Origin: Wenyingzhuangia sp. 2_MG-2023
GTDB lineage: Bacteria > Bacteroidota > Bacteroidia > Flavobacteriales > Flavobacteriaceae
Reading direction: 5' to 3'
NCBI RefSeq assembly: GCF_030548295.1
Contig: NZ_JAUOSB010000008.1
Coordinates: 1-64,000, forward strand
DNA length: 64,000 nucleotides
Both the position numbers and the translations under genes were made by a program. The notes under the pieces are model-generated. The model saw only the letters and a list, made by a program, of their open reading frames with translations. It made no database searches and was not told where the DNA came from. Of this stretch, positions 1-64,000 are shown in pieces (position 1 is the stretch's first letter; each line of letters opens with the position of its first letter).

Positions 1-448
1 GATAACTCAATGTCTTTTTTCATCTAGGTAATTTAAAACACAAAGAAAGTTAATTTTCAATTTAGACCCAACTTTTGTTCTTGATCCTAAATAGTTGATT
101 TGACTTTCGTCCCAATGTTTAACCACAAAAGACGACACTATGAAAACATCTAACACATTATCTATTCTTGTCTGGATCAATGCGCATCGTGCAAAAAATA
201 ATTTAGCAGAATTATTTTTAAGAATTACAATCAATTCACAACTGATATGAAAAAGAACAAAGTTTCATAACACACAAGAGGAAATACATTTTTTGAAATC
301 CAATAGTTTCCATAGATAAATAAATATTTTAGCTCTCAATAAGTTCGGGGTAATCTTTTAAATTATATATAAGATATTGATCTATTGAAACTACAATCAG
401 GTTTATACATGCTGAAAAGTATTGTAAAAATAATGACAAAACATTAGT
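1..448. other. Left-edge region without a convincing gene
   Basis: This AT-rich stretch lies downstream of the last gene of the PUL. A 75-codon open frame on the minus strand (7-234) starts with ATG but shows no motif, signal peptide or domain that I recognise. It could be chance or a degenerate gene. I see no strong hairpin that would serve as terminator for the esterase operon ending at 449. Confidence 0.4.
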
Positions 449-3097
449 CTATTTTTTTATGAAAGACTTTGTTGTTTTCGCTCCGTCAATAGTAGTGATT
501 TCTATAAAATAAGTTCCATTTGAAAGCTGACTAATATCAAAAGTATTCGCATTTGTTGTGAATACTTTTTGACCAGTCGCATTATACAACACAATATTTT
601 TTATTTCTAAATTGATACTTACCATTTCTGAGGAAGGATTAGGATATAGTTTAACTTTTGTTAGATCTACGTTATCAATTTTTAAAGAAGCTGAATCTAC
701 TACTTCTTGAATTTTGAAAACGGTATTGACTTGAGTTCCGTCTAAAGCCTCAATTTTTGAATTTACAAGTGCTACATTATTTTCATCAACTCCAGTTACT
801 CCAATATAACTATAATCATTTACAGTGGGTTCATTATTTATGTTGTCATCTGCATAAGCTATAATTGAAGCCAATGAAATAGAAGGGGTAACTACTGAGA
901 AATCACTAAAAACATCTGCAGGTAAATGACTAACTCCTTCTGCAGTATTTCCTGTGGTACTGTCTGTTAATACAGCTTTTCCTTCTGCTGTATTGTCTTT
1001 CGCATACGTTACGGTAAGTATACTGGAAGTAGGAGCCTGTGCTAAAGTTAAAGTAACCTTGTCTGTTGCGCTTACAACTGCAGAATTTACGGGTATTTCA
1101 GTTCCATTGTCGTAAACAAACCAAATATCTGTAGCCAAATCAGAAGCTGGTAGTAATGATGAACTTGTTATAAACGTAAGTACTATTTCCGTTTCATTCG
1201 AAAGCAATTCTGCATTATAAACAATAGGTCCTCTACCTGTTGTTCCTGAATAATAATGTTCTTCTAGTGCTTTCCACCATCTAAATCCTAATGTTTGTAT
1301 TTCATCATCACTTTTGAAATGTAGATTGTCTCCTATACCATCATTGCTAATTTTGATATCATACATTTGTGGACCATGTAAAATATTTTCGTTATCATTC
1401 CATGCATCAATGATTCCTAATCGAATTTGTGTAGAATTTACTTCAGCAGGAATCCATGGACCAATAACTCCAGGGATTAAATCAGGTGATCCAGGAAGAT
1501 CCGTATGAATATCTATTAGTAGTTGGTCTAAGCCTGCATTGTAGTCGGCTCTAGAAATACCATTACTTGAATCTTTTTCTCCTTGAAACCAAAGCACAGC
1601 TTTTATATTATTGGGGTTGGCTTCTGTGACCTGATTTGTCATAATATTATAAACACTTTCTCCTCTTTGCCAATTTCCTGTTACTGTTTCAGTACTTACC
1701 AATGAAGTCCCTCCAGATGCTGTTGTAATAAAACATACAGGAATTCCTGTGTTCTCTGCAATATATCCTCCTAAAATGGGCCAAGCCGAACCTAAATCTC
1801 CATGAGGATCTGTACTGTCGTTTCCTATATTCCAAACATCACCTTGTGTATAAACAGTTGGAAAAACTGTTGCAGTAGGTGCTACCGAGGTATAATATTG
1901 TTTTGCAAGCGCATAACCTTCAGCGTTTGATTGACCTGCAACAACATAAATATCACCTATTCCAATATCGTCTACACCATCTTCAATAGCTGTATTATTT
2001 GAAAACCTAACTGAAATACGACCTTGTCCTATTCCTTGATTAGACAAAGTACCCGACCAAGTTCCATCGTTTGGATCTGCATCAATAACAGTGTAATCAG
2101 ATCCATTAAAAGAAGCTTCTACGGTGGTTATATCACCCGTATAAGATCCCGATAGTGTAAAATCATATTGATCAGAATGGTCTCTTTGAAAAATTTTGTA
2201 TTGTGGATATGCAGTTTTTGTTAAACTGATAGTACTCTCTTCAATACAAGAATTGGCAACACTAGAAACTGCAATTCCCCATTTAGAACTTAAATACGCT
2301 TCCATGCAGTCAATTTCCGTATCTGATAGTCCACGGTTAAATACCAGTACTTCAGCAATGTTTCCATCTAAAGAAGCCCCTCCATTATGCCCTCCTATTG
2401 TAATCGCTTTTGCTTGATGCGTTTGAACAGTGTTATCAGTATCTGCTTGTTGCGTTCCATCAATATTGATAATACTTAATTGACTGTCATTAGCGATGTT
2501 ATCATAACGAATTACGGCAATATGATAAGATGTAGTAAAGTCATTTGCAGCATCGGAAGTCATATAACCTGGATTGTTTGAACCACCTCCAATGTGCCAT
2601 GCATTAACTTTGTTGGTTGTAGCTCCCCAAAAAACAGTTCCTAAATTTTCAGAAGAAATAATATGGTTTGAACCTGTTGCAGTATTGTATGTAAATACAG
2701 CTAATTTGGTATAAGAACCGTTTGCTGTAATTTGACCCTGATTGGAGGTTGCTAAATATTTGTAACCAGAAAAATCAACTGTTGGTTTGTTGTTTAATTG
2801 ATTTTCTAATAGTGTTGGTAGAGCTGTACCTGTAACATCATTATTTTCGCCTGATTTGTCTTTCCAAATAGTTACCTTAGATTCTGATAGCCCATCTTCA
2901 GAAAGGCCTTCAGTTATGTTGTCACCATCCACATCTTCTGCATCTAGCCACAATACAAGATCTTTGAAATCTGTTGGTAAAGCTGTGTTTTGAGATGAGA
3001 TAGAAATACTAGTAAAACTTATTAGAATACAGCTAATGTTTCTGATAATGAGTTTTTTATATTTTGAATTCATGTGATGTAATTTATAGAAAGACAT
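449..3097 (-). CDS. Secreted SASA-type carbohydrate esterase with N-terminal LamG-like domain and T9SS sorting domain
   Basis: This is probably a carbohydrate O-acetylesterase of the sialate O-acetylesterase (SASA, SGNH hydrolase) group, removing acyl groups from the PUL substrate at the cell surface. An N-terminal signal peptide is followed by a concanavalin/LamG-like domain (about 42-275). A catalytic SGNH region carries GQSNAEG at 388-394 (nucleophile Ser390), WFQGE at 503-507 and the Asp590/His593 pair in DNLH. A later Ig-like part leads to a T9SS type A sorting domain (from about 806, LYPNP, ending in FIKK). It lies 24 bases after the fucosidase and is the last gene of the susC operon. 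A second ATG at 3073 (residue 9) gives a more usual signal peptide and may be the true start. The acyl group and glycan are unknown. Confidence 0.85.
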   Translation of the reverse strand: MSFYKLHHMNSKYKKLIIRNISCILISFTSISISSQNTALPTDFKDLVLWLDAEDVDGDNITEGLSEDGLSESKVTIWKDKSGENNDVTGTALPTLLENQLNNKPTVDFSGYKYLATSNQGQITANGSYTKLAVFTYNTATGSNHIISSENLGTVFWGATTNKVNAWHIGGGSNNPGYMTSDAANDFTTSYHIAVIRYDNIANDSQLSIINIDGTQQADTDNTVQTHQAKAITIGGHNGGASLDGNIAEVLVFNRGLSDTEIDCMEAYLSSKWGIAVSSVANSCIEESTISLTKTAYPQYKIFQRDHSDQYDFTLSGSYTGDITTVEASFNGSDYTVIDADPNDGTWSGTLSNQGIGQGRISVRFSNNTAIEDGVDDIGIGDIYVVAGQSNAEGYALAKQYYTSVAPTATVFPTVYTQGDVWNIGNDSTDPHGDLGSAWPILGGYIAENTGIPVCFITTASGGTSLVSTETVTGNWQRGESVYNIMTNQVTEANPNNIKAVLWFQGEKDSSNGISRADYNAGLDQLLIDIHTDLPGSPDLIPGVIGPWIPAEVNSTQIRLGIIDAWNDNENILHGPQMYDIKISNDGIGDNLHFKSDDEIQTLGFRWWKALEEHYYSGTTGRGPIVYNAELLSNETEIVLTFITSSSLLPASDLATDIWFVYDNGTEIPVNSAVVSATDKVTLTLAQAPTSSILTVTYAKDNTAEGKAVLTDSTTGNTAEGVSHLPADVFSDFSVVTPSISLASIIAYADDNINNEPTVNDYSYIGVTGVDENNVALVNSKIEALDGTQVNTVFKIQEVVDSASLKIDNVDLTKVKLYPNPSSEMVSINLEIKNIVLYNATGQKVFTTNANTFDISQLSNGTYFIEITTIDGAKTTKSFIKK

Positions 3098-3121
3098 TCT
3101 TAAAGGTTTTAGTTTTAAGAT

Positions 3122-4939
3122 TTAATTATTGATAGGTTTTAGAACTAAGGATTTTAAGCTAGATGTTTTTCCATTTCCTTCGATTAAGGATGTAGATATA
3201 ACATGTTTTCCTGCGGTTTTAAATTCTAGAATTCCCATATTGTAGAATATGTATTTTTCAGTTGCTGCTTGTTGATTCTGAACAGAAATACCTTCGTCCG
3301 TTTCTGTTTTCCAAACAAGTCTATCTTCGCCTCTGTAGCAGAGTTCTAAATAATAATACCCTGGTTTTTGAACATTTACTTCCCAAGAGATAGAGCCATT
3401 CTCTTCCCAATTATTTACTTGTTTTACATGTTTCCATTCCCCAAACTTTTCCATCCATTGTACAGAGCCTTGTTCAGCGTTTTTAACTTGCCCAGATTCA
3501 CTTAATAAAACATTGTCTGTGTTAGGGAAAATACCAAGTGGAGATTCTATTTTTACTTTGCTAGATTCTTTTTTTAGTTTTACCTCAATAACGGATACGA
3601 GTTTGTCTGGGGCTGTGGTTGGTATATCTAGAATAAGCCAACCATTTGTTTTTTGATAATCAATGCGCTTACTTTTACGATCACCCAATATAGATATCGA
3701 TTTAATCTTGTCTTCTAATCCAGGTAAATATAATTTACCATCTGTTGGCCAATCAAAAACAGATAAATATAATGAGTTTCCTTTGGTAGTAACATCTCCC
3801 CAAGGCAATTTATGTCCCCATGGTGAAGCTCCAGCTCCATAAATTACTTGAGGGTATTTGTTAATCCACGCTCCAGTTTGTTCTAAAAAAGTGACACCAA
3901 TTTCTGGAATAACTCCTTCTCCGTTTGGTCCCACATTAAATAAATAAGAACCACCTCGTCCAATAGTTTGTATAAGTCGATCCAATATTTTTTTAGGACT
4001 CTTAAAATTATTGTCATACCAAGCATAAGACCATGAATCATTATTTGTATCACATGTTTCCCAAAGGCCTTCTATGTTTTGTGTAGGAACATCCATATCT
4101 CCTTTACTGGCATAATCTCCCATACCATATCCTACACGACTACACATCATTGCTTTTGGTTGAAGTGTTCTAACAGTTTCTGCTAACTCCACTACATATT
4201 CCTTAGGCATATCTCCAGGTGTATCAAACCAAACAAAATCAATTTGTCCATAATTTGTACATATTTCTTCTACCTGAGGTTTGCATTTGCTATAGAAATA
4301 ATCTTTAAAATTTACTTTGTTTCCCTTTTCGTCAGTTGTGGGACCATATCCACCACCAGGTGTTGTCCAGTCTTGATTGTGTGAATAATAAAACCCAAAG
4401 CCTAAACCAAGTTCATGACAAGCATCTGCAAGTTCATGCATAAGATCTCTACCAAAAGGAGTTGCATCAACAATATCAAAATCACTTACTTTGGTGTCAA
4501 ACATAGCAAATCCTTCATGATGCTTACTTGTGATCACAATGTATTTCATACCGGCATCCTTGGCCAGTTTTGCTATTTTTTTTGCATCAAAATTTATAGG
4601 ATTAAAATCATTTGCAATTTTTTTGTATTCAGGAATTGGTATTCCTGCCATTCTCGGATTCATAATCCATTCGCCAATACCGTAGTATGTTTTATCTTTC
4701 CAAACGCCTCCTAAATTTGAAAATAATCCCCAATGGATAAACATCCCAAAATTACTTTCGTCAAAAAACTTCCCTTTTCCGTCTTTTAATGCATCTGTTG
4801 AGACATTTGTTTCTCCCCAAAGTTTGTCCATTTCTTTTCCTTTGGGAGTATTTTTTTTGTCTTGTGAACTAAGTGTTATAGTTAGTAAAATAAATACTCC
4901 TAAAAGCCAATTTTTTTTTGTAATATTTTTTATATTCAT
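3122..4939 (-). CDS. GH29 alpha-L-fucosidase
   Basis: This is a retaining exo-alpha-L-fucosidase of family GH29. A signal peptide (1-26, ending SSQ) has no lipobox, so the protein is probably periplasmic. The GH29 barrel shows FGMFIHWG at 64-71, KHHEGF at 139-144 and FVWFDTPGD with the likely nucleophile Asp239. The acid/base is probably Glu290 or Glu294 in the IEGLWE stretch; I cannot decide between them by eye. A C-terminal beta-sandwich follows from about 480. At 605 residues it is of normal length for the family. It sits in the susC operon between two esterases, which fits removal of fucosyl groups after deacetylation. A 170-base gap separates it from the gene before it, where I see no clear promoter. 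Confidence 0.93.
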   Translation of the reverse strand: MNIKNITKKNWLLGVFILLTITLSSQDKKNTPKGKEMDKLWGETNVSTDALKDGKGKFFDESNFGMFIHWGLFSNLGGVWKDKTYYGIGEWIMNPRMAGIPIPEYKKIANDFNPINFDAKKIAKLAKDAGMKYIVITSKHHEGFAMFDTKVSDFDIVDATPFGRDLMHELADACHELGLGFGFYYSHNQDWTTPGGGYGPTTDEKGNKVNFKDYFYSKCKPQVEEICTNYGQIDFVWFDTPGDMPKEYVVELAETVRTLQPKAMMCSRVGYGMGDYASKGDMDVPTQNIEGLWETCDTNNDSWSYAWYDNNFKSPKKILDRLIQTIGRGGSYLFNVGPNGEGVIPEIGVTFLEQTGAWINKYPQVIYGAGASPWGHKLPWGDVTTKGNSLYLSVFDWPTDGKLYLPGLEDKIKSISILGDRKSKRIDYQKTNGWLILDIPTTAPDKLVSVIEVKLKKESSKVKIESPLGIFPNTDNVLLSESGQVKNAEQGSVQWMEKFGEWKHVKQVNNWEENGSISWEVNVQKPGYYYLELCYRGEDRLVWKTETDEGISVQNQQAATEKYIFYNMGILEFKTAGKHVISTSLIEGNGKTSSLKSLVLKPINN

Positions 4940-5109
4940 CAGTAAATGTATTTAATCCTTATATAATTGTTGTATCGAAAAGGGGAGGAGACCTCTTACT
5001 AAAATGTCCGAAGAGATGAAAAACTCCTTATTTATTTCAATCAATAGCTTCTTCAAAACAAGAATTACCGCTATTTTTTGTACGCATGCATATATTTTAT
5101 GTGAAAACA

Positions 5110-6396
5110 TTAGTTTTCTGACACAAATCGCATTTTAGAACTACTTATCAACCCTTCTGTACTAATGGTATTCACAAAATATACTTTAGTGTTGTTAGGT
5201 AAGGTTGCTTTTATTGTGTTTTCGGTCGCATTGAATGAAACAGGTATTTCCGTCCACTTGTAATTGGTATCTCCCCAATCAGCAACATCAGTTGTGTAAT
5301 ATAAATAGACCTCTTTTACTTCACCTGTATACCGATATAAAACACTTTTCTTTTTACTTATACTCACATATGAAATTTCTACAGGCTTTAAACCATCTTT
5401 AAGTACATAGTCTGCAAAGTTGTAGATTTCTTTTGGATCCCATCCTTGACTATGTCCATGTTTCATTTCCAACTCAATACGCAAATACTTTTCATTAGTA
5501 GATGCAGCAAATGTTTTGGTAAAACTATTCATTGTAAAATGCATGTCGTTGGTTCCATTGACAAACAAAGTAGGTTGTTTGTGCAACGGGACATACAATG
5601 AAGGTTCCCAGTTTTCCATATAAAAAATTTGTTGCGAGGGTTTTAGGTGGTCTATTATTTTTTTATACAAAGGCGTCTCATGTAAATAACCACATCCATA
5701 TACTGGAATAGCAAAGGCGTAGCGATTGTCAATTCCCGTTACAACGTTTGTTAAAATACCTCCCCAAGAAATTCCTGTAATTCCAATTTTTTCAGCATCT
5801 ACTTCAGGAAAACTTGTCAAAAGACTGGTTGCTTTCATAATATCTGCAACCGCATGATAAAACCATTGGTCCTGTAAATTATGATCATTGACGTCATTGA
5901 AAAAACCAATTCTAGAGGGACCTGAAAACTCAAAACTTGGATGTTTATTTTGTCCATTTTTATCCAAAATCATATCACCAGGAACTTGACCTTCTAAAGC
6001 GATAGATATTGCAATATAACCACGGTTATTCCACTTTTGAACCCATTGGTGGAAAGCTGTTCCTCCTCCTCCATGAACCAAAACTACTGCAGGTGCTTTT
6101 TCACCTTGTTTTAGTGTTTTAGGAACACCGTACCAGCAAAACACTTTGGTTTCTTTTTCTTTATAGGGCAAACCTTCAAAAAACATTCCTCGAATACTAG
6201 AGGAATGTTTGTATTGATCATACTTTTTTGTAAATCTGTGGCTTGGAGCTGACAAAACGCCGTCATTAATTAACATTTTTTGTATCCATTCAGGCCCCAC
6301 ATGCTTTCCTTTTTCAGTGTCATTTTGACCATAGGAATAGACTTCTGAAAACAGAAAAATGAGAATAAGAATAATACTTAAGTTATAATACTTCAT
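5110..6396 (-). CDS. Secreted alpha/beta-hydrolase, probable carbohydrate esterase (DLH/acetyl xylan esterase-like)
   Basis: This is a serine esterase of the alpha/beta-hydrolase fold. A signal peptide (about 1-24) is followed by an oxyanion-hole motif HGGGG at 108-112, a nucleophile elbow GISWG at 208-212 (Ser210), Asp284 in NGTND and a His at 313 or 315 in KHGH. The last 90 or so residues look like an Ig-type sandwich. Its position directly after susD (33-base gap) in a fucose PUL with a SASA esterase suggests that it removes acetyl or other ester groups from the glycan. The substrate is inference; a peptidase role is less likely from the context. I do not assign a CAZy CE number. Confidence 0.8.
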   Translation of the reverse strand: MKYYNLSIILILIFLFSEVYSYGQNDTEKGKHVGPEWIQKMLINDGVLSAPSHRFTKKYDQYKHSSSIRGMFFEGLPYKEKETKVFCWYGVPKTLKQGEKAPAVVLVHGGGGTAFHQWVQKWNNRGYIAISIALEGQVPGDMILDKNGQNKHPSFEFSGPSRIGFFNDVNDHNLQDQWFYHAVADIMKATSLLTSFPEVDAEKIGITGISWGGILTNVVTGIDNRYAFAIPVYGCGYLHETPLYKKIIDHLKPSQQIFYMENWEPSLYVPLHKQPTLFVNGTNDMHFTMNSFTKTFAASTNEKYLRIELEMKHGHSQGWDPKEIYNFADYVLKDGLKPVEISYVSISKKKSVLYRYTGEVKEVYLYYTTDVADWGDTNYKWTEIPVSFNATENTIKATLPNNTKVYFVNTISTEGLISSSKMRFVSEN

Positions 6397-6428
6397 ATAA
6401 ATATATTATTTAGGTATTCTAAATACTT

Positions 6429-8114
6429 TTAGTAACCTTCGTTCTGTACCCAACCATTTTTTATGTTTCTTTCCATTTCTAGTTGTGGAATAGGGTATAA
6501 CCACTCGTGGTCTGGAAATGGTATTGTTCCGTATCCTGGTTGTACGTTTGTATAATCTCTAGCGGAACCCATTTCTGTTGTAAATTCAGTTTTGATATCT
6601 GTTGTTTCGCTCACCAAACGATTTGTTCTAATTAAATCAAATTTACGTTTGCATTCTGCAGCGAATTCATGCCTTCTTTCTAACCAAACGGCTTTTCTAA
6701 AGTCTTCTTTACTCAAACCTGTTAAATCATATGAATTATCTGTAACATCAAATGCTCTTCTTCTAATTTCATTAATCGCATTGTAAGCTAAAAGGCTTGG
6801 GTTGTTTTCTGCTTCATTTGCTGCTTCTGCATAAATAAGTAAAGCATCAGCATAACGATAAATGATAGTATTATTAGTCGTATTTTGATTACTTGTATTT
6901 GGTAAGCCCAAATAGTAATTGATATCTACATATTTTCTAAAGGTAGGCTGACAGAGATAATTTTCACCATCTGAAGTAGTGTATCTGGTCATTAAGTTAA
7001 AATCTCTTCTTTGATCTCCTTCTTCATAAGAATCCCATAAATCTGGAGTAGGGATGTACCAACCTGTTCCAGGTGGGTTTCCAGGAAATTTCATATCATT
7101 AATTGTCTTTGTAATTCCTTCATCAGATAATGGTGTATTAACACCATTACCTCCCCAAAACTGTAAACCACCATTATTTGGGTTAGAACCTACGCTTAGC
7201 CAATTACCAAAATTAGCTTCGTTAATTGATCCAATTTCAAACATGGCTTCAGCAGAATAGGGGCTAGATTCGTACCATGGAACTCCACAGGCAAATGTGG
7301 TATGTTCTCCATCTTTAATTTCATCTGTTATTAAATAGTGTGGAGAATTGTCTATAATTTCTTTGGCTTTATCTCTTGCTAATTCCCAATTACTTGCATC
7401 TCCTTGAACAAATTCTCCAGCTGAAGTTCTTCTCCATCCAGCTCTTGTTAAATAGACATCAGCTAAGATTATTTTTGCGGTCCACTTTGTAACACGTCCA
7501 TAATGTAAGTCATCTACACAATTGTTTTCTGCAAATACCAAATCAGGAATGATAACTTGGTCGTATATTTCATCTACAGGGGATCTAGGTAAATCAAAGT
7601 CTAATTCTGTTTCGATAGAATTTGTGATTATGGGTAGATCTCCCCAAGTTTTTACTAAATGTAAATAAGATAAAGCTCTTAAAGCTCTAGCTTCACCAAT
7701 AATTGCATTTTTTGAATTTTCATCATCAAAGTCAATTTCAGTTATATATTTGAGTACATCATTTGCTCTAGCAACTCCTTTCCACCAACCTTGATATTGA
7801 TTCCATGATGCAAAAAATTTATGATCTGGTACTATTGTGTGTTGTACCCAATCTGTGGTATTTGTTTGTCCAGTTCTACCTACTACATCGTCTGTACCAA
7901 CATCAAGAATTGGCCAGTTTCTACCATATATAGAATTAGAGCTACCATCATTAAATACTTTGTAAATAGCATCTGTTGAATTTCGAATATTGGTTTCGTT
8001 ATTGTAATAATTTTCAGCTGAGATTGTTGTCTTAGGGTTTTCTTCTAATAAATCCTCACATGAATAAATTAGCAAAAGAAAAGGTAAGATTACTAGTATG
8101 TATATAGTTTTCAT
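6429..8114 (-). CDS. SusD/RagB-family outer-membrane glycan-binding lipoprotein
   Basis: This is the surface lipoprotein that forms the lid of a SusC transporter and binds oligosaccharide for import. A signal peptide ends in the lipobox LIYSC, with Cys19 as the lipidated residue. The N-terminal helical part with NYYNNETNI, the middle DVYLTRAGWRR region and the late EIRRRAF and WLERRHEF motifs are typical of RagB/SusD. At 561 residues it is of normal length. It follows susC by 9 bases, the standard order, so the two are certainly co-transcribed. Confidence 0.96.
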   Translation of the reverse strand: MKTIYILVILPFLLLIYSCEDLLEENPKTTISAENYYNNETNIRNSTDAIYKVFNDGSSNSIYGRNWPILDVGTDDVVGRTGQTNTTDWVQHTIVPDHKFFASWNQYQGWWKGVARANDVLKYITEIDFDDENSKNAIIGEARALRALSYLHLVKTWGDLPIITNSIETELDFDLPRSPVDEIYDQVIIPDLVFAENNCVDDLHYGRVTKWTAKIILADVYLTRAGWRRTSAGEFVQGDASNWELARDKAKEIIDNSPHYLITDEIKDGEHTTFACGVPWYESSPYSAEAMFEIGSINEANFGNWLSVGSNPNNGGLQFWGGNGVNTPLSDEGITKTINDMKFPGNPPGTGWYIPTPDLWDSYEEGDQRRDFNLMTRYTTSDGENYLCQPTFRKYVDINYYLGLPNTSNQNTTNNTIIYRYADALLIYAEAANEAENNPSLLAYNAINEIRRRAFDVTDNSYDLTGLSKEDFRKAVWLERRHEFAAECKRKFDLIRTNRLVSETTDIKTEFTTEMGSARDYTNVQPGYGTIPFPDHEWLYPIPQLEMERNIKNGWVQNEGY

Positions 8115-8123
8115 AATTTTTTT

Positions 8124-11100
8124 TTAAATTTTAATATTTACACCAATTCTATAAGTTGTTGAAGCAGGGTAACCTGCGTTATCATGACCTAATAATAAAC
8201 TGTTAGATCCACTAAGAGATACATCAGGATTGAAACCAGAATATTTTGTAGACATTATTAAATTTGTTCCCATTATATAAAACCTAAGAGAGCTGATATT
8301 TAAATAATCTAACCCTCTCTTAGGTAAATTATATCCAAAATTCACACTCTTTAGTCTGATAAACGATGCATCTTCAACATATCTGTCACTATAAGTAGTT
8401 TCATTATTTTGTGTATCTAATCTAGGATGTGTAGTACTTTGGTTTTCGGGAGTCCATGCTGAATTGGCAACCTCTGCTAATTGTTGATTTCCATTGAAAC
8501 TGAAAAGTCTTGTGTTTGCTAAATTTGTAACCTCTTGTCCTAATTGAGAATCTATAAACACACTTAAATCAAAAGCTCCTATTTTAAATGTATTGTTGAT
8601 CCCAAATGTGATATCAGGTTGTGCATTCCCTAAAATTTGTTTGTCATTTTCATCAATTACATTGTCTTCATTGTCATAATTTTCATACAATTGTTCACCT
8701 GGTCTTTCTGAACCTGTCATAGTAATTCCACCACTATAGTCTTCTTTATAAGTATAGGTAGCTATTCTATTTTGATTGTATAAACTTACTCTCTCATCAT
8801 GAGACAATCCATCAAACTCTACAAAATCATCAAACTGTGCAATACCTGCTCTTTTTAACCCATAAAAAGTACCTAGAGCTTCTCCAACAATTAATCTTTG
8901 TGTACCTCCTGTTATGTTCGCATTTAGATATCCACTAGAAACATAATCACTTGTCATTTCAGTAATTTTTGTTTTACCAACAGACATGGTTCCATTTAAA
9001 GTCCAACTAAATTCATTTTTGGTAATTACGTGGTAATTTATTCCCAAATCAAATCCATTGGTTTCTAAGGAACCAAAATTGATGACATTGCTTGTAAAAC
9101 CAGATTGACTTGCCACAGGGTTTTTGGGAACTAAAAAATCAGTTGTTTTTTTTCTGAAATAATCTGCGGTAATATTTATTTTATTTTTAAATAAGCCAAC
9201 ATCCAAACCACTATTAAATTGTGCAGTGTTTTCCCATCTTAAATCGGCATTTGGCAATTGACTTCTGAAAAACACAGTTGCTAAACTCTCTCCACTTCCT
9301 GTTCCAAAAGTATGCTGACTAGATGCCATTCTGTCTAATGAAGAGTAGGCTGCTAAACCTTGATTTCCAGTAATACCATATGATATTCTTAATTTTAGAT
9401 TTGAGATGGCATTTATGTCTTGTATAAATTGTTCTTGATGGATTTTGTATGCAAATGCACCAGAAGGAAAGAAGCCCCATTTATTATTTGCTGCAAATTT
9501 TGAAGAACCATCAAACCTACCTGTGAAAGTAAATAAAAACTTGTTGTCAAATGTTAGGTTCAATCTTCCAAAAAATGAAAGCATTACGGTTTCTATATAT
9601 GTTGCTGTGTCTTTCTCAGAAAACTCTGCTGAACCCGGATCAAAGTAAGTTAAAAAGTCATTTTCAAATCCATAATTAGAGGAACCGAAACTTTTTTGTT
9701 CTCTTGTTTCATAAGACTGTCCCAAAACTCCATTGATTTGAAATTTTCTATTTAATCTTAAGTTGTAATTCAATGCGTTTGTAATACTAAAACTTGTATA
9801 TGTTGAGTTTTTTATTTTTGCCCAACCATTTTTAAATGTTGAATAGTATTTTTGTAAACTGTTCTGATAAAATCCTTGTTCTGAAAAACGTTTTTGTTGA
9901 GAAACTCTTGTATCCCAATTAAGATTTTTATTTATTTTATAATTTAAAGAAACACTTCCTAAAAATTGAGTAATCTCAGTATTCCAACTATTAGCATCAA
10001 TAAATGTAAGAGGAGAAGGAGTATTGATTCCTGAGTTTTCATTATCTGAAATATCGTCTAGTGTTGTAGAGGGTGCGAATGTTAACGCTCTCATAATGAC
10101 ACTATTTGTACCGTTGTTTTCATTAAAATTTGTATTGGTACTTTGTTTCTCTGTACTAACAGAAGAATAGTTTATACTTGTAGAAACTTTGAATTTTTCA
10201 GAAATATTTGCACTTAAATTTATACGTGAAGTAAAACGATTGAAATTAGTTTTTTGAACAAGACCGTTAGCATTTAGTCCATTTGTACTGATTAAGTATT
10301 TCATGTTTTTGTCTCCTCCACTAAAAGAAACATTTACATTTTTAGAATGTGCAGGACTAATCAATTCTTTTTGCCAATTTTGCGTTTCATATAAACCAGA
10401 CATGGCAGAATCTCTTTTAGTACTTGTTTCTGTGTAAACACCTGTACCATTTCTTTGAGCTTCCATTCGTGTCAATACAAATTGGTTGGCATCCATAACA
10501 TCTATGTATTTTTGAATAACAGAGACTCCGTATTCAGTAGTAACTTGAACGGTACCTTTTCCTATTTCTCCTGATTTGGTAGTTATTAGTATAACTCCAT
10601 TAGAACCTCTTGATCCATAAATAGCTGTTGCAGATGCATCTTTTAATACTTCTAGTGAGAGTATGTCTGCTGGGTTTATAAGGGAAAGTGGACTAATTTG
10701 TGAACTTTGCTCATCCCCATCGTTTATACTAGGTGAAGATGCGTTATCCATGGGTACACCATCAATAATATATAATGGATCACTATTTTGCATGGAACTT
10801 AATCCTCTAATTTTTATAGTTGCTCCAGCTCCCAACATTCCTGAAGACTGATTCACCACAACCCCTGAAACTCTACCTGCTAATGCTTGATCAACGGAAA
10901 TAGCTCCTGATTCTGATATTTCTTTTGCTTTCACAGAAGCAACAGCTCCCGTTAAATCACTTTTTTTAACAGACCCATATCCGATCAAAACTACTTCGTC
11001 TAAATTTTGTATATCTTCTATTAGTTGTATGATAAAATTATTTTTTTTATCAACAACAATTAGTTGTTGTTTGTATCCTGTATAGCTAGCGAGCAATACT

Positions 11101-11294
11101 TGTCCAACAGTTGCATTTAATGTGAAATTACCATCAAAATCGGCAATGGTTGCAGTAGCTACATCTTTTATTTGAATTGTGGCTCCGGGTAAAGGATTTC
11201 CGTCTTTATCAGTTATTGTTCCTGTGATCTCCTTATTTTGAGCAATCATAGAAGTTGATAATAACATAAGGAGTATTACGAATATTTTATTCAT
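8124..11294 (-). CDS. SusC/RagA-family TonB-dependent outer-membrane transporter
   Basis: This is the TonB-dependent outer-membrane pore that imports oligosaccharides released by the PUL enzymes. A signal peptide (1-18) is followed by a carboxypeptidase-D-like regulatory domain (about 22-100, with the GTITDKDGNPLPGA type motif), a plug domain containing the SusC signature around LEVLKDASATAIYGSRGSNG, and a long beta-barrel. At 1056 residues it is normal for the family. It is the first gene of a five-gene operon with susD, two esterases and GH29. A candidate operator plus -7-like element lies 30-85 bases upstream. Confidence 0.97.
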   Translation of the reverse strand: MNKIFVILLMLLSTSMIAQNKEITGTITDKDGNPLPGATIQIKDVATATIADFDGNFTLNATVGQVLLASYTGYKQQLIVVDKKNNFIIQLIEDIQNLDEVVLIGYGSVKKSDLTGAVASVKAKEISESGAISVDQALAGRVSGVVVNQSSGMLGAGATIKIRGLSSMQNSDPLYIIDGVPMDNASSPSINDGDEQSSQISPLSLINPADILSLEVLKDASATAIYGSRGSNGVILITTKSGEIGKGTVQVTTEYGVSVIQKYIDVMDANQFVLTRMEAQRNGTGVYTETSTKRDSAMSGLYETQNWQKELISPAHSKNVNVSFSGGDKNMKYLISTNGLNANGLVQKTNFNRFTSRINLSANISEKFKVSTSINYSSVSTEKQSTNTNFNENNGTNSVIMRALTFAPSTTLDDISDNENSGINTPSPLTFIDANSWNTEITQFLGSVSLNYKINKNLNWDTRVSQQKRFSEQGFYQNSLQKYYSTFKNGWAKIKNSTYTSFSITNALNYNLRLNRKFQINGVLGQSYETREQKSFGSSNYGFENDFLTYFDPGSAEFSEKDTATYIETVMLSFFGRLNLTFDNKFLFTFTGRFDGSSKFAANNKWGFFPSGAFAYKIHQEQFIQDINAISNLKLRISYGITGNQGLAAYSSLDRMASSQHTFGTGSGESLATVFFRSQLPNADLRWENTAQFNSGLDVGLFKNKINITADYFRKKTTDFLVPKNPVASQSGFTSNVINFGSLETNGFDLGINYHVITKNEFSWTLNGTMSVGKTKITEMTSDYVSSGYLNANITGGTQRLIVGEALGTFYGLKRAGIAQFDDFVEFDGLSHDERVSLYNQNRIATYTYKEDYSGGITMTGSERPGEQLYENYDNEDNVIDENDKQILGNAQPDITFGINNTFKIGAFDLSVFIDSQLGQEVTNLANTRLFSFNGNQQLAEVANSAWTPENQSTTHPRLDTQNNETTYSDRYVEDASFIRLKSVNFGYNLPKRGLDYLNISSLRFYIMGTNLIMSTKYSGFNPDVSLSGSNSLLLGHDNAGYPASTTYRIGVNIKI

Positions 11295-11323
11295 ATTTAG
11301 TTTGTTTAGATAGTTAGATGCTA

Positions 11324-11379
11324 CAAATAAATTGATAAGTTGTCTGTTTTAAGGACTCTTTTCATTCATAAGATTGTTT
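11324..11379 (-). promoter_or_regulatory. Candidate promoter and PUL-regulator operator of susC
   Basis: A degenerate copy of the PUL operator box lies at 11350-11379. It shares the fixed positions ACAA, GAA, GA and AG with the other copies and matches the sulfatase copy at 20 of 30 positions by hand alignment. It is followed after 18 bases by TTTATTTG at 11324-11331, one base off the Bacteroidota -7 consensus TAnnTTTG. The spacing equals that at two other PUL promoters. This is the weakest copy compared with the paralogue pair. Confidence 0.45.
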
Positions 11380-11592
11380 TTTAAATACCTGATTGTTAGT
11401 TGTTTACAGGTGTTTCTGTCTTTTTTGAAAATAATAAAGTCAGTATTTTATAGGAAAAATAGAGAGGGACTTATATTTGTCAATTTATACTCATATTGAG
11501 GTTATAAACGAGCTAGTAAGTTTTCAATATTAGTATAATAATGAATGCTTGTGTTAAGTTTTTTGATAAGTAGTATGTTATGAATAATCTTT

Positions 11593-11639
11593 AAAAACAA
11601 AAACCACCAATAATATTATTATTGGCGGTTTTTGTTTTT
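11593..11639 (-). terminator. Rho-independent terminator of the sulfatase operon
   Basis: Two 22-base arms form a near-perfect inverted repeat around a 3-base centre. The single mismatch reads as a G-U wobble in the minus-strand transcript, so the stem is intact in that direction. It lies 8 bases after the stop of the 477-residue gene and ends that transcription unit before the susC promoter. Confidence 0.85.
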
Positions 11640-11646
11640 AAGTATC

Positions 11647-13080
11647 TTATTTTTTGATAAATCGTAGGTATTTAGAACTACCATTTTCAAAATTAGTTTT
11701 TAGAATATAAACTCCTTCTGGAAATACTGAAACATCAAATTGTTTTCTCAATCCTTTAAAAGACATTAATTTTTTTCCTAAGAAATTGTAGATCTCAGCA
11801 GAAACAGTTTCTTTATTTAAATAAAGAGTATTTGAAACAGGATTTGGGAATAATTTTAAATCATGATTTTCAATATTATTGTCATCTACTGATAAAGATA
11901 TTCCAATGTTCATATTGGCAACGATATCGTCTAAGTAATAATCAAAATCGGCTACTGGTTTAGTTCCAGAAAAAGTCATTACTAAAGTGTTGTATTCATC
12001 CTCATCAGCTAATACTGTACCTGACGAATTGTAAAAATTAAATGTATATTCTACCCAGTCAGCGCTATCTGTTAATGTAGCTGTTGAAGTAATTTGATTT
12101 GTTTGAGAATTGTTTTTTCTTAAAATAGCACTTATTAGTGTTCCAGGAACGTTGTCAAAATCACCCACATACATTTTTAGCTTTATAATAAGTGGATCTG
12201 AACTTCCATTTTTTACATTAGCGCCAAGTACTGATCCACCAAATGTTGTAAAACGAAGTGTAGTACCATTTTTAGCATCTGCGGCATTAGCACCTCCGCT
12301 ACCATATCTTGTTAACTTTGAAGCTGTATTTTCAGTATAGATACCTGTTTTAGCAGGGTTGTTTTGCCCAGAAACAAAGCCAACTCCAAATTCTCCACCA
12401 CTCGCAAGATCAATAACAGAAGTAGATGCTCCTGAATTGTACCAAGTATAATAAGTGACTTCCGGAGTTGAAATATTAACATTAGCTTTAATATCATCTA
12501 AGAAGTATTCAAAATCCTGTTCAGGTTTAGCACCTTCAAAAGTCAATACTAAAGTATTGTATTCGTCTTCAAGTGTTCCTACATGTGTTGAGGTAGAGTA
12601 ATCAAATGTATATTCAACCCAATCAGCACTATCTGTTAATGTAGCTTGAACAGTTACTTGGTTGCTAGCATTATTGTTTTTTCTTAAATGCATTTTTACG
12701 TTTGTGTTAGGAACATTTGCAAAATCGGAGACATACACTTTTATTTTTACAATTAGAGGATCTACACTTCCATTCTCTACTTTTGATGCATCGATCACTT
12801 CTTCAAAAGTTGTAAAACGTAATGTGTTTCCATTTTTAGCAAGTGCTGAGTTTGCACCTCCACTACCATATCTTGTTAATTTTGATGCTGTTGTTTCTGT
12901 ATAGATACCTGTGTTAACAGGGTTTGTTTGTCCTGAAACAAATCCAACTCCAAATTCTCCACCACTCGCAATATCAATGATAGAAGTAGCTGCACCTGAA
13001 TTGTACCAGTCATAAGATTGAGAAAAAGATGATAATGTTCCCATTATCAAAGCTGTAAGTATTAGTAACTTTGTTTTCAT
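11647..13080 (-). CDS. Secreted protein with two tandem copies of an unknown domain and a T9SS sorting domain
   Basis: I do not recognise the family. After a signal peptide (about 1-20), two copies of a domain of about 185 residues follow (about 21-205 and 208-395). Both copies show WYNSGA, ASGGEFGVGFVSGQ, GIYTE, ASKLTRYGSGGAN, LRFTTF, TLTDSADWVEYTF, DEYNTLV and FLDDI or YLDDI. The end is a T9SS sorting domain (LFPNP through FIKK). The composition and the closing LDDI strand recall beta-sandwich carbohydrate-binding domains, so a surface glycan-binding role is a reasonable inference, not shown. It has one domain more than its neighbour at 13152 and is the last gene before a terminator. Confidence 0.75.
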   Translation of the reverse strand: MKTKLLILTALIMGTLSSFSQSYDWYNSGAATSIIDIASGGEFGVGFVSGQTNPVNTGIYTETTASKLTRYGSGGANSALAKNGNTLRFTTFEEVIDASKVENGSVDPLIVKIKVYVSDFANVPNTNVKMHLRKNNNASNQVTVQATLTDSADWVEYTFDYSTSTHVGTLEDEYNTLVLTFEGAKPEQDFEYFLDDIKANVNISTPEVTYYTWYNSGASTSVIDLASGGEFGVGFVSGQNNPAKTGIYTENTASKLTRYGSGGANAADAKNGTTLRFTTFGGSVLGANVKNGSSDPLIIKLKMYVGDFDNVPGTLISAILRKNNSQTNQITSTATLTDSADWVEYTFNFYNSSGTVLADEDEYNTLVMTFSGTKPVADFDYYLDDIVANMNIGISLSVDDNNIENHDLKLFPNPVSNTLYLNKETVSAEIYNFLGKKLMSFKGLRKQFDVSVFPEGVYILKTNFENGSSKYLRFIKK

Positions 13081-13151
13081 AATAAATATTTGTTTAGTTA
13101 TCGTTTTAACTTCTGTAGTTTTTAAGAATACAATTCTAGATTGCTACAAGT

Positions 13152-13781
13152 TTATTTTTTGTTAGACTTAGTGATGTCAAAGTTGGCTGTAATGTCATCA
13201 AGATAGTATTCAAAATCTTCAGTAGGTTTGTTTCTTGAAGTAAGAACAATTACTAACGAATTGTAAGAATCAGCATAACCATCAGGACTTGTTTGTGCAT
13301 TTGTAAAATCAAATTCTATTTCTTGCCAATCGTTAGCCGTAGTTGAAGGAATTACTTTCGTTACTTGAAGTTGTGTGTTTGTTTTGTTTTTAGTTCTTAA
13401 TATTAAAGAAATACTATTGCTAGGGATGTTTTCAAAATTAGGCACATATAATTTTAATTTTACAGTTAGATCTGCATTTTCTCCTACTATTTTTGATTTA
13501 GGAACTGCAACTTTAAAAGTTTTAAATCTAACGGTACTTCCGTTTCTAGACATATCTGCATTTTTTCCTTCACTACCATATCTAACATATTTTGAAGCTG
13601 TTTTTTCTGTATAGATTCCTGTTGTTTTTGGATTTACATGTTCTGGAGTGTAAGATGCTCCGTGAAAATTAAAAGGTTCAAGATGTATTTCTCCAGATCC
13701 AGTATTATACCAAGTGTTTTGTGAAAATGATGACATTACTGAAAAAATCATTGCTGTTAAGAATAAGATTGTTTTTTTCAT
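13152..13781 (-). CDS. Secreted single-domain homologue of the tandem-domain protein
   Basis: After a signal peptide (1-20), this 209-residue protein holds one copy of the domain duplicated in the next gene. It shows WYNTGSGE, GIYTEKTASKYVRYGSEGKNA, VRFKTF, NDWQEIEFDF, DSYNSLVIVL and EYYLDDITANFDI. It has no T9SS domain and no lipobox, so it is probably periplasmic or released, while its partner is a T9SS cargo. No enzyme motif is visible. I see no TAnnTTTG element in the 154 bases upstream, so it is likely transcribed with the sulfatase and GH95-like genes. Confidence 0.7.
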   Translation of the reverse strand: MKKTILFLTAMIFSVMSSFSQNTWYNTGSGEIHLEPFNFHGASYTPEHVNPKTTGIYTEKTASKYVRYGSEGKNADMSRNGSTVRFKTFKVAVPKSKIVGENADLTVKLKLYVPNFENIPSNSISLILRTKNKTNTQLQVTKVIPSTTANDWQEIEFDFTNAQTSPDGYADSYNSLVIVLTSRNKPTEDFEYYLDDITANFDITKSNKK

Positions 13782-13935
13782 TATTAATAGTTTTTAGTGT
13801 TTATTTTTTATGAATTGTATTGTTTATTTGGTGAAATTATATTAAAAATATAATTGTTAGGTGCTCGTATTTATCATATAGTTGATTTATTAGATGTTGT
13901 TTACTTTGATTATCAATGTGATAGGTTTTTGTTTT

Positions 13936-16302
13936 TTATTTTACGGATTCGTTTAAGAATTTGACGTATTTCTTATTAAGTCCAAAAATATTAGCTTCGT
14001 CATCTGCCGATTTTACAATAGAGAGTTCCTTTGTTTTTTTAGTTTTTACTTGTAATGACTGCCCTTTCTTTAAATTTAATTTATAGAATCCATTAGCTTG
14101 CAATTTTAATTTGATGCGATCTTCTTTACCATTGCTGTCAATAATTGTAAATTTTGGAGACTTTATATCAATTGAAAATTCTATATTTTTGTCCTTTTCA
14201 GGGGTTTTTATAGTTAGCAAAGTAGGTTTGCTGTTAGAAAGATTTGCAGTAACCAAAAGTCCACCTTGCGTTCTAAATTCTTTAAAATAAATATCTTTCC
14301 ATTTAGAGGGAACCGCAGGAAAAACACGAATTTTTCCATCCCAACTTTGTAACAACATATCATGTATACTTGTTGCTGCAGAAAACGGACTTTCAATTAC
14401 GGGATTGTTACCTTCAGAATACATAGTGGTTGATGAAACATTTGTAAAAGGTAATTTTTGTAGATATGAAAGTGCTGTATTTCCGTCTTTTAAAGAGGCA
14501 TACATAGAGGCAGCTCCAGAACAAGTGTATCCAGTTACAGACATTGCCTTGTCTTTCTTTTTACTTGAATCAAAACTTGTTTTTAGCCAATGATCTAAGG
14601 ATGTCTTTAATAATTCATAATCTGAATCTGGTGTTAACAGGTATAGTGGATAAAAAGCTAATAAATGAGAATAATGTCTATGCGCTTTGTCAAAAGGAAT
14701 ATCAGCTCCAATTTTTAACCCATTTTCATCTTTTTGGTAATCCACTAAGTTGTCTAACATATTTTGCCAGTCAGCTTCTTTAGGATCATTTAAATGATGC
14801 TCTTTTGAGATGTCTAATAATGTTTGACAAGACCATTTGATTAATGATAAGGTATAATTTACATCTTTGCCTGTTCCGCCAGGATATTCTGGAGACCAAC
14901 TACTTTTGATATGGATTTTACCATCAGTTTCATTAGGTATTGGGTTGTCTTTGATATACTGAAAATATACATTAGTCGCTTTTTTAAGCAATGGAAATAA
15001 GCCGTCTTTCATTCTAGTTCTATCATCTGCATACTCGCACCATAACCAATAGTCATGCAGCATCCAAACAATGTGATCACTTACTCCTTTGCCTACTTTG
15101 GCTTTCATATCAGCAGGAAAAACGGTTCCTGCATTTAAACAATCATCACACCAACCTTCAGGAAGATTGTTGATTAGATTTTGTTCATACAAATCCATTT
15201 GATTAGGTAAAGATTCTCCTACGTTCAATCTGTTTGCTACCAAAGGAGTCCAATAGGTAAGTTGCACATTTAAATCGGTCCATATTAGAGGCCAGAAACC
15301 TGGTTGATACCATGGTCCCATAACATCTAATAGCATTCCATTTGATCTTGTAGAAGAAGCAAATTTGTACATTTGAATCCAATAAAACTGTTCCCAAAAC
15401 GCATCAGAAATTGATAAGAAGCTTTGAGGATAATAGTTACTCCACCATTTTTTATGATTTGCTTCGTAAGTACCATCGCTTATTTCTGAAGTTGCTTTAT
15501 CTAGTATTTCTTTAGATTTAATGAAAGAAGCACCTACATTTTTAGAGAAGTTTACTGTTCCCAAAACAGTCAGGCTATTTTTTTCATGAATTTCCTTCCA
15601 TGCATTTACTAATTGTCCAGAATCAGCATGTAATGTTTGCAAACTAAAAGTAATGTCATTTTCTTTTGTGATATGTGGATTTGGAGCTTTAGGGTAGGGG
15701 GCTTTTACAAAGTTTTTAGTGTAAGCAGGAGCATCATCTCCTTTTCTAGAAATTGTTTCTTCACTAACTTTTCTCGGATGTGAATATGCTTCGTCCGAAA
15801 ACCACTCTAAGCTAACGTTTTCACCATTTTCATTAAAAGTTTTAAAATAATAGGAATCGTAATTGCTTTGCACATAAGATTGTATTTGATACGTTCCTTT
15901 TTTTGTGATGACGGTTCCCGACAATTCTGCACGATACAAATCTAATTTCCAGTCTACTCCAACAATATCTCCTTTAGATTTTATTTTAAAATGTCCAATA
16001 GGCAAACGACCTCTATAAATCCAAGTATTTTCGTTGCCTTCGTGAGGGGGTCTGTTGTCATAATAATCACCTCTTCCAACATGAAGCTCTAAAATATTTT
16101 TAGCAGTACCATTAGGTTGAAACAACATCAACCCAACCATACCATTTCCTAAGTAAGGAGCTTCTTGCCATTTCTTTGGTGTTTTGTCCCAAACCATGTC
16201 TTGTTTGGCCATAAAACTAGACCAATTAATAGTTTGTTTTTCTTGAGCATTTATACTGTATACGAACAGTAATATTGCTATTGCAAAATTTATTTTTTTC
16301 AT
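13936..16302 (-). CDS. GH95-like glycoside hydrolase with altered catalytic motifs
   Basis: This protein resembles GH95 (alpha-L-fucosidase/alpha-L-galactosidase, inverting). A signal peptide (1-20) is followed by the N-terminal APYLGNGMVG motif (48-57), an (alpha/alpha)6-type middle part with SSWSPEY (467-473, Glu472) and HRHYSHL (541-547), and the late MLLQSWDGKI...FPAVPSKW region. Where well-studied GH95 enzymes have an Asn-x-Asn pair, this protein has DLN (343-345). Where they have the QIDGN aspartate, it has VIESP (Glu637). It may therefore act on another sugar or linkage, or be a GH95-related subfamily. It starts 3 bases after the sulfatase stop, so the two are coupled. Confidence 0.75.
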   Translation of the reverse strand: MKKINFAIAILLFVYSINAQEKQTINWSSFMAKQDMVWDKTPKKWQEAPYLGNGMVGLMLFQPNGTAKNILELHVGRGDYYDNRPPHEGNENTWIYRGRLPIGHFKIKSKGDIVGVDWKLDLYRAELSGTVITKKGTYQIQSYVQSNYDSYYFKTFNENGENVSLEWFSDEAYSHPRKVSEETISRKGDDAPAYTKNFVKAPYPKAPNPHITKENDITFSLQTLHADSGQLVNAWKEIHEKNSLTVLGTVNFSKNVGASFIKSKEILDKATSEISDGTYEANHKKWWSNYYPQSFLSISDAFWEQFYWIQMYKFASSTRSNGMLLDVMGPWYQPGFWPLIWTDLNVQLTYWTPLVANRLNVGESLPNQMDLYEQNLINNLPEGWCDDCLNAGTVFPADMKAKVGKGVSDHIVWMLHDYWLWCEYADDRTRMKDGLFPLLKKATNVYFQYIKDNPIPNETDGKIHIKSSWSPEYPGGTGKDVNYTLSLIKWSCQTLLDISKEHHLNDPKEADWQNMLDNLVDYQKDENGLKIGADIPFDKAHRHYSHLLAFYPLYLLTPDSDYELLKTSLDHWLKTSFDSSKKKDKAMSVTGYTCSGAASMYASLKDGNTALSYLQKLPFTNVSSTTMYSEGNNPVIESPFSAATSIHDMLLQSWDGKIRVFPAVPSKWKDIYFKEFRTQGGLLVTANLSNSKPTLLTIKTPEKDKNIEFSIDIKSPKFTIIDSNGKEDRIKLKLQANGFYKLNLKKGQSLQVKTKKTKELSIVKSADDEANIFGLNKKYVKFLNESVK

Positions 16303-16305
16303 ATT

Positions 16306-17883
16306 TTATTGCTTAAAGTCTTCTGTAGCTAAATCTGTAACAAGTTCATTACATCTTTCTCTAAGTTCTTTTAAAATGGCTTTATTAGATTGCTCTCCAG
16401 CTAAATTGATTTGTTCTTTGCTGTCGTCTTTTAGATAGAATAACTCTTCATATATTGGCTGTTCTCCTTTTACTGAAGCCATTGGTAAATATTGATCTCT
16501 ATCATTATCTTTAGAAAAATATCGGATATATTTCCATTCTTTAGTTCTTACAGCCTCTATTCTTGGATAACCTTGTTGTGTAAATAAATTTTCAAAAAAT
16601 ACATCTTTACGCCAGTTTTTTGTTTTTCCTTGAATCAATGGTAAAACACTTTTTCCTTGGTAAGTGTTAGGAGTTTCTAAACCACACATATCTAAAATTG
16701 TTGGAGGCACATCTTGTCCAACAACCATTTCTTCTATTACTCTTTCACCTCCTTTTAAAAATGGAGAATAAATTAAAAAAGGAACTCTGATAGATTCTTC
16801 ATATAAAAATGTTTTTCCACCTAAGCCATGTTCTCCCAAAAGCAATCCATGGTCTGAAATAAATACTAGAATGGTGTTTTCTGCAACTCCCATTTCTTGT
16901 AATTGCTTACGAAGATTTCCTACAAAATTATCAATACCCGTAACAGCTCTTGCCATTTTCATTTTTTTGTCACGTAAAAAGTTTTCACTGGTAACATTGT
17001 AATATCCCATTAAATCTTCTTGTTTAAATACATTATCTGGTAGCGAAGATTTTTTAATTGGATAGCCTTCAGGCATAGGAAAGTCGTTTAGTTGATCTTG
17101 ATACAGACTTTTATACATTTCAGGATCTGTAGGTTTTTTACCCATCCCTCCAATACTTGCAGCATGAGGTAAATTAAAGTTTATAGACAAACAAAATGGT
17201 TTTGATTTATCTCTTCTGTTTAAAAAATGTTTTACAGAAGATCCTGCATTGTCAAAGAAATAATCTTTCTCTTTTGTTGGCTCTAAAAAAGTTTCTGTAG
17301 CTTCATACAGACCTTCTATTTGTGTTTCGTTTTTTAAATTTGAAAATTCTTGGCTATGACTTTGTGTAAGATGAAAACCTAAATGACCTGATGCCATATA
17401 GCAAAAATCTAAATTATCTTTCATGTATTGGTTACGCTCTCCTATAGGACCAATATTGGTATGATGTTTACCCAAATAACCTGTAAAATATCCGTTCTTT
17501 TTTAATTGCATTAAATAACTGTTATCAAATATTTTTTTTGGAACAAAGTTTTTAGAAACATGTGTAAAACCAACTTTATTGGTACGCTCCCATTGGCTTG
17601 TGAAAAAATTAGCTCTACTTGGTCCACAAATAGGACTTGTAATAAAGGCATTTTTAAAGTAGACTGCTTCTGTAGCTAATTGATCAATATTAGGTGTTTT
17701 GGTAATTGGGTGTCCGGTGAATCCCATAGAGTTGTATCTCTGATCATCTGTTTTGATGAAGATAACATTAGGTTTCATGGTTTTACTTATGGATGTTTTT
17801 GTTGTTGCCGTACTTTGTTTTAAGATTTTATTTCCACAGCTTAATAGTACTAAACTGATTAAAACGATGATTCTGTTTTTCAT
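16306..17883 (-). CDS. Family S1 sulfatase lipoprotein (Cys-type, formylglycine-dependent)
   Basis: This is a type I sulfatase removing sulfate esters from the PUL glycan. A signal peptide ends in LLSC (Cys16), so it is a lipoprotein. The metal-binding TDD lies at 45-47. The sulfatase signature CGPSR (86-90) has Cys86 as the residue to be converted to formylglycine. The second metal site is in VFISDHG, with LGEHG following. At 525 residues it is normal for S1. I cannot assign the subfamily or the sulfate position by eye. No maturation enzyme (anSME) lies in the window. It is the first gene of an operon with the GH95-like gene, behind a PUL-type operator. Confidence 0.93.
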   Translation of the reverse strand: MKNRIIVLISLVLLSCGNKILKQSTATTKTSISKTMKPNVIFIKTDDQRYNSMGFTGHPITKTPNIDQLATEAVYFKNAFITSPICGPSRANFFTSQWERTNKVGFTHVSKNFVPKKIFDNSYLMQLKKNGYFTGYLGKHHTNIGPIGERNQYMKDNLDFCYMASGHLGFHLTQSHSQEFSNLKNETQIEGLYEATETFLEPTKEKDYFFDNAGSSVKHFLNRRDKSKPFCLSINFNLPHAASIGGMGKKPTDPEMYKSLYQDQLNDFPMPEGYPIKKSSLPDNVFKQEDLMGYYNVTSENFLRDKKMKMARAVTGIDNFVGNLRKQLQEMGVAENTILVFISDHGLLLGEHGLGGKTFLYEESIRVPFLIYSPFLKGGERVIEEMVVGQDVPPTILDMCGLETPNTYQGKSVLPLIQGKTKNWRKDVFFENLFTQQGYPRIEAVRTKEWKYIRYFSKDNDRDQYLPMASVKGEQPIYEELFYLKDDSKEQINLAGEQSNKAILKELRERCNELVTDLATEDFKQ

Positions 17884-17947
17884 TTTTAATTGGTGATTTA
17901 CTAGGTGAGTTTTTAGTTTTGTTAAAATTATGATGGATATTTTTTAA

Positions 17948-18003
17948 CAAAACTATAATCGAATTGTATAATTTGATAGCTCTTTTCTTTCGGATTGTTG
18001 TTT
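17948..18003 (-). promoter_or_regulatory. Candidate promoter and PUL-regulator operator of the sulfatase operon
   Basis: A copy of the PUL operator box lies at 17974-18003. Read on the minus strand it contains ACAACA, then CCGAAAGA, then AGCTA. After 18 bases comes TAGTTTTG (17948-17955), a perfect fit to the TAnnTTTG -7 element. The start codon is 65 bases further on. It matches the box of the 878-residue gene at 19 of 30 positions by hand alignment. Confidence 0.6.
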
Positions 18004-18093
18004 GGATACGACTTATTACTTATTAATTATCATTATTTTGACCTGATTTTTAAATATTTAATAGAAAGAGGTGGGGTTTAAAAGAGTTCAAAA

Positions 18094-18123
18094 AAAAACC
18101 TCGGAGTTTCTTCCGAGGTTTTT
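18094..18123 (-). terminator. Terminator of the hybrid two-component regulator gene
   Basis: A 12-base perfect stem (core CCTCGGA/TCCGAGG) with a 6-base loop and a flanking T-run lies 39 bases after the stop of the regulator gene. It separates the regulator from the sulfatase promoter region. Confidence 0.85.
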
Positions 18124-18161
18124 CATTTTCTAAATTGTAAGTGTATAATTTAACTAGAAAA

Positions 18162-21100
18162 TTAATTTTTCTTAATGAGTTCTGAAGGAGATATACCATG
18201 TAATTGCTTAAAAATCTTAGAAAAATAAGATTTGGATTCTATTCCTATTTGATATCTTACTTCTGATACATTGTAGCCTTCATTACTTTTTAACATTTCA
18301 GCCGCTCTTTGAAGTCTATAATTTCTAATATAAACATTAGGTACTTGCCCGGTAAGTTTTTTTAAACGTCTGTAAAATTGTACAGAGCTCAAACCTATTT
18401 CTCTAGATAATTCTTCTACTCCAAATTCTGAATTGGATAAGTTTTTTTCAATTATTTCTACGATTTGAGATATAAAAAGTTCATCTCTTTTTGACAATTG
18501 AAATTCATTTTTTGAAAGGTCACTTTTCTTAGAGAAATGTTCTTTTATTTTATAATTGTTTTCAATAAATCGATCTATTCTTAATTCTAAATGTTTTATA
18601 GAAAAAGGTTTGCTTAAGTATTCATCAGCACCATACTCTAATCCCTTGATAGTGTCTTCTATAGTTCCCAAAGCTGTAAGCATTAATACGGGTATGTGCC
18701 AAGTTTCTGGATTTTTCTTTAGGTTTTCACAAAGTTCATACCCGTTCATTTCAGGCATCATAACATCGCTCACAATAAGAAGCGGTTCTTTAATTTTTAG
18801 TATTTCAAGGGCTTCAATACCATTGTTAGCTATGGTTACGTTGTATTTTAAAGACAATTCATTGTTCAAGAAATTTTGAATATCCTTTTCATCCTCTACT
18901 ACTAAAATAGAGGGTTTTTCTTTGTTTTGCTGCTCATCAGAAGGGACTAATTTTTCTTCTATCTTTGATGAAACAGGTTTCCATTCATTCACCAATGGTT
19001 TGTTATTTTTTTTCACAGGAGATACTTCAAGATCTTCATTGTTTTTTGATGGTATTTTTACTGTAAAACAAGTTTCAACTCCGGGATTACTTTTTGCGAA
19101 AATCTCTCCTTCCATCAAATCTACTAGTGATTTACAAAAAGACAAGCCAATACCTCCTCCTTTTATATCACCATCGGCACTACCTAATTGATAAAAACGT
19201 TCAAAAATATTGTCTATATCTTTAGGTTCTATTCCTTTACCATTATCAATTACATCAATTTTAATCCATTTTTTATTTGCAATAATTTCTATTTCTGCTT
19301 TAATTTTTATGATACCTTGTGAAGATGTATGTTTAAAAGAATTTGATAGTAGGTTAAAAACAATTCTTTCAATATTTTCAAGATCTACAATAATTTCTTC
19401 ATTGGGATTGTTTATTTGATGAGAAAAATCTAAATCTTTTTCTATTGCGTATCCTTCAAATGCTTCCGTAGCTGGATAGATAATATCTCCTAAAGATACT
19501 TTACTATAATGCAATCTAACTTGTCCTTTTTCAGCTTGTCGGAAAGTAATTAACTGATCTACTAGTTGAATTAGTCTTGTGGTATTTTTTTTAATAATTG
19601 TTAGATATTCGTTATTGGCTTGGTCTGTATTGTTAGCAATAATACGTTCTAATGGCCCAGATATTAAGGTAAGTGGTGTTCTAAATTCATGTGATAAATT
19701 TGTGAAATAACGAATTTTACCATCATTAATGGTTTCTAATTTTTCTTTTACAATTTCATCGTATTTAATAATTTGTTTTAACTTTTCATGGTGAATAGAG
19801 TAATATACAACTCCAACAGCTATTGATATGAATAGTATTAAAAGAAGAGAATAGCTCCACCAAGTCTTATACCAAGGGGGGATTACTTTTAAAAATAATT
19901 TTCTTTCTGAAGTACTCCAGATACCGTCTGAATTGGCTGCTTTTGTTTTAAAAATATACGCTCCACTAGAAAGGTTTGTATAGGTTACGATTGCCTTCCC
20001 TTTTTCTACCTTAATCCAATCTTTATTAAACCCTTCTAATGTGTATGATAACTGATTTTTAGAAGGAGTAGAGGTTTGGTCAACAGTTAAATTAAAGGAA
20101 ATTATTCTTTCTTTTTCGTTTATTGTGATAGAGTCTGTTTTTGTAATGGATTTTTTGAGTATTGTTTCTCCACTAACTTCTTCTCCTATTTTTACGGGCT
20201 TGTTGTTTATTAAAAATTCAGATATTAAGACATTTGGAGTCTGCTTGTTTACTTTGATATTTTCGGGTTTAAAAATAGTTAAGCCCTTTAAGCCTCCGTA
20301 ATAAAAATAACCTGATTTTCCTTTACAATAAGCAGCTTCTCTAAAATTATTTTGTTGAAGACCGTCTCTAACATCGTAAGAGTTTGTTCTGTGGTTTTCA
20401 GTATTAAATTTAACCAAGCCTTTGTCTGTGCTTATCCAAATGATTGAATCCGTATCTTTTAAGATGCTATAAATTACGTCATTTGATAAAATATCGTTTT
20501 CTCTTAAATCTTTTATTTCTGTTGGATTTTCTTCTGAATCAAAAGAAAGTTGATACAAGCCATCTCCGTAGGTTCCTATCCATAAGGATTTTTTTTCTCT
20601 ATGTAATGAAAAAATATCTTCAGTACTTAGTTTAAATCCATTATTCTCTTTGTTTGTTATATTTATTTGTTCTCCATCAAAAGATGTTTGAAGCAATCCT
20701 TTATTGGTTCCAATCCAAATATTATGATTGTCTTTTAGTATGGTTTGAACTCTTATTGGGCTTAAATCAATTAAAGATTTTACGTTTAGAATAGAATTGT
20801 TGTTGCTATTTAATTGAGACCATGGATTTTTTACCACTAAAATTCTATTACCTCCAAAAAGAATATTGTCATCATCTAATTCAATAATTTTTCTGGTTAA
20901 ATTTGTTTTTAGGATTGTTTTTTGATGCTTTAATGTTACTTTTTTGAATTTTTTTAAAGTTGGATTGTATACTATTAAAGAGAAATCTGTTCCAATCCAA
21001 ACAAAACCTTTTTTGTCTTCATAGAGGCATCTGACAACATCATTTTTTTCAATGGGAATTTGAATGTTTTTAAATTCAAGTTTGTCAATCGTTTCTTTGT

Positions 21101-22262
21101 TTATGATTTGATTACTGATAACCAGTGGGTTGTGGTATGCGGAAATCCATAGTTTTCCATTTCTATCCTCTAGTATCGAGTTGATTAAATTATCTGGAAT
21201 TGAGTTTGAATCGTAAGGATTGTTCGTGTAATTAAAGAATGGTTTTTGGTTCAAATCTAATTTATTGAGGCCTCCTTGTGCAGTTCCAATCCATAAAACA
21301 TTATAATTATCTTTGAAAATAGTTTTTATATAATTGCTACTAATTCCTTTTCTTTTCTTCGAATTATAACTGTATTGAGTAGTCTCTTTTTTATCAGTAT
21401 TGTATTTAAATAATCCGTGACCTCTGGTACCAAACCAAATATGACCTATGTTATCTTCATAAATAGTTTCAATATATAGTTCTTGTTTTTGTTTTGTTCC
21501 AAGTGTTTCTAAAATATAACTGACATTACTTTCTAAAGTGGTTTTATACCCTCCAGTATTCGTACCAATCCAAAAAACACTTTCTTTTTTAAAAATACTA
21601 GTAACATTTAGAGGTTCAAAATTTTTGTATCGAATCAATGATTCAATAGATAATTCTTTAATGTCACGTTTACTACCAAGCGTAATTTTTTCCAATCCAT
21701 AGGTGGTGGCTAATAATATATTGTCAGCATCTTTAAAAATAAAATCATTGATGATATGTGTTCTTGAAAATTGACTTAACAAATTTTTTGAGATGTTAAA
21801 ACTTGCTGTTTCTATGTTTATGGGAGTACAACAATAAATACTTTTTTCTCCAGAGAACCATATTCTACCTTCAGAATCTTCTCTTACTTTAGTTATTGAA
21901 ATTTCTTTTTCTAACGGAATGGTCACAAATTTTTCTAGTGAAGGTAGGTAAGCATTCAACCCTTTATTTGTTGCAATCCATAAGATGTTATTTGAATCAT
22001 TATAAAGATACTTGATAGAATTACTGATAATTTTCCCATTGGTCTTAGATTTTGAAGTAAACGTTCTAAACTGATAACCATCGTGTTTTATAAGTCCATT
22101 TGGAGTTCCATACCATAAAAAACCATAAGAATCTTTCGTAATACTACTAATAGTATTTTGACTAAACCCTTCTTTATTAGTGAATTTCTCAAAATTTTGA
22201 GCATTTATTGAAAGTGTAAATAGGATAAAACTAAAATATTCTATTAGTCGAAATTTCTTCAT
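18162..22262 (-). CDS. Hybrid two-component system sensor-regulator (HTCS) of the PUL
   Basis: This is a one-protein signalling system that senses glycan fragments in the periplasm and activates PUL transcription. A signal peptide is followed by a long periplasmic part of two-component propeller repeats (many IWIGT, LWIGT and IWFGT type motifs) and a Y_Y_Y domain. The membrane segment lies at about residue 805. The histidine kinase shows SHEFRTPL with the phosphorylated His and an ATPase domain with GGIGLSF. A receiver domain has VVEDE and SDVMMPEMNG, and the end is an AraC-type DNA-binding domain. The frame is open back to a TTG at 22298, but that codon overlaps a -7-like element (22296-22303). 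The ATG at 22262 gives a normal signal peptide, so I chose it. It has its own terminator. Confidence 0.96.
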   Translation of the reverse strand: MKKFRLIEYFSFILFTLSINAQNFEKFTNKEGFSQNTISSITKDSYGFLWYGTPNGLIKHDGYQFRTFTSKSKTNGKIISNSIKYLYNDSNNILWIATNKGLNAYLPSLEKFVTIPLEKEISITKVREDSEGRIWFSGEKSIYCCTPINIETASFNISKNLLSQFSRTHIINDFIFKDADNILLATTYGLEKITLGSKRDIKELSIESLIRYKNFEPLNVTSIFKKESVFWIGTNTGGYKTTLESNVSYILETLGTKQKQELYIETIYEDNIGHIWFGTRGHGLFKYNTDKKETTQYSYNSKKRKGISSNYIKTIFKDNYNVLWIGTAQGGLNKLDLNQKPFFNYTNNPYDSNSIPDNLINSILEDRNGKLWISAYHNPLVISNQIINKETIDKLEFKNIQIPIEKNDVVRCLYEDKKGFVWIGTDFSLIVYNPTLKKFKKVTLKHQKTILKTNLTRKIIELDDDNILFGGNRILVVKNPWSQLNSNNNSILNVKSLIDLSPIRVQTILKDNHNIWIGTNKGLLQTSFDGEQINITNKENNGFKLSTEDIFSLHREKKSLWIGTYGDGLYQLSFDSEENPTEIKDLRENDILSNDVIYSILKDTDSIIWISTDKGLVKFNTENHRTNSYDVRDGLQQNNFREAAYCKGKSGYFYYGGLKGLTIFKPENIKVNKQTPNVLISEFLINNKPVKIGEEVSGETILKKSITKTDSITINEKERIISFNLTVDQTSTPSKNQLSYTLEGFNKDWIKVEKGKAIVTYTNLSSGAYIFKTKAANSDGIWSTSERKLFLKVIPPWYKTWWSYSLLLILFISIAVGVVYYSIHHEKLKQIIKYDEIVKEKLETINDGKIRYFTNLSHEFRTPLTLISGPLERIIANNTDQANNEYLTIIKKNTTRLIQLVDQLITFRQAEKGQVRLHYSKVSLGDIIYPATEAFEGYAIEKDLDFSHQINNPNEEIIVDLENIERIVFNLLSNSFKHTSSQGIIKIKAEIEIIANKKWIKIDVIDNGKGIEPKDIDNIFERFYQLGSADGDIKGGGIGLSFCKSLVDLMEGEIFAKSNPGVETCFTVKIPSKNNEDLEVSPVKKNNKPLVNEWKPVSSKIEEKLVPSDEQQNKEKPSILVVEDEKDIQNFLNNELSLKYNVTIANNGIEALEILKIKEPLLIVSDVMMPEMNGYELCENLKKNPETWHIPVLMLTALGTIEDTIKGLEYGADEYLSKPFSIKHLELRIDRFIENNYKIKEHFSKKSDLSKNEFQLSKRDELFISQIVEIIEKNLSNSEFGVEELSREIGLSSVQFYRRLKKLTGQVPNVYIRNYRLQRAAEMLKSNEGYNVSEVRYQIGIESKSYFSKIFKQLHGISPSELIKKN

Positions 22263-22295
22263 AGTTGTAAAATATTTATTTTTCTTAGATAAAAC

Positions 22296-22303
22296 CAAAA
22301 TTA
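22296..22303 (-). promoter_or_regulatory. -7 element of the HTCS gene
   Basis: TAATTTTG on the minus strand fits the Bacteroidota consensus TAnnTTTG and lies 33 bases before the chosen ATG at 22262. No copy of the PUL operator box is seen next to it, which fits constitutive low-level expression of the sensor. Confidence 0.4.
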
Positions 22304-22447
22304 ATTGTTTTTATTACGGTTTTTCTATCGTCTTCTATTTGTATCACTATTACTCCAATAGAGTTGTATGCGTCTATTTTAAGAATAGTTGAGGATTACA
22401 AATTCCTTTAAGCGGAATAGTTTATCAGTTAAATTTTATAAAGTAAA

Positions 22448-25400
22448 CTAATTTTTTAGTATCGTTTTATAGGCTATAGATCCATCTGTAAATACAAATC
22501 GGAGAAAAAAGGTTCCGTTTGATAAATGACTCATGTCGATCGTATCGGTTAATGTGTCTATCGTTAATAATAGTCTCCCTGAGATATCAAAAACTTCTGT
22601 TTTTAAACTTTTTTTAGATAAAAATAATTGAGCGTTTACGGGAATTGGACTTGCAGTAAAATTAAACTTCTCAATTTTAGCATTACTTAGATGATTCACT
22701 TCTGAAATTGTATAAGTATGAGTAATTGGGCAGCCAAATTGATCATAAGTAACGATATAATTTCCTAAACTACTCTCTGTAATTGGAGTTATCTCAAGAA
22801 CTCTACCTGTTTTAGAGAGATTGTTAGGGCCTGTCCATTGCCAGTTTTCTTGTGTACCTGTAGAAATAATTCCGTTTTCTATAACTACGGGTCCGAAAGT
22901 TATCTTATTCACTGAGTTTACATCTATTTCTAGATCGGAGTTAGATGTCCAAGCAGCAGCATCAATTTTTGATTGTACTCCAATACTTGATTCAGGTGGA
23001 GTAGTACCTAAATAGTATTTAATGACTGCAGTTCCATCTCCAGTAATGTCTTGATTGACATTGTATACCAAATCAAATAGTTCAGTTTCGGTATTGTAAT
23101 TAACTTGCCAAAAATCTTTTCCATGCAGAGATTGGTCTACAAGTTCCCAACAATTATCGTAAGATTTCCATAAAACAGGGTTTGTAATAGCACTCAATCC
23201 TGAAAACACGATTGGAACATAACCTCTACCTCCTGTAATAGTTACTTGAGCTGTGTTGTTAGAGGTTTCTACCGTAAGAGGATATGTTGTGTGTACTGTA
23301 TTTGTTGAAGATGTTGCCGTTATTTTATTCCCAAGAGATTCTCTATAAAGTAATTCGTACGAGTTAGCATAAGTTGTTAATGCATTTGAGAAATTTTCAT
23401 TAGGACCATAATAGTCTGTTTTTTGTTTGGGTAATACCGCAACTTCCACTAACAATTCTATTTTATCACCTTTTGTAAATGATGTTATTTCAGGGGGTGT
23501 TACCAAACAATAGGAGGTTGGATTGGTTCCTACACTTGCTGAAAATCCTTTAGAACTTGATCTTTCCATTAGATAAGGTGTGTTGTTTTCAGTTCCATTA
23601 AAAGTTGCTGAATAATCTCTGATAATCATTCCATTATTGGTGTCAATTTCAATATCACTATCCGCTCCTTCATAGTACAACCCGTCTCCTGCCCATACCC
23701 ATGGGTTTTCTCCTGTTAATGCAGTTTCACTTGTAGTATAGTCGTTAGATCCATCATTTGTTGGCGTAAATTGACCAACCATTCCAGTATCATCTCCATA
23801 CACAATGCTTTGAGCATTGTATACATTGTAGTTATCACCTCCTAATTGGAAAATATCAAACCGATCAAATGTGGTGTTTTCTAGTGCTTCAACAGTTATT
23901 TTATAATAAAGTCTGGTAAAATCATCAGACCTATTTAGGTAAAAGGTATAATCAAATTTTAACTTTTCGTCTTCAGAAATAGCAGAAATAGCGGTTTCCG
24001 TTAAATTAGGTGAATAGGCTTTAAATTGTGTTTTTACCTGTGCATGATGATTTCTAGTTCCATTACCATCTTCATAGATCAGCATATCTATTCCACCCAC
24101 ATTCCCCGTCCATCCACATTCTATAGATGTACCACCATAGGCTTCATTAGTCACTAAAAATGGACGAAGATCTGCTCCAATAGCATTTCCAAATTCATAA
24201 TCAGGAGAGTGTGTCATGTTTTCTCCAAAGCTTCCTAAGGCAGCTTCTAACCATCCACCTCTTGGAACTCCAGAACCAACCACTGATAATTGATGGGATG
24301 ATGCAGTATAGGTTTCTCCCCATTTTGCACCAGTTCTTTTGTAAACTAAGCTAAGTGTTGTGTTTGCAGGAATCACTATTTCTGTATATTCTTTAATCCA
24401 TGCCCCTGAATAGAATTGTGAGGTACCATCGTGCCAATTTTTAGAAACTTGTAAGGGCAAACCTGAAGGGTCTCCATTCGCGTTGCAAATAATAGAGTTA
24501 AAACCAACTACATTCACTGCGGGAAGTTGTCTGAAACATACTTTAGTAATTTTATCTTCAGAGGTAGTGTTCGTAAATGCCAAATCAATACTCTGTAGCC
24601 TATCTGTTGTTGCACAATTATTATATCCCATACCATATCTAGGAATATCAATATAGTGTATCGCATCATTGTCATCATAAGAAATAGCTGTTATTTCTTG
24701 AGTGGCAGGGGCTGTTTGTGAAGCAGTAATTGTTATTTCTTGTTCCTCTTCAAAAGCCTCAGTAAATTGTGTGGAGAGATTTTCTGTAATAGCAAAACAG
24801 ATGATACTTATTTGATAAGCTGTGTCAGTTACTAAATCTTGTTGTTTTGTCGTTACGGTAATTTCATTTCCATTAATACTTACAGTTTCTGCATTTATTC
24901 CTCCTTTTAGTACAAACCCTTTGTTGTCTAATGCGTATGCATGTAGTTGTCCTGAATTATAATAGTGTATGTATTCTGAAGGAATCTCAATTACTAGTTG
25001 TAGCTGACCATTGCTAATATCTTCAGTTGGTTTTACGTGAAATGTGATTTTAAATCTGTTATGCCAGTTCGTAAAATCTATACCCGTGTGGTAAGTATTT
25101 ACAGGAGCATCTCCATTAAAGTTGGTGCTAACAAATCGTCGATTTGACCATACTCCATATTCAGCCATTTGACTATCTCGAGCACCTATGCCTGTTGGAC
25201 TGTTGTTTTTATTATAAATAACAACACCACTTTGAAGAATTGCATAGTCAATATCTCCAGTGTAATTGTTGGGGAAAATAGCGGAGTTTAAAAGTGAAAA
25301 CCCTTCTTTTTGCGAAGAATGATCATTATTTACAAGCAGGCTATTTATTGATAAGTTTGTGTAGTCGATGTTTAACGCATAGCTACTCGTGTAGTTTGTA

Positions 25401-25597
25401 AAACTTCGATCACCAGAGATAGAAGTTTTCCAGTTGTTGTTCCAATAAGTATAGTTATAGGAATTGGTGAAATTGTCAAAAGAAGCTTGGTTAACGGAGG
25501 TTAAATTATTTTGAGAAAAACAGAAACTCAAACTTAAAAAGATAAGTGTTTGTAATGCTTTTGTAATGGAATGGTTACCTCTTAAGTTTTTGTTCAT
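22448..25597 (-). CDS. Large secreted protein of unknown family with T9SS sorting domain (paralogue of the 878-residue protein)
   Basis: I do not recognise a family. A signal peptide (about 1-29) is followed by roughly 840 residues highly similar to the neighbouring 878-residue protein, apparently all-beta, with conserved AEYGVWSNRRF, WHNRFKITFHVKP, IDIPRYGMGY, NHHAQVKT and YYGPNENF. After YYLGTTPP at about 868 it continues with an Ig-like part and a T9SS sorting domain (about 982-1049, with LSNGTFFLRF). It is thus exported to the cell surface or released. Position at the head of a fucan-type PUL that otherwise lacks a recognisable endo-acting enzyme makes an endo-hydrolase, lyase or glycan-binding role plausible, but no catalytic motif is known to me. 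Confidence 0.75.
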   Translation of the reverse strand: MNKNLRGNHSITKALQTLIFLSLSFCFSQNNLTSVNQASFDNFTNSYNYTYWNNNWKTSISGDRSFTNYTSSYALNIDYTNLSINSLLVNNDHSSQKEGFSLLNSAIFPNNYTGDIDYAILQSGVVIYNKNNSPTGIGARDSQMAEYGVWSNRRFVSTNFNGDAPVNTYHTGIDFTNWHNRFKITFHVKPTEDISNGQLQLVIEIPSEYIHYYNSGQLHAYALDNKGFVLKGGINAETVSINGNEITVTTKQQDLVTDTAYQISIICFAITENLSTQFTEAFEEEQEITITASQTAPATQEITAISYDDNDAIHYIDIPRYGMGYNNCATTDRLQSIDLAFTNTTSEDKITKVCFRQLPAVNVVGFNSIICNANGDPSGLPLQVSKNWHDGTSQFYSGAWIKEYTEIVIPANTTLSLVYKRTGAKWGETYTASSHQLSVVGSGVPRGGWLEAALGSFGENMTHSPDYEFGNAIGADLRPFLVTNEAYGGTSIECGWTGNVGGIDMLIYEDGNGTRNHHAQVKTQFKAYSPNLTETAISAISEDEKLKFDYTFYLNRSDDFTRLYYKITVEALENTTFDRFDIFQLGGDNYNVYNAQSIVYGDDTGMVGQFTPTNDGSNDYTTSETALTGENPWVWAGDGLYYEGADSDIEIDTNNGMIIRDYSATFNGTENNTPYLMERSSSKGFSASVGTNPTSYCLVTPPEITSFTKGDKIELLVEVAVLPKQKTDYYGPNENFSNALTTYANSYELLYRESLGNKITATSSTNTVHTTYPLTVETSNNTAQVTITGGRGYVPIVFSGLSAITNPVLWKSYDNCWELVDQSLHGKDFWQVNYNTETELFDLVYNVNQDITGDGTAVIKYYLGTTPPESSIGVQSKIDAAAWTSNSDLEIDVNSVNKITFGPVVIENGIISTGTQENWQWTGPNNLSKTGRVLEITPITESSLGNYIVTYDQFGCPITHTYTISEVNHLSNAKIEKFNFTASPIPVNAQLFLSKKSLKTEVFDISGRLLLTIDTLTDTIDMSHLSNGTFFLRFVFTDGSIAYKTILKN

Positions 25598-25644
25598 TTT
25601 CAGTTTGATAGTTATTCATTAAGGTACTAGAAGTTATAACTAAA

Positions 25645-25700
25645 CAAATTAACTGATAATTAAGGGATGTTAGTAGCTTGAATCTTTCGATATGTTGTAC
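25645..25700 (-). promoter_or_regulatory. Candidate promoter and PUL-regulator operator of the 1049-residue gene
   Basis: The 30-base box at 25671-25700 is identical to the box before the 878-residue gene except for one base. It is followed after 18 bases by TTAATTTG (25645-25652), one base off TAnnTTTG. Box and start codon are 74 bases apart, against 76 for the paralogue. The surrounding sequence is not similarly conserved. Confidence 0.65.
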
Positions 25701-25732
25701 GAGTAAATTCTAATATGCATAAAAAGAGATCT

Positions 25733-25852
25733 TTAACTATTCTGTAATTCATAATGGTTTTTTGTCCATATTAGCTCTCTTTTATCTAGGGAAGTAGTAT
25801 CGACAAAAACTTCAATTAGATATTCTGTTCTTCTGTCTTTGATTTCGTTCAT
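25733..25852 (-). CDS. Possible 39-residue small protein
   Basis: An ATG-started frame of 39 codons lies between the stop of the 878-residue gene and the promoter of the 1049-residue gene. The product is charged (it begins MNEIKDRRTEYLIEVF) and has no signal peptide, membrane segment or motif that I know. Start and stop fit neatly between the neighbours, but a frame of this length can arise by chance. It does not resemble the missing C-terminal domain of the upstream gene. Confidence 0.25.
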   Translation of the reverse strand: MNEIKDRRTEYLIEVFVDTTSLDKRELIWTKNHYELQNS

Positions 25853-25891
25853 AAATATTTTCTATTGATTGAGAAAATGAAGTGAGAAATT

Positions 25892-28528
25892 TTAAGGTTT
25901 CTTAGGGCTTGTTTTTGGGGTAGGGGTAGGGCCTAAATAATAACTTATAATAGCTGTTTTGTCTTTTTTAATATCTTGGTTGACATTGTATACTAGGTCA
26001 AATAAATTAGTTTCTGTATTGTAGTTTACTTGCCAAAAATATTTGCCATGTACAGATTGATCTACAATTTCCCATCGAGACGAATTTCCAGAAGATTTCC
26101 ATAAAACAGGATCAGTAACAGAGCTCAATCCTGAAAATACAATTGGGACATAACCTCTACCTCCTGTAATAGTTACATGTGCTGTATTGTTTGAAGTTTC
26201 AACGGTTAAGGGGTATGTCGTGCTAACTCGATTTGTAGAAGATGTTGCATTAATTCTGTTTCCAAGAGATTCTCTAAATAACAATTCATAAGAATTTCCA
26301 TAAGTTGCCAAAGCATTTGAGAAATTTTTATTTGGACCATAATAGTCAGCTTCTTGTTTGGGCAATACCACAATTTCTACCAATAATTCTATTTTATCTC
26401 CTTTTGTGAATGAAGTTATCTGGGGAGGTGTTACCAAACAATAGGAAGTTGGGTTTGTTCTTACGCTAGATGAAAAACCTCTAGAGCTTGATCTTTCCAT
26501 CATATAAGGTGTATTGTTTTCAACTCCTCCAAAATTAGCGGTATACTCTCTAATAATAATTCCGTTGTTAGTGTCTATTTCAATACCTGCTTTTGCTCCG
26601 TTTTGATACAGTCCATCTCCTGCCCATATCCATGGGTTTTCTCCTGTTAAGGCAATTTCACTTGTCGTATATTTATTGGATCCATCATTTGTAGGAGTAA
26701 ATTGGCCAATCATTCCAGTGTCGTTTCCGTAAATGATTTTTTGAGCATTGTAATAATTATAACTGTCACCTCCTAATTGAAAAATATCAAATCGATTAAA
26801 AGTCGTGTTTTCTAGTGCTTCAACAGTTATTTTGTAATAAACTCTTGTGAAATCATCAGATCTATTTAGGTAAAAAGTGTTATCAAATTTTAATTTCTTG
26901 TCTTCAGATATTGACGAAATATGGGTTTCTGTTAGATTGGGTGAATAGGCTTTAAAACGTGTTTTTACCTGTGCATGATGATTTCTTTTTCCATTTCCAT
27001 CTTCGTAGATGAGCATATCAAATCCACCAACATTACCGGTCCAACTACATTGTTTTGAAGAGCCACCATAAGCTTCATTAGTCACTAAAAAAGGACGAAG
27101 ATCTGCTCCAATACTAGCTCCGAATTCGTAATCAGGAGAATGTGTGACTGTTTCTCCAAAACTTCCTAAAGCAGCCTGAAGCCAACTTCCTCTAGGAACA
27201 CCTGATCCTACAACAGATAGCTGATGGGAAGAAGCCGTATAGGTTTTACCCCATTTAGCTCCTGTTCTTTTGTATTTTAAGTGAAGTGTAGTGTTTGCTG
27301 GAATTACGATTTCTGTATATTCTTTAATCCATGAGCCTGAGTAGAATTGTGAGGTAACCTCGTGCCAATTTTTAGAAACTTGTATAGGTAATCCGGACGG
27401 AGAGCCATTGTTGTTACATATCATAGAATTAAAACCAACTGTATTGATTGCGGGAAATTGTCTGAAACATAACCTTGAGGTTTTGTTTTTAGCTGTTTTA
27501 TTGGTTAGCTTTAAATCAATACTTTGAATTTCATCAACGGTGGCACAATTGGTATATCCCATATTGTACCTAGGAATATCAATATAATGTATCGCTTCAT
27601 TGGCATCATAAGAAATAGCTGTTATTTCTTGTGAGACAGGATTTGTTTGTGATGCTGTGATAACTGTTTTTTGTTCCTCTTCAAAAGCCTCTGTAAATTG
27701 TGTAGAGAGATTTTCTGTAATTACAGAACAGATGATACTTATTTGGTAGGCTCTGTCTTTTATTAAATTTTGTTGTTTGGTGGTTACGGTAATTTTATTT
27801 CCACTAATATTTATAGACTTTGCATTCATTCCTCCTTTTAGAACAAATCCTTTGTTATCTACTGCATAGGCATGTAGTTGTTCATAATTGTAATATTGTG
27901 TGTATTCTGAAGGGATTTCAATAGCTAATTGTAGCTGACCATTGTTGAAATCTTTTGTTGGTTTTACGTGAAATGTGATTTTAAATCGGTTATGCCAATT
28001 CGTGAAATCAATACCTGTGTAGTATTTGTTTATAGGAGGATTTCCATTAAAGTTGGTACTTATAAATCGTCTATTAGACCAAACTCCATATTCTGCCATT
28101 TGACTATCATGAACACCTACATTAGTAGGGGAGTTACTTTTTTCATAAATAACAACACCGTTTTGAAGAATTGCATAGTCAATATCTCCTGTATAATTTG
28201 TGGGGAAAATAGCTGAGTCTAAAAGTGAAAATCCTTTTTTTTGAGAAAAATTGTCATTGTTGATAAGTAGACTGTTTATCGATAATTTCGTGTAGTTGAT
28301 GTTTAGTGAGTAGCTACTCGTATAGTTGGTAAAACTTCTGTCTGTAGAAATTGGAGAAAGCCAATTATGATTCCAATATGTGTAGTTATAGGAGTTGGTA
28401 AAATTGTCAAAAGAAGTTTGATTAACAGAGGTTGTTTGATTTTGAGAAAAACAAAAACTCAAACTTAAGAAGATAAATATTTTGGATAATCTTGTAATAA
28501 TGGGATTCGAATTTAATTTTTTGTTCAT
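25892..28528 (-). CDS. Large secreted protein of unknown family, without T9SS domain (paralogue of the 1049-residue protein)
   Basis: This is a close paralogue of the next gene, about four fifths identical by eye in the first 220 residues. A signal peptide (about 1-29, ending FCFSQ) has no proper lipobox. The conserved core motifs AEYGVWSNRRF, WHNRFKITFHVKP, NHHAQVKT and YYGPNKNF are all present. The protein ends just after YYLGPTP with a short Pro/Lys/Thr-rich tail, so the Ig-like part and T9SS domain of the paralogue are absent. It should therefore stay in the periplasm while the paralogue goes outside. The function is unknown; see the paralogue for the inference from context. It is the first gene of the PUL. 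Confidence 0.75.
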   Translation of the reverse strand: MNKKLNSNPIITRLSKIFIFLSLSFCFSQNQTTSVNQTSFDNFTNSYNYTYWNHNWLSPISTDRSFTNYTSSYSLNINYTKLSINSLLINNDNFSQKKGFSLLDSAIFPTNYTGDIDYAILQNGVVIYEKSNSPTNVGVHDSQMAEYGVWSNRRFISTNFNGNPPINKYYTGIDFTNWHNRFKITFHVKPTKDFNNGQLQLAIEIPSEYTQYYNYEQLHAYAVDNKGFVLKGGMNAKSINISGNKITVTTKQQNLIKDRAYQISIICSVITENLSTQFTEAFEEEQKTVITASQTNPVSQEITAISYDANEAIHYIDIPRYNMGYTNCATVDEIQSIDLKLTNKTAKNKTSRLCFRQFPAINTVGFNSMICNNNGSPSGLPIQVSKNWHEVTSQFYSGSWIKEYTEIVIPANTTLHLKYKRTGAKWGKTYTASSHQLSVVGSGVPRGSWLQAALGSFGETVTHSPDYEFGASIGADLRPFLVTNEAYGGSSKQCSWTGNVGGFDMLIYEDGNGKRNHHAQVKTRFKAYSPNLTETHISSISEDKKLKFDNTFYLNRSDDFTRVYYKITVEALENTTFNRFDIFQLGGDSYNYYNAQKIIYGNDTGMIGQFTPTNDGSNKYTTSEIALTGENPWIWAGDGLYQNGAKAGIEIDTNNGIIIREYTANFGGVENNTPYMMERSSSRGFSSSVRTNPTSYCLVTPPQITSFTKGDKIELLVEIVVLPKQEADYYGPNKNFSNALATYGNSYELLFRESLGNRINATSSTNRVSTTYPLTVETSNNTAHVTITGGRGYVPIVFSGLSSVTDPVLWKSSGNSSRWEIVDQSVHGKYFWQVNYNTETNLFDLVYNVNQDIKKDKTAIISYYLGPTPTPKTSPKKP

Positions 28529-28576
28529 CTTTTAATATAATATGCCTTGATCAATAGAGTGAGGTTTCTTTTTAAG

Positions 28577-28633
28577 CAAATATAATTGATATTTTAGGGC
28601 TAATAGTAGCTTGAATCTTTCGAGATGTTGTAC
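28577..28633 (-). promoter_or_regulatory. Candidate promoter and PUL-regulator operator of the 878-residue gene
   Basis: The 30-base operator box lies at 28604-28633 (minus strand: ACAACAT, then TCGAAAGATT, then AAGCTACTA). It is followed after 19 bases by TATATTTG (28577-28584), a perfect TAnnTTTG -7 element, and 48 bases later by the start codon. The box covers the place where a -33 element would be, as expected for an activator-dependent promoter. Confidence 0.65.
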
Positions 28634-28960
28634 AAAAATGGAAGGGTTAGGGTGATCACAAATTCTATTTAGCTTCTTCTATATCTAAACAATTATTTGT
28701 TCCTTTAGCGGAATTATACAATCTATAAAATTCAAATTTAGGAGTTCTAGGGGTGTTTTTATAATCGTAATTTCTAATGAATTAATAACCACCAACACGA
28801 AAGGTGATTTGGTATGATGAATGTAGAAAGTGCCACATCCTATTGGTTCTTCTGTTTCCATTTTTTCTGTTACCAATTTAGAGTTGATGAGATTTTTTAA
28901 TAGTAGTATTGAAATTTAAGAGATATATTGAAAAGAAATAATAGGTCAGACTCAGAAGAA
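28634..28960. other. Intergenic region between the PUL and the thioredoxin gene
   Basis: Apart from the operator and promoter listed separately, this stretch holds only a 63-codon minus-strand frame (28685-28876) with no recognisable motif and an unusual composition. I see no strong terminator for the upstream thioredoxin gene and no RNA gene. Confidence 0.4.
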
Positions 28961-29452
28961 CTATTTGTATGTTGAAATAATTGTTTTGATCGTTTGAGCA
29001 GTCAATTCGTGACCTTTCAATAAAGGATAGCCTTCCCAACGAACAATTCCTTTAGGGTCTATTAAAATACAATGGGGGATAGCATTTACTTCAAGTTCAT
29101 TGTATATGTTTTTTTGCGTGTCAATTGCACTGTAATAATTTATTTTTGGATGTGTCATTCTTGTTACCTTATATTCAGGTTCGTCACTAATTCCAATAAC
29201 AACTAGATCATTTTTAAATTCTTTTTGATATGAATTCAAATCAGGAATGGCTTTTTTACATGGTCCACACCAGGTAGCCCAAAAATCAATTAAGACAAAT
29301 TTTCCTTTAGTTTCAGGTTTTTCAGACAACCATTTTTCTACTACCAATTTTGGAGCTTTTTGGTTGATAACTGATTTTGCCCACAGTTTTTTTTCTTGAG
29401 CTTGTGTGTTTAAAAAGAAGATACTTAGAAGTAGAAAAAATATTCTTTGCAT
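28961..29452 (-). CDS. TlpA-like thioredoxin-family protein
   Basis: This is an exported thiol-disulfide oxidoreductase of the TlpA/ResA group. A signal peptide (1-19) leads into a thioredoxin fold with FWATWCGPCKK (redox Cys62 and Cys65) and a cis-Pro region AIPHCILIDPKG. At 163 residues it is short: it has only the catalytic domain and no N-terminal DUF4369. It probably reduces or isomerises periplasmic disulfides. It is the last gene of a minus-strand run, 36 bases after the DUF389 gene. Confidence 0.88.
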   Translation of the reverse strand: MQRIFFLLLSIFFLNTQAQEKKLWAKSVINQKAPKLVVEKWLSEKPETKGKFVLIDFWATWCGPCKKAIPDLNSYQKEFKNDLVVIGISDEPEYKVTRMTHPKINYYSAIDTQKNIYNELEVNAIPHCILIDPKGIVRWEGYPLLKGHELTAQTIKTIISTYK

Positions 29453-29488
29453 GTTTCGGTGTGTTTTTATAAGTATTTGATTGTTGAT

Positions 29489-30910
29489 TTATTTTACAAC
29501 CAATTCAATCTTGTTGTTTTGCAGTCTTGTTTGTAGCCAATTTTTTAATTGTGTGTTTTGTTTAAGGTTTGGAAGGAGGTCTTTTTTCCAAGTAGCCTCA
29601 AAAACAATAAGCGTATCTATAGTACTAAAATTGGTTTCTAGTTTATTGGCATAACTTAGTTTTTCTAAGTTTTCGTAAATGGTTTTTGCTTCTTGACTTA
29701 TTTGTACAAACGGAATTTGTTTTTTATAAATTTTTTGAAGTTCTAAATCTTTTTCTATTAGTAAGGCTTCTTTGTGTTGAATGATTTCGTCTTTGGTAGC
29801 AATCAAGTTTTGATTTTTTAAATACGAATTTTTTATAGTGTTGATTTCGTCTTCTAGATAGGCAGATTTGTCATCTTGCTGAATGGTTAAAGAAGAGTTT
29901 AAAAGTCCAAATTTAGGCATTTCATTTTCCCAAATATTTTTTTGAGAGTTGTCTATATTGTTACCTAAAACAACTATTTTAATATTTTTTGTGTCATAAT
30001 CTATACGAGTATCTATAATTCCAGCTCCTGTTTTTTCTTGCATTTGACTGATAAAAGTTTCAGCATTTCGTTTGTATTCATTCGCTTTAAACAACAAATA
30101 GAATTGATATACACTAAAACCAATAATTAAAGTAGCGATAAAACCTGCAATTTGTGCAATTCTTTTTCTTTTAGCTTGGTTGATGTATTTAACCACAGGA
30201 AAGCGTAAAAATTTTACGACAACAAATGTGGCCAAAGCAATAAAAATAGCATTGATGATGAACAAAAACATGGCTCCTAAAAAATAATCCAGATTCCAAG
30301 TTCCCAGTCCATAACCTGCAGTACACAGAGGTGGCATTAAAGCTGTAGCAATTGCAATTCCGGCAATAGTGTTGGTCATTTCAGATCTCCTACTCAAAGC
30401 AATAATCAGTGCCAATCCCCCAGCCAAAGCAATCAATACATCTCTAATATCGGGAGCAGTACGAGCAATAATTTCTGGAGTAGCTTCCTGAAATATAGGA
30501 AAACTAAAAAAGATAAAAGAAGTTGTTATACTAAGTCCAACCATCACTCCTAAATTGATCAAAGAGCGTTTAAGAGTATCGATATCATTAATAGCGATAG
30601 ATAATCCCAATCCTAAAATAGGCCCCATTAGCGGTGAAACCAACATGGCTCCAATCACTACTGCGGGAGAACTTACATTCAACCCAATAGAAGCTATAAA
30701 AATGGAGAAAATCAATACCCAAGCGGTGTGACTTTTTACTGCAATTCCAGATTTTATTTTGGCAATTGTAAGTTCCTTATCAGTATCTTCTCTAATGTTT
30801 AATAGGTTCAGAATAAAATCTTTAGTGGCAGAAAAGAAACCGTTAAATCCTTCCTGTACTTCCTTTTTCTTTTGATCTAAATCTTCTTCGTTGGTATTTG
30901 ACTTTTCCAT
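29489..30910 (-). CDS. DUF389-family integral membrane protein
   Basis: This is an inner-membrane protein of the DUF389 (TIGR00341) family, whose function is not established. A charged N-terminus of about 50 residues is followed by several membrane segments with the family hallmarks VIGAMLVSPLMGPILGLG, RRSEMTNTIAGIAIATALMPP and LCTAGYGLG. After about residue 250 a soluble part of some 200 residues with coiled-coil character ends the protein. The length is normal for the family. It is separated by 12 bases from the SprT-like gene and probably transcribed with it. Confidence 0.88.
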   Translation of the reverse strand: MEKSNTNEEDLDQKKKEVQEGFNGFFSATKDFILNLLNIREDTDKELTIAKIKSGIAVKSHTAWVLIFSIFIASIGLNVSSPAVVIGAMLVSPLMGPILGLGLSIAINDIDTLKRSLINLGVMVGLSITTSFIFFSFPIFQEATPEIIARTAPDIRDVLIALAGGLALIIALSRRSEMTNTIAGIAIATALMPPLCTAGYGLGTWNLDYFLGAMFLFIINAIFIALATFVVVKFLRFPVVKYINQAKRKRIAQIAGFIATLIIGFSVYQFYLLFKANEYKRNAETFISQMQEKTGAGIIDTRIDYDTKNIKIVVLGNNIDNSQKNIWENEMPKFGLLNSSLTIQQDDKSAYLEDEINTIKNSYLKNQNLIATKDEIIQHKEALLIEKDLELQKIYKKQIPFVQISQEAKTIYENLEKLSYANKLETNFSTIDTLIVFEATWKKDLLPNLKQNTQLKNWLQTRLQNNKIELVVK

Positions 30911-30922
30911 AAGTTTCTTTTT

Positions 30923-31513
30923 TTAAATCACTTGTACAGAGGCGGATCCGTTGATTAAAAATCGTTTTTTTGTCTTTACTTCCAAACATTCATAACGAGT
31001 TCTTCTTTTGTTAAGAATTTTGAAAACACGTTGGTTGAATTGAAACAAAGTTCCGGGCTCTAAATCAAATATAAAACATTTATCCATGTCTAAAGGATTC
31101 TTTTTTAACTGTAATTGTACGGCCAGTTTTGGGTCAGAATCTGTAGTTGCTTTTGGATTTTTAAAATGTTGTGCAAGTAATTTTAAAAGAGAATCTTCAA
31201 AAATTTGTGTGTTTAAAAAAGGGAGCATCAACTTTTGAAAACAATGTTTCCATTCTTTTCCATGAGGTTTTGCTTTTGGATATTCATGATATGTATACAA
31301 ATGTGCAATTTCATGTACCAATGTAATTAAAAACTGCTCTTTGGATAAGTTATTATTGATTGTGATGCTTGGAATTGGTTTGGTAGCTCTAAAATCACCT
31401 CTTTTGGTTTTTCTACCTCGTGTTATTTTTAGATGAAAAGGGTATTCTTTTAGCAAATGATCTAAAGACTCTTTTGCAGCATCGGGAATGTATGAAATCA
31501 GTTGGTTTATCAT
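30923..31513 (-). CDS. SprT-like zinc metallopeptidase-domain protein
   Basis: The protein carries the SprT-like zinc-binding motif HEIAH at 67-71, with a second His in the TYHEY stretch nearby and a beta-rich C-terminal part of about 80 residues. The cellular target is unknown in bacteria. At 196 residues it is normal for the Bacteroidota group. No signal peptide is seen, so it is cytoplasmic. It lies 6 bases after the SDR gene. Confidence 0.85.
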   Translation of the reverse strand: MINQLISYIPDAAKESLDHLLKEYPFHLKITRGRKTKRGDFRATKPIPSITINNNLSKEQFLITLVHEIAHLYTYHEYPKAKPHGKEWKHCFQKLMLPFLNTQIFEDSLLKLLAQHFKNPKATTDSDPKLAVQLQLKKNPLDMDKCFIFDLEPGTLFQFNQRVFKILNKRRTRYECLEVKTKKRFLINGSASVQVI

Positions 31514-31519
31514 AGAGAA

Positions 31520-32203
31520 TTAAGGAGTAGTGCTAGAAACCTCTAATACTTTACCGTTATAAAATTGATGTCCATTAACGGTGAAATCATAAATGTATTG
31601 AGCTATTTGTTCAGGAGTAACAGGTGCTTGGTAGCCTGGGAAAGCTTCTTCTAACATTTCTGTTTGTACAGATCCTAATGCCAAAACATTGAAAGATATT
31701 TGTTGTTCTTTGTATTCTTCAGCCAACAATTCTGACAAAGTGATGACTGCTCCTTTGGAGGAGCTGTATGCTGCCAATCCTGGGAATTTTAGACTTCCTC
31801 GGACACCTCCCATGCTACTAATGGTCACAACGTGACTTTTTGGAGTTAAAAACGGAATTACTTTTTGAGTCAACAAAGCGACAGAAAAAACATTGACTTG
31901 ATATACTTCATGAAATTCTTGTTGAGAAATTTCTTGAAAAGGTTTGTTGATTAATTTTCCTGCATTGTGAATCAATCCACAAAGTTGTATGTTGTTTTTT
32001 TGAAGGTAATCTGCTACAAGATCTACGTCTTTTTCAAGGCTTAAGTCTACTCCAAAAGTTGTAATATATGGATGATTGATGGCTTTTAATGTACTTGTGT
32101 TTCTTGAAAGGGCTAAAACTGAATAGTTGTTGTTGGCAAATAATTGTGCCAATTCAAAACCAATTCCTCTACTGGTTCCGGTAATAATTATGGTTTTATT
32201 CAT
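31520..32203 (-). CDS. SDR-family NAD(P)-dependent oxidoreductase
   Basis: This is a classical short-chain dehydrogenase/reductase. The cofactor motif GTSRGIG (9-15), the structural HNAG (79-82), Ser130 and the catalytic pair Tyr146/Lys150 in YSSSK are all present. At 227 residues it is somewhat shorter than the 250 typical of the class. The substrate cannot be told. Its first 8 bases overlap the end of the upstream lipoprotein gene, so translation is coupled. Confidence 0.9.
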   Translation of the reverse strand: MNKTIIITGTSRGIGFELAQLFANNNYSVLALSRNTSTLKAINHPYITTFGVDLSLEKDVDLVADYLQKNNIQLCGLIHNAGKLINKPFQEISQQEFHEVYQVNVFSVALLTQKVIPFLTPKSHVVTISSMGGVRGSLKFPGLAAYSSSKGAVITLSELLAEEYKEQQISFNVLALGSVQTEMLEEAFPGYQAPVTPEQIAQYIYDFTVNGHQFYNGKVLEVSSTTP

Positions 32204-33641
32204 CTTCTTTTGTAGGTTCTAAAGTTTTAAAATCAATGTGTTGATAAGCTCCAATATCGGGAGCAACGGTTCTGTCTGTTCCAAGAATATCTGTAGGTGT
32301 TGCCTGTGCTATTGTAGTCTCTGCTTGGTCAATTCCTTCGTTTTCTAACCCAATTCTCAAATCATTGATACTTGTATTTCTAAAATCTTTGTTTTTGTTT
32401 AGTAAAACATCTGTGTAGATGTTTGTGTCATCTGTATTGTAAAAATCATCATCTTTTTCTAGGTCTAGCAAACAGTTTTTAAAATGTACATTAAAAATAG
32501 AAAAATCTTCTTTTTTGTCCATCAAAATTTCAGTAGTTCTGTTTCCTGAGATGATACAATTGTTGAAATTAGCTTGATTCAAAGGGGTTTCAATCACCTC
32601 ATTTGTTTCATTTGTTTTGTAGTTGGATACAACTACATTTTCTTGAAATCTTACACCTTTGCTCCAATAATTCGCTAGTGTTGCATGGTTAAAAGTATAG
32701 GTTCCTCCTTGCAAAATTAAATTAGATTTTCCTGCTTGCCCCAAAACCAAATTGCTAGCGGTTAAATTTGCATTTTCGGCAGCTATGCTATAGGTAGCAG
32801 CATTGTAGATTTCAGTATTTTGAATATCAATAGTATTATTGTTTACAATTTCAACTCCTGTAGTTGGGTTGAGGATTTTTAAATAGTGAATGTTGGCGGT
32901 TGAGTTTTCTTTTAATTTTATTCCGTCCCATTGCCCTGGTACCTGATCGTAAATATAACTCAGATTGTCACCTTTAAAAACAATTGAATCTGTTAGTGTT
33001 CCTTCAATATTTAAAGTTGCTCCTTTAGAAATGGTCAAACTAGCATTTTCATGAAAATGGAGTGTACTTCCTGCTTCAATAGTCAAACTTCCGTTTTCGG
33101 GAACAATGGCGTTTCCGTAAATTACATAAGGTTTGGTGTTGGTAAAAAGGGAGGTTGTCAATTCAAAATCGGTTCCAGAAGTAGAAAACAAAAACGTAGC
33201 ATCTTTTACAACTGTTATCAAATCTACATCTTGTTGATTTCCGTTAGGGTCAAATAAGATTTGATCTTGGTATAGCATTTCATCGTTTGTATCAGGAGCA
33301 TCAACCGTAGCTTCTACAAAAATAAAAATACTGTCTTTTTGTAATAGTAAAACATCCTCAAACGTTGTTCCTGAAACTCCATCTACATTCATTCTATATT
33401 TAGAATCTGATTTAGAAAATTGTATTTTAGGAATAAGAATATCGTTGTTGCTTTGGTTGTAGACCGTTAAAATATTGGTTCTAGTACTTAAGTTGTTAAA
33501 TACGGTATCTAAAAAAAGCGTATCTACAGAAAAGCTTAAATTTCCGTTACTCACTATGGTATCAAAGTCCTTTCTACAAGAAAATTGAGCAATCAACAAA
33601 CAGATAATTCCTAGTTTTGATAAGATAGACAACAACTTCAT
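32196..33641 (-). CDS. Lipoprotein with predicted parallel beta-helix
   Basis: A signal peptide ends in a lipobox-like QFSC (Cys22), so it is probably membrane-anchored. Residues 50-160 look like a beta-sandwich. From about 170 to 300 there are short repeating strands rich in Asn, Ile and Thr (GNAIVPENGSLTIEAGSTLHF and following) as in right-handed parallel beta-helix proteins. The end has the DIGAYQ motif common in such proteins. It could be a surface adhesin-like protein; no catalytic residues are recognised. It lies between a glutaminyl cyclase and an SDR in one operon. Confidence 0.75.
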   Translation of the reverse strand: MKLLSILSKLGIICLLIAQFSCRKDFDTIVSNGNLSFSVDTLFLDTVFNNLSTRTNILTVYNQSNNDILIPKIQFSKSDSKYRMNVDGVSGTTFEDVLLLQKDSIFIFVEATVDAPDTNDEMLYQDQILFDPNGNQQDVDLITVVKDATFLFSTSGTDFELTTSLFTNTKPYVIYGNAIVPENGSLTIEAGSTLHFHENASLTISKGATLNIEGTLTDSIVFKGDNLSYIYDQVPGQWDGIKLKENSTANIHYLKILNPTTGVEIVNNNTIDIQNTEIYNAATYSIAAENANLTASNLVLGQAGKSNLILQGGTYTFNHATLANYWSKGVRFQENVVVSNYKTNETNEVIETPLNQANFNNCIISGNRTTEILMDKKEDFSIFNVHFKNCLLDLEKDDDFYNTDDTNIYTDVLLNKNKDFRNTSINDLRIGLENEGIDQAETTIAQATPTDILGTDRTVAPDIGAYQHIDFKTLEPTKEDE

Positions 33642-33646
33642 AAAGC

Positions 33647-34675
33647 TTATTTTACAATTTCTATTTCAAATAATTTGTCCCAGTTTTTACCAGTTACATA
33701 CAGTTTTTTGGTGTTCGGGTTGTAAGCAATTCCGTTCAAAACTTTGTCGGTAGATTCTGCAATAGTTTTATTATCTAATTCAGAAGTAAGACCGTTTAAG
33801 TCAATAATAGCATCAATAGCACCATTTTTTGCATCGATAATTAAAATAGCATTTTTTGTCCAAACATTGGCATATATTTTACCATTTATGTATTCTAATT
33901 CATTGATTTTTTCTACACGTCTTTCATTGGTATATGCTTCTATATAGTATTCTTCTTTACCCGTAGTAGGGTTTAAAAACCATATTTTTTCGGTACCGTC
34001 AGATTTGATCAAATGTGTGTCGTTATGAGCCAATCCCCATCCTTCGCTACTTTGTTGGTAGTTAAAGGTATTGGTAGTTTTAAAAGTTTCTACATCATAA
34101 ATAAACCCCATTTTAGCTTGCCAAGTTAACTGATAGACGTGATTGTTAAAAATGGTAATTCCTTCTCCAAAAAACTTAGAAGCCAATTCTTGTTCTTTAA
34201 GAACTTTACCCGTTGTCAGTTCTACTTTTCGCAAAACAGATTTTCCGTACTGTCCTGTTCCTTCGTACAGTTCGTTGTTGTTAAACTCCAATCCTTGCGT
34301 AAAAGCTTCTCTGTCGTGAGGGTAGGAGTTGATGACTTTGTAATTTAGTATTTCTGGTTTTTTAGATGCTAAAAAGGTGATTGTTTTTTGTTTGAAAATG
34401 GTATCTTGTTCTTCAATCACTGCAACTTTTAAAATGTGTTTTCCTAAACGATATGCATGAATGTCTAGAGATAAATTTTCTTGAGAACCAACGTTCTTAT
34501 CGTCTAAAAAATAAATAATATTGCTCTCTGCATCTAGAGGCATAGAGATAGATGCTTCTAGTTTTTGATGAATTTGGAGCTTTTGTGGAGCATTCAAATC
34601 AAAGTCAATGTCTTTTTGACAGGCATATAAACAGCTAATACCAGTCAGAATTATGATAAATCTATTAAAATTCAT
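33647..34675 (-). CDS. Glutaminyl-peptide cyclotransferase lipoprotein (glutamine cyclotransferase family)
   Basis: The C-terminal 240 residues form the five-bladed propeller glutamine cyclotransferase family (PF05096 type), with AFTQGLEF, YEGTGQYGKS, KFFGEGIT, WGLAHN, KSDGTEKIWFL, NELEYINGKIYANVW and NGIAYNP. Such enzymes form N-terminal pyroglutamate. An N-terminal lipobox LYAC (Cys19) and an extra beta-domain of about 90 residues place it in the envelope. Many Bacteroidota exported proteins start with Gln after signal cleavage, so it may cap them; this is inference. It is the first gene of the minus-strand run. Confidence 0.88.
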   Translation of the reverse strand: MNFNRFIIILTGISCLYACQKDIDFDLNAPQKLQIHQKLEASISMPLDAESNIIYFLDDKNVGSQENLSLDIHAYRLGKHILKVAVIEEQDTIFKQKTITFLASKKPEILNYKVINSYPHDREAFTQGLEFNNNELYEGTGQYGKSVLRKVELTTGKVLKEQELASKFFGEGITIFNNHVYQLTWQAKMGFIYDVETFKTTNTFNYQQSSEGWGLAHNDTHLIKSDGTEKIWFLNPTTGKEEYYIEAYTNERRVEKINELEYINGKIYANVWTKNAILIIDAKNGAIDAIIDLNGLTSELDNKTIAESTDKVLNGIAYNPNTKKLYVTGKNWDKLFEIEIVK

Positions 34676-34726
34676 AGGTTTTGTAAAAAATAGATGGTTT
34701 ATTTAAAATTATTTCTTTTATATTTT

Positions 34727-34755
34727 TTGATTATTCAAAAATATGCTTAAATTTG
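34727..34755 (+). promoter_or_regulatory. Promoter of rpmE2
   Basis: TTG at 34727-34729 and TAAATTTG at 34748-34755 are 18 bases apart and fit the Bacteroidota -33/-7 promoter pattern exactly. The start codon follows 40 bases later. Confidence 0.7.
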
Positions 34756-34795
34756 CAGTCTCAAAAATAAACACAGTTAAAACATACATATAATT

Positions 34796-35047
34796 ATGAA
34801 AAAAGGAATACATCCCGAAAATTATAGAATGGTAGCTTTTAAAGATATGTCTAACGATGATGTATTTTTAACTCGTTCAACAGCAAATACAAAAGAAACT
34901 ATCGAAGTTGATGGTGTTGAGTATCCAGTTGTAAAAATGGAAATCTCTAGAACATCTCATCCTTTCTATACAGGTAAATCTAAATTGGTTGATACTGCAG
35001 GACGTATCGATAAGTTCAAGACAAAATACGCAAAATTCAAAAAGTAA
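34796..35047 (+). CDS. rpmE2: 50S ribosomal protein L31 type B
   Basis: This is a large-subunit ribosomal protein. The sequence [11 protein letters not shown] at the start, [17 protein letters not shown] and the [10 protein letters not shown] end are the type B L31 pattern. At 83 residues it is normal for type B. It lacks all the Cys residues of the zinc-binding type A. It has its own promoter and a terminator 25 bases after the stop, so it is a single-gene unit. Confidence 0.97.
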
Positions 35048-35071
35048 TTTTTATTTTTTGTTACTATATTT

Positions 35072-35104
35072 AAAAGCTGTTGAATTTTACTTCAACAGCT
35101 TTTT
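35072..35104. terminator. Shared terminator between rpmE2 and phoH
   Basis: A perfect 13-base inverted repeat (core AGCTGTTGAA) with a 6-base loop has A-runs on the left and T-runs on the right. It can end transcription from both sides and lies between two converging genes. Confidence 0.88.
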
Positions 35105-35110
35105 CATGCT

Positions 35111-36442
35111 TTATAAAAGATCGTTGGCTAAATTTGCCAATTCAGAACGTTCTCCTTTTTCTAGTTTGATGTGTGCAAACAAGGCATGTCCTTTTAGTTT
35201 GTCTATCAAATAGGTCAGTCCGTTACTGTGTTCATCCATATAAGGAGAGTCTATTTGGTTGATATCTCCTGTAAATATAATTTTGGTTCCTTCACCAGCT
35301 CTGGTAATAATAGTTTTTACTTCGTGCGGTGTTAAATTCTGAGATTCATCAATAATCATAATTACATTGGCCAAACTTCTACCTCTAATAAAAGCCAAAG
35401 CAGTTAAAACCAATTCTTCATTTTCTTCCATTTCATCCAATGCTTTTCTTTTTCTAGAATCAGCCTTGTATTGCGACTTGATAAATTTTAAATTATCAAA
35501 CAAAGGTTGCATGTATGGAGATATTTTTTCTTCTGCTCCTCCAGGCAAAAATCCAATGTCTCTATTGCTCAGTGGAATGATAGGTCTTGCTAAAATAATT
35601 TGATTGTAAATTGTTTTTTGTTCCAAAGCTGTAGCCAGTGCTAACAAGGTTTTTCCTGTACCTGCAACACCCTGTAAAGCTACTAGCTTGATTTCTTCAT
35701 TTAACAAAGCATCTATGGCAAAAGTTTGTTCTGCATTTTTAGGTTTTATTCCGTAAGCATAACTTTTTTCTACACGCTCAATACTATTGTTTGTTGGGTT
35801 GAAACGTGCCAACACAGAATCTTGGTTGTTGTTGATGATATAATAACCATTAGCCATTTTTTGATCTCCTAAAATTCCGTTCTCTGGAATGGAATTGTTT
35901 TGATACAATTCTCGGATTACATCTGATTCTAAATCGTCTAAATTGATAGATCCCTTTGAGACTTTTTTAATGTCTACAACCTTTCCTGTTTTGTAGTCTT
36001 CTGCTTTTAATTCTAATGCTTTAGCCTTTATTCTTAGATTGATGTCTTTGGTAACTAATGTCACTTTGGTGTTAGGGTACGACTCTTTCATTAACAAAGC
36101 AGTGTCAATAATTTTATGGTCATTTTTACTAGAACCATAAGTGTCTTTTGCATTGATACCAGAAACATTGTCGTGCATAGAAATGAACAACTCACCCAAA
36201 CCATTGCCTAGACTAATCCATTCGTTTAGATTTTGATGTTCTGAAATTTTATCTAAAAAACGAATGACCGACCTAGCTTCAAAATTTTTAGTGTCATTAC
36301 CTATTTTAAAATTGTCCAATTCTTCTAGAACGGTGATGGGAATCACTACATTATTGTCTTCAAAGTTTTTGATGGAGTTGTGATCAAAAAGTAACACAGA
36401 AGTATCTAAAACAAATATTTTTTTTGGTTGTTTTTTAGCCAT
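35111..36442 (-). CDS. PhoH-family ATPase with N-terminal PIN domain (PhoH2 type)
   Basis: An N-terminal PIN ribonuclease-type domain (about 8-150, with FVLDTSVLL, the LEELD acidic pair and NDHKIIDTALL) is fused to a PhoH ATPase domain with Walker A GVAGTGKT (258-265), the Walker B region VIMIIDE and FTGDINQID. This PIN-PhoH layout (PhoH2) is an RNA helicase/RNase in studied bacteria. At 443 residues it is complete. It is transcribed alone towards rpmE2 and shares its terminator. Confidence 0.93.
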   Translation of the reverse strand: MAKKQPKKIFVLDTSVLLFDHNSIKNFEDNNVVIPITVLEELDNFKIGNDTKNFEARSVIRFLDKISEHQNLNEWISLGNGLGELFISMHDNVSGINAKDTYGSSKNDHKIIDTALLMKESYPNTKVTLVTKDINLRIKAKALELKAEDYKTGKVVDIKKVSKGSINLDDLESDVIRELYQNNSIPENGILGDQKMANGYYIINNNQDSVLARFNPTNNSIERVEKSYAYGIKPKNAEQTFAIDALLNEEIKLVALQGVAGTGKTLLALATALEQKTIYNQIILARPIIPLSNRDIGFLPGGAEEKISPYMQPLFDNLKFIKSQYKADSRKRKALDEMEENEELVLTALAFIRGRSLANVIMIIDESQNLTPHEVKTIITRAGEGTKIIFTGDINQIDSPYMDEHSNGLTYLIDKLKGHALFAHIKLEKGERSELANLANDLL

Positions 36443-36672
36443 GTGGAAGTGATTTAATTTACTTAAATGTAGGAATCTTTTTTGGTGAAATCAATCATCA
36501 AATAGTGGCTTTTAAGTTAGCTTATGGTTGATATGTTTTTTGTATTGACTTTAACGTGTTTTAAATAGCTCATTATAAGGTTTGTAAAATGAAAATATTG
36601 AGAGAGCTATTTGTGAATAAAATCAAAAAATACATTTTGAGATTAGAATTAATGATAAGATAATGATGTAAG

Positions 36673-36716
36673 AAAAAAATGCTTCTAAAAACATGTGTTT
36701 CTTAGAAGCATTTTTT
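36673..36716 (-). terminator. Terminator of the GH2 gene
   Basis: Inverted repeat arms with core ATGCTTCTAA and TTAGAAGCAT around a 13-base loop, flanked by an A-run and a T-run, lie 10 bases after the GH2 stop codon. The rest of the gap up to phoH (36443-36672) shows nothing I can name. Confidence 0.8.
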
Positions 36717-36725
36717 ATTGTATGG

Positions 36726-39641
36726 TTATAAATTCACATTCCACTCTGTTAGTTCAATAGCATTTAGCCAAATTCCTTTGTTTCCTGTACCATTGTAATT
36801 GATGATTATTTCCTTTTTTCCGTCTGAACTAATGATGATTTCGGAAGTTCCTGGCAAATCCCATTGCATGTTTTTTCCTTCTGTTATTTTAGAAGTTATA
36901 GGGTGTTTTTCTAGTGATTGTGTACTAGTCACCAAGACCTTTTTTTCATAAGGCAATTTGTAAATAGATTTGGCTTTCATTTGTTCTTGGTTTGGATCCA
37001 TCAAATCGGAATTGGTTCTAGGTGCATGGTGCCATGTTGTCAATTTGTAAGTTCCTTTTGGTAGATTTCTGAGCACCAAATTAAGCCCTTTTTTATGAAT
37101 AGAAATAACACCATCACCATAAGCAAACCCATATTTACCAATAACGTTCATTTCTCCTAACCAGCGTAAAATGCCATCATCTGATGAGTTTTTAAGCTCC
37201 GCAACAGTTCCTTTAAAAGATTTGAAAGAATAGCTATTGATGTTATTTTCGTTGCCATTCCAAGGATTCCATCCGAATTGTGTAAGTTGTCCTTCAGCTC
37301 CTATATCTACTCTTTCTTTTTTGTAATCGTATATAGTTGCTGCGTTTTTTAATATTTCATCGTTTATTTTAGCTATCAATCGGACAGTATCTTTGGCTGA
37401 TTTTAAGCCTTTTGATTTTGCTTTTAAAGTAATCAAACCGGTTTGTTCACCAGCGCGAATCAAAACAGGTGCAACACCGTATTCTGGAAACATTGGGTTG
37501 GAATTGATGTTTTTTTGATCACCAACAATGGTTGCATCTTTGTTTACCGTAAATGTAATTTTGTTTTCTGCATCAGTAATAATAGTTCCGTTTTTGTCTA
37601 CAATAGTTGCATACGCTACTATAATGTCATTTCCGTCTGCAGTAAAAGTTCTGTTATTGGTATCTATTTTTAGTTGAATTGCAGTGGGTTTTTCAGGTGT
37701 TCTTTTTTCTGTAATTAATGTTTTTCCATTTTTAAAATAAGCTTTTGCTGTTAGTTTCCCTTTTTGATAGTAGATGTTTTTAAATATAAAAGGAGCGTGG
37801 TCTAAACCGTTGTATACCGTATCTTTACTCGCTTTACTTTTGACAAGACTACTTCCGTTTACAAACAATTCAACTTCATCGGCATTGCTATATACGGTTA
37901 TGTCTTTGGTGGTTTCTTTCCAGTCTTCCAAAATTTTCACAAAAGGCTCTGATCTCAATTCGGCTTTGTACCAATCCAATTCAGGTCTTGGGTATCTAAA
38001 AATAGTCATCATACCGCTTCTGGTTCTATCAATAGCGCTTTTAGCTTTTGCATGCGTAGGATGAAAAGTGTAATAAGCATGAGCTGTCCAAGAAATCAAT
38101 CCTGTCATTAAAGGATCTCTTTTGTAAGGAGCTACAGCCGCTGCACCATGTCTACCTTCCATAGCAAACATAGGTTCAGTACGATCCCAAATAAATGGTC
38201 CGTAAAGCATATTTGCATTGATGTCTGTCAAACCAGAAGTTTGCCATCCTGTCCAACGGGCACCTTGAGAAGCTGTTAATCTTGTTGGGTCTTCTTGTTT
38301 GATGGTGTTGTGAATTCTTGGAACATAACCTCTGTGATTTACACCTGCTCCCCACATAACAATTGAAGGGTGATTTCTGTGATTTCTGACTAAAGTACGT
38401 GCGGCTTTTTCTAAATTATTCCACCAAGCATCATTTTGAGAAATAGAGACCCAAGTAGGAGCTTCTTCGTAAACTAAAACACCCAACTCATCGCAAGCTT
38501 CAATTAAAGAATTGTCTTGTGGATAGTGAGCAGTACGAATAATGTTAAATCCATATTCTTTAAATTGCAAAATATCTTTTTTGTGTAATTGGTTTGGAAC
38601 TGCATCTCCAATGTACGGAAATTGTTGATGTCTGTTGGCTCCAATCAATTTGATAGGTTTGTTGTTTAATAAAAAACCTCTTATTGGATCTAATTCAAAC
38701 TTTCTCAAACCTATTTTGTTTTCAACAAAATCTATATTTTTATTGTTTACAGATATAATGCTATTTACACGATATAAATAAGGGTTTTCAATATTCCAAA
38801 AGTGTACATTATCTTCTAGACTACCTATTTGATTGAATTGAAATTCTTGTCCTTCTGTTATTTTTATTTCATCTTCTAATTTCAAAACCACCAGTCCTCT
38901 GTGGTCTATAATCAAAGTTTTTATTTGACAATCAACTTCTTGCTTACTTTCATTTTTTATTGAGGTTTTTATGTTAATTGTTGCGTTTTTGTTGACAACA
39001 TCAATAGTAGGAGTGGTAATATTAACACCCGAGTTTAAACTCTCCCAGTTAAAAGTAACATGTACAGAATTGGTTTCTACTAGGTATACATCTCTATACA
39101 AACCACTAAACTTTACATAGTCAAAAGGTCCTGGATCAGGAGGAATGGTTTCATTTCTTCTGTTGTCTACCATCAAGGTGATTTGATTGTTTGTTCCTTT
39201 TTGTACATAGTCTGTAATGTCAAAATGAAAAGGAGTGTAACCACCAACAGCATGTTGACCCACATGAATTCCATTTACCCATAAATCAGTAACCTGATGG
39301 GCTCCTTCAAACTCTAAGAATACTTTTTTTTGAGATTTTTTTACTGATATGTTTTTACGATACCAACCAACATTTCTATGAAAAATTAGTTGTGTTTTGT
39401 CATCATCTAGACCGTCTAGAGTTAAAGAAGTTAGCTTTAGAGTGTGAGGTACATTTACAATTTCCCAATTGGAATCATCAATGGTTTTTAAATAGTTTTT
39501 AGCTTTGGAGTCTCCTAAATGAAATTTCCAACCGTGATTTAAGTTCAATTTGGTTCTGTCTGTTGTAGGAAAACCTACAGGTAAATTTTGAGCGCTAAAA
39601 TTTAGTGATAAAAGTAAAAAAAGCGAAAAGAGTTGTTTCAT
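36726..39641 (-). CDS. GH2-family glycoside hydrolase homologue with missing acid/base glutamate
   Basis: This is a GH2 (beta-galactosidase/beta-glucuronidase clan) protein with signal peptide (1-18), N-terminal jelly roll (about 30-190, with SGLYRDVYL), Ig-like domain, TIM barrel (about 315-600) and long C-terminal Ig and malectin-like parts. The usual nucleophile is present as Glu495 in PMFAMEG. The usual W-S-x-G-N-E acid/base motif reads WGAGVNH (430-436), so no Glu is there. Other barrel motifs (GANRHQQ, RTAHYPQD, YEEAP, NHPSIVMW) are intact. It may use another residue, another chemistry, or be inactive. It is a single-gene unit outside the PUL, on the same strand. Confidence 0.88.
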   Translation of the reverse strand: MKQLFSLFLLLSLNFSAQNLPVGFPTTDRTKLNLNHGWKFHLGDSKAKNYLKTIDDSNWEIVNVPHTLKLTSLTLDGLDDDKTQLIFHRNVGWYRKNISVKKSQKKVFLEFEGAHQVTDLWVNGIHVGQHAVGGYTPFHFDITDYVQKGTNNQITLMVDNRRNETIPPDPGPFDYVKFSGLYRDVYLVETNSVHVTFNWESLNSGVNITTPTIDVVNKNATINIKTSIKNESKQEVDCQIKTLIIDHRGLVVLKLEDEIKITEGQEFQFNQIGSLEDNVHFWNIENPYLYRVNSIISVNNKNIDFVENKIGLRKFELDPIRGFLLNNKPIKLIGANRHQQFPYIGDAVPNQLHKKDILQFKEYGFNIIRTAHYPQDNSLIEACDELGVLVYEEAPTWVSISQNDAWWNNLEKAARTLVRNHRNHPSIVMWGAGVNHRGYVPRIHNTIKQEDPTRLTASQGARWTGWQTSGLTDINANMLYGPFIWDRTEPMFAMEGRHGAAAVAPYKRDPLMTGLISWTAHAYYTFHPTHAKAKSAIDRTRSGMMTIFRYPRPELDWYKAELRSEPFVKILEDWKETTKDITVYSNADEVELFVNGSSLVKSKASKDTVYNGLDHAPFIFKNIYYQKGKLTAKAYFKNGKTLITEKRTPEKPTAIQLKIDTNNRTFTADGNDIIVAYATIVDKNGTIITDAENKITFTVNKDATIVGDQKNINSNPMFPEYGVAPVLIRAGEQTGLITLKAKSKGLKSAKDTVRLIAKINDEILKNAATIYDYKKERVDIGAEGQLTQFGWNPWNGNENNINSYSFKSFKGTVAELKNSSDDGILRWLGEMNVIGKYGFAYGDGVISIHKKGLNLVLRNLPKGTYKLTTWHHAPRTNSDLMDPNQEQMKAKSIYKLPYEKKVLVTSTQSLEKHPITSKITEGKNMQWDLPGTSEIIISSDGKKEIIINYNGTGNKGIWLNAIELTEWNVNL

Positions 39642-39749
39642 GATAGCCTTATGTTTTCTTTATTTAAAAGCTAAAAATAAAACAAGAAAAAGATGATAAA
39701 GGCAACGTATGATTCAATAAGAGCAAATATGGTTCAAATAATAAAAAGC

Positions 39750-40790
39750 TTAATTTTTAACATCCCATCGATCTCTCAAAAGATTTCCGATAATCATAAA
39801 AGAAAGTACAAGCATAACAATCAAAGCTCCTGGAATTACAGCCAAATAGGCTTTACCTGTAACAATGTAATTGTAATGATTTTTAATAATAATTCCCCAA
39901 GATGGAGTAGGTGGTTGTGCTCCAAGACCTAAAAAACTCAAACCACTTTCTACCAAAATAGAAGCAGCAAAATTTGAGGCAGAGATAACAATAACGGGAC
40001 CGATAATGTTAGGCAAAATATGTTTGATGATGATTTGTAAATCAGACAATCCAAGTACTTTGGCAGCTTCTATGTATTGCAAGTTTTTAATGCTTTTGGT
40101 TTGTCCTCTTACCACTCTAGCAACTTCTACCCACATCGTTAATCCTACCGCTAAATATATTTGCCACAATCCTTTTCCCAAACTTACAGTAATCGCAATG
40201 ACTAATAAAATGGTAGGGATAGACCAAGTAACGTTGATAAACCACATGATGATGCTGTCTACAATTCCACCAAAATATCCAGCCATAGCCCCTAAAAGCA
40301 AACCGATAAGTAAAGAAATACTAACAGCAACAATTCCAATAGAAAAGGAAATACGAGCACCTACAATCAATCTACTTAGCAAATCTCTCCCATATTTATC
40401 TGTCCCTAACCAAAATGTTTTTTTGACAATATTTAAGTTTTCTTTTTTGGAAACAGATAGAAACTCTTCTTGTAGTTGAGGCTTGTATTGAATCTTTTTT
40501 TTACCGATGATAAAATCGTCTTGTATAGGAGTTTCTTTTACAAAGGTGTTTTTACCATTTAAAAAACGATCCCACAAAGTTTGATCGTTAGTTGGTTGTA
40601 TTTCTTGCAAAACATAGGTAGTAAAACCAGGTGGTTTGGTTTGTATGGTTACATGCATCGTATTTGCATTGGCAGTAGCATCTGGTGCTATAAAATAAGC
40701 AAACAAAGCAATCAAACTCCCCAAACATATAAAGCCAACACAAAGGTTGGCTAATATATTTTTAGAAAATGTTTTGATAGAAATACTCAA
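39750..40790 (-). CDS. ABC transporter permease, OppC/DppC-like
   Basis: This is an inner-membrane permease of the oligopeptide/dipeptide ABC importer class. It has an N-terminal membrane segment, a periplasmic part of about 100 residues, then GTDKYGRDLLSRLI (the OppC hallmark) and five or so membrane segments with the EAA loop EAAKVLGLSDLQIIIKHILPN. The start is a TTG codon that directly abuts the stop of the protease gene upstream; no ATG is near. OppB, ATPase and binding protein partners are not in this window, so they must lie elsewhere. Confidence 0.9.
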   Translation of the reverse strand: MSISIKTFSKNILANLCVGFICLGSLIALFAYFIAPDATANANTMHVTIQTKPPGFTTYVLQEIQPTNDQTLWDRFLNGKNTFVKETPIQDDFIIGKKKIQYKPQLQEEFLSVSKKENLNIVKKTFWLGTDKYGRDLLSRLIVGARISFSIGIVAVSISLLIGLLLGAMAGYFGGIVDSIIMWFINVTWSIPTILLVIAITVSLGKGLWQIYLAVGLTMWVEVARVVRGQTKSIKNLQYIEAAKVLGLSDLQIIIKHILPNIIGPVIVISASNFAASILVESGLSFLGLGAQPPTPSWGIIIKNHYNYIVTGKAYLAVIPGALIVMLVLSFMIIGNLLRDRWDVKN

Positions 40791-42893
40791 TTATTTTACA
40801 ACTTTTAGTTTGCTTAACGTTTCTATAGCTTCGTTGATGTAAATATCTTCTTGTAAATTTTTGTGCCAAGCAACTCTTTTATCTCTTAAAATACTATCAT
40901 TTTTTACCAATAATTTCTCGTAACTAGGAAAAGAGAATTCATATGGAGAATTGTATTTTAAAATGTCTTTGTATTGTTTTGCCTCAGAATTCAATTTGTC
41001 TTGATCTTCTTGGTAATTTTTTAAATTTAAAGAATAAGTTACATTGTCTTGATTGTTTTTCAACCATTTGGCATAAGCATCTATTTTGTTAAACTGTGGA
41101 TTGCTGTTGATTTGTTTTTGCATATCTATAACTACTTGAGAAAAATTAGAATAATATTCTTTTGGATTGTAGTTTGCTTTTGCAATTTGATCCCAGTTTA
41201 GAGGAGCATCTAATTCACTTTCGGCAATATTCAAATAATGATAACGATCTGGCATTACAATATCCGAACTAACTCCTTTTAATTGAGTAGAACCACCATT
41301 AATTCTATAAAACTTCTGGATGGTTAGTTTTAAAGCACCTAAATCTTCACTGTAATTTATGTATTGATTGATAGGGAGAATGTTTTGTACGGTTCCTTTT
41401 CCATAAGTTTGTTTACTACCTATAATAATTGCTCTGTGGTAATCTTGCATAGCTGCAGCTAAAATCTCAGAAGCAGAAGCAGACAATTCGTTTACCATAA
41501 TAACCAAAGGACCATCCCAAACTATTTTGCTGTCTGTATCTTCTCTAATATCAGGATCATTATCTTTGTATTTTACTTGTACCACAGGTCCTTTGTCTAT
41601 AAACAATCCAGCAATATCTATGGCAGTACTTAATGATCCACCTCCATTGTTACGCAAATCAATAGCCAGTCCTTTAATTCCTTCTTTTTTCAGTGCTTCA
41701 ATTTCTTTTCGCATGTCAATTCCAGAATTTCTCTGCTTTTGTTTGCTAAAATCGATATAAAATTTAGGCAAGTGAATAATTCCGTATTTTTTTCCATCTT
41801 TTATAGTGATAGAAGATTTAACAAACGTGTCTTCAAACTCAACAATATCTCTTACAATAGAAATTTTCTTGTAGGTATTGTCTACTTTTTTTACGGTTAA
41901 TACTACAGTTGTTCCCTTTTTTCCTTTGATCAATTCAATGGCATCAGACAAACGCATTCCTACAATATCCGTAGGTTCATCTTTTTCTCCTTGTGCTACT
42001 TTTACAATAAAATCTCCTACCTCTAAATCACCTTGCTTGTATGCAGGTCCTCCAGGAATCAATTCTACAATTTTTGTGTATCCTCTTTCGTCAGATAGTC
42101 TAGCACCAATTCCTTCTATAGAACCCGCCATGCTAGAGTCAAATCTCTTTTTCATGTCTGGAGCAAAATAACTGGTATGTGGGTCAAATTGTGCTGTAAT
42201 ACAATTTAAGAAAATAGCAAATCGGTCATCATCTGGAGTTTGGTTTTCATAATAAAACAAATCTTTGATACTTTCTAAAGTTTTGTTTCTCGCTTTTTTC
42301 TCCAATTCGTCAAAACTGATAGACTTGTAGTTTTTGTCGTCTTTTACTTTGTCTTCCTCTTCTTTTAAGTAATCGTTCAACTTGTTAATGGTAGAAAACT
42401 TTAAATGTTTTCTCCATACATCTTTTCTCGCATTTTCATTGATTGGAAATTCTGATGATTTTTCATCTAAAGAGATAGATTCTTTTACAGAATAATTGAA
42501 TTTTTTATTCAAAATTTCTTGATAGTAAGATTCAGACTCTTTCAATCGCTGTGCAAAAATAGTCGTAGCTTCTTTGTAAAAGTCAAACTTTGCACGTATA
42601 ATTTGATTGTCAATATCGTGGTAATATTTTTTAAGATGTGCAATATCTGGAGCTAAAAAATATCTTTTGTAAGGATCTAAGTTTTCAATAAAATTATCAA
42701 AAATAGCTTCCGAAAAAGTATCGTTGATCAATTTGGGTTCGTAATGACCTTTTTCTAAAATCACTCTTAGAGCTTCAATTAGAATTTGATCTTTTGGAGG
42801 GATTTGTTCTCCTTTGTTTGTTTTAAAGCTGTAAAATATTGATACTCCTGCAATTAATGCTAAGATGTAAAATTGATTGAGTTTTTTTTTCAT
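40791..42893 (-). CDS. prc: Carboxy-terminal processing protease (S41A, Tsp/Prc)
   Basis: This is a periplasmic serine protease that trims or degrades proteins from the C-terminus. An N-terminal membrane or signal segment precedes the Tsp N-terminal domain (about 40-240), a PDZ domain (with GIGARLSDERGYTKIVELIPGGPA) and the S41 catalytic part, where NELSASASEIL holds the Ser and YGKGTVQ the Lys. A C-terminal DUF3340-type domain ends the protein. At 700 residues it is the normal size of the Tsp group. It is translated just before the permease, with stop and start codons touching. Confidence 0.93.
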   Translation of the reverse strand: MKKKLNQFYILALIAGVSIFYSFKTNKGEQIPPKDQILIEALRVILEKGHYEPKLINDTFSEAIFDNFIENLDPYKRYFLAPDIAHLKKYYHDIDNQIIRAKFDFYKEATTIFAQRLKESESYYQEILNKKFNYSVKESISLDEKSSEFPINENARKDVWRKHLKFSTINKLNDYLKEEEDKVKDDKNYKSISFDELEKKARNKTLESIKDLFYYENQTPDDDRFAIFLNCITAQFDPHTSYFAPDMKKRFDSSMAGSIEGIGARLSDERGYTKIVELIPGGPAYKQGDLEVGDFIVKVAQGEKDEPTDIVGMRLSDAIELIKGKKGTTVVLTVKKVDNTYKKISIVRDIVEFEDTFVKSSITIKDGKKYGIIHLPKFYIDFSKQKQRNSGIDMRKEIEALKKEGIKGLAIDLRNNGGGSLSTAIDIAGLFIDKGPVVQVKYKDNDPDIREDTDSKIVWDGPLVIMVNELSASASEILAAAMQDYHRAIIIGSKQTYGKGTVQNILPINQYINYSEDLGALKLTIQKFYRINGGSTQLKGVSSDIVMPDRYHYLNIAESELDAPLNWDQIAKANYNPKEYYSNFSQVVIDMQKQINSNPQFNKIDAYAKWLKNNQDNVTYSLNLKNYQEDQDKLNSEAKQYKDILKYNSPYEFSFPSYEKLLVKNDSILRDKRVAWHKNLQEDIYINEAIETLSKLKVVK

Positions 42894-43002
42894 AAAAACG
42901 AGTGATTCTGTATATAAAGACTACTAAAGTAAGTTTTTAAAGGCAATTAAATTAATTATCAAACTGAATTTTTCTAGATGTTATTTCCTGAACATATTAT
43001 GT

Positions 43003-43010
43003 TAAATTTG
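43003..43010 (+). promoter_or_regulatory. -7 element of the surE operon
   Basis: TAAATTTG fits the TAnnTTTG consensus and lies 18 bases before the surE start codon. No clean TTG -33 element is visible at the expected distance. Confidence 0.45.
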
Positions 43011-43028
43011 TATTACAATTGACCAATT

Positions 43029-43808
43029 ATGACAAAAAACAGGCCAAAAATTTTAGTTACGAATGATGATGGGATTACTGCTCTTGGAATTAGAGTTTTA
43101 ATTGCCGAAATGTGCAAATTAGGAGATGTGTATGTTGTAGCACCAGACAAACCTCAAAGTGGTAAAGGGCACGCAATTACAATTGATGCTATTTTAGAGT
43201 TAAAACCACAGAAGATAGACGGAGATGCAATTGCAGAAATTGCTTGTACAGGAACTCCTGCAGATTGTGTAAAGCTGGCTATTAATGAAGTATTAGACAC
43301 CAAACCAGATATGTGTGTTTCGGGAATCAATCATGGAAGCAATTCCTCTATCAGTGTTATTTATTCAGGAACTATGAGTGCTGCCATAGAAGCAGGTATT
43401 GAGGGGATTCCTTCTATAGGGTTTTCTTTGTGTGATTTTTCTAAAGATGTAGATTTTAGCGAAGCTCAAGATTATGTTTACAAAATAGCGAAAGAAGTTT
43501 TAGAAAAAGGATTGCCAGATGGAGTGGTGCTGAATGTAAATTTTCCTAAAAAATCTGAAAATCCATACAAAGGAGTAAAGGTTTGTAGACAAGCAAGAGC
43601 CAATTGGAAAGAAAAGTTTGACAAAAGAATGAGTCCAATGGGACGTGAATATTTTTGGCTGACCGGGGAGTTTGAAAATTTGGATGCAGGAGAAGATACA
43701 GATGAATATTGGCTTGAACAAAATTACATATCTTTGGTGCCCATTCAATTTGATTTAACAGCTCATCACATGATACAAAAACTGAATACTTGGAAATTAA
43801 ATGAATAA
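43029..43808 (+). CDS. surE: 5'/3'-nucleotidase SurE
   Basis: This is a nucleoside monophosphate phosphatase (EC 3.1.3.5 and 3.1.3.6). The metal-binding TNDDG (11-15), GTPADCVKLA and SGINHGSN motifs are all present. At 259 residues it is normal. It is the first gene of a plus-strand operon and its end overlaps the next small gene by 8 bases. Confidence 0.96.
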   Translation: MTKNRPKILVTNDDGITALGIRVLIAEMCKLGDVYVVAPDKPQSGKGHAITIDAILELKPQKIDGDAIAEIACTGTPADCVKLAINEVLDTKPDMCVSGINHGSNSSISVIYSGTMSAAIEAGIEGIPSIGFSLCDFSKDVDFSEAQDYVYKIAKEVLEKGLPDGVVLNVNFPKKSENPYKGVKVCRQARANWKEKFDKRMSPMGREYFWLTGEFENLDAGEDTDEYWLEQNYISLVPIQFDLTAHHMIQKLNTWKLNE

Positions 43809-44091
43809 TATTTACAAACAAATACTAATAGGAACCGTTCTCGGTTTGGTTGTAAGTGCTATAGGAGCTGTTTTATACGTTACAATTATGTTTCCTAAAC
43901 AATCTATAGAAAATGTTTTTGTGAAATTATTTGAAAGTGGCTTGATTACCAAAGTGATTACACTAGGAACGTTGCCCAACGTATTGGTTTTTCATTTGTT
44001 GATCAAAAGAAATCAAATTTACAAAGCAAGAGGTGTTTTAATGGCGGTTGTGCTATTGGCCTTGTTTTTTGCTTTTTTAAAAATAGCTTAA
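43801..44091 (+). CDS. Small integral membrane protein between surE and lpxB
   Basis: This 96-residue protein has about three membrane segments (about 8-30, 44-62 and 78-94). I recognise no family by name. It overlaps surE by 8 bases and its stop is directly followed by the lpxB ATG, so all three are translated together. The tight coupling to lpxB makes an envelope role likely. Confidence 0.8.
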   Translation: MNNIYKQILIGTVLGLVVSAIGAVLYVTIMFPKQSIENVFVKLFESGLITKVITLGTLPNVLVFHLLIKRNQIYKARGVLMAVVLLALFFAFLKIA

Positions 44092-45198
44092 ATGAAATAT
44101 TATTTGATAGCAGGAGAGGCTTCTGGAGACTTGCATGCATCCAATTTGATGAAATCATTGTTGGAAAAAGACCCTCAAGCTGAGTTTCGTTTTTTTGGAG
44201 GTGATTTGATGCAAAGTGTAGGAGGAACTTTGGTAAAACATTACCGAGAGTTGGCCTTTATGGGGGTTTTAGAGGTGTTGAAAAATATCAGAACCATTTT
44301 TAAGAACATCGATTTTTGTAAAAAAGACTTGATTGCTTTTCAGCCAGATATGTTGATTTTGATTGATTATCCTGGGTTTAATCTAAGAATAGCTGAGTTT
44401 GCTAAAAAGAACGGAATCAAAGTTCATTATTATATTTCACCTAAAATATGGGCTTGGAAAGAAAGTAGAATTCATAAAATAAAAAGGGATGTAGATCAAA
44501 TGCATGTTATCTTTCCTTTTGAGATTGATTATTATGAAAACAAACATCATTTTCCTGTAAACTACGTTGGGAATCCATTGTTAGATGCCATTCACCAAAG
44601 AGCAAAAGTTGTTGAGTCAGATTTTAGGAAAGAACACCATTTGGGCATCAAACCGATTATAGCTTTATTACCAGGAAGTAGAACGCAAGAAATCACAAAA
44701 ATTTTGAGTGTAATGTTGTCTGTGGTAGATGTTTTTAAAGAATATCAGTTTGTTATTGCGGGTGCTCCAAGTAAAAGTGATGAATTCTATGAACAATTTA
44801 TAGGAAGTTCTAATGTAAAGTTTATCAACAATAAAACGTACGATTTGTTGTCAATTTCTACAGCTGCATTGGTTACTTCTGGAACGGCAACTTTAGAAAC
44901 TGCATTGTTTAAAGTGCCACAAGTTGTCTGTTACAAAACCAGTGGTTTAACGTATTATATTGCCAGTAAGTTGGTAAAGTTGAACTATATTTCTTTGGTC
45001 AATTTGGTTATGGATCGAGAAGTGGTTAAAGAATTGATTCAGCAGGAATGCAATCAACAACAATTGACAAAAGAATTACAACTTATTTTATCAGAAAAAG
45101 GAAGAGTTAAAATGCTATCTGACTATAAAGAATTGCATGAAAAATTGGGTGGAGTAGGAGCTTCAGAAAAGTTGGCAAACAGTATTTTAGGACACTAA
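44092..45198 (+). CDS. lpxB: Lipid-A-disaccharide synthase
   Basis: This enzyme joins UDP-2,3-diacylglucosamine and lipid X to lipid A disaccharide (EC 2.4.1.182), a peripheral inner-membrane step of lipid A synthesis. The GEASGDLHAS start, RFFGGDLMQSVGG, LIDYPGFNLR, YYISPKIWAWKESR, LLPGSRTQEI and TSGTATLET motifs are all typical. At 368 residues it is complete. It starts right after the small membrane protein gene. Confidence 0.97.
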   Translation: MKYYLIAGEASGDLHASNLMKSLLEKDPQAEFRFFGGDLMQSVGGTLVKHYRELAFMGVLEVLKNIRTIFKNIDFCKKDLIAFQPDMLILIDYPGFNLRIAEFAKKNGIKVHYYISPKIWAWKESRIHKIKRDVDQMHVIFPFEIDYYENKHHFPVNYVGNPLLDAIHQRAKVVESDFRKEHHLGIKPIIALLPGSRTQEITKILSVMLSVVDVFKEYQFVIAGAPSKSDEFYEQFIGSSNVKFINNKTYDLLSISTAALVTSGTATLETALFKVPQVVCYKTSGLTYYIASKLVKLNYISLVNLVMDREVVKELIQQECNQQQLTKELQLILSEKGRVKMLSDYKELHEKLGGVGASEKLANSILGH

Positions 45199-45225
45199 AT
45201 TATTTTTTCATAGCTTTAGAATGCT

Positions 45226-47232
45226 ATGAAATTGATTTACACATACATACCTTTTCAGGTACTGCTAGGTGTGTTGTTTGGGATTTTATTCCCTATTAAT
45301 AACACGCTTGTTTTGGGACTTTCCTTTGGTTTGTTAATGCTACTTTTTGTTGTGTTGATAGTGCTAAACAAAAAGAAAAGTAGGTTTGGCAACACAAGTT
45401 TGTTTTTTGTATTCATTGTTTTATTTGGCTGTTGTGCTTCTTGGTGTTCTCAGTTTTTAAACAATGATTTGAATGTTAAAAATCATTACCGTCACCAAAA
45501 CTTTGGCAAAGAAAATATAGAGCTAACGCTTAGCCAAAAAATAAAATCAAGTAAGAAGTACTTTCGATTTTATGCAAATGTCAATGCGATTCATCATCAA
45601 AAAAGTTATGGAAAAATTCTCGTTGAAATCCCCAAAAACGCAAAAGACTCTCTTCAAATAGGAGATCAATTGTTGTGTAAAAGTAACATCAATAATATTA
45701 ATTTACCTACATCTCCTTATGATTTTAATTATCGATCTTACTTAGAGAATAAAGATGTTTATGGAAAAATAAGACTTGAAAATTACCTTTTAAAAGGGAC
45801 TTCAATTTCAGTTTTAATGAGAATTCAGCGATTCAGAAATCGGATTGTTGAGCAGCTTCAAAAAGCAAAAATTTCTGAGAATACCAAGGGGCTAATGATG
45901 GCGATGTTGTTAGGAGATAGAGAGTCTATTTCTGATGAAATGCAAACCTCTTTTACCGATGCTGGTGTGGTGCATTTGATCGCTATTTCTGGAATGCATG
46001 TTGGGGTTTTGTATTTATTGTTGCTATTTACTTTTGGTTTTTTAAAAAGAATAAAATATGGGAATTATGTGTATGTTTTTCTTGTTTTAACTTGTTTGTG
46101 GTGTTTTGCAATTTTCTCAGGACTGTCTAGTTCCGTGGTTCGTTGTGTTACCATGTTTAGCTTTATTTCGGTATCTAAATTAGTGTATAGAAAGAACTTG
46201 TTATTAGAGCCAATCATTAGTTCCATGCTAGTTTTATTGCTTGTAAAACCGAATTTTTTATTGGATGTTGGTTTTCAATTGAGCTATGCGGCAGTGATTA
46301 GTATTGTGGTTTTTTATCCTTTGTTGGCTAAAAGAATAAACTTGAAAAACAAGATAGCTAAATATTTTATGGATGTTTTGTTGGTCTCCATCATTGCTCA
46401 ATTAGGAGTTTTACCCTTGAGTTTGTATTATTTTCATCAATTTCCTTTTCAGTTTTTAATCGCCAACTTCTTTGCTGTTTCTCTGTTGCCACTTGTGCTC
46501 TATGGAGGATTGATTGTGTTGTTAAAATTACTATTTGTGAACTCCTTATTTTGGGTAGAGAAAGCATTTGATACATTTATAATCTTTTATCTAAACATTA
46601 TTCAGCAATTATCTGCAATTGACACATTGATTGTTAGAGAAGTGTTTTTTAGTGTTTCTTACATAATGTGTTATTATCTGGTAGCTCTAGGTTTGTGGTT
46701 ATGGATGTCTACAAGTAAGAGTAGAAATTTTGCATTGTTTTTAGGGACTATTGTTATTTTTCAGTTGACATGTTTGTATCAAAATTATCAAGCAGTACAA
46801 AAAGAAGAACTGTTGATTTATAATAATTACACCTCCTTGATTACACTCAGAAAAGGAACAAAACTGTATGTAATAGGAAAAGATTCCTTGACTGCAAGAG
46901 ATTGTTTTAACCTGACGTCAAACAAAGTAAGAAACCAAACAAAGGATACAAAAATTATAGAAAACAAGATTTTTAAATACCGTGAAAATCGTTATTTAGT
47001 GGTTTCTCAAAAAAACTTAAAGAGCGTTGTAAAGGAGTCAAATATGATTTTAATTATTACGGAAAATCCTAAAGTTAATTTTGAACGATTGTTAAAGGAA
47101 ATACAACCTAAAAAAGTAGTGATTGATGCATCTAACTACGCAAACAATGTATTGAAATGGAAAAGCACCTGTAAAAAATTACAAGTGCCTTCGTATGTGA
47201 TAGCTGAAAAAGGAGCTTTTATTATTCCTTAA
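45226..47232 (+). CDS. ComEC/Rec2-family competence membrane protein (without C-terminal MBL domain)
   Basis: This is a multi-pass inner-membrane protein of the ComEC/Rec2 DNA-uptake channel family. The N-terminal DUF4131-type region is followed by the competence domain with AMLLGDRESIS and HLIAISGMHVGVLYLLL, then at least six membrane segments. The last 150 residues are soluble but do not show the HxHxDH metallo-hydrolase motif found in longer ComEC proteins; at 668 residues it is of the short type frequent in Bacteroidota. It converges with the thioredoxin gene and overlaps its end by 11 bases. Confidence 0.9.
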   Translation: MKLIYTYIPFQVLLGVLFGILFPINNTLVLGLSFGLLMLLFVVLIVLNKKKSRFGNTSLFFVFIVLFGCCASWCSQFLNNDLNVKNHYRHQNFGKENIELTLSQKIKSSKKYFRFYANVNAIHHQKSYGKILVEIPKNAKDSLQIGDQLLCKSNINNINLPTSPYDFNYRSYLENKDVYGKIRLENYLLKGTSISVLMRIQRFRNRIVEQLQKAKISENTKGLMMAMLLGDRESISDEMQTSFTDAGVVHLIAISGMHVGVLYLLLLFTFGFLKRIKYGNYVYVFLVLTCLWCFAIFSGLSSSVVRCVTMFSFISVSKLVYRKNLLLEPIISSMLVLLLVKPNFLLDVGFQLSYAAVISIVVFYPLLAKRINLKNKIAKYFMDVLLVSIIAQLGVLPLSLYYFHQFPFQFLIANFFAVSLLPLVLYGGLIVLLKLLFVNSLFWVEKAFDTFIIFYLNIIQQLSAIDTLIVREVFFSVSYIMCYYLVALGLWLWMSTSKSRNFALFLGTIVIFQLTCLYQNYQAVQKEELLIYNNYTSLITLRKGTKLYVIGKDSLTARDCFNLTSNKVRNQTKDTKIIENKIFKYRENRYLVVSQKNLKSVVKESNMILIITENPKVNFERLLKEIQPKKVVIDASNYANNVLKWKSTCKKLQVPSYVIAEKGAFIIP

Positions 47233-47692
47233 AATTTGCTTTTAGACTCTTTTCCATTTGAGTTGGTTGTAAAAAACCAGGAACAACTTCTATATAGTTT
47301 GTGTTTTTATCTAAGAAAACCGTAGAAGGATATCCTAAATTTCCTCTCAAAAGAACATATGCCAGTTCGTGAACACCGTTACGACCATCGTCTATAAAGT
47401 TAAAAGTTTCACCTTTGTATTCAATAACTTCTTTTTGTTCAGCATTAAATTTTACAGCATAATAATTGTCATTAATGTAATCTACAATTTTCTCATTACT
47501 ATATGTTGTTGCATCCATTCTATGGCACCAACCACACCAATCTGTATACACATCAATAATTATGGGTTTTGGATTGATTTTGGCCAATTCTATAGCTTTT
47601 TCAAAACTAATCCAATTTACCTTTTTGGGTTCAGGATTGTTTGCAAAAAGGAATGCCGGTATGATAAGTAGTGTAAATAATAATTGTTTCAT
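47222..47692 (-). CDS. Exported thioredoxin-family protein (thioredoxin_7 type)
   Basis: A signal peptide (1-17) is followed by a thioredoxin fold with DVYTDWCGWCHRMD (Cys53 and Cys56), a later GYPSTVFLDK cis-Pro region and a short C-terminal helix. The WCGWC motif is typical of the DUF255/thioredoxin_7 group of periplasmic thiol proteins. At 156 residues it is complete. It lies 55 bases after the peptide transporter gene and could be read through from it. Confidence 0.88.
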   Translation of the reverse strand: MKQLLFTLLIIPAFLFANNPEPKKVNWISFEKAIELAKINPKPIIIDVYTDWCGWCHRMDATTYSNEKIVDYINDNYYAVKFNAEQKEVIEYKGETFNFIDDGRNGVHELAYVLLRGNLGYPSTVFLDKNTNYIEVVPGFLQPTQMEKSLKANFKE

Positions 47693-47747
47693 TGCTCTCT
47701 TTGTTTTGGTATTAAGTCGATGTTTTTACAATCTACTTACAGTGTTG

Positions 47748-49532
47748 CTAATTTATACCGTGCATTTTTCGTACCAAAGTTTTGTTTAAAAAAGCAATAA
47801 TCACTCCAGCAATAATAGGAACAAAAGTAAAGATTAAGAAGAACGTAGAAAGATCGTATTTTTCTGTAATCGCTTCAATTTGTCCACCTAAAGAACCCGC
47901 AACTTTGTTACCTATAGCAATGGCTAAATACCACATTCCGTACATAAAACCAATCATTCTTGCTGGTACAAGCTTACTTACTTGTGACAAACCAACAGGA
48001 GACAAACAGAGTTCACCCATAGTGTGGAATAAATAAGCAAAAATCAACCAAATCATACTAACTCGGAAAGTTCCTGCAACAGTATCAGAAGGAATTGTAT
48101 TGGCTCCAAATGCTAAAAATGCAAAGCCTATTCCTAATAAAATTAGACCTAAACTATATTTTTGAGCAGAACTTGGATTGTATTTACTTTCCCACCATTT
48201 AGAGAAGAAAGAGGCAAATGCAATAATGAAAAAGGAGTTTAAGGTACTAAACCAAGAAACAGTTACGATGGTTGTTTCAGATTTAAATTGACCATAAATC
48301 ATTCCTCCAACAATTACCCAGATTGCTAAGAAACTAACAATTAAAATAATATTTGAAACTTTAATAAGTTTGTGAGTTTGTTTGTATAACAAGAACAATA
48401 CCCATGAAATAATAGCCAAAGGAATTACGGTTAATAACGTATTGATAATATTATAGGCAATGGCATAATTTCCAATCAATTCACGCTGAGTATAATCTCT
48501 TGCAAAAATAATCAATGAGGTAGCACCTTGTTCAAAAGACATCCAAAAGAAAATGGTAAAAACAGCAAAAATGATCAATGCAACCATTCTGTCTTTTACA
48601 ATATTTTCATATCTAAGAATTCTACTAATAATTAAGAAAAGGAAAAGTCCTAATCCTATTAAAACACATTGTGTTGCACCAGATAAATTTGTGGAATCTC
48701 CAATAAGAGTTGTTGGTAATAAATGAAAATTTGCAATTTTAGAACTAGGATCGTCTAACAAATACAAAAGTCCTATAACCGAACAAATAACAATTAAAAT
48801 TTTATCTAAAGTAGTAAATGGATTTGTTTTTTCATTAGGTTTTTGTTTCTCTTCGGTACTAATGATTGGCTTTATTTCTTTTTTAGGAACTTCGCCTATT
48901 TTACCAAATAGAGGAGAAGAAAGCCAAAATTGTATGGTACCAAAAAGCATGAATATACCTGCCAAACCAAAACCATAAGCCCAACCTTGAGTTTCTGCTA
49001 AATATCCACAAAGCATCATTCCAAAAAAGGCTCCAGCGTTTACTCCCATATAATAAATAGTGTATGCACCATCCTTTTTCTGAGGAGCTTTTTTATACAT
49101 TTCGGAAATAATAGAAGTCATATTGGGTTTGAAAAAACCTGTACCTAATACCAAAAGTGTCAATCCGATATATAAAGAAGCCTCTGTTTCTAAAGCCATA
49201 GAAGCATGACCCAAGGTCATGATACCTGCTCCAATAACTACAGCCCATTTGTATCCGGTAAGTTTGTCTGCAACAATACCACCAATCAAAGGGGTTAGGT
49301 AAAGCAAACCAGCATAAGTACCAAATAGCGCACCTGCTTGTTCTGCACTCCATCCCCAACCTGGATTATCTACTCCTGTAATCGCCATTGTTAAAAAATT
49401 AACCAATAGCACTCTCATACCATAAAATGAAAAACGCTCCCACATTTCAGTAAAGAACAATACAAATAAACCAGAAGGGTGTCCTAATACTTCTTTTTGG
49501 TTGGTTTTACTACCACCATATACAAATTCCAT
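47748..49532 (-). CDS. POT/PTR-family proton-dependent oligopeptide transporter
   Basis: This is an inner-membrane MFS transporter importing di- or tripeptides with protons. GHPSGLFVLFFTEMWERFSFYGMR is the typical POT start (family ExxER motif in EMWERF), and YTIYYMGVNAGAFFG and GELCLSPVGLSQVSKLVP are the family signatures. About 13-14 membrane segments are seen with a soluble loop near 215-235. At 594 residues it is slightly longer than the typical 500, which is common in Bacteroidota. Confidence 0.95.
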   Translation of the reverse strand: MEFVYGGSKTNQKEVLGHPSGLFVLFFTEMWERFSFYGMRVLLVNFLTMAITGVDNPGWGWSAEQAGALFGTYAGLLYLTPLIGGIVADKLTGYKWAVVIGAGIMTLGHASMALETEASLYIGLTLLVLGTGFFKPNMTSIISEMYKKAPQKKDGAYTIYYMGVNAGAFFGMMLCGYLAETQGWAYGFGLAGIFMLFGTIQFWLSSPLFGKIGEVPKKEIKPIISTEEKQKPNEKTNPFTTLDKILIVICSVIGLLYLLDDPSSKIANFHLLPTTLIGDSTNLSGATQCVLIGLGLFLFLIISRILRYENIVKDRMVALIIFAVFTIFFWMSFEQGATSLIIFARDYTQRELIGNYAIAYNIINTLLTVIPLAIISWVLFLLYKQTHKLIKVSNIILIVSFLAIWVIVGGMIYGQFKSETTIVTVSWFSTLNSFFIIAFASFFSKWWESKYNPSSAQKYSLGLILLGIGFAFLAFGANTIPSDTVAGTFRVSMIWLIFAYLFHTMGELCLSPVGLSQVSKLVPARMIGFMYGMWYLAIAIGNKVAGSLGGQIEAITEKYDLSTFFLIFTFVPIIAGVIIAFLNKTLVRKMHGIN

Positions 49533-49650
49533 ACATTTAAATTTAAAAGTTCAAAAGTACATTTTTTTGTTTAGTGCTTGACTTGTTTAAAAGCATAAAA
49601 AAAACTGCTCTATTAAAGAACCGTTTTTAATTAAGTTTTGAATAGGGAAT
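49533..49650. other. Gap before the peptide transporter gene
   Basis: This AT-rich stretch contains an imperfect hairpin (about 49598-49628, arms AAAAACTGCTC and GAACCGTTTTT with two mismatches). It could be a weak terminator. Nothing else is seen. Confidence 0.3.
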
Positions 49651-49803
49651 TTAAGTTGTAACCATATATAAGGTTGACTTCAAATTTAGCATTGATGTTT
49701 TAGCTTCCTCAAGTTTTTCTAATATGTCATTATGAGTTTTTAAACCTACTCCATCAAGAATTATATTTTTGCTGCTTTTTGGAGTTAACAAAATGTTTTG
49801 AGC
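49651..49803 (-). pseudogene. Possible remnant of a lost gene
   Basis: A 50-codon open frame without an ATG start, bounded upstream by an in-frame TAA, encodes a plausible protein end (TPKSSKNIILDGVGLKTHND, then ILEKLEEAKTSML). The second half would be helical. I see no promoter or start, and a TTG at codon 5 is the only alternative. It looks like the 3' end of a decayed gene, but a chance frame cannot be excluded. Confidence 0.3.
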
Positions 49804-49852
49804 TTAAAAAGGGTGAAGAGACAGATAGTCGTAAAATATGAATGTATAAATG

Positions 49853-49860
49853 TATATTTG
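49853..49860 (+). promoter_or_regulatory. -7 element of the HMG-CoA reductase operon
   Basis: TATATTTG fits TAnnTTTG and lies 25 bases before the start codon at 49886. A clear -33 TTG is not seen. Confidence 0.45.
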
Positions 49861-49885
49861 TTTCTTGAATCAATTGATAAAATAA

Positions 49886-51157
49886 ATGGCAGAATTAGTC
49901 TCAGGTTTTTCCAAATTAACCAAGGAAGAAAAAATTGAATGGATAGCATTTAATTTTTTAAAAGAAAATACAAATGCAAGAGAAATTTTAAGTTTGTATT
50001 GGAACTCTGACGAACAACTGCAACAGTTGCACGATGATTTTATAGAGAACACAATTTCTAACTATTACATGCCTTTTGGTGTGGCTCCTAATTTTGTAAT
50101 CAACGGACGTTTGTATACCATTCCTATGGCTATTGAAGAAAGTTCTGTAGTAGCAGCAGCTTCTTTGGTTGCTAAATTTTGGTCTGACAAAGGAGGTTTT
50201 AAAACGGAAGTTATCAATACAGTAAAAGTAGGGCAAGTTCATTTTATGTACGAAGGAAATACGTCGGACCTGCAATCTTACTTTAAGTTTAAAAAAGAGG
50301 ATCTAATTGCTGCAACACAAGATATAACTAAAAACATGCGAAAGCGTGGAGGGGGAATATTAAACATTGAATTGAGGGATAAAACAGATGATTTGGAGAA
50401 TTATTACCAACTTCATGTCACTTTTGAAACCAAAGATTCTATGGGAGCTAATTTTATCAATTCTTGTTTGGAGGTGATGGCCGAAGAATTTAAGAAAGAT
50501 GATATTCAGATTGTGATGAGTATTTTGTCTAATTATGTTCCTAATTGTTTGGTAAAAGCTTCTGTAAGTTGTGAAGTAGAAAAATTGCATCCTACTGATG
50601 GTGCTTTGTTTGCCAAAAAAATGAAACAAGCAGTGGAAATTGCAAATGTAGAACCTCACAGAGCGGTAACGCATAACAAAGGAGTGATGAACGGAATAGA
50701 TGCAGTAGTAATTGCTACCGGTAATGATTTTAGAGCCGTAGAAGCTGGAGTGCATGCCTATGCTGCAAAATCTGGAACGTATAAAAGTTTGACTTCTTGT
50801 AAAATAGAAGATGGTGTTTTTACTTTTTCTATAGAAATTCCTTTGGCTTTAGGAACGGTTGGAGGGTTGACAAGTACACATCCTTTGTCTAAGTTATCAT
50901 TAGAAATGTTGCACAATCCATCCGCTAAAGAATTGATGCAAATTGTAGCTGTGGCTGGTTTGGCTCAAAATTATGCGGCTTTGAGAGCTTTGACAACAAC
51001 GGGAATTCAAGAAGGACATATGAAAATGCATTTGGTGAATATTTTAAATCAGTTAGAGGCAAGTGCAGAAGAGAAAGAAAAAGTAACAGTAGCCTTGAAA
51101 GGACAGATTGTGAGTTATAGTGGAGTTGCAGAAGTTTTAGAAAAAATAAGGGCATAA
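49886..51157 (+). CDS. Hydroxymethylglutaryl-CoA reductase, class II
   Basis: This enzyme interconverts HMG-CoA and mevalonate, the committed step of the mevalonate isoprenoid pathway. The catalytic residues expected for class II enzymes are visible: Glu84/85 in AIEESSVVAAAS, Lys in HNKGVMNGIDAV, Asp in ATGNDFRAVEAG and the C-terminal His in GHMKMH (377-382), plus the GTVGGLTSTHPL loop. At 423 residues it is the size of the bacterial class II form. The next gene starts inside its stop codon (TAATG), so the two are coupled. Confidence 0.95.
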   Translation: MAELVSGFSKLTKEEKIEWIAFNFLKENTNAREILSLYWNSDEQLQQLHDDFIENTISNYYMPFGVAPNFVINGRLYTIPMAIEESSVVAAASLVAKFWSDKGGFKTEVINTVKVGQVHFMYEGNTSDLQSYFKFKKEDLIAATQDITKNMRKRGGGILNIELRDKTDDLENYYQLHVTFETKDSMGANFINSCLEVMAEEFKKDDIQIVMSILSNYVPNCLVKASVSCEVEKLHPTDGALFAKKMKQAVEIANVEPHRAVTHNKGVMNGIDAVVIATGNDFRAVEAGVHAYAAKSGTYKSLTSCKIEDGVFTFSIEIPLALGTVGGLTSTHPLSKLSLEMLHNPSAKELMQIVAVAGLAQNYAALRALTTTGIQEGHMKMHLVNILNQLEASAEEKEKVTVALKGQIVSYSGVAEVLEKIRA

Positions 51158-52083
51158 TGGAGCAGTTTTATAGCAACGGAAAGTTGTTGGTTTCAGGAGA
51201 ATATTTGGTGTTAGATGGTGCTGTTTCCTTGGCTCTGCCTACGAAATATGGACAATCTTTAGAGGTTCAATCGACGAATTCTAATCAATTAATTTGGAAA
51301 AGTTTTAATGTTTTAAATGAATGTTGGTTTCAAGCTACGTTTGATTTGGAAACATTTCTTATTTTAAATCACACTTCAATAGATTTAAACAGTGAAAAAA
51401 TTGCAAAAACACTTCAAGAAATTTTAAGAACAGCCAAAATTTTGAATCCAGATTTCTTAAGAAATAGTAACGGATTACAAGTGGTTACACAATTGTCTTT
51501 TCCTAATAAATGGGGACTAGGAACTTCGTCTACTTTGATTAATAACGTTGCGCAATGGGCTAAAATCAATGCTTTTGAGTTGTTGGAAAAATCATTTGGA
51601 GGTAGCGGTTATGACATTGCCTGTGCTCAAAATAAATTTCCGATTACCTACAAACGAAATGGGATTGCTCCAATGGTTGAAAAAGTGAGGTTCAATCCCG
51701 TTTTTAAAGATCAGTTATTTTTTGTGTATTTGAATCATAAGCAAGATAGTAAGGAAGGTATTCAAATGTATCGTTCTTTGTCTGTAGATAAAAAAGAGCT
51801 TATTACCAAGGTAGATAAAATTACACAAAAGCTTTTGACAACTCAAAATATAGAAGATTTTGAGTTGTTGCTAAACGAACATGAAAAGTTGATAGGAGAA
51901 TTACTACAACTTATACCTGTAAAGGAAAAATTGTTTTCCGATTACACAGGTGCAATCAAAAGTTTGGGAGCATGGGGAGGTGATTTTGTTTTGGTAACAG
52001 GACAAAAATTGTATGTAGAATCTTATTTTACAAATAAAGGGTTTGATACCATTGTATTGTATACAGATATGATTTTAACTTAA
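51157..52083 (+). CDS. GYDIA-family GHMP kinase (mevalonate pathway candidate)
   Basis: This is an ATP-dependent kinase of the GHMP superfamily. The N-terminal GKLLVSGEYLVLDGA, the phosphate-binding GLGTSST (120-126) and the motif GGSGYDIA (148-155) place it in the Bacteroidota GYDIA group. Translational coupling to HMG-CoA reductase makes mevalonate or phosphomevalonate the likely substrate; the exact step is not known to me. At 308 residues it is complete. It converges with the next gene, and the stop codons share one TTAA. Confidence 0.88.
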   Translation: MEQFYSNGKLLVSGEYLVLDGAVSLALPTKYGQSLEVQSTNSNQLIWKSFNVLNECWFQATFDLETFLILNHTSIDLNSEKIAKTLQEILRTAKILNPDFLRNSNGLQVVTQLSFPNKWGLGTSSTLINNVAQWAKINAFELLEKSFGGSGYDIACAQNKFPITYKRNGIAPMVEKVRFNPVFKDQLFFVYLNHKQDSKEGIQMYRSLSVDKKELITKVDKITQKLLTTQNIEDFELLLNEHEKLIGELLQLIPVKEKLFSDYTGAIKSLGAWGGDFVLVTGQKLYVESYFTNKGFDTIVLYTDMILT

Positions 52084-52592
52084 TAATTGTCTAAATCTAA
52101 ATCGTCTAAGCTGTCAAATTCATCAAAATGAGTGTCAAAATCATCATCATCTAAGTCAAAATCGTCTGATTTATCGGCTTTGAATTCTTTTTCAGGAGCT
52201 TTTTCAGGAGTGTCACCAATAGATAAAATAAGTTTTGGGATTTCGTTTTCAGTCGTTTTAGTAACCTCAATCAATTCACAGTAAAAAGTCCACATATTCA
52301 TATAATCATACAAATAGATCAATTTTTCTTCGGGATCTTCTATATTTTTTTCTAAGGTAGTGGTTGACATGCACAAAGCATCTGGAGCATCGTCCATAGA
52401 GCATAACGGAATTTCCTCACCTTGATTCCATTCGTCATCAGATCTAAAAAAAGAGGCCATTTCTTGACCGTTGAAACCAAAAACTTTGGCTATTAATTTA
52501 TGAAATTCTTCTAAAGTAGTAGAAGAATCAACTAGTAGGGTTCTGATAACGTCTTCCTTAGTGTCTAAAACAACTCTTATTTTATATATCAT
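52080..52592 (-). CDS. Plasmid pRiA4b ORF-3-like (IS1096 TnpR-like) family protein
   Basis: The first 130 residues follow the pRiA4b ORF-3 family (PF07929 type): YKIRVVLD, TLEEFHKLIAKVFGFNGQEMASFF, and LIYLYDYMNMWTFYCELI. The last 40 residues are a very acidic Asp-rich tail, common in the Bacteroidota members. The function of the family is unknown; despite its name there is no sign of a transposon here. It is cytoplasmic and transcribed alone against the kinase gene. Confidence 0.85.
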   Translation of the reverse strand: MIYKIRVVLDTKEDVIRTLLVDSSTTLEEFHKLIAKVFGFNGQEMASFFRSDDEWNQGEEIPLCSMDDAPDALCMSTTTLEKNIEDPEEKLIYLYDYMNMWTFYCELIEVTKTTENEIPKLILSIGDTPEKAPEKEFKADKSDDFDLDDDDFDTHFDEFDSLDDLDLDNY

Positions 52593-52671
52593 CTAAATAG
52601 GTACTTTATGTGGCAAAAATAGTTATAAAAGTCAATAAATACGTAATTTTACAGGAATTAAAATACAAATA

Positions 52672-53085
52672 ATGGATTTTAAAAAAGCGTTAGAACAAGT
52701 CAATAAATTTTCTAAAAATACCTTAATGGAAACATTAGGAATTGAATATACTGAGATTGGTTCAGATTATTTAGTAGCTACAATGCCTGTAACGAGTAAA
52801 GTACACCAACCCATGGGATTGTTACACGGAGGTGCAACGGTGGCCTTAGCAGAAAGTGTAGGAAGTGCTGCCTCTTTTTTATTTATAGATCCTGAAAAAT
52901 TTATAGTAAAAGGAATAGAAATTTCTGCAAATCACCTAAAAAGCAAAAGACAAGGTTTGGTTACTGCCAAAGCAACATGCGTGCACAGAGGAAAAACAAC
53001 TCATTTATGGCAAGTTGCCATAACCGATGAAGAAGGAGTTCTAATCTCTTTGTGCAAAATCACAAATATTGTATTATCTAAGTAG
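52672..53085 (+). CDS. Hotdog-fold thioesterase, probable 1,4-dihydroxy-2-naphthoyl-CoA hydrolase
   Basis: This is a PaaI/MenI-type acyl-CoA thioesterase. The hotdog signature HQPMGLLHGGATVALAESVGS holds the family residues (HGG plus the Glu in AES). At 137 residues it is normal. It is followed directly by isochorismate synthase, so hydrolysis of DHNA-CoA in menaquinone synthesis is the likely role; this is inferred from context. Confidence 0.87.
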   Translation: MDFKKALEQVNKFSKNTLMETLGIEYTEIGSDYLVATMPVTSKVHQPMGLLHGGATVALAESVGSAASFLFIDPEKFIVKGIEISANHLKSKRQGLVTAKATCVHRGKTTHLWQVAITDEEGVLISLCKITNIVLSK

Positions 53086-53095
53086 TTGTTTTAAA

Positions 53096-54145
53096 TTGAA
53101 AATATTAAAAGAAATTAAGAAAGCTTTAGGGCATAATTTGCCGTTTGTTGCTTTTAGAAATCCAAACGAAACACTTGTAACTCTTTTTGTTCAGCAATCA
53201 GTTGACTTGCATCTTTTTGATGATTTTAGTTTAAGTGGTTATGTTTTTGCTCCTTTTGACGATATAGAAACTGCTTATTTGTTGCAGCCAGATATTGTTT
53301 TTACAGATAAAATGGAGGAGGGGATAAACCTTAAAACACAGAAGATTTCAGAAGTTGAAATTATAGATGCAATCTCCAAAGTTAAGCACATATCTTTGGT
53401 GGAGAATGCAATTAAAACTATCAAGAATACATCAATTTCTAAAGTTGTTATTTCTAGAAAAGAACAGGTAGTGTTGAAAGATTTTGATAGTGTATTGGCT
53501 TTTGAAAAATTGTTGTACCAATACCCTAATGCATATGGATATATTTGGTTTCATCCTGCTGTTGGTTTGTGGATGGGTGCTACTCCAGAAACGTTGTTAA
53601 AAGTTAAGGGAGATACTTTTCATACCATGGCATTGGCAGGAACACAATCTTACAAAGGAACCACAGATGTTACGTGGGGGAACAAAGAGTTGGAAGAACA
53701 GAAAATGGTAGCAGATTTTATAAAAATCAACTTACAGAATAGTGTAGATAAATTACTGTTGTCTGATGTAGAAACCGTAAACGCAGGGAATCTGTTGCAT
53801 TTAAAAACTACTATTACAGGAACGTTAAAAAATGTTAAGGATGTGAAAAAAATTGTTGAATTGTTGCATCCAACTCCAGCAGTTTGCGGATTGCCAAAAC
53901 AAGAAAGCAAACAGTATATTTTAAAAAATGAGGATTACCACAGATCTTTTTACACAGGCTACTTAGGTGAGGTAAACAGAGAAGGAAAAACTTCTTTATT
54001 TGTAAATCTTAGGTGTTTTACAATTGAAAACAATCACATCGCAAATTTATATATAGGCGGAGGTATTACATCTGAAAGTAATCCTGAAAACGAATGGTTA
54101 GAAACAGTTGCAAAAAGTAAAGTGATGAAAAAAATTTTAATTTAA
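53096..54145 (+). CDS. Isochorismate synthase (chorismate-binding enzyme)
   Basis: This enzyme converts chorismate to isochorismate, the entry to menaquinone synthesis. The C-terminal chorismate-binding domain is clear: MALAGTQSYKG, LHLKTTITG, LHPTPAVCGLPK, SFYTGYLG, VNLRCF and YIGGGITSESNPENEW. The open frame reaches back to 53069 inside the thioesterase gene, but there is no ATG. I place the start at TTG 53096, ten bases after the thioesterase stop, giving MKILKEIKKAL and 349 residues. The two genes form a menaquinone pair. Confidence 0.9.
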   Translation: MKILKEIKKALGHNLPFVAFRNPNETLVTLFVQQSVDLHLFDDFSLSGYVFAPFDDIETAYLLQPDIVFTDKMEEGINLKTQKISEVEIIDAISKVKHISLVENAIKTIKNTSISKVVISRKEQVVLKDFDSVLAFEKLLYQYPNAYGYIWFHPAVGLWMGATPETLLKVKGDTFHTMALAGTQSYKGTTDVTWGNKELEEQKMVADFIKINLQNSVDKLLLSDVETVNAGNLLHLKTTITGTLKNVKDVKKIVELLHPTPAVCGLPKQESKQYILKNEDYHRSFYTGYLGEVNREGKTSLFVNLRCFTIENNHIANLYIGGGITSESNPENEWLETVAKSKVMKKILI

Positions 54146-54576
54146 TTTTTCTTTTTTTGAATGTGTTCTAGTAATTTTTTCTTGAAATTAGTTTCAGCAT
54201 TTCTTAATTTTAAAATTTGTTTATAATCAATAACCTTGGTTATGTCTTGATGAAATTCTTGAGCTCTGTCATAAATTTGCTGTTCTTTATCTATAATTAC
54301 ACGAAACAGTTGCTCTGCTTGTTGTTCTGACAAAGAGTTGAAATTGATGTTTTTTTGAAGTTCATTTTTAGCCTTAATCAAAGCATAAGTTTCGTTTTTG
54401 TACGTGTTGTATACAGGCCAAAATTTTTCTGCTTGATTGGGTCTTAGAGATAATTTTTCGGTAATGAAGCTTATTCTAGCGGCTCTAATATCATTTTTGT
54501 CAGTTTTGTTCTTTTGTTGTGCGTAAAAACAAAATCCAATTAAAAAGAATGCTATAAATGTGATGTTTTTTTTCAT
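54142..54576 (-). CDS. LTXXQ/CpxP-like periplasmic protein of the ECF sigma operon
   Basis: A signal peptide (1-19) is followed by a helical, charged protein of about 120 residues. LSLRPNQAEKFWPVY resembles the LTxxQ motif of Spy/CpxP-type periplasmic chaperones and sensors. The position as last gene of an operon with an ECF sigma factor and a membrane protein suggests an envelope-stress feedback role, which is inference. Its stop shares TTAA with the stop of the converging isochorismate synthase gene. Confidence 0.7.
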   Translation of the reverse strand: MKKNITFIAFFLIGFCFYAQQKNKTDKNDIRAARISFITEKLSLRPNQAEKFWPVYNTYKNETYALIKAKNELQKNINFNSLSEQQAEQLFRVIIDKEQQIYDRAQEFHQDITKVIDYKQILKLRNAETNFKKKLLEHIQKKKN

Positions 54577-54578
54577 AA

Positions 54579-55052
54579 TTAAAATTCTACAATATCATAT
54601 TCGTTTAACTCTAAAGATAATTGATCTATGTTAACAAGAGTGTTGTCTAGGTTAGAGTCTAAAAAAGCACTTATATTGATATCTATGTTGTTGATAATTT
54701 CGTTGTACTCAATATCATCTTGATATGTTAAATACTGAATAACCTCTTCATCACTTAGTTGAAGATTTTGGCTGTTGTTGTTGAAAATAAAAAATCCAAC
54801 GAGTATAGCAGCAGCAATGCTTATGTATGGAATTAATTGAATAATTCTAGATGGTTTGGTATTAACTTTAAACTCTTTAAAGTAATTAGTAGGAACTGAA
54901 AACCCAGTTTGTGTAGGAAATTGTTCTTCTATAATAGATGTGTGAATGTCCTCTGAAAAAGTCTTAAAATAATTTTCAGGAGTTTTAAAGGGGTTTTTAC
55001 CGTTGGTAATTCCTTTTAAAAAATCTTCGTTATGTATGTTTTCTGTATCCAT
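54579..55052 (-). CDS. Single-pass membrane protein, candidate anti-sigma factor
   Basis: This 157-residue protein has a soluble N-terminal part (1-85), one membrane segment (about 89-108, IIQLIPYISIAAAILVGFFIF) and an acidic C-terminal part. There is no zinc-binding HxxxCxxC anti-sigma motif. The position right after the ECF sigma gene (33-base gap) and before the periplasmic partner (2-base gap) is that of an anti-sigma or sigma-associated membrane protein. The function is inferred only from this. Confidence 0.65.
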   Translation of the reverse strand: MDTENIHNEDFLKGITNGKNPFKTPENYFKTFSEDIHTSIIEEQFPTQTGFSVPTNYFKEFKVNTKPSRIIQLIPYISIAAAILVGFFIFNNNSQNLQLSDEEVIQYLTYQDDIEYNEIINNIDINISAFLDSNLDNTLVNIDQLSLELNEYDIVEF

Positions 55053-55085
55053 GTTAAACGTTAGATGCTATTTTGTAAAAAAGGT

Positions 55086-55628
55086 TTAATATTTTTTTAT
55101 AAATGCTTCTATTTTTTTTACTGCATGATGATACGAAGATTTTAGAGCTCCTACAGATGTTTCAAGTATTTCTGACATCTCTTCGTATTTTAATTCATCA
55201 AAATATTTCATGTTAAAAACCAATTGTTGTTTATGAGGCAATTCTGCAATGGCTTTTTGTAGAATGACTTGAATGGTATCTCCATCAAACAATTCATCAT
55301 CTTGAACAGAGCTTCTAAGTTCCTTTTGATATTCTTCAATAGGAATGTTTGATTTTTTAGCCTTTTGATTCAAGAAAGTAATGGCTTCATTGGTGGCAAT
55401 TCGATACATCCAAGAAAATAATTTACTTTCCTCTTTAAAACCACTAATGTTTTTATAAACTTTTATAAACGTATTTTGCAGAACATCATCTGTATCATCG
55501 TGATTGATTACGATTTTACGAATGTGCCAGTACAACCTTTCCTTGTATAGTTTTACTAATTGGTCAAAAGCTTTTTTGAGCTTTTTAGGATCTTTAAGAT
55601 CTCTAATGAGTTGTTCTTCTTCAGTCAA
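55086..55628 (-). CDS. ECF-type RNA polymerase sigma factor
   Basis: Sigma-70 region 2 (about 22-95, with DDVLQNTFIKVYKNI and SWMYRIATNEAITFL) and region 4 (about 120-178, with LPHKQQLVFNMKYFDELKYEEMSEIL and SVGALKSSYHHAVKKI) are present, without region 3, as in ECF factors. At 180 residues it is normal. The start codon is TTG; no ATG is available. It begins 13 bases after the stop of the unknown 479-residue gene and may be co-transcribed with it. Confidence 0.94.
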   Translation of the reverse strand: MTEEEQLIRDLKDPKKLKKAFDQLVKLYKERLYWHIRKIVINHDDTDDVLQNTFIKVYKNISGFKEESKLFSWMYRIATNEAITFLNQKAKKSNIPIEEYQKELRSSVQDDELFDGDTIQVILQKAIAELPHKQQLVFNMKYFDELKYEEMSEILETSVGALKSSYHHAVKKIEAFIKKY

Positions 55629-55641
55629 ATTACTTTACGCG

Positions 55642-57081
55642 TTATATTTGTTTTTTATAACCAAATAAGCCTTTAAATTTTATGGTTTCTGCAATTCCTT
55701 CCGGCAGCATAGCTTCCCATCCTTTCTCATTCGTTCGTATTTTCTTAAATACATCAGGAGCTTGAATTTTCATATGCTCTATATGATAGTTTGTAATATC
55801 TATAATTTTATGAGAAGATTTAAAATAAGCATACAATTCTTTAATTCTATGGTTTATTTTTAAATTATTACTATCAATAATAGTATGTTCTTTGTCGCAT
55901 AGAATAGGGTAAAGGTATATTTTTAAATTATGAGAAAACAATTTTCCTACACCTTCTAAAATACTACCTTTTAAATTGTTGTAATATTTAATGTCAAAAA
56001 TATTCATAATACTATCAGCACCCATGGCAAAGCCAATTTGTTCATTGGTAAACTCACCAAAGTACTCTGCTAATTTGTAATATTCCTGAAAGTTGGTAAT
56101 CATTACTATTTGTCCTAAAGAGCATAGCAAATCTGCTCTGTCTAAAAAGTCCCTCTCGTTAATTTCTCCTTCATTTTTTAAATTAGATAAAGTAATTTCA
56201 AAGATGGTTTTGGTTCTTGCAGGATCTACTCTTTTGTCTGCAAAAAATAATTTTTGAGATTCTTCGTACACATCCATATTTACTTTGGTTACAGGTCTAA
56301 ATCTCCCGCGTAAAGCCAAAATGTTTTTTTTGTATAATTCTTGAGCAGGTAATAAGTTCTTTCCAGTATCGTTAAACATAACAGCATTGGTCATACCGTT
56401 TTTCACCAATTGCAAGCTCATCAATCTATTGTCTACATAGGTAAAACGAGGACCCGAAAAGTTGATCATGTCTATTTCTAGCTCATCAATTTCAATATTA
56501 TCGTATAAAGAACTAATCAAATCTTTAGGATTGTCATTGTGATAAAAAGCTCCATAAATTAAATTCACACCTAATCTACCCAAAGTTTCTTGTTGTAATG
56601 TAGCATCATTTTGCTTGAACCTTAGATGCAATACAATTTCATTATGAGGTTCGTGTGGAGATAATTGAAAATGAATACCAACCCAACCATGACCTTTAAA
56701 TTGTTTTGCAAAATCTATAGTAGCAACCGTGTTGGCATAACTAAAAAACATTTTACTAGGATGTTTACTTCTATCCAATCTGTTTTCAATCAACTGTATC
56801 TCATGATTCAGCATTTTTTTCAAACGACTTTCAGTCACATACCTTTTGTCATCTTCAATTCCATAAATAGCATCAGAAAAATCTTTGTCATAAGCACTCA
56901 TCGCTTTCGCAATTGTTCCAGAAGATCCACCTGCTCTAAAAAAATGACGAACTGTTTCTTGTCCTGCACCAATTTCTGAAAATGTTCCGTAAATATTCTT
57001 ATTAAGGTTGATTTTTAGCGCTTTGGTTTTACTTGTTAAGATGTTTTCTACTATAATATCTCCTTTGTGTGATACTGGCAT
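55642..57081 (-). CDS. Conserved-looking cytoplasmic protein of unknown function
   Basis: I do not recognise a named domain. The product has 479 residues from the ATG at 57081 (the frame is open to a TTG at 57117, but that lies in a promoter-like region). It is soluble, with no signal peptide or membrane segment. Motifs that look conserved are FSEIGAGQETVRHFFRAGG near the start, FSYANTVATIDF, GRLGVNLIYGAFY, FSGPRFTYVDNRLMSLQLV and LRGRFRPV. It is divergent from the MBL hydrolase gene and upstream of the sigma operon. Close homologues are sometimes given nucleotidyltransferase-like names, but I see nothing to support this. Confidence 0.7.
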   Translation of the reverse strand: MPVSHKGDIIVENILTSKTKALKINLNKNIYGTFSEIGAGQETVRHFFRAGGSSGTIAKAMSAYDKDFSDAIYGIEDDKRYVTESRLKKMLNHEIQLIENRLDRSKHPSKMFFSYANTVATIDFAKQFKGHGWVGIHFQLSPHEPHNEIVLHLRFKQNDATLQQETLGRLGVNLIYGAFYHNDNPKDLISSLYDNIEIDELEIDMINFSGPRFTYVDNRLMSLQLVKNGMTNAVMFNDTGKNLLPAQELYKKNILALRGRFRPVTKVNMDVYEESQKLFFADKRVDPARTKTIFEITLSNLKNEGEINERDFLDRADLLCSLGQIVMITNFQEYYKLAEYFGEFTNEQIGFAMGADSIMNIFDIKYYNNLKGSILEGVGKLFSHNLKIYLYPILCDKEHTIIDSNNLKINHRIKELYAYFKSSHKIIDITNYHIEHMKIQAPDVFKKIRTNEKGWEAMLPEGIAETIKFKGLFGYKKQI

Positions 57082-57105
57082 ATTGATTATTTCTATATTA
57101 CCTAC

Positions 57106-57154
57106 CAAATATACCAAATTTAGAGTTTTAACTAGCTGTGTTTTCGTATTTTTG
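57106..57154. promoter_or_regulatory. Divergent promoter region
   Basis: Two TAnnTTTG elements on the minus strand (57106-57113 and 57115-57122) point to the gene at 57081, and one on the plus strand (TATTTTTG, 57147-57154) points to the MBL gene at 57172. Confidence 0.45.
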
Positions 57155-57171
57155 ATATAAGATTTTAAACC

Positions 57172-57936
57172 ATGAGAGTTACGTTTTTAGGCACAGGAAC
57201 TTCGCAAGGTATTCCGATGTTATTATCGGACGAACCCGTTAATTTTTCTACAGATATTAAAGATAAGAGAATGCGTTCTTCAGTTTTTATAGAATGGGAA
57301 AGTGGGAGCGTTTTGGTAGATTGTGGAGCAGATTTTAGAATGCAAATGTTGCAGAATAATATTAGAGACATTGATGCAATTTTATTTACTCACGAACATT
57401 CAGATCACATAGCGGGACTGGATGATATAAGACCTTATTGCTATAAAAAAGGACCAATGCCTGTGTATGCAATACAAAGGGTGATGGAAAGTTTGGCAAA
57501 AAGATATGATTATATTTTTACTACCGAAAATAGATATCCTGGAGCTGCTGCTGTTATTCCTAATATTATTGATGATCAGCCCTTCCTTTTAGAAACTAAA
57601 AGAGTTATACCGATTCATATTGGGCATGGATGGTTGCCTATTTTAGGTTACAGGATAGACAATTTTGCATATTTAACAGACGTAAAAACTATTGAAGATT
57701 CCGAAATGGAAAAACTCAAAGGGTTGGATGTTTTGGTTTTGAGTGCGTTGAGAATAGAAGAACATCCAACACATTTAAACCTGGAGCAAGCGTTAGAAAT
57801 GGTAAAAGTATTACAACCCAAGCAAGCTTATTTTACACACATCAGTCACAGATTGGGGTTTCATGAAGAAGTTAGTAAAAACTTGCCAGAAAATGTGTTT
57901 TTGGCTTATGATGGGTTGACTATTGAAATTATTTAA
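57172..57936 (+). CDS. MBL-fold metallo-hydrolase, PhnP-like
   Basis: This is a binuclear metal hydrolase of the PhnP/RNase Z-like group. TFLGTGTSQGIP at the start, the metal motif THEHSDHIAG, later HIGHG, LTDVKT and the final THISH give the full MBL residue set. The group includes cyclic phosphodiesterases; the actual substrate is unknown. At 254 residues it is complete and cytoplasmic. A small YqaE gene follows 40 bases later on the same strand. Confidence 0.9.
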   Translation: MRVTFLGTGTSQGIPMLLSDEPVNFSTDIKDKRMRSSVFIEWESGSVLVDCGADFRMQMLQNNIRDIDAILFTHEHSDHIAGLDDIRPYCYKKGPMPVYAIQRVMESLAKRYDYIFTTENRYPGAAAVIPNIIDDQPFLLETKRVIPIHIGHGWLPILGYRIDNFAYLTDVKTIEDSEMEKLKGLDVLVLSALRIEEHPTHLNLEQALEMVKVLQPKQAYFTHISHRLGFHEEVSKNLPENVFLAYDGLTIEII

Positions 57937-57976
57937 AGTTATAAAAAATTAGAAGTCACTTTTAAAACAAGAAATT

Positions 57977-58138
57977 ATGAATAAAATTTTACTGATTATT
58001 TTATCTTTTTTTCTGCCTCCATTGGCAGTATACCTAAAAAGAGGAGCAGACAAACACATTGTAATTAATATTATTTTATGTTTTGTTTTTTGGGTTCCTG
58101 CTGTGTTTCACTCTCTTTGGGTTGTGGTACAGGATTAG
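57977..58138 (+). CDS. YqaE/Pmp3-family small membrane protein
   Basis: A 53-residue protein starting MNKILLIILSFFLPPLAVYL shows the Pmp3/YqaE pattern: a first membrane helix with FLPPLAV, a short polar loop (KRGADKH) and a second helix with NIILCFVFWVPAVFHSLWVV. Such proteins are small membrane proteolipids linked to salt and membrane-potential stress in yeast and plants; their bacterial role is unclear. The gene is short and easily missed. It lies 40 bases after the MBL gene and is followed by a terminator. Confidence 0.88.
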   Translation: MNKILLIILSFFLPPLAVYLKRGADKHIVINIILCFVFWVPAVFHSLWVVVQD

Positions 58139-58207
58139 TATTTTTTGTAAATTTCAATATTTAATAAAATATAACGAAAAGACAATAGTTCACATATTCA
58201 ATCAAAA

Positions 58208-58237
58208 AAAAACGCTCAACTTATGTTGAGCGTTTTT
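58208..58237. terminator. Bidirectional terminator between yqaE and the Oar-like gene
   Basis: A 13-base perfect stem (core ACGCTCAAC) with a 4-base loop has an A-run before it and a T-run after it. It lies between two converging genes and differs at one base of 30 from the hairpin at 61943-61972. Confidence 0.88.
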
Positions 58238-58269
58238 AGTTATATACTTATTGTATTTAATTTTTTAAT

Positions 58270-61200
58270 TTAGAAAGAATATTTTGCTCCTATTTGAAGT
58301 TTCCAAGTATTACCATAATAACTGTCATAATCATAAGTACTTTCAGGGTACTCACCATCAACCTTATTAAATGAATAAGAAGGAGTGTTATTTGAATCTT
58401 TTCCTTCGTATCTTAGAACTTGTCCATTGTTAGAAATACTATTGTTTTTCTCCACTCCCCATTTAGAATTTAACATGTTTCCTACATTTATAATATCAAA
58501 CGTAAATTGTAAAGTGTTTTTAGTTTCTCCAACGTTGATATAGTACTCACGTGCTAGTCTTAAATCAAAACTATGCACCCAAGGGCTGCGTGCTGCATTA
58601 GCTTCGGCATACTTACCTTTATTGGCTTTTAAGTAACTATCTTGCTCCATAAAATCAAAGAAAGCATCTTCATCTGCAACACTAATAAAATTGATGTCTC
58701 CTTTTTCTTTCGGAATGTAAATTAAATCTGTAGAAATTCCATCACCATTCATGTCATTAGAATAGGTAAAGCTATATCCTTCAGGTGAGTGTCCAGAATA
58801 GAATAAGTTAAAAAATGTAGCAGATTTTAAGCTATTACTAGTCCAAGGCAGTTTGTAAGAGATTGATGATATAACTTTATTAGGAACTACATATTGAGAA
58901 CGTTGAAGTTCTGGTAAATGTGGTCCGTTTACAGCATCTAAACCAGAATAGGCAGAATATGCATTACTACCTGGCATACCTGAAATCTCTTTTGATTCTG
59001 TGTAAGTATAAGCTGCCATTAGGTTTAAATCTTTTACTGGTTGTGCTTTTAAGGTAATGTTACCAATAGCTCCCCAACCTTCATTAGTGTTTGATAAAAC
59101 AAATGCATCTTTTGAAGTGTAAGTAATATCTGCAGGATAGATATACCTGTTATCAGAACCAGAAAAACGTTCCCAAGTAGCATCTGGCTGCATTAGGTTA
59201 TAGTTTTTAAGCATTACACCATTCAATGTTTTTGTATAAATTCCTTCTAAAGTAACTTGCATAGGAAAAGATGTTGGTACTTGGTAGTCAAACGCTAAAG
59301 ATGTTTTCCATACTTGTGGCATCTTAAAGTCTGTAGCAACTGCATTTACAGCACTTGGTAAAACACCATCTTCTGGAGTGATGGTATTTGGTAGATTTAA
59401 TCTATCAATCATTTCATCTACATCTGTAATCATTGGACCTGCTAAGCCAGCTAAAGCAGGATCAACAGAGCTAACAGAACCATCTGCATTATATCTTGTA
59501 TTAGCTTGATAACTTCCTTGTACCATTCCTGAATTGGTTGGCATGTTTGTAAAGAATACCAATGGTAATCTTCCTGAGAAAACACCTGTTCCTCCACGAA
59601 GTTTAAAAGAGTTATCTCCTTTAACATCCCAAGAAAAACCAACTCTTGGAGAAAATAATACATTCGCATCTGGCCATTTACCTGTATCTATATTTGTACC
59701 ATTATAGTCTAAATCTAAAATAGCGTTGTTTGTGATTAAATTGTCATCATATTTTAAATAATCTGCACGAATTCCGTATGATAATTTAAAGTTTTTATTG
59801 ATGTTCCAATCATCTTGTGCATAAATTCCATATTGAGAAAAAGCAACTTCAGCATTTGGATTTTCTTCACCATCGTAACCATAAGTTAAAGCAAAATCTC
59901 TTGGTGCAGCTTGATTAAGAAAATCATCAAGACTTGCATAACGGTAATAACCAGTACCGTTTCTCATGTAAGAATTGTTTGCCAATTGGTGTTCATAACT
60001 AACTCCTCCAGTAATGGTATGATTGTCTAAATAATAAGTTAAATTATTAATAGCTGTAAATGTGTTGTTGTTTACTGCATTGTTCCAAGTAAATAATTCG
60101 TAACCAGCAGAAATATAAGGTTCGTCAATTTGATTTCCAGACCCATCAAGACCATTCATAATATCAATAAACGGGAATGGAGAAGAGTTGGTACCACGAG
60201 CATCTTGTATTTTAGAATACGTTGTTAAAAATTGATTTGATAATTTATCTGAAATTCTACTGTTTAAATCCAATGAAAATGAACTAACAATGTTATCCAT
60301 TGAATAAGTTGAGTTAGAGAAAGCCATCGAATTTGCTGAAATACGATCCATAGCTCTGTTACGAGATCCTGCGTTATTAGAGTTTCCGTTGGTAGCGTTC
60401 CATCCTTGATTCTTAACGTAGTTGTATCTAAAACTTAATTTATGATCATCGTTAATGTTCCAGTCTATACGAGCAAGTAATTTTTTGTTGGTTTCATCTG
60501 CAGGATAATTTGTGTAAGAACCTGGATTGTAACCATAATTGTCTATTAAATGTTGTTTCACTAACTCCATATCAGCAATACTAGTACGAGAAAGATATTG
60601 ATCCAAATTGGCAACACCGTCTTGAGAAGGTCTCCAGTTTACCACTTGTCCGGGTTCTACTACAGATTCAGCATTTACAAAAAAGAATAATTTATTCTTA
60701 ATAATAGGACCTCCTAAAGTTACCCCAAAAGTTTTTGTAGACTCCTCATTACGTTCTCCAAGATCCATTTTGTTGATTCTGTTTCCACGCATTTCTTGGT
60801 TATTGAAAAAACCGTACACAGAACCTTTAAATTTATTTGTTCCTGATTTGGTAATGGCATTTATTCCCCCACCAATAAAATTGGTTTGTCTAACATCAAA
60901 AGGAGAAACTACTACTTGAATTTCTTCAATAGCATTTATAGAAATAGGATTACCTCCCCCTGGTAAGCTAGAGCTTAACCCAAAGTTATTGTTAAAGTTA
61001 GCCCCATCAACAGTAAAGTTTGTAGAACGACCATCTCCACCAGCCATACTCATTCCATCTGCATATGGAGAAATACGTGCAATGTCAGAAATACTTCTAT
61101 TAATAGTTGGCATAGAAGATATCTGTTGGTTAGAAATATTTGTTGTTGCTCCTGTTTTATCTGCCGAAAACTTGGATCTTCTAGCAGAAAGAACAACTTC

Positions 61201-61548
61201 ATCTAGAGAAACATTTTCTTCTGTTAAAACAACGTTATGAAGATAAGCTGCACCTAAACCAATGGTGATGTTGTTAGTCGTGTTTTTTCCATATCCAATA
61301 TAAGATATTTCTACCGTATAGGGTCCCCCAACACGCATACCTGGTAGATTATAACGTCCTTCGTCATTTGTAACTCCACCGTAAACTGTACCAGAAGGTG
61401 TGTGAGTTGCAATAACAGTTGCTCCCATAATAGTTTCTTGCTTGTCTGTAACTCTACCACTTATACTGGAAGTGGTTACTTGAGCCATCATTTCTGAAGT
61501 GCATAAAATCACAAGAGAAATGAATAAAAATTGTAATGTTTTAGTCAT
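58270..61548 (-). CDS. Oar-like TonB-dependent outer-membrane receptor
   Basis: A signal peptide (1-22) precedes a carboxypeptidase-regulatory-like domain (about 28-115, SISGRVTDKQETIMGATV), a plug domain with SLDEVVLSARRSKFSADKTGA and FTVDGANFNNNFG, and a long barrel ending in WKLQIGAKYSF. The pattern is that of Oar-like receptors (related to Myxococcus Oar), not SusC: the SusC signature with KDASATAIYG is absent and no SusD follows. The substrate is unknown. At 1092 residues it is complete. It is a single-gene unit between two almost identical terminators. Confidence 0.92.
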   Translation of the reverse strand: MTKTLQFLFISLVILCTSEMMAQVTTSSISGRVTDKQETIMGATVIATHTPSGTVYGGVTNDEGRYNLPGMRVGGPYTVEISYIGYGKNTTNNITIGLGAAYLHNVVLTEENVSLDEVVLSARRSKFSADKTGATTNISNQQISSMPTINRSISDIARISPYADGMSMAGGDGRSTNFTVDGANFNNNFGLSSSLPGGGNPISINAIEEIQVVVSPFDVRQTNFIGGGINAITKSGTNKFKGSVYGFFNNQEMRGNRINKMDLGERNEESTKTFGVTLGGPIIKNKLFFFVNAESVVEPGQVVNWRPSQDGVANLDQYLSRTSIADMELVKQHLIDNYGYNPGSYTNYPADETNKKLLARIDWNINDDHKLSFRYNYVKNQGWNATNGNSNNAGSRNRAMDRISANSMAFSNSTYSMDNIVSSFSLDLNSRISDKLSNQFLTTYSKIQDARGTNSSPFPFIDIMNGLDGSGNQIDEPYISAGYELFTWNNAVNNNTFTAINNLTYYLDNHTITGGVSYEHQLANNSYMRNGTGYYRYASLDDFLNQAAPRDFALTYGYDGEENPNAEVAFSQYGIYAQDDWNINKNFKLSYGIRADYLKYDDNLITNNAILDLDYNGTNIDTGKWPDANVLFSPRVGFSWDVKGDNSFKLRGGTGVFSGRLPLVFFTNMPTNSGMVQGSYQANTRYNADGSVSSVDPALAGLAGPMITDVDEMIDRLNLPNTITPEDGVLPSAVNAVATDFKMPQVWKTSLAFDYQVPTSFPMQVTLEGIYTKTLNGVMLKNYNLMQPDATWERFSGSDNRYIYPADITYTSKDAFVLSNTNEGWGAIGNITLKAQPVKDLNLMAAYTYTESKEISGMPGSNAYSAYSGLDAVNGPHLPELQRSQYVVPNKVISSISYKLPWTSNSLKSATFFNLFYSGHSPEGYSFTYSNDMNGDGISTDLIYIPKEKGDINFISVADEDAFFDFMEQDSYLKANKGKYAEANAARSPWVHSFDLRLAREYYINVGETKNTLQFTFDIINVGNMLNSKWGVEKNNSISNNGQVLRYEGKDSNNTPSYSFNKVDGEYPESTYDYDSYYGNTWKLQIGAKYSF

Positions 61549-61942
61549 AATTAATAGTTGAAATTGTTATACAATCTTACATCTTTTTTCAACGATTAAT
61601 AATAAATAATTGTTAATAAAAACCTAATTTACAGATAGATAAGTGTGTTTCAGGTCTGTTGTGGATTTAATGAAATTATGAGTCTAAATTTATCAGGTTG
61701 ATTGTTTTTTTGAAATTAAATTGAGAATAATAGTGTTAAAAACGAAGTTGTTTTAGTGAAAAATAGATTTTAGACTCAAATATCAAACTGAAAATTCATT
61801 TTAAGATGCTATTTTGGACTCCAAACGTAAAGCAGATATATGTAGTAATGATTTCCAAATTTTTAAATTAAAATTTAATGGCTTTTGATTTTTTGTTTGG
61901 AATTAGAAGCTTGTTAAAAAGACTTATTATTTCTTTTAAAAT
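61549..61942. other. Intergenic region upstream of the Oar-like gene
   Basis: This AT-rich region of about 390 bases must carry the promoter of the Oar-like gene on the minus strand. I cannot pick a convincing -7/-33 pair, and I see no open frame or RNA gene. Confidence 0.4.
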
Positions 61943-61972
61943 AAAAACGCTCAACTTAAGTTGAGCGTTTTT
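61943..61972 (-). terminator. Terminator of the dihydroorotase-like/esterase operon
   Basis: A perfect 30-base palindrome with core ACGCTCAACTTAAGTTGAGC is followed by further T residues. It lies 3 bases after the stop of the alpha/beta-hydrolase gene. Confidence 0.88.
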
Positions 61973-61975
61973 TTA

Positions 61976-62620
61976 TTATATACGTTTGGCAATCCAGTTT
62001 TTAAAATCATAAAAGTTATTGGGATGAACTCCGTGTCCTACAGGATATTCTTTATAGATGTTTTTAATTCCTAAACTGTTTAACAATTCGGGACCTTTTT
62101 TAGCCCAACCTATAGGGATTACTTGATCTACAGTTCCGTGAGATACAAAATAATCAATATTGTTTTTTGTAGGAGGTTGTATTAAAAAATCGTGATTAAA
62201 ATGACCACTCAATGCAACAACGTGTTGTATTTTTTCTGGAAATGTAAAAGAAAAGGCATAACTTAAAATAGCACCTTGACTGAACCCTGTAAAAAAGATA
62301 TTGTTAGTGTCTACAGGATACTTTTCAATAATTTCATCTAGAAAAATACGTAATTTCTGTACGGAAGCTTTTCCTTCTACTGGATCAGAAAATTTGTTTT
62401 CATCAGCATCAAAAGTAATACTATACCAAGCATTACCTCCAAAAGGTAATGGAGTAGGAGCTTGTACACTTACAACCAAAGCCTGCTCTGGTAATTCTGG
62501 TGCAAATGAAAACAAGTCATCCATGTTGCTACCATAACCATGAATCAATAAGATTAAGGGAGCTTTTTTAGAAGCTACTTTGGGTTCTCTAATTAAGTAT
62601 TCTAAAGATAAATCTGTCAT
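61976..62620 (-). CDS. Alpha/beta-hydrolase, phospholipase/carboxylesterase family
   Basis: This is a serine esterase of the carboxylesterase YpfH/EstB type. HGYGSN (27-32), the nucleophile motif GFSQG, SHGTVDQVIP with the Asp and VGHGVHP with the His form the catalytic set. At 214 residues it is normal and cytoplasmic. The substrate is not predictable. Its start overlaps the stop of the dihydroorotase-like gene by one base, so the two are translated together. Confidence 0.9.
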   Translation of the reverse strand: MTDLSLEYLIREPKVASKKAPLILLIHGYGSNMDDLFSFAPELPEQALVVSVQAPTPLPFGGNAWYSITFDADENKFSDPVEGKASVQKLRIFLDEIIEKYPVDTNNIFFTGFSQGAILSYAFSFTFPEKIQHVVALSGHFNHDFLIQPPTKNNIDYFVSHGTVDQVIPIGWAKKGPELLNSLGIKNIYKEYPVGHGVHPNNFYDFKNWIAKRI

Positions 62621-63876
62621 TAGGCAAGTGTTAAAATTCCATTATTATAAGTTCCGTAAACTTTTCCCAAAGTCTTTTTTCCTAAGTATGCACTGTTTGT
62701 AGAAGCTGAAAAAATGTGTTCTTTGCTAAAAATACCCTTTCCAGAAGTTGTAAATAAACTTAAATTGGCTTTTTCTCCTTTTTGAATAGTTGTTACAGGC
62801 AATCCAAAAATCTCTAAAGGTTTATTTGTGATTTTTTCAATCAATAGATCTAAAGGTAAAATTTCTAGCAAGCTGCTGAAAAAACTTTCCAAACCAATAC
62901 TTCCATCCATTGCATTGCTAAATTCTATTTTCTTATTTTCAATATCTATAGGGTCGTGGTCGGAAGTGATAAAATCAATCGTTCCATCTTTTACACCCTC
63001 AATCAATGCTTTCACATCTGTAGGGGTTCTTAACGGAGGTGTAATTTTATAGTTGGCATCAAAAGCTGCTAATTCAGCATCGGTAAGTGTCAAATGATCG
63101 GCACTTACGCTACAGGTTACGTTGAGACCTTTTGCTTTTGCTTCTCGGATTAACGCTACAGATTTTGCAGAACTTATTGTAGGTATATGCAATCTGCCTC
63201 CTGCATAGGCTACTAAAAATAAATCTCTACTTACTTGTAATTCTTCTGCTAGCGCTGGAATTCCTTTCAGTCCTAAATGTGTGCTGTTGATTCCTTCATT
63301 TACCACACCTTCACCAGCAATATTAGAGTTGTTAGGGTAACTCATCACCAAACCATTAAAACTTTGTGTGTATTGCAAAGCTATTTTGATAAGATTATCG
63401 TTTTTGAGCCCTTTTTTATAATCGTTAAAAGCAATGGCACCTGCTTGTTGCATGTCGTACAATTCGGCAATATCTTGTCCTTTGCTTTCTTTGGTCAAAC
63501 TACCAATAGGGTGAATGTTAACCGGAGAGCCCAATCCTTTTGTTTTTAAGTAATTTACCATAGATTTAGAATCTGTAAGTGGGTAACAATTAGAGTTCAA
63601 ACCTATTTGAGTAAATCCACTTTTAGCTGCTACTTCTATTCCGTTGGCAATAGTTTCTCTGTCTTCATAACCAGGTTCTCCAAAACTTACACTTGCATCA
63701 AACCAACCGTTGGAAACAGTTAGATCGTCAAGTTCAATTTCTGTATGATTTTCTGGACATACAATAGATTTGTTGATTTCAGAGATGTATCCGTTGGTGA
63801 TTAAAATATCATTTTTTTGAGAATGATGGTCGCTTTTAGGGTCAAAAACAGTAGCTGATTTTAATAGTACATTCAT
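62620..63876 (-). CDS. Dihydroorotase-family protein lacking the metal-binding HxH motif
   Basis: The overall amidohydrolase fold of type I dihydroorotases (PyrC) is clear: an N-terminal strand domain, GLNSNCYPLTDS, AGGRLHIPTIS, CSVSADHLTLTDAEL, TPPLRTPTDV and TSDHDPI. The key DxHVHFREPG motif reads DASVSFGEPG (60-69): both metal-binding His are Ser62 and Ser64, and the substrate-binding Arg is Gly66. It is therefore probably inactive as a hydrolase and may be a structural partner of aspartate carbamoyltransferase, as known for pseudo-dihydroorotases. At 418 residues it is full length. Confidence 0.88.
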   Translation of the reverse strand: MNVLLKSATVFDPKSDHHSQKNDILITNGYISEINKSIVCPENHTEIELDDLTVSNGWFDASVSFGEPGYEDRETIANGIEVAAKSGFTQIGLNSNCYPLTDSKSMVNYLKTKGLGSPVNIHPIGSLTKESKGQDIAELYDMQQAGAIAFNDYKKGLKNDNLIKIALQYTQSFNGLVMSYPNNSNIAGEGVVNEGINSTHLGLKGIPALAEELQVSRDLFLVAYAGGRLHIPTISSAKSVALIREAKAKGLNVTCSVSADHLTLTDAELAAFDANYKITPPLRTPTDVKALIEGVKDGTIDFITSDHDPIDIENKKIEFSNAMDGSIGLESFFSSLLEILPLDLLIEKITNKPLEIFGLPVTTIQKGEKANLSLFTTSGKGIFSKEHIFSASTNSAYLGKKTLGKVYGTYNNGILTLA

Positions 63877-64000
63877 GCTTTTAAATTCGTCAATTTATAT
63901 GGAAAAGGAAAAGGAAAAATGGTTGTTGTAAGGAAATAAACAATTGTGCTCAATTGAGCAGAAAGTAGCATCGCGAAAGGTTGTTTTGCGTTTCTTGTCA
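63873..64000 (-). other. Possible 3' end of an upstream gene at the window edge
   Basis: On the minus strand a frame is open from the window edge to a TGA that overlaps the ATG of the dihydroorotase-like gene (ATGA), a common coupling pattern. However, the predicted end contains a low-complexity Phe-Pro run encoded by a GGAAAA repeat (63899-63918), so the frame may be open by chance. Confidence 0.2.

Follow-up and report, generated by a model that had tools for sequence, protein, structure and literature searches.

The I1-I2 site of Escherichia coli AraC consists of tandem half-sites 21 bases apart, the downstream one lying over the upstream promoter element. Algal carbon in the form of fucan is degraded slowly, and to our knowledge binding sites are known for few of the regulators that govern the breakdown of sulfated fucan. 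For the hybrid two-component systems (HTCSs) of Bacteroides, Ravcheev et al. (2013) predicted motifs that are tandem direct repeats averaging 21 bp, and motif likeness generally tracks regulator likeness (PMC3878776). In B. thetaiotaomicron the receiver plus AraC-type domain of BT4124 and BT4663 has been assayed by EMSA on susCD promoters (PMC11253607).

We analysed a window of 64,000 nucleotides from Wenyingzhuangia sp. 2_MG-2023 (positions 1 to 64,000 of contig NZ_JAUOSB010000008.1), in which 30-base boxes are located at the promoters of a PUL adjoining an HTCS gene. Judging from sequence, it is highly probable that these boxes are the operators by which the local HTCS controls the sulfated-fucan PUL, and they would be a new instance of an already predicted HTCS operator type. 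Like AraC I1-I2, the site would be a 21-base tandem with its downstream half-site over the -33 region, although binding in the window is predicted, the regulator is a membrane-bound hybrid kinase and the promoter is of the Bacteroidota. Like the Bacteroides motifs of PMC3878776, the boxes stand upstream of susC/susD-type operons adjoining the HTCS gene. Unlike that set, they come from the Flavobacteriaceae, another class, with a probably different substrate (sulfated fucan), and their upstream repeat copy is degenerate. We met no statement on a fixed distance to the -7 element in the passages of that paper that were consulted.

The features of the locus are as follows, with footprints predicted by analogy with relatives.

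28604 to 28633, minus: box 1, upstream of the 878-aa gene; -7 element TATATTTG at 28577-28584, spacing 19; footprint 28608-28645
25892 to 28528, minus: 878-aa protein, 80% identical to the next gene
25671 to 25700, minus: box 2, upstream of the 1049-aa gene; -7 element TTAATTTG at 25645-25652, spacing 18; footprint 25675-25712
22448 to 25597, minus: 1049-aa paralogue, weak T9SS tail match
18162 to 22298, minus: HTCS with propeller sensor, Y_Y_Y, HisKA, HATPase_c, receiver and AraC-type HTH (start at an ATG at about 22262 or a TTG at 22298)
18094 to 18123, strand-neutral (palindromic stem): terminator-like hairpin of 13 pairs, lying after the HTCS stop and before box 3
17974 to 18003, minus: box 3, before sulfatase-GH95; -7 element TAGTTTTG at 17948-17955, spacing 18; footprint 17978-18015
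16306 to 17883, minus: sulfatase
13936 to 16302, minus: GH95-type protein
13858 to 13887, minus: weak fifth candidate AATCAACTATATGATAAATACGAGCACCTA, before the 209-aa gene, TGA core in register
13152 to 13781, minus: 209-aa protein without a family assignment at E 0.001
11647 to 13080, minus: 477-aa T9SS-tailed protein
11350 to 11379, minus: box 4, before susC-susD-esterase-GH29; -7 element TTTATTTG at 11324-11331, spacing 18; footprint 11354-11391
8124 to 11294, minus: SusC
6429 to 8114, minus: SusD
5110 to 6396, minus: esterase/peptidase-like protein (AXE1, Peptidase_S9)
3122 to 4939, minus: GH29 alpha-L-fucosidase
449 to 3097, minus: SASA-type esterase with T9SS tail

Boxes and their specificity within the genome

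Reading out the sequence placed all four boxes on the minus strand where the sequence-only reading had put them, each fitting the pattern ACAA-N6-GAA-N-GA-N4-AG. The identities it gave also held (29/30 between boxes 1 and 2, 19/30 between either of these and box 3, 20/30 between boxes 3 and 4), as did the spacing of 18 or 19 bases to the -7 element; box 4 agrees with boxes 1 and 2 at just 14/30. The Bacteroidota housekeeping -7 element, TAnnTTTG, is exact at boxes 1 and 3 and one-off at boxes 2 and 4, which marks these as putative promoters. The further claim that every unit of the PUL except the regulator has a box stood for the four units, and no box was found at the HTCS gene's own promoter. 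The list is slightly incomplete, however, because the gap before the 209-aa gene holds the weak fifth candidate, whose poor -7 element (TAATTTCA) has two mismatches.

Boxes 1 and 2 count as one event because they precede tandem paralogues that are 80% identical. These paralogues raise the possibility that the boxes play no part in regulation and were left over from duplicated promoters. Between the two copies, however, the box is conserved at 29/30 while the coding DNA is 80%, the leader 61% and the upstream DNA 53% alike; moreover, unrelated genes lie behind boxes 3 and 4 and orthologous promoters retain the box. We give this explanation almost no credence. At an E-value limit of 0.001, the 878-aa and 1049-aa proteins themselves matched no PDB sequence, and the one Pfam family recognised was the T9SS tail of the 1049-aa protein; with its mean pLDDT of 33.5, the AlphaFold model was set aside.

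Across the whole genome the pattern has 11 exact matches, four of them the window boxes, as compared with 2 for the reversed pattern. Its specificity, which had been left for checking, was borne out when the -7 element was included: box plus -7 element at up to one mismatch returned boxes 2, 3 and 4 alone genome-wide, and allowing two mismatches added two promoters of paralogous loci and one other site. Leave-one-out matrix scans covered 358,002 positions, that is, parts of the genome. By sequence alone, box 3 ranked first of the 358,002 positions, boxes 1 and 2 (trained on boxes 3 and 4) about 19th, and box 4 about 22nd. We then demanded a -7 element with at most one mismatch 18 or 19 bases downstream. 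Besides the training boxes, what remained was box 4 and one paralogous-locus promoter when box 4 was left out of the 358,002-position scan, and both boxes plus two intragenic positions when boxes 1 and 2 were left out. Box 4, which had been suspected of being a chance match, is not one: the -7-filtered scan, the genome-wide search at one mismatch and the promoters of SusC orthologues (below) rule this out.

The proposed family operator in related bacteria

In PULs of HTCSs of the same clade we found the element RAGCAA-N6-GANNGA-N3-RAG 18 bases before TAnnTTTG. It is part of two half-sites of about 17 bases, 21 bases apart, and conservation continues for about 12 bases past the upstream end of the 30-mer. 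The operator is probably the half-site pair, of which the 30-mer would span about one and a half half-sites. As for the spacing, a motif fit put an exact -7 element at 18 bases in 20 sites, at 19 in 5 and at any other distance in at most 1; its 7-bit cut-off was too low and the fit drifted to A-rich sequence, and 8 of the sites were seeds picked with that spacing, so that we used the spacing histogram and the top rows.

Conservation at orthologous promoters, another check that had been proposed, was found for both SusC and the 1049-aa protein. The box was present at 6/6 SusC orthologues examined (G004, G257, G351, G363, G232, and G202), which are 47-51% identical. For the 1049-aa protein it was clear and equally far from the start in two genera (G363 and G008) and degenerate in a third (G351). 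The -7 element was poor at the G004 SusC gene and at all three orthologues of the 1049-aa protein, which counts against the boxes being HTCS operators.

Composite sites numbered 65 in 12 genomes with a clade HTCS (reversed control 6) and 7 in 12 related genomes without one (control 2). This co-occurrence points to the HTCS as the candidate binder, as does the match between the 21-base tandem and the geometry predicted for HTCS motifs (PMC3878776). Outside the training regions, 30 of 39 sites lay between genes and had an ORF in the right orientation within 312 bases downstream, as against 1 of 7 in the genomes without a clade HTCS. Fifteen of the 30 downstream genes encode a sulfatase, GH29 fucosidase, GH95 protein or SusC. 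Related bacteria have the same type of site, at the same promoter distance, before many of their seaweed-sugar genes. Since the family operator marks such genes, some of them in loci remote from the gene for the regulator, it can help to list a likely fucan regulon from flavobacterial sequence alone and can flag unknown proteins for assay.

Alternatively, the box could belong to the core promoter as an extended element, or it could be read by a sigma factor, a global activator or some other regulator that works through the -33 region. The fixed distance to the -7 element would fit such an element, but the near absence of the box from the 12 genomes without a clade HTCS, the 21-base tandem in relatives, and the lag-21 tandem of distant HTCS loci, which lacks GCAA enrichment at -46, make this very improbable. 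Given the composite-site counts, an ECF sigma factor or global regulator is not favoured.

The probable regulator and its proposed mode of action

Reg_prop, Y_Y_Y, HisKA, HATPase_c, Response_reg and HTH_18 domains are found in a single chain, which is the definition of a hybrid two-component system. Its receiver carries WHIP, with W in place of the S/C of the S/CHIP motif; according to PMC11253607, S/CHIP is the receiver face holding the DNA-binding domain, and S/C occurs in 84% in Bacteroides. S/CHIP is therefore common but not universal, and WHIP does not exclude HTCS membership. It does set the window HTCS apart, at the protein level, from BT4124 and BT4663. Among 22 HTCSs compared, 17 others have CHIP and 4 had no match to the search string. 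WHIP could mean a different mode of control.

The operators would work as follows. The sensor would bind a fucan fragment in the periplasm and the kinase part would phosphorylate the fused receiver, whereupon the AraC-type domains of two protomers would occupy the two half-sites, 21 bases or two helical turns apart, on one face of the DNA. With about 22 bases between the end of the downstream half-site and the -7 element, the protomer bound there would cover the -33 region, and it would recruit RNA polymerase. We infer HTCS binding, phosphorylation dependence, activation and the inducer; activation is preferred to repression from the position of the site only.

Repression from the same boxes is conceivable because a protein that occupies the -33 region may equally stand in the way of polymerase. 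PUL HTCSs have mostly been described as activators, which counts against it, as does the identical placement of the site in relatives whose HTCSs have CHIP. The WHIP deviation, on the other hand, speaks for it: according to PMC11253607, HTCSs with S/CHIP deviations are predicted to lose an inhibitory contact, and the HTCS BT2391 represses. Overall we consider repression quite unlikely.

The genome encodes three paralogous HTCSs (C1, C189, and C200) with similar domains and 40-51% identity. These might read the boxes, alone or with the local HTCS, and they have similar sites, the family box being present at C1 promoters. The window boxes, however, deviate from the usual family core: CGA replaces TGA in boxes 1 to 3, and ACAA replaces GCAA in all four. 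Likewise, among 17 close members the local HTCS alone has several changes in the presumed recognition-helix stretches, where V, K, I and Q are four residues specific to the window protein. The core and upstream half-site of the window boxes have diverged, as has the HTCS. Since the window pattern with its -7 element also matched window sites alone at one mismatch, reading by the paralogues seems unlikely.

Tandem geometry within and beyond the clade

For the clade set we took 20 PUL regions around related HTCSs, leaving out the window, and 95 exact TAnnTTTG anchors chosen blind to the box. GCAA, which averaged 0.63 occurrences per offset, stood at -46 in 13 anchors and at -25 in 7; RAG was found 19 times at -27 and 17 times at -48. 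In the direct-repeat test, lag 21 at -58 gave z 6.3, as compared with 2.9 for the runner-up lag. The window boxes at lag 21 were identical at 5, 5, 5 and 8 of 17 positions, not clearly above neighbouring lags. The family matrix scored boxes 3, 4, 2 and 1 at 6.7, 1.1, -2.5 and -6.9, while its own training sites in relatives were mostly above 20. Both results weigh against the HTCS-operator reading of the window boxes.

Fixed placement may extend beyond the clade. In the distant HTCS loci, GCAA was not enriched at -46, though the lag-21 tandem was present. In a third set (20 Flavobacteriaceae HTCS loci, 39 anchors) lag 21 reached a z of 3.0 and the strong repeats (2/39) were equalled by 83 of 500 shuffles, which is not significant. 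In a control set of 20 arbitrary regions (68 anchors) the highest z, 3.6, likewise belonged to lag 21, closely followed by lags 32 (3.5) and 10 (3.1), and 2 of 500 shuffles equalled the count of strong repeats (5/68). With decoy anchors, z values as high as 3.6 occurred at other positions. A repeat-first search, made without the -7 element, counted 129 repeats at lag 21 in the distant set (28-77 at other lags), 27 in the third set (2-14), 27 in the clade set (6-27, lag 23 tied), and 21 in the control set (3-17). Near the distant-set repeats, the 24 exact -7 elements were scattered, with offsets 38 and 68 occurring three times each and offset 25 twice.

It could be speculated that all Bacteroidota HTCS promoters share one rigid layout whatever their half-site sequence, with TGA cores at -58 and -37, counted from the first T of TAnnTTTG, and that regulator and operator have changed in step in the window, forming one insulated pair in a set of four paralogues. 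The signs of such a joint change are CGA in place of TGA in three boxes, unique residues in each of the two recognition-helix stretches, and the loss of CHIP. We regard this as doubtful; the shared layout is made less probable because the repeat-first search gave no sharp distance to the -7 element. If fixed placement did hold phylum-wide, HTCS operators would be readable from single promoters, and such a layout would yield many regulator-operator pairs for a recognition code. Seven of the 21 repeats in the control set come from L200 and L203 and look like simple repeats with a period of about seven.

Candidate operator boxes in the probable fucan locus and the genome

The locus encodes SusC/SusD, a GH29, a GH95-type protein, a sulfatase, esterases and T9SS-tailed proteins. 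Sulfated fucan therefore fits as its substrate, and we infer that it is. Its presumed local regulator is a hybrid two-component system (HTCS) in which every expected domain was found.

28604-28633, minus strand: box 1
25671-25700, minus strand: box 2
17974-18003, minus strand: box 3
11350-11379, minus strand: box 4
18162-22298, minus strand: HTCS gene
22448-25597: gene of the 1049-aa protein p1049
25892-28528: gene of its 878-aa tandem paralogue

The four 30-base boxes, which the sequence-only reading had described as operator candidates 18-19 bases before a -7 element (TAnnTTTG or one-off), are present in the sequence; as it also held, no box was found at the regulator gene's own promoter. 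Their common pattern had 11 exact matches in the 3.98-Mb genome, four of them in the window (reversed pattern, 2). A stricter consensus of boxes 1-3 was searched in three genomes, the own and two relatives, and matched exactly only at those boxes. When the pattern was joined to the -7 element, boxes 2, 3 and 4 were the only matches genome-wide with at most one mismatch, and two mismatches added two promoters of a paralogous locus on contig C1 and one other place. Box 1 scored three mismatches because its spacing is 19. Looser forms lack specificity, with 67 matches at up to three mismatches versus 53 in the control.

In leave-one-out ranking among 358,002 positions, box 3 came first, boxes 1 and 2 about 19th and box 4 about 22nd. 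With the -7 element required at 18 or 19 bases, box 4 was the only new site in the window, and the other new site was a sulfatase promoter of the C1 locus. Under the same requirement, training on boxes 3 and 4 with boxes 1 and 2 left out also passed own-genome sites C189:144525 and C200:22719, both within genes. Boxes 1 and 2 count as one event because they lie upstream of tandem paralogues of 80% identity; in the block compared the box is best kept (29/30), compared with 80% for coding DNA, 61% for the leader and 53% upstream. A weak fifth candidate box lies at 13858-13887, upstream of a 209-aa gene. The box observation holds with good support and belongs to a known kind.

Several features of the surroundings were also recorded. 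For the 878- and 1049-aa proteins (80% identical), Pfam gave the T9SS tail only, and relatives (E <= 1e-30) are restricted to 4 of the 397 family genomes, the own genome counted; they are candidates for new fucan-active proteins. A 13-pair hairpin lies between the HTCS gene and the sulfatase unit, and a terminator-like hairpin at about 11593-11639, around CCGCCAATAATAATATTATTGGTGG, lies upstream of the SusC promoter and sets it apart from a 477-aa gene. In the gap upstream of GH29 (4940-5109) there is a half-site resembling that of the family (ATTGATTGAAATAAATAAG), followed about 21 bases later by a poor -7 element; the GH29 orthologue in relative G004 has a full box.

A probable family operator in related genomes

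Related HTCSs (E <= 1e-250, 38-55% identity) were found in 13 further genomes among 397 sampled in the family, and the own genome holds three paralogues with 51, 47 and 40% identity to the window HTCS. Around these genes, in 20 regions excluding the window, we chose 95 intergenic, exact TAnnTTTG anchors blind to the box. Counting from the first T of the -7 element, GCAA occurred at -46 in 13/95 anchors and at -25 in 7/95 (mean per offset 0.63), and RAG at -27 in 19/95 and at -48 in 17/95. In a matrix fitted to 31 sites, each half-site reads approximately AWTGRTYGAWWWRAGCA. Sites above the fitting cut-off occurred in 14 of the 20 regions, these sites and regions being the training data of the matrix. 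In relatives the first half-site spans -60 to -44 and the second -39 to -23. Beginning at -48, the 30-base box contains the end of the first half-site and the entire second.

The sequence-only reading had proposed orthologous loci as a check on the boxes, and at the orthologues that we encountered the boxes are conserved, one of them in degenerate form. The family box was present at all six SusC orthologues (47-51% identity) encountered; their -7 element was exact in G351, G363 and G202, one-off in G257 and G232, and poor in G004. Boxes precede the p1049 orthologues of G363 and G008 at an unchanged distance from the start; the G008 gene lies on a different contig from the HTCS gene. The G351 orthologue had a degenerate box visible only in alignment. 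The -7 element was poor at all three.

We also searched genomes with a composite of box and -7 element (<=2 mismatches), hand-written from the training sites. It matched 65 times across 12 genomes that carry a clade HTCS, that is, a close relative of the window regulator (reversed control, 6), and 7 times in 12 genomes without one (control, 2). Discounting the training regions and the window leaves 39 of the 65. Of these, 30 were intergenic and followed within 312 bases by an ORF in the right orientation, one of them overlapping the predicted ORF start. The rest comprised one site with an ORF at 575 bases, one intergenic site without an ORF and seven within genes. Where the clade HTCS was lacking, 1/7 sites was in promoter position. 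By Pfam or BLAST to window proteins, half of the 30 downstream genes (15) encode sulfatases (6), GH29 (4), GH95 (3) or SusC (2). A Pfam scan of 19 downstream proteins, one from a genome without a clade HTCS, gave six sulfatases, three GH29, two GHL15, a 3-keto-disaccharide hydrolase, a BD-FAE esterase and three with a T9SS tail alone; no Pfam family was found in the other three.

Family-type sites also occur in the own genome at C1:95941 (before a T9SS protein), C189:215539 (before a protein with no Pfam family) and C222:148588 (before a sulfatase), and are perhaps the regulons of the paralogous HTCSs. In G008, five family sites lie within 35 kb (C14:18163-53426, regions L231-L233) with sulfatase, GH29, GHL15 and GH95 genes. 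This contig differs from that of the clade HTCS, and a regulon in trans is possible.

Divergence of the window regulator and its presumed operator

Boxes 1-3 read CGA where box 4 and most relatives read TGA, and the upstream half-site is poor in the window boxes. Among 17 close members, the branch of the window HTCS is the longest (0.81). The changes unique to it at positions otherwise invariant in 16/16 include S to V in the first presumed recognition-helix stretch, plus S to I as well as K to Q in the second; an adjoining T to K is at a position conserved in 14/16 (residues are numbered from the ATG, and domain limits in this comparison are off by 12 residues). It is plausible that regulator and operator changed jointly. 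Drift could also explain the divergence of both, which in the HTCS extends beyond the DNA-binding domain: mean identity to the clade was 0.67 against 0.76 in that domain, 0.59 against 0.70 in the kinase and 0.65 against 0.68 in the receiver. The receiver reads WHIP where 17 others have CHIP. In HTCSs, inhibition of DNA binding has been associated with the S/CHIP motif. Translation of the HTCS probably starts at an ATG lying 12 codons downstream of the TTG given as its start.

Tandem spacing and distance to the -7 element

Clade anchors showed a lag-21 tandem at -58 (z 6.3; next lag, 2.9). In a distant set of 79 loci, mostly from Bacteroidota and with about 25-35% identity in their HTCSs, the 147 anchors gave z 5.9 for lag 21 at -60 (next lag, 2.3). 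Repeats with at least 10 of 17 bases identical, taken as strong, numbered 12/95 in the clade versus 2.2 expected and 17/147 in the distant set versus 1.6, each reached by 0/500 shuffles. The latter 17 are not all independent, since two are low-complexity (region L092) and four lie upstream of apparently orthologous 705-aa genes in Parabacteroides. With three L092 anchors dropped, TGA occurred in the distant set at -37 in 16/144, at -58 in 11/144 and at -57 in 10/144 (mean 3.0); among 68 control anchors the maximum was 5, at -49, with 3 at -58 (mean 1.3).

Three outcomes speak against a general layout rule: the lag-21 tandem was not significant in a third HTCS set, a weak lag-21 signal was present in the control set, and repeats that were sought first stood at no well-defined distance from the -7 element. 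A fixed layout is likely within the clade; as a rule for the phylum it is unproven.

The -7 and -33 consensus appears in PMC7366714. For Bacteroides HTCSs, PMC3878776 predicts tandem sites averaging 21 bp; PMC11253607 reports HTCS fragments tested by EMSA and describes the CHIP motif. Among the matches listed from open-licence literature (title and start of abstract), none concerned a flavobacterial fucan HTCS operator or fixed placement. As far as the literature searched shows, what is new is the clade and its probable fucan regulon, together with evidence that placement within this clade is fixed.
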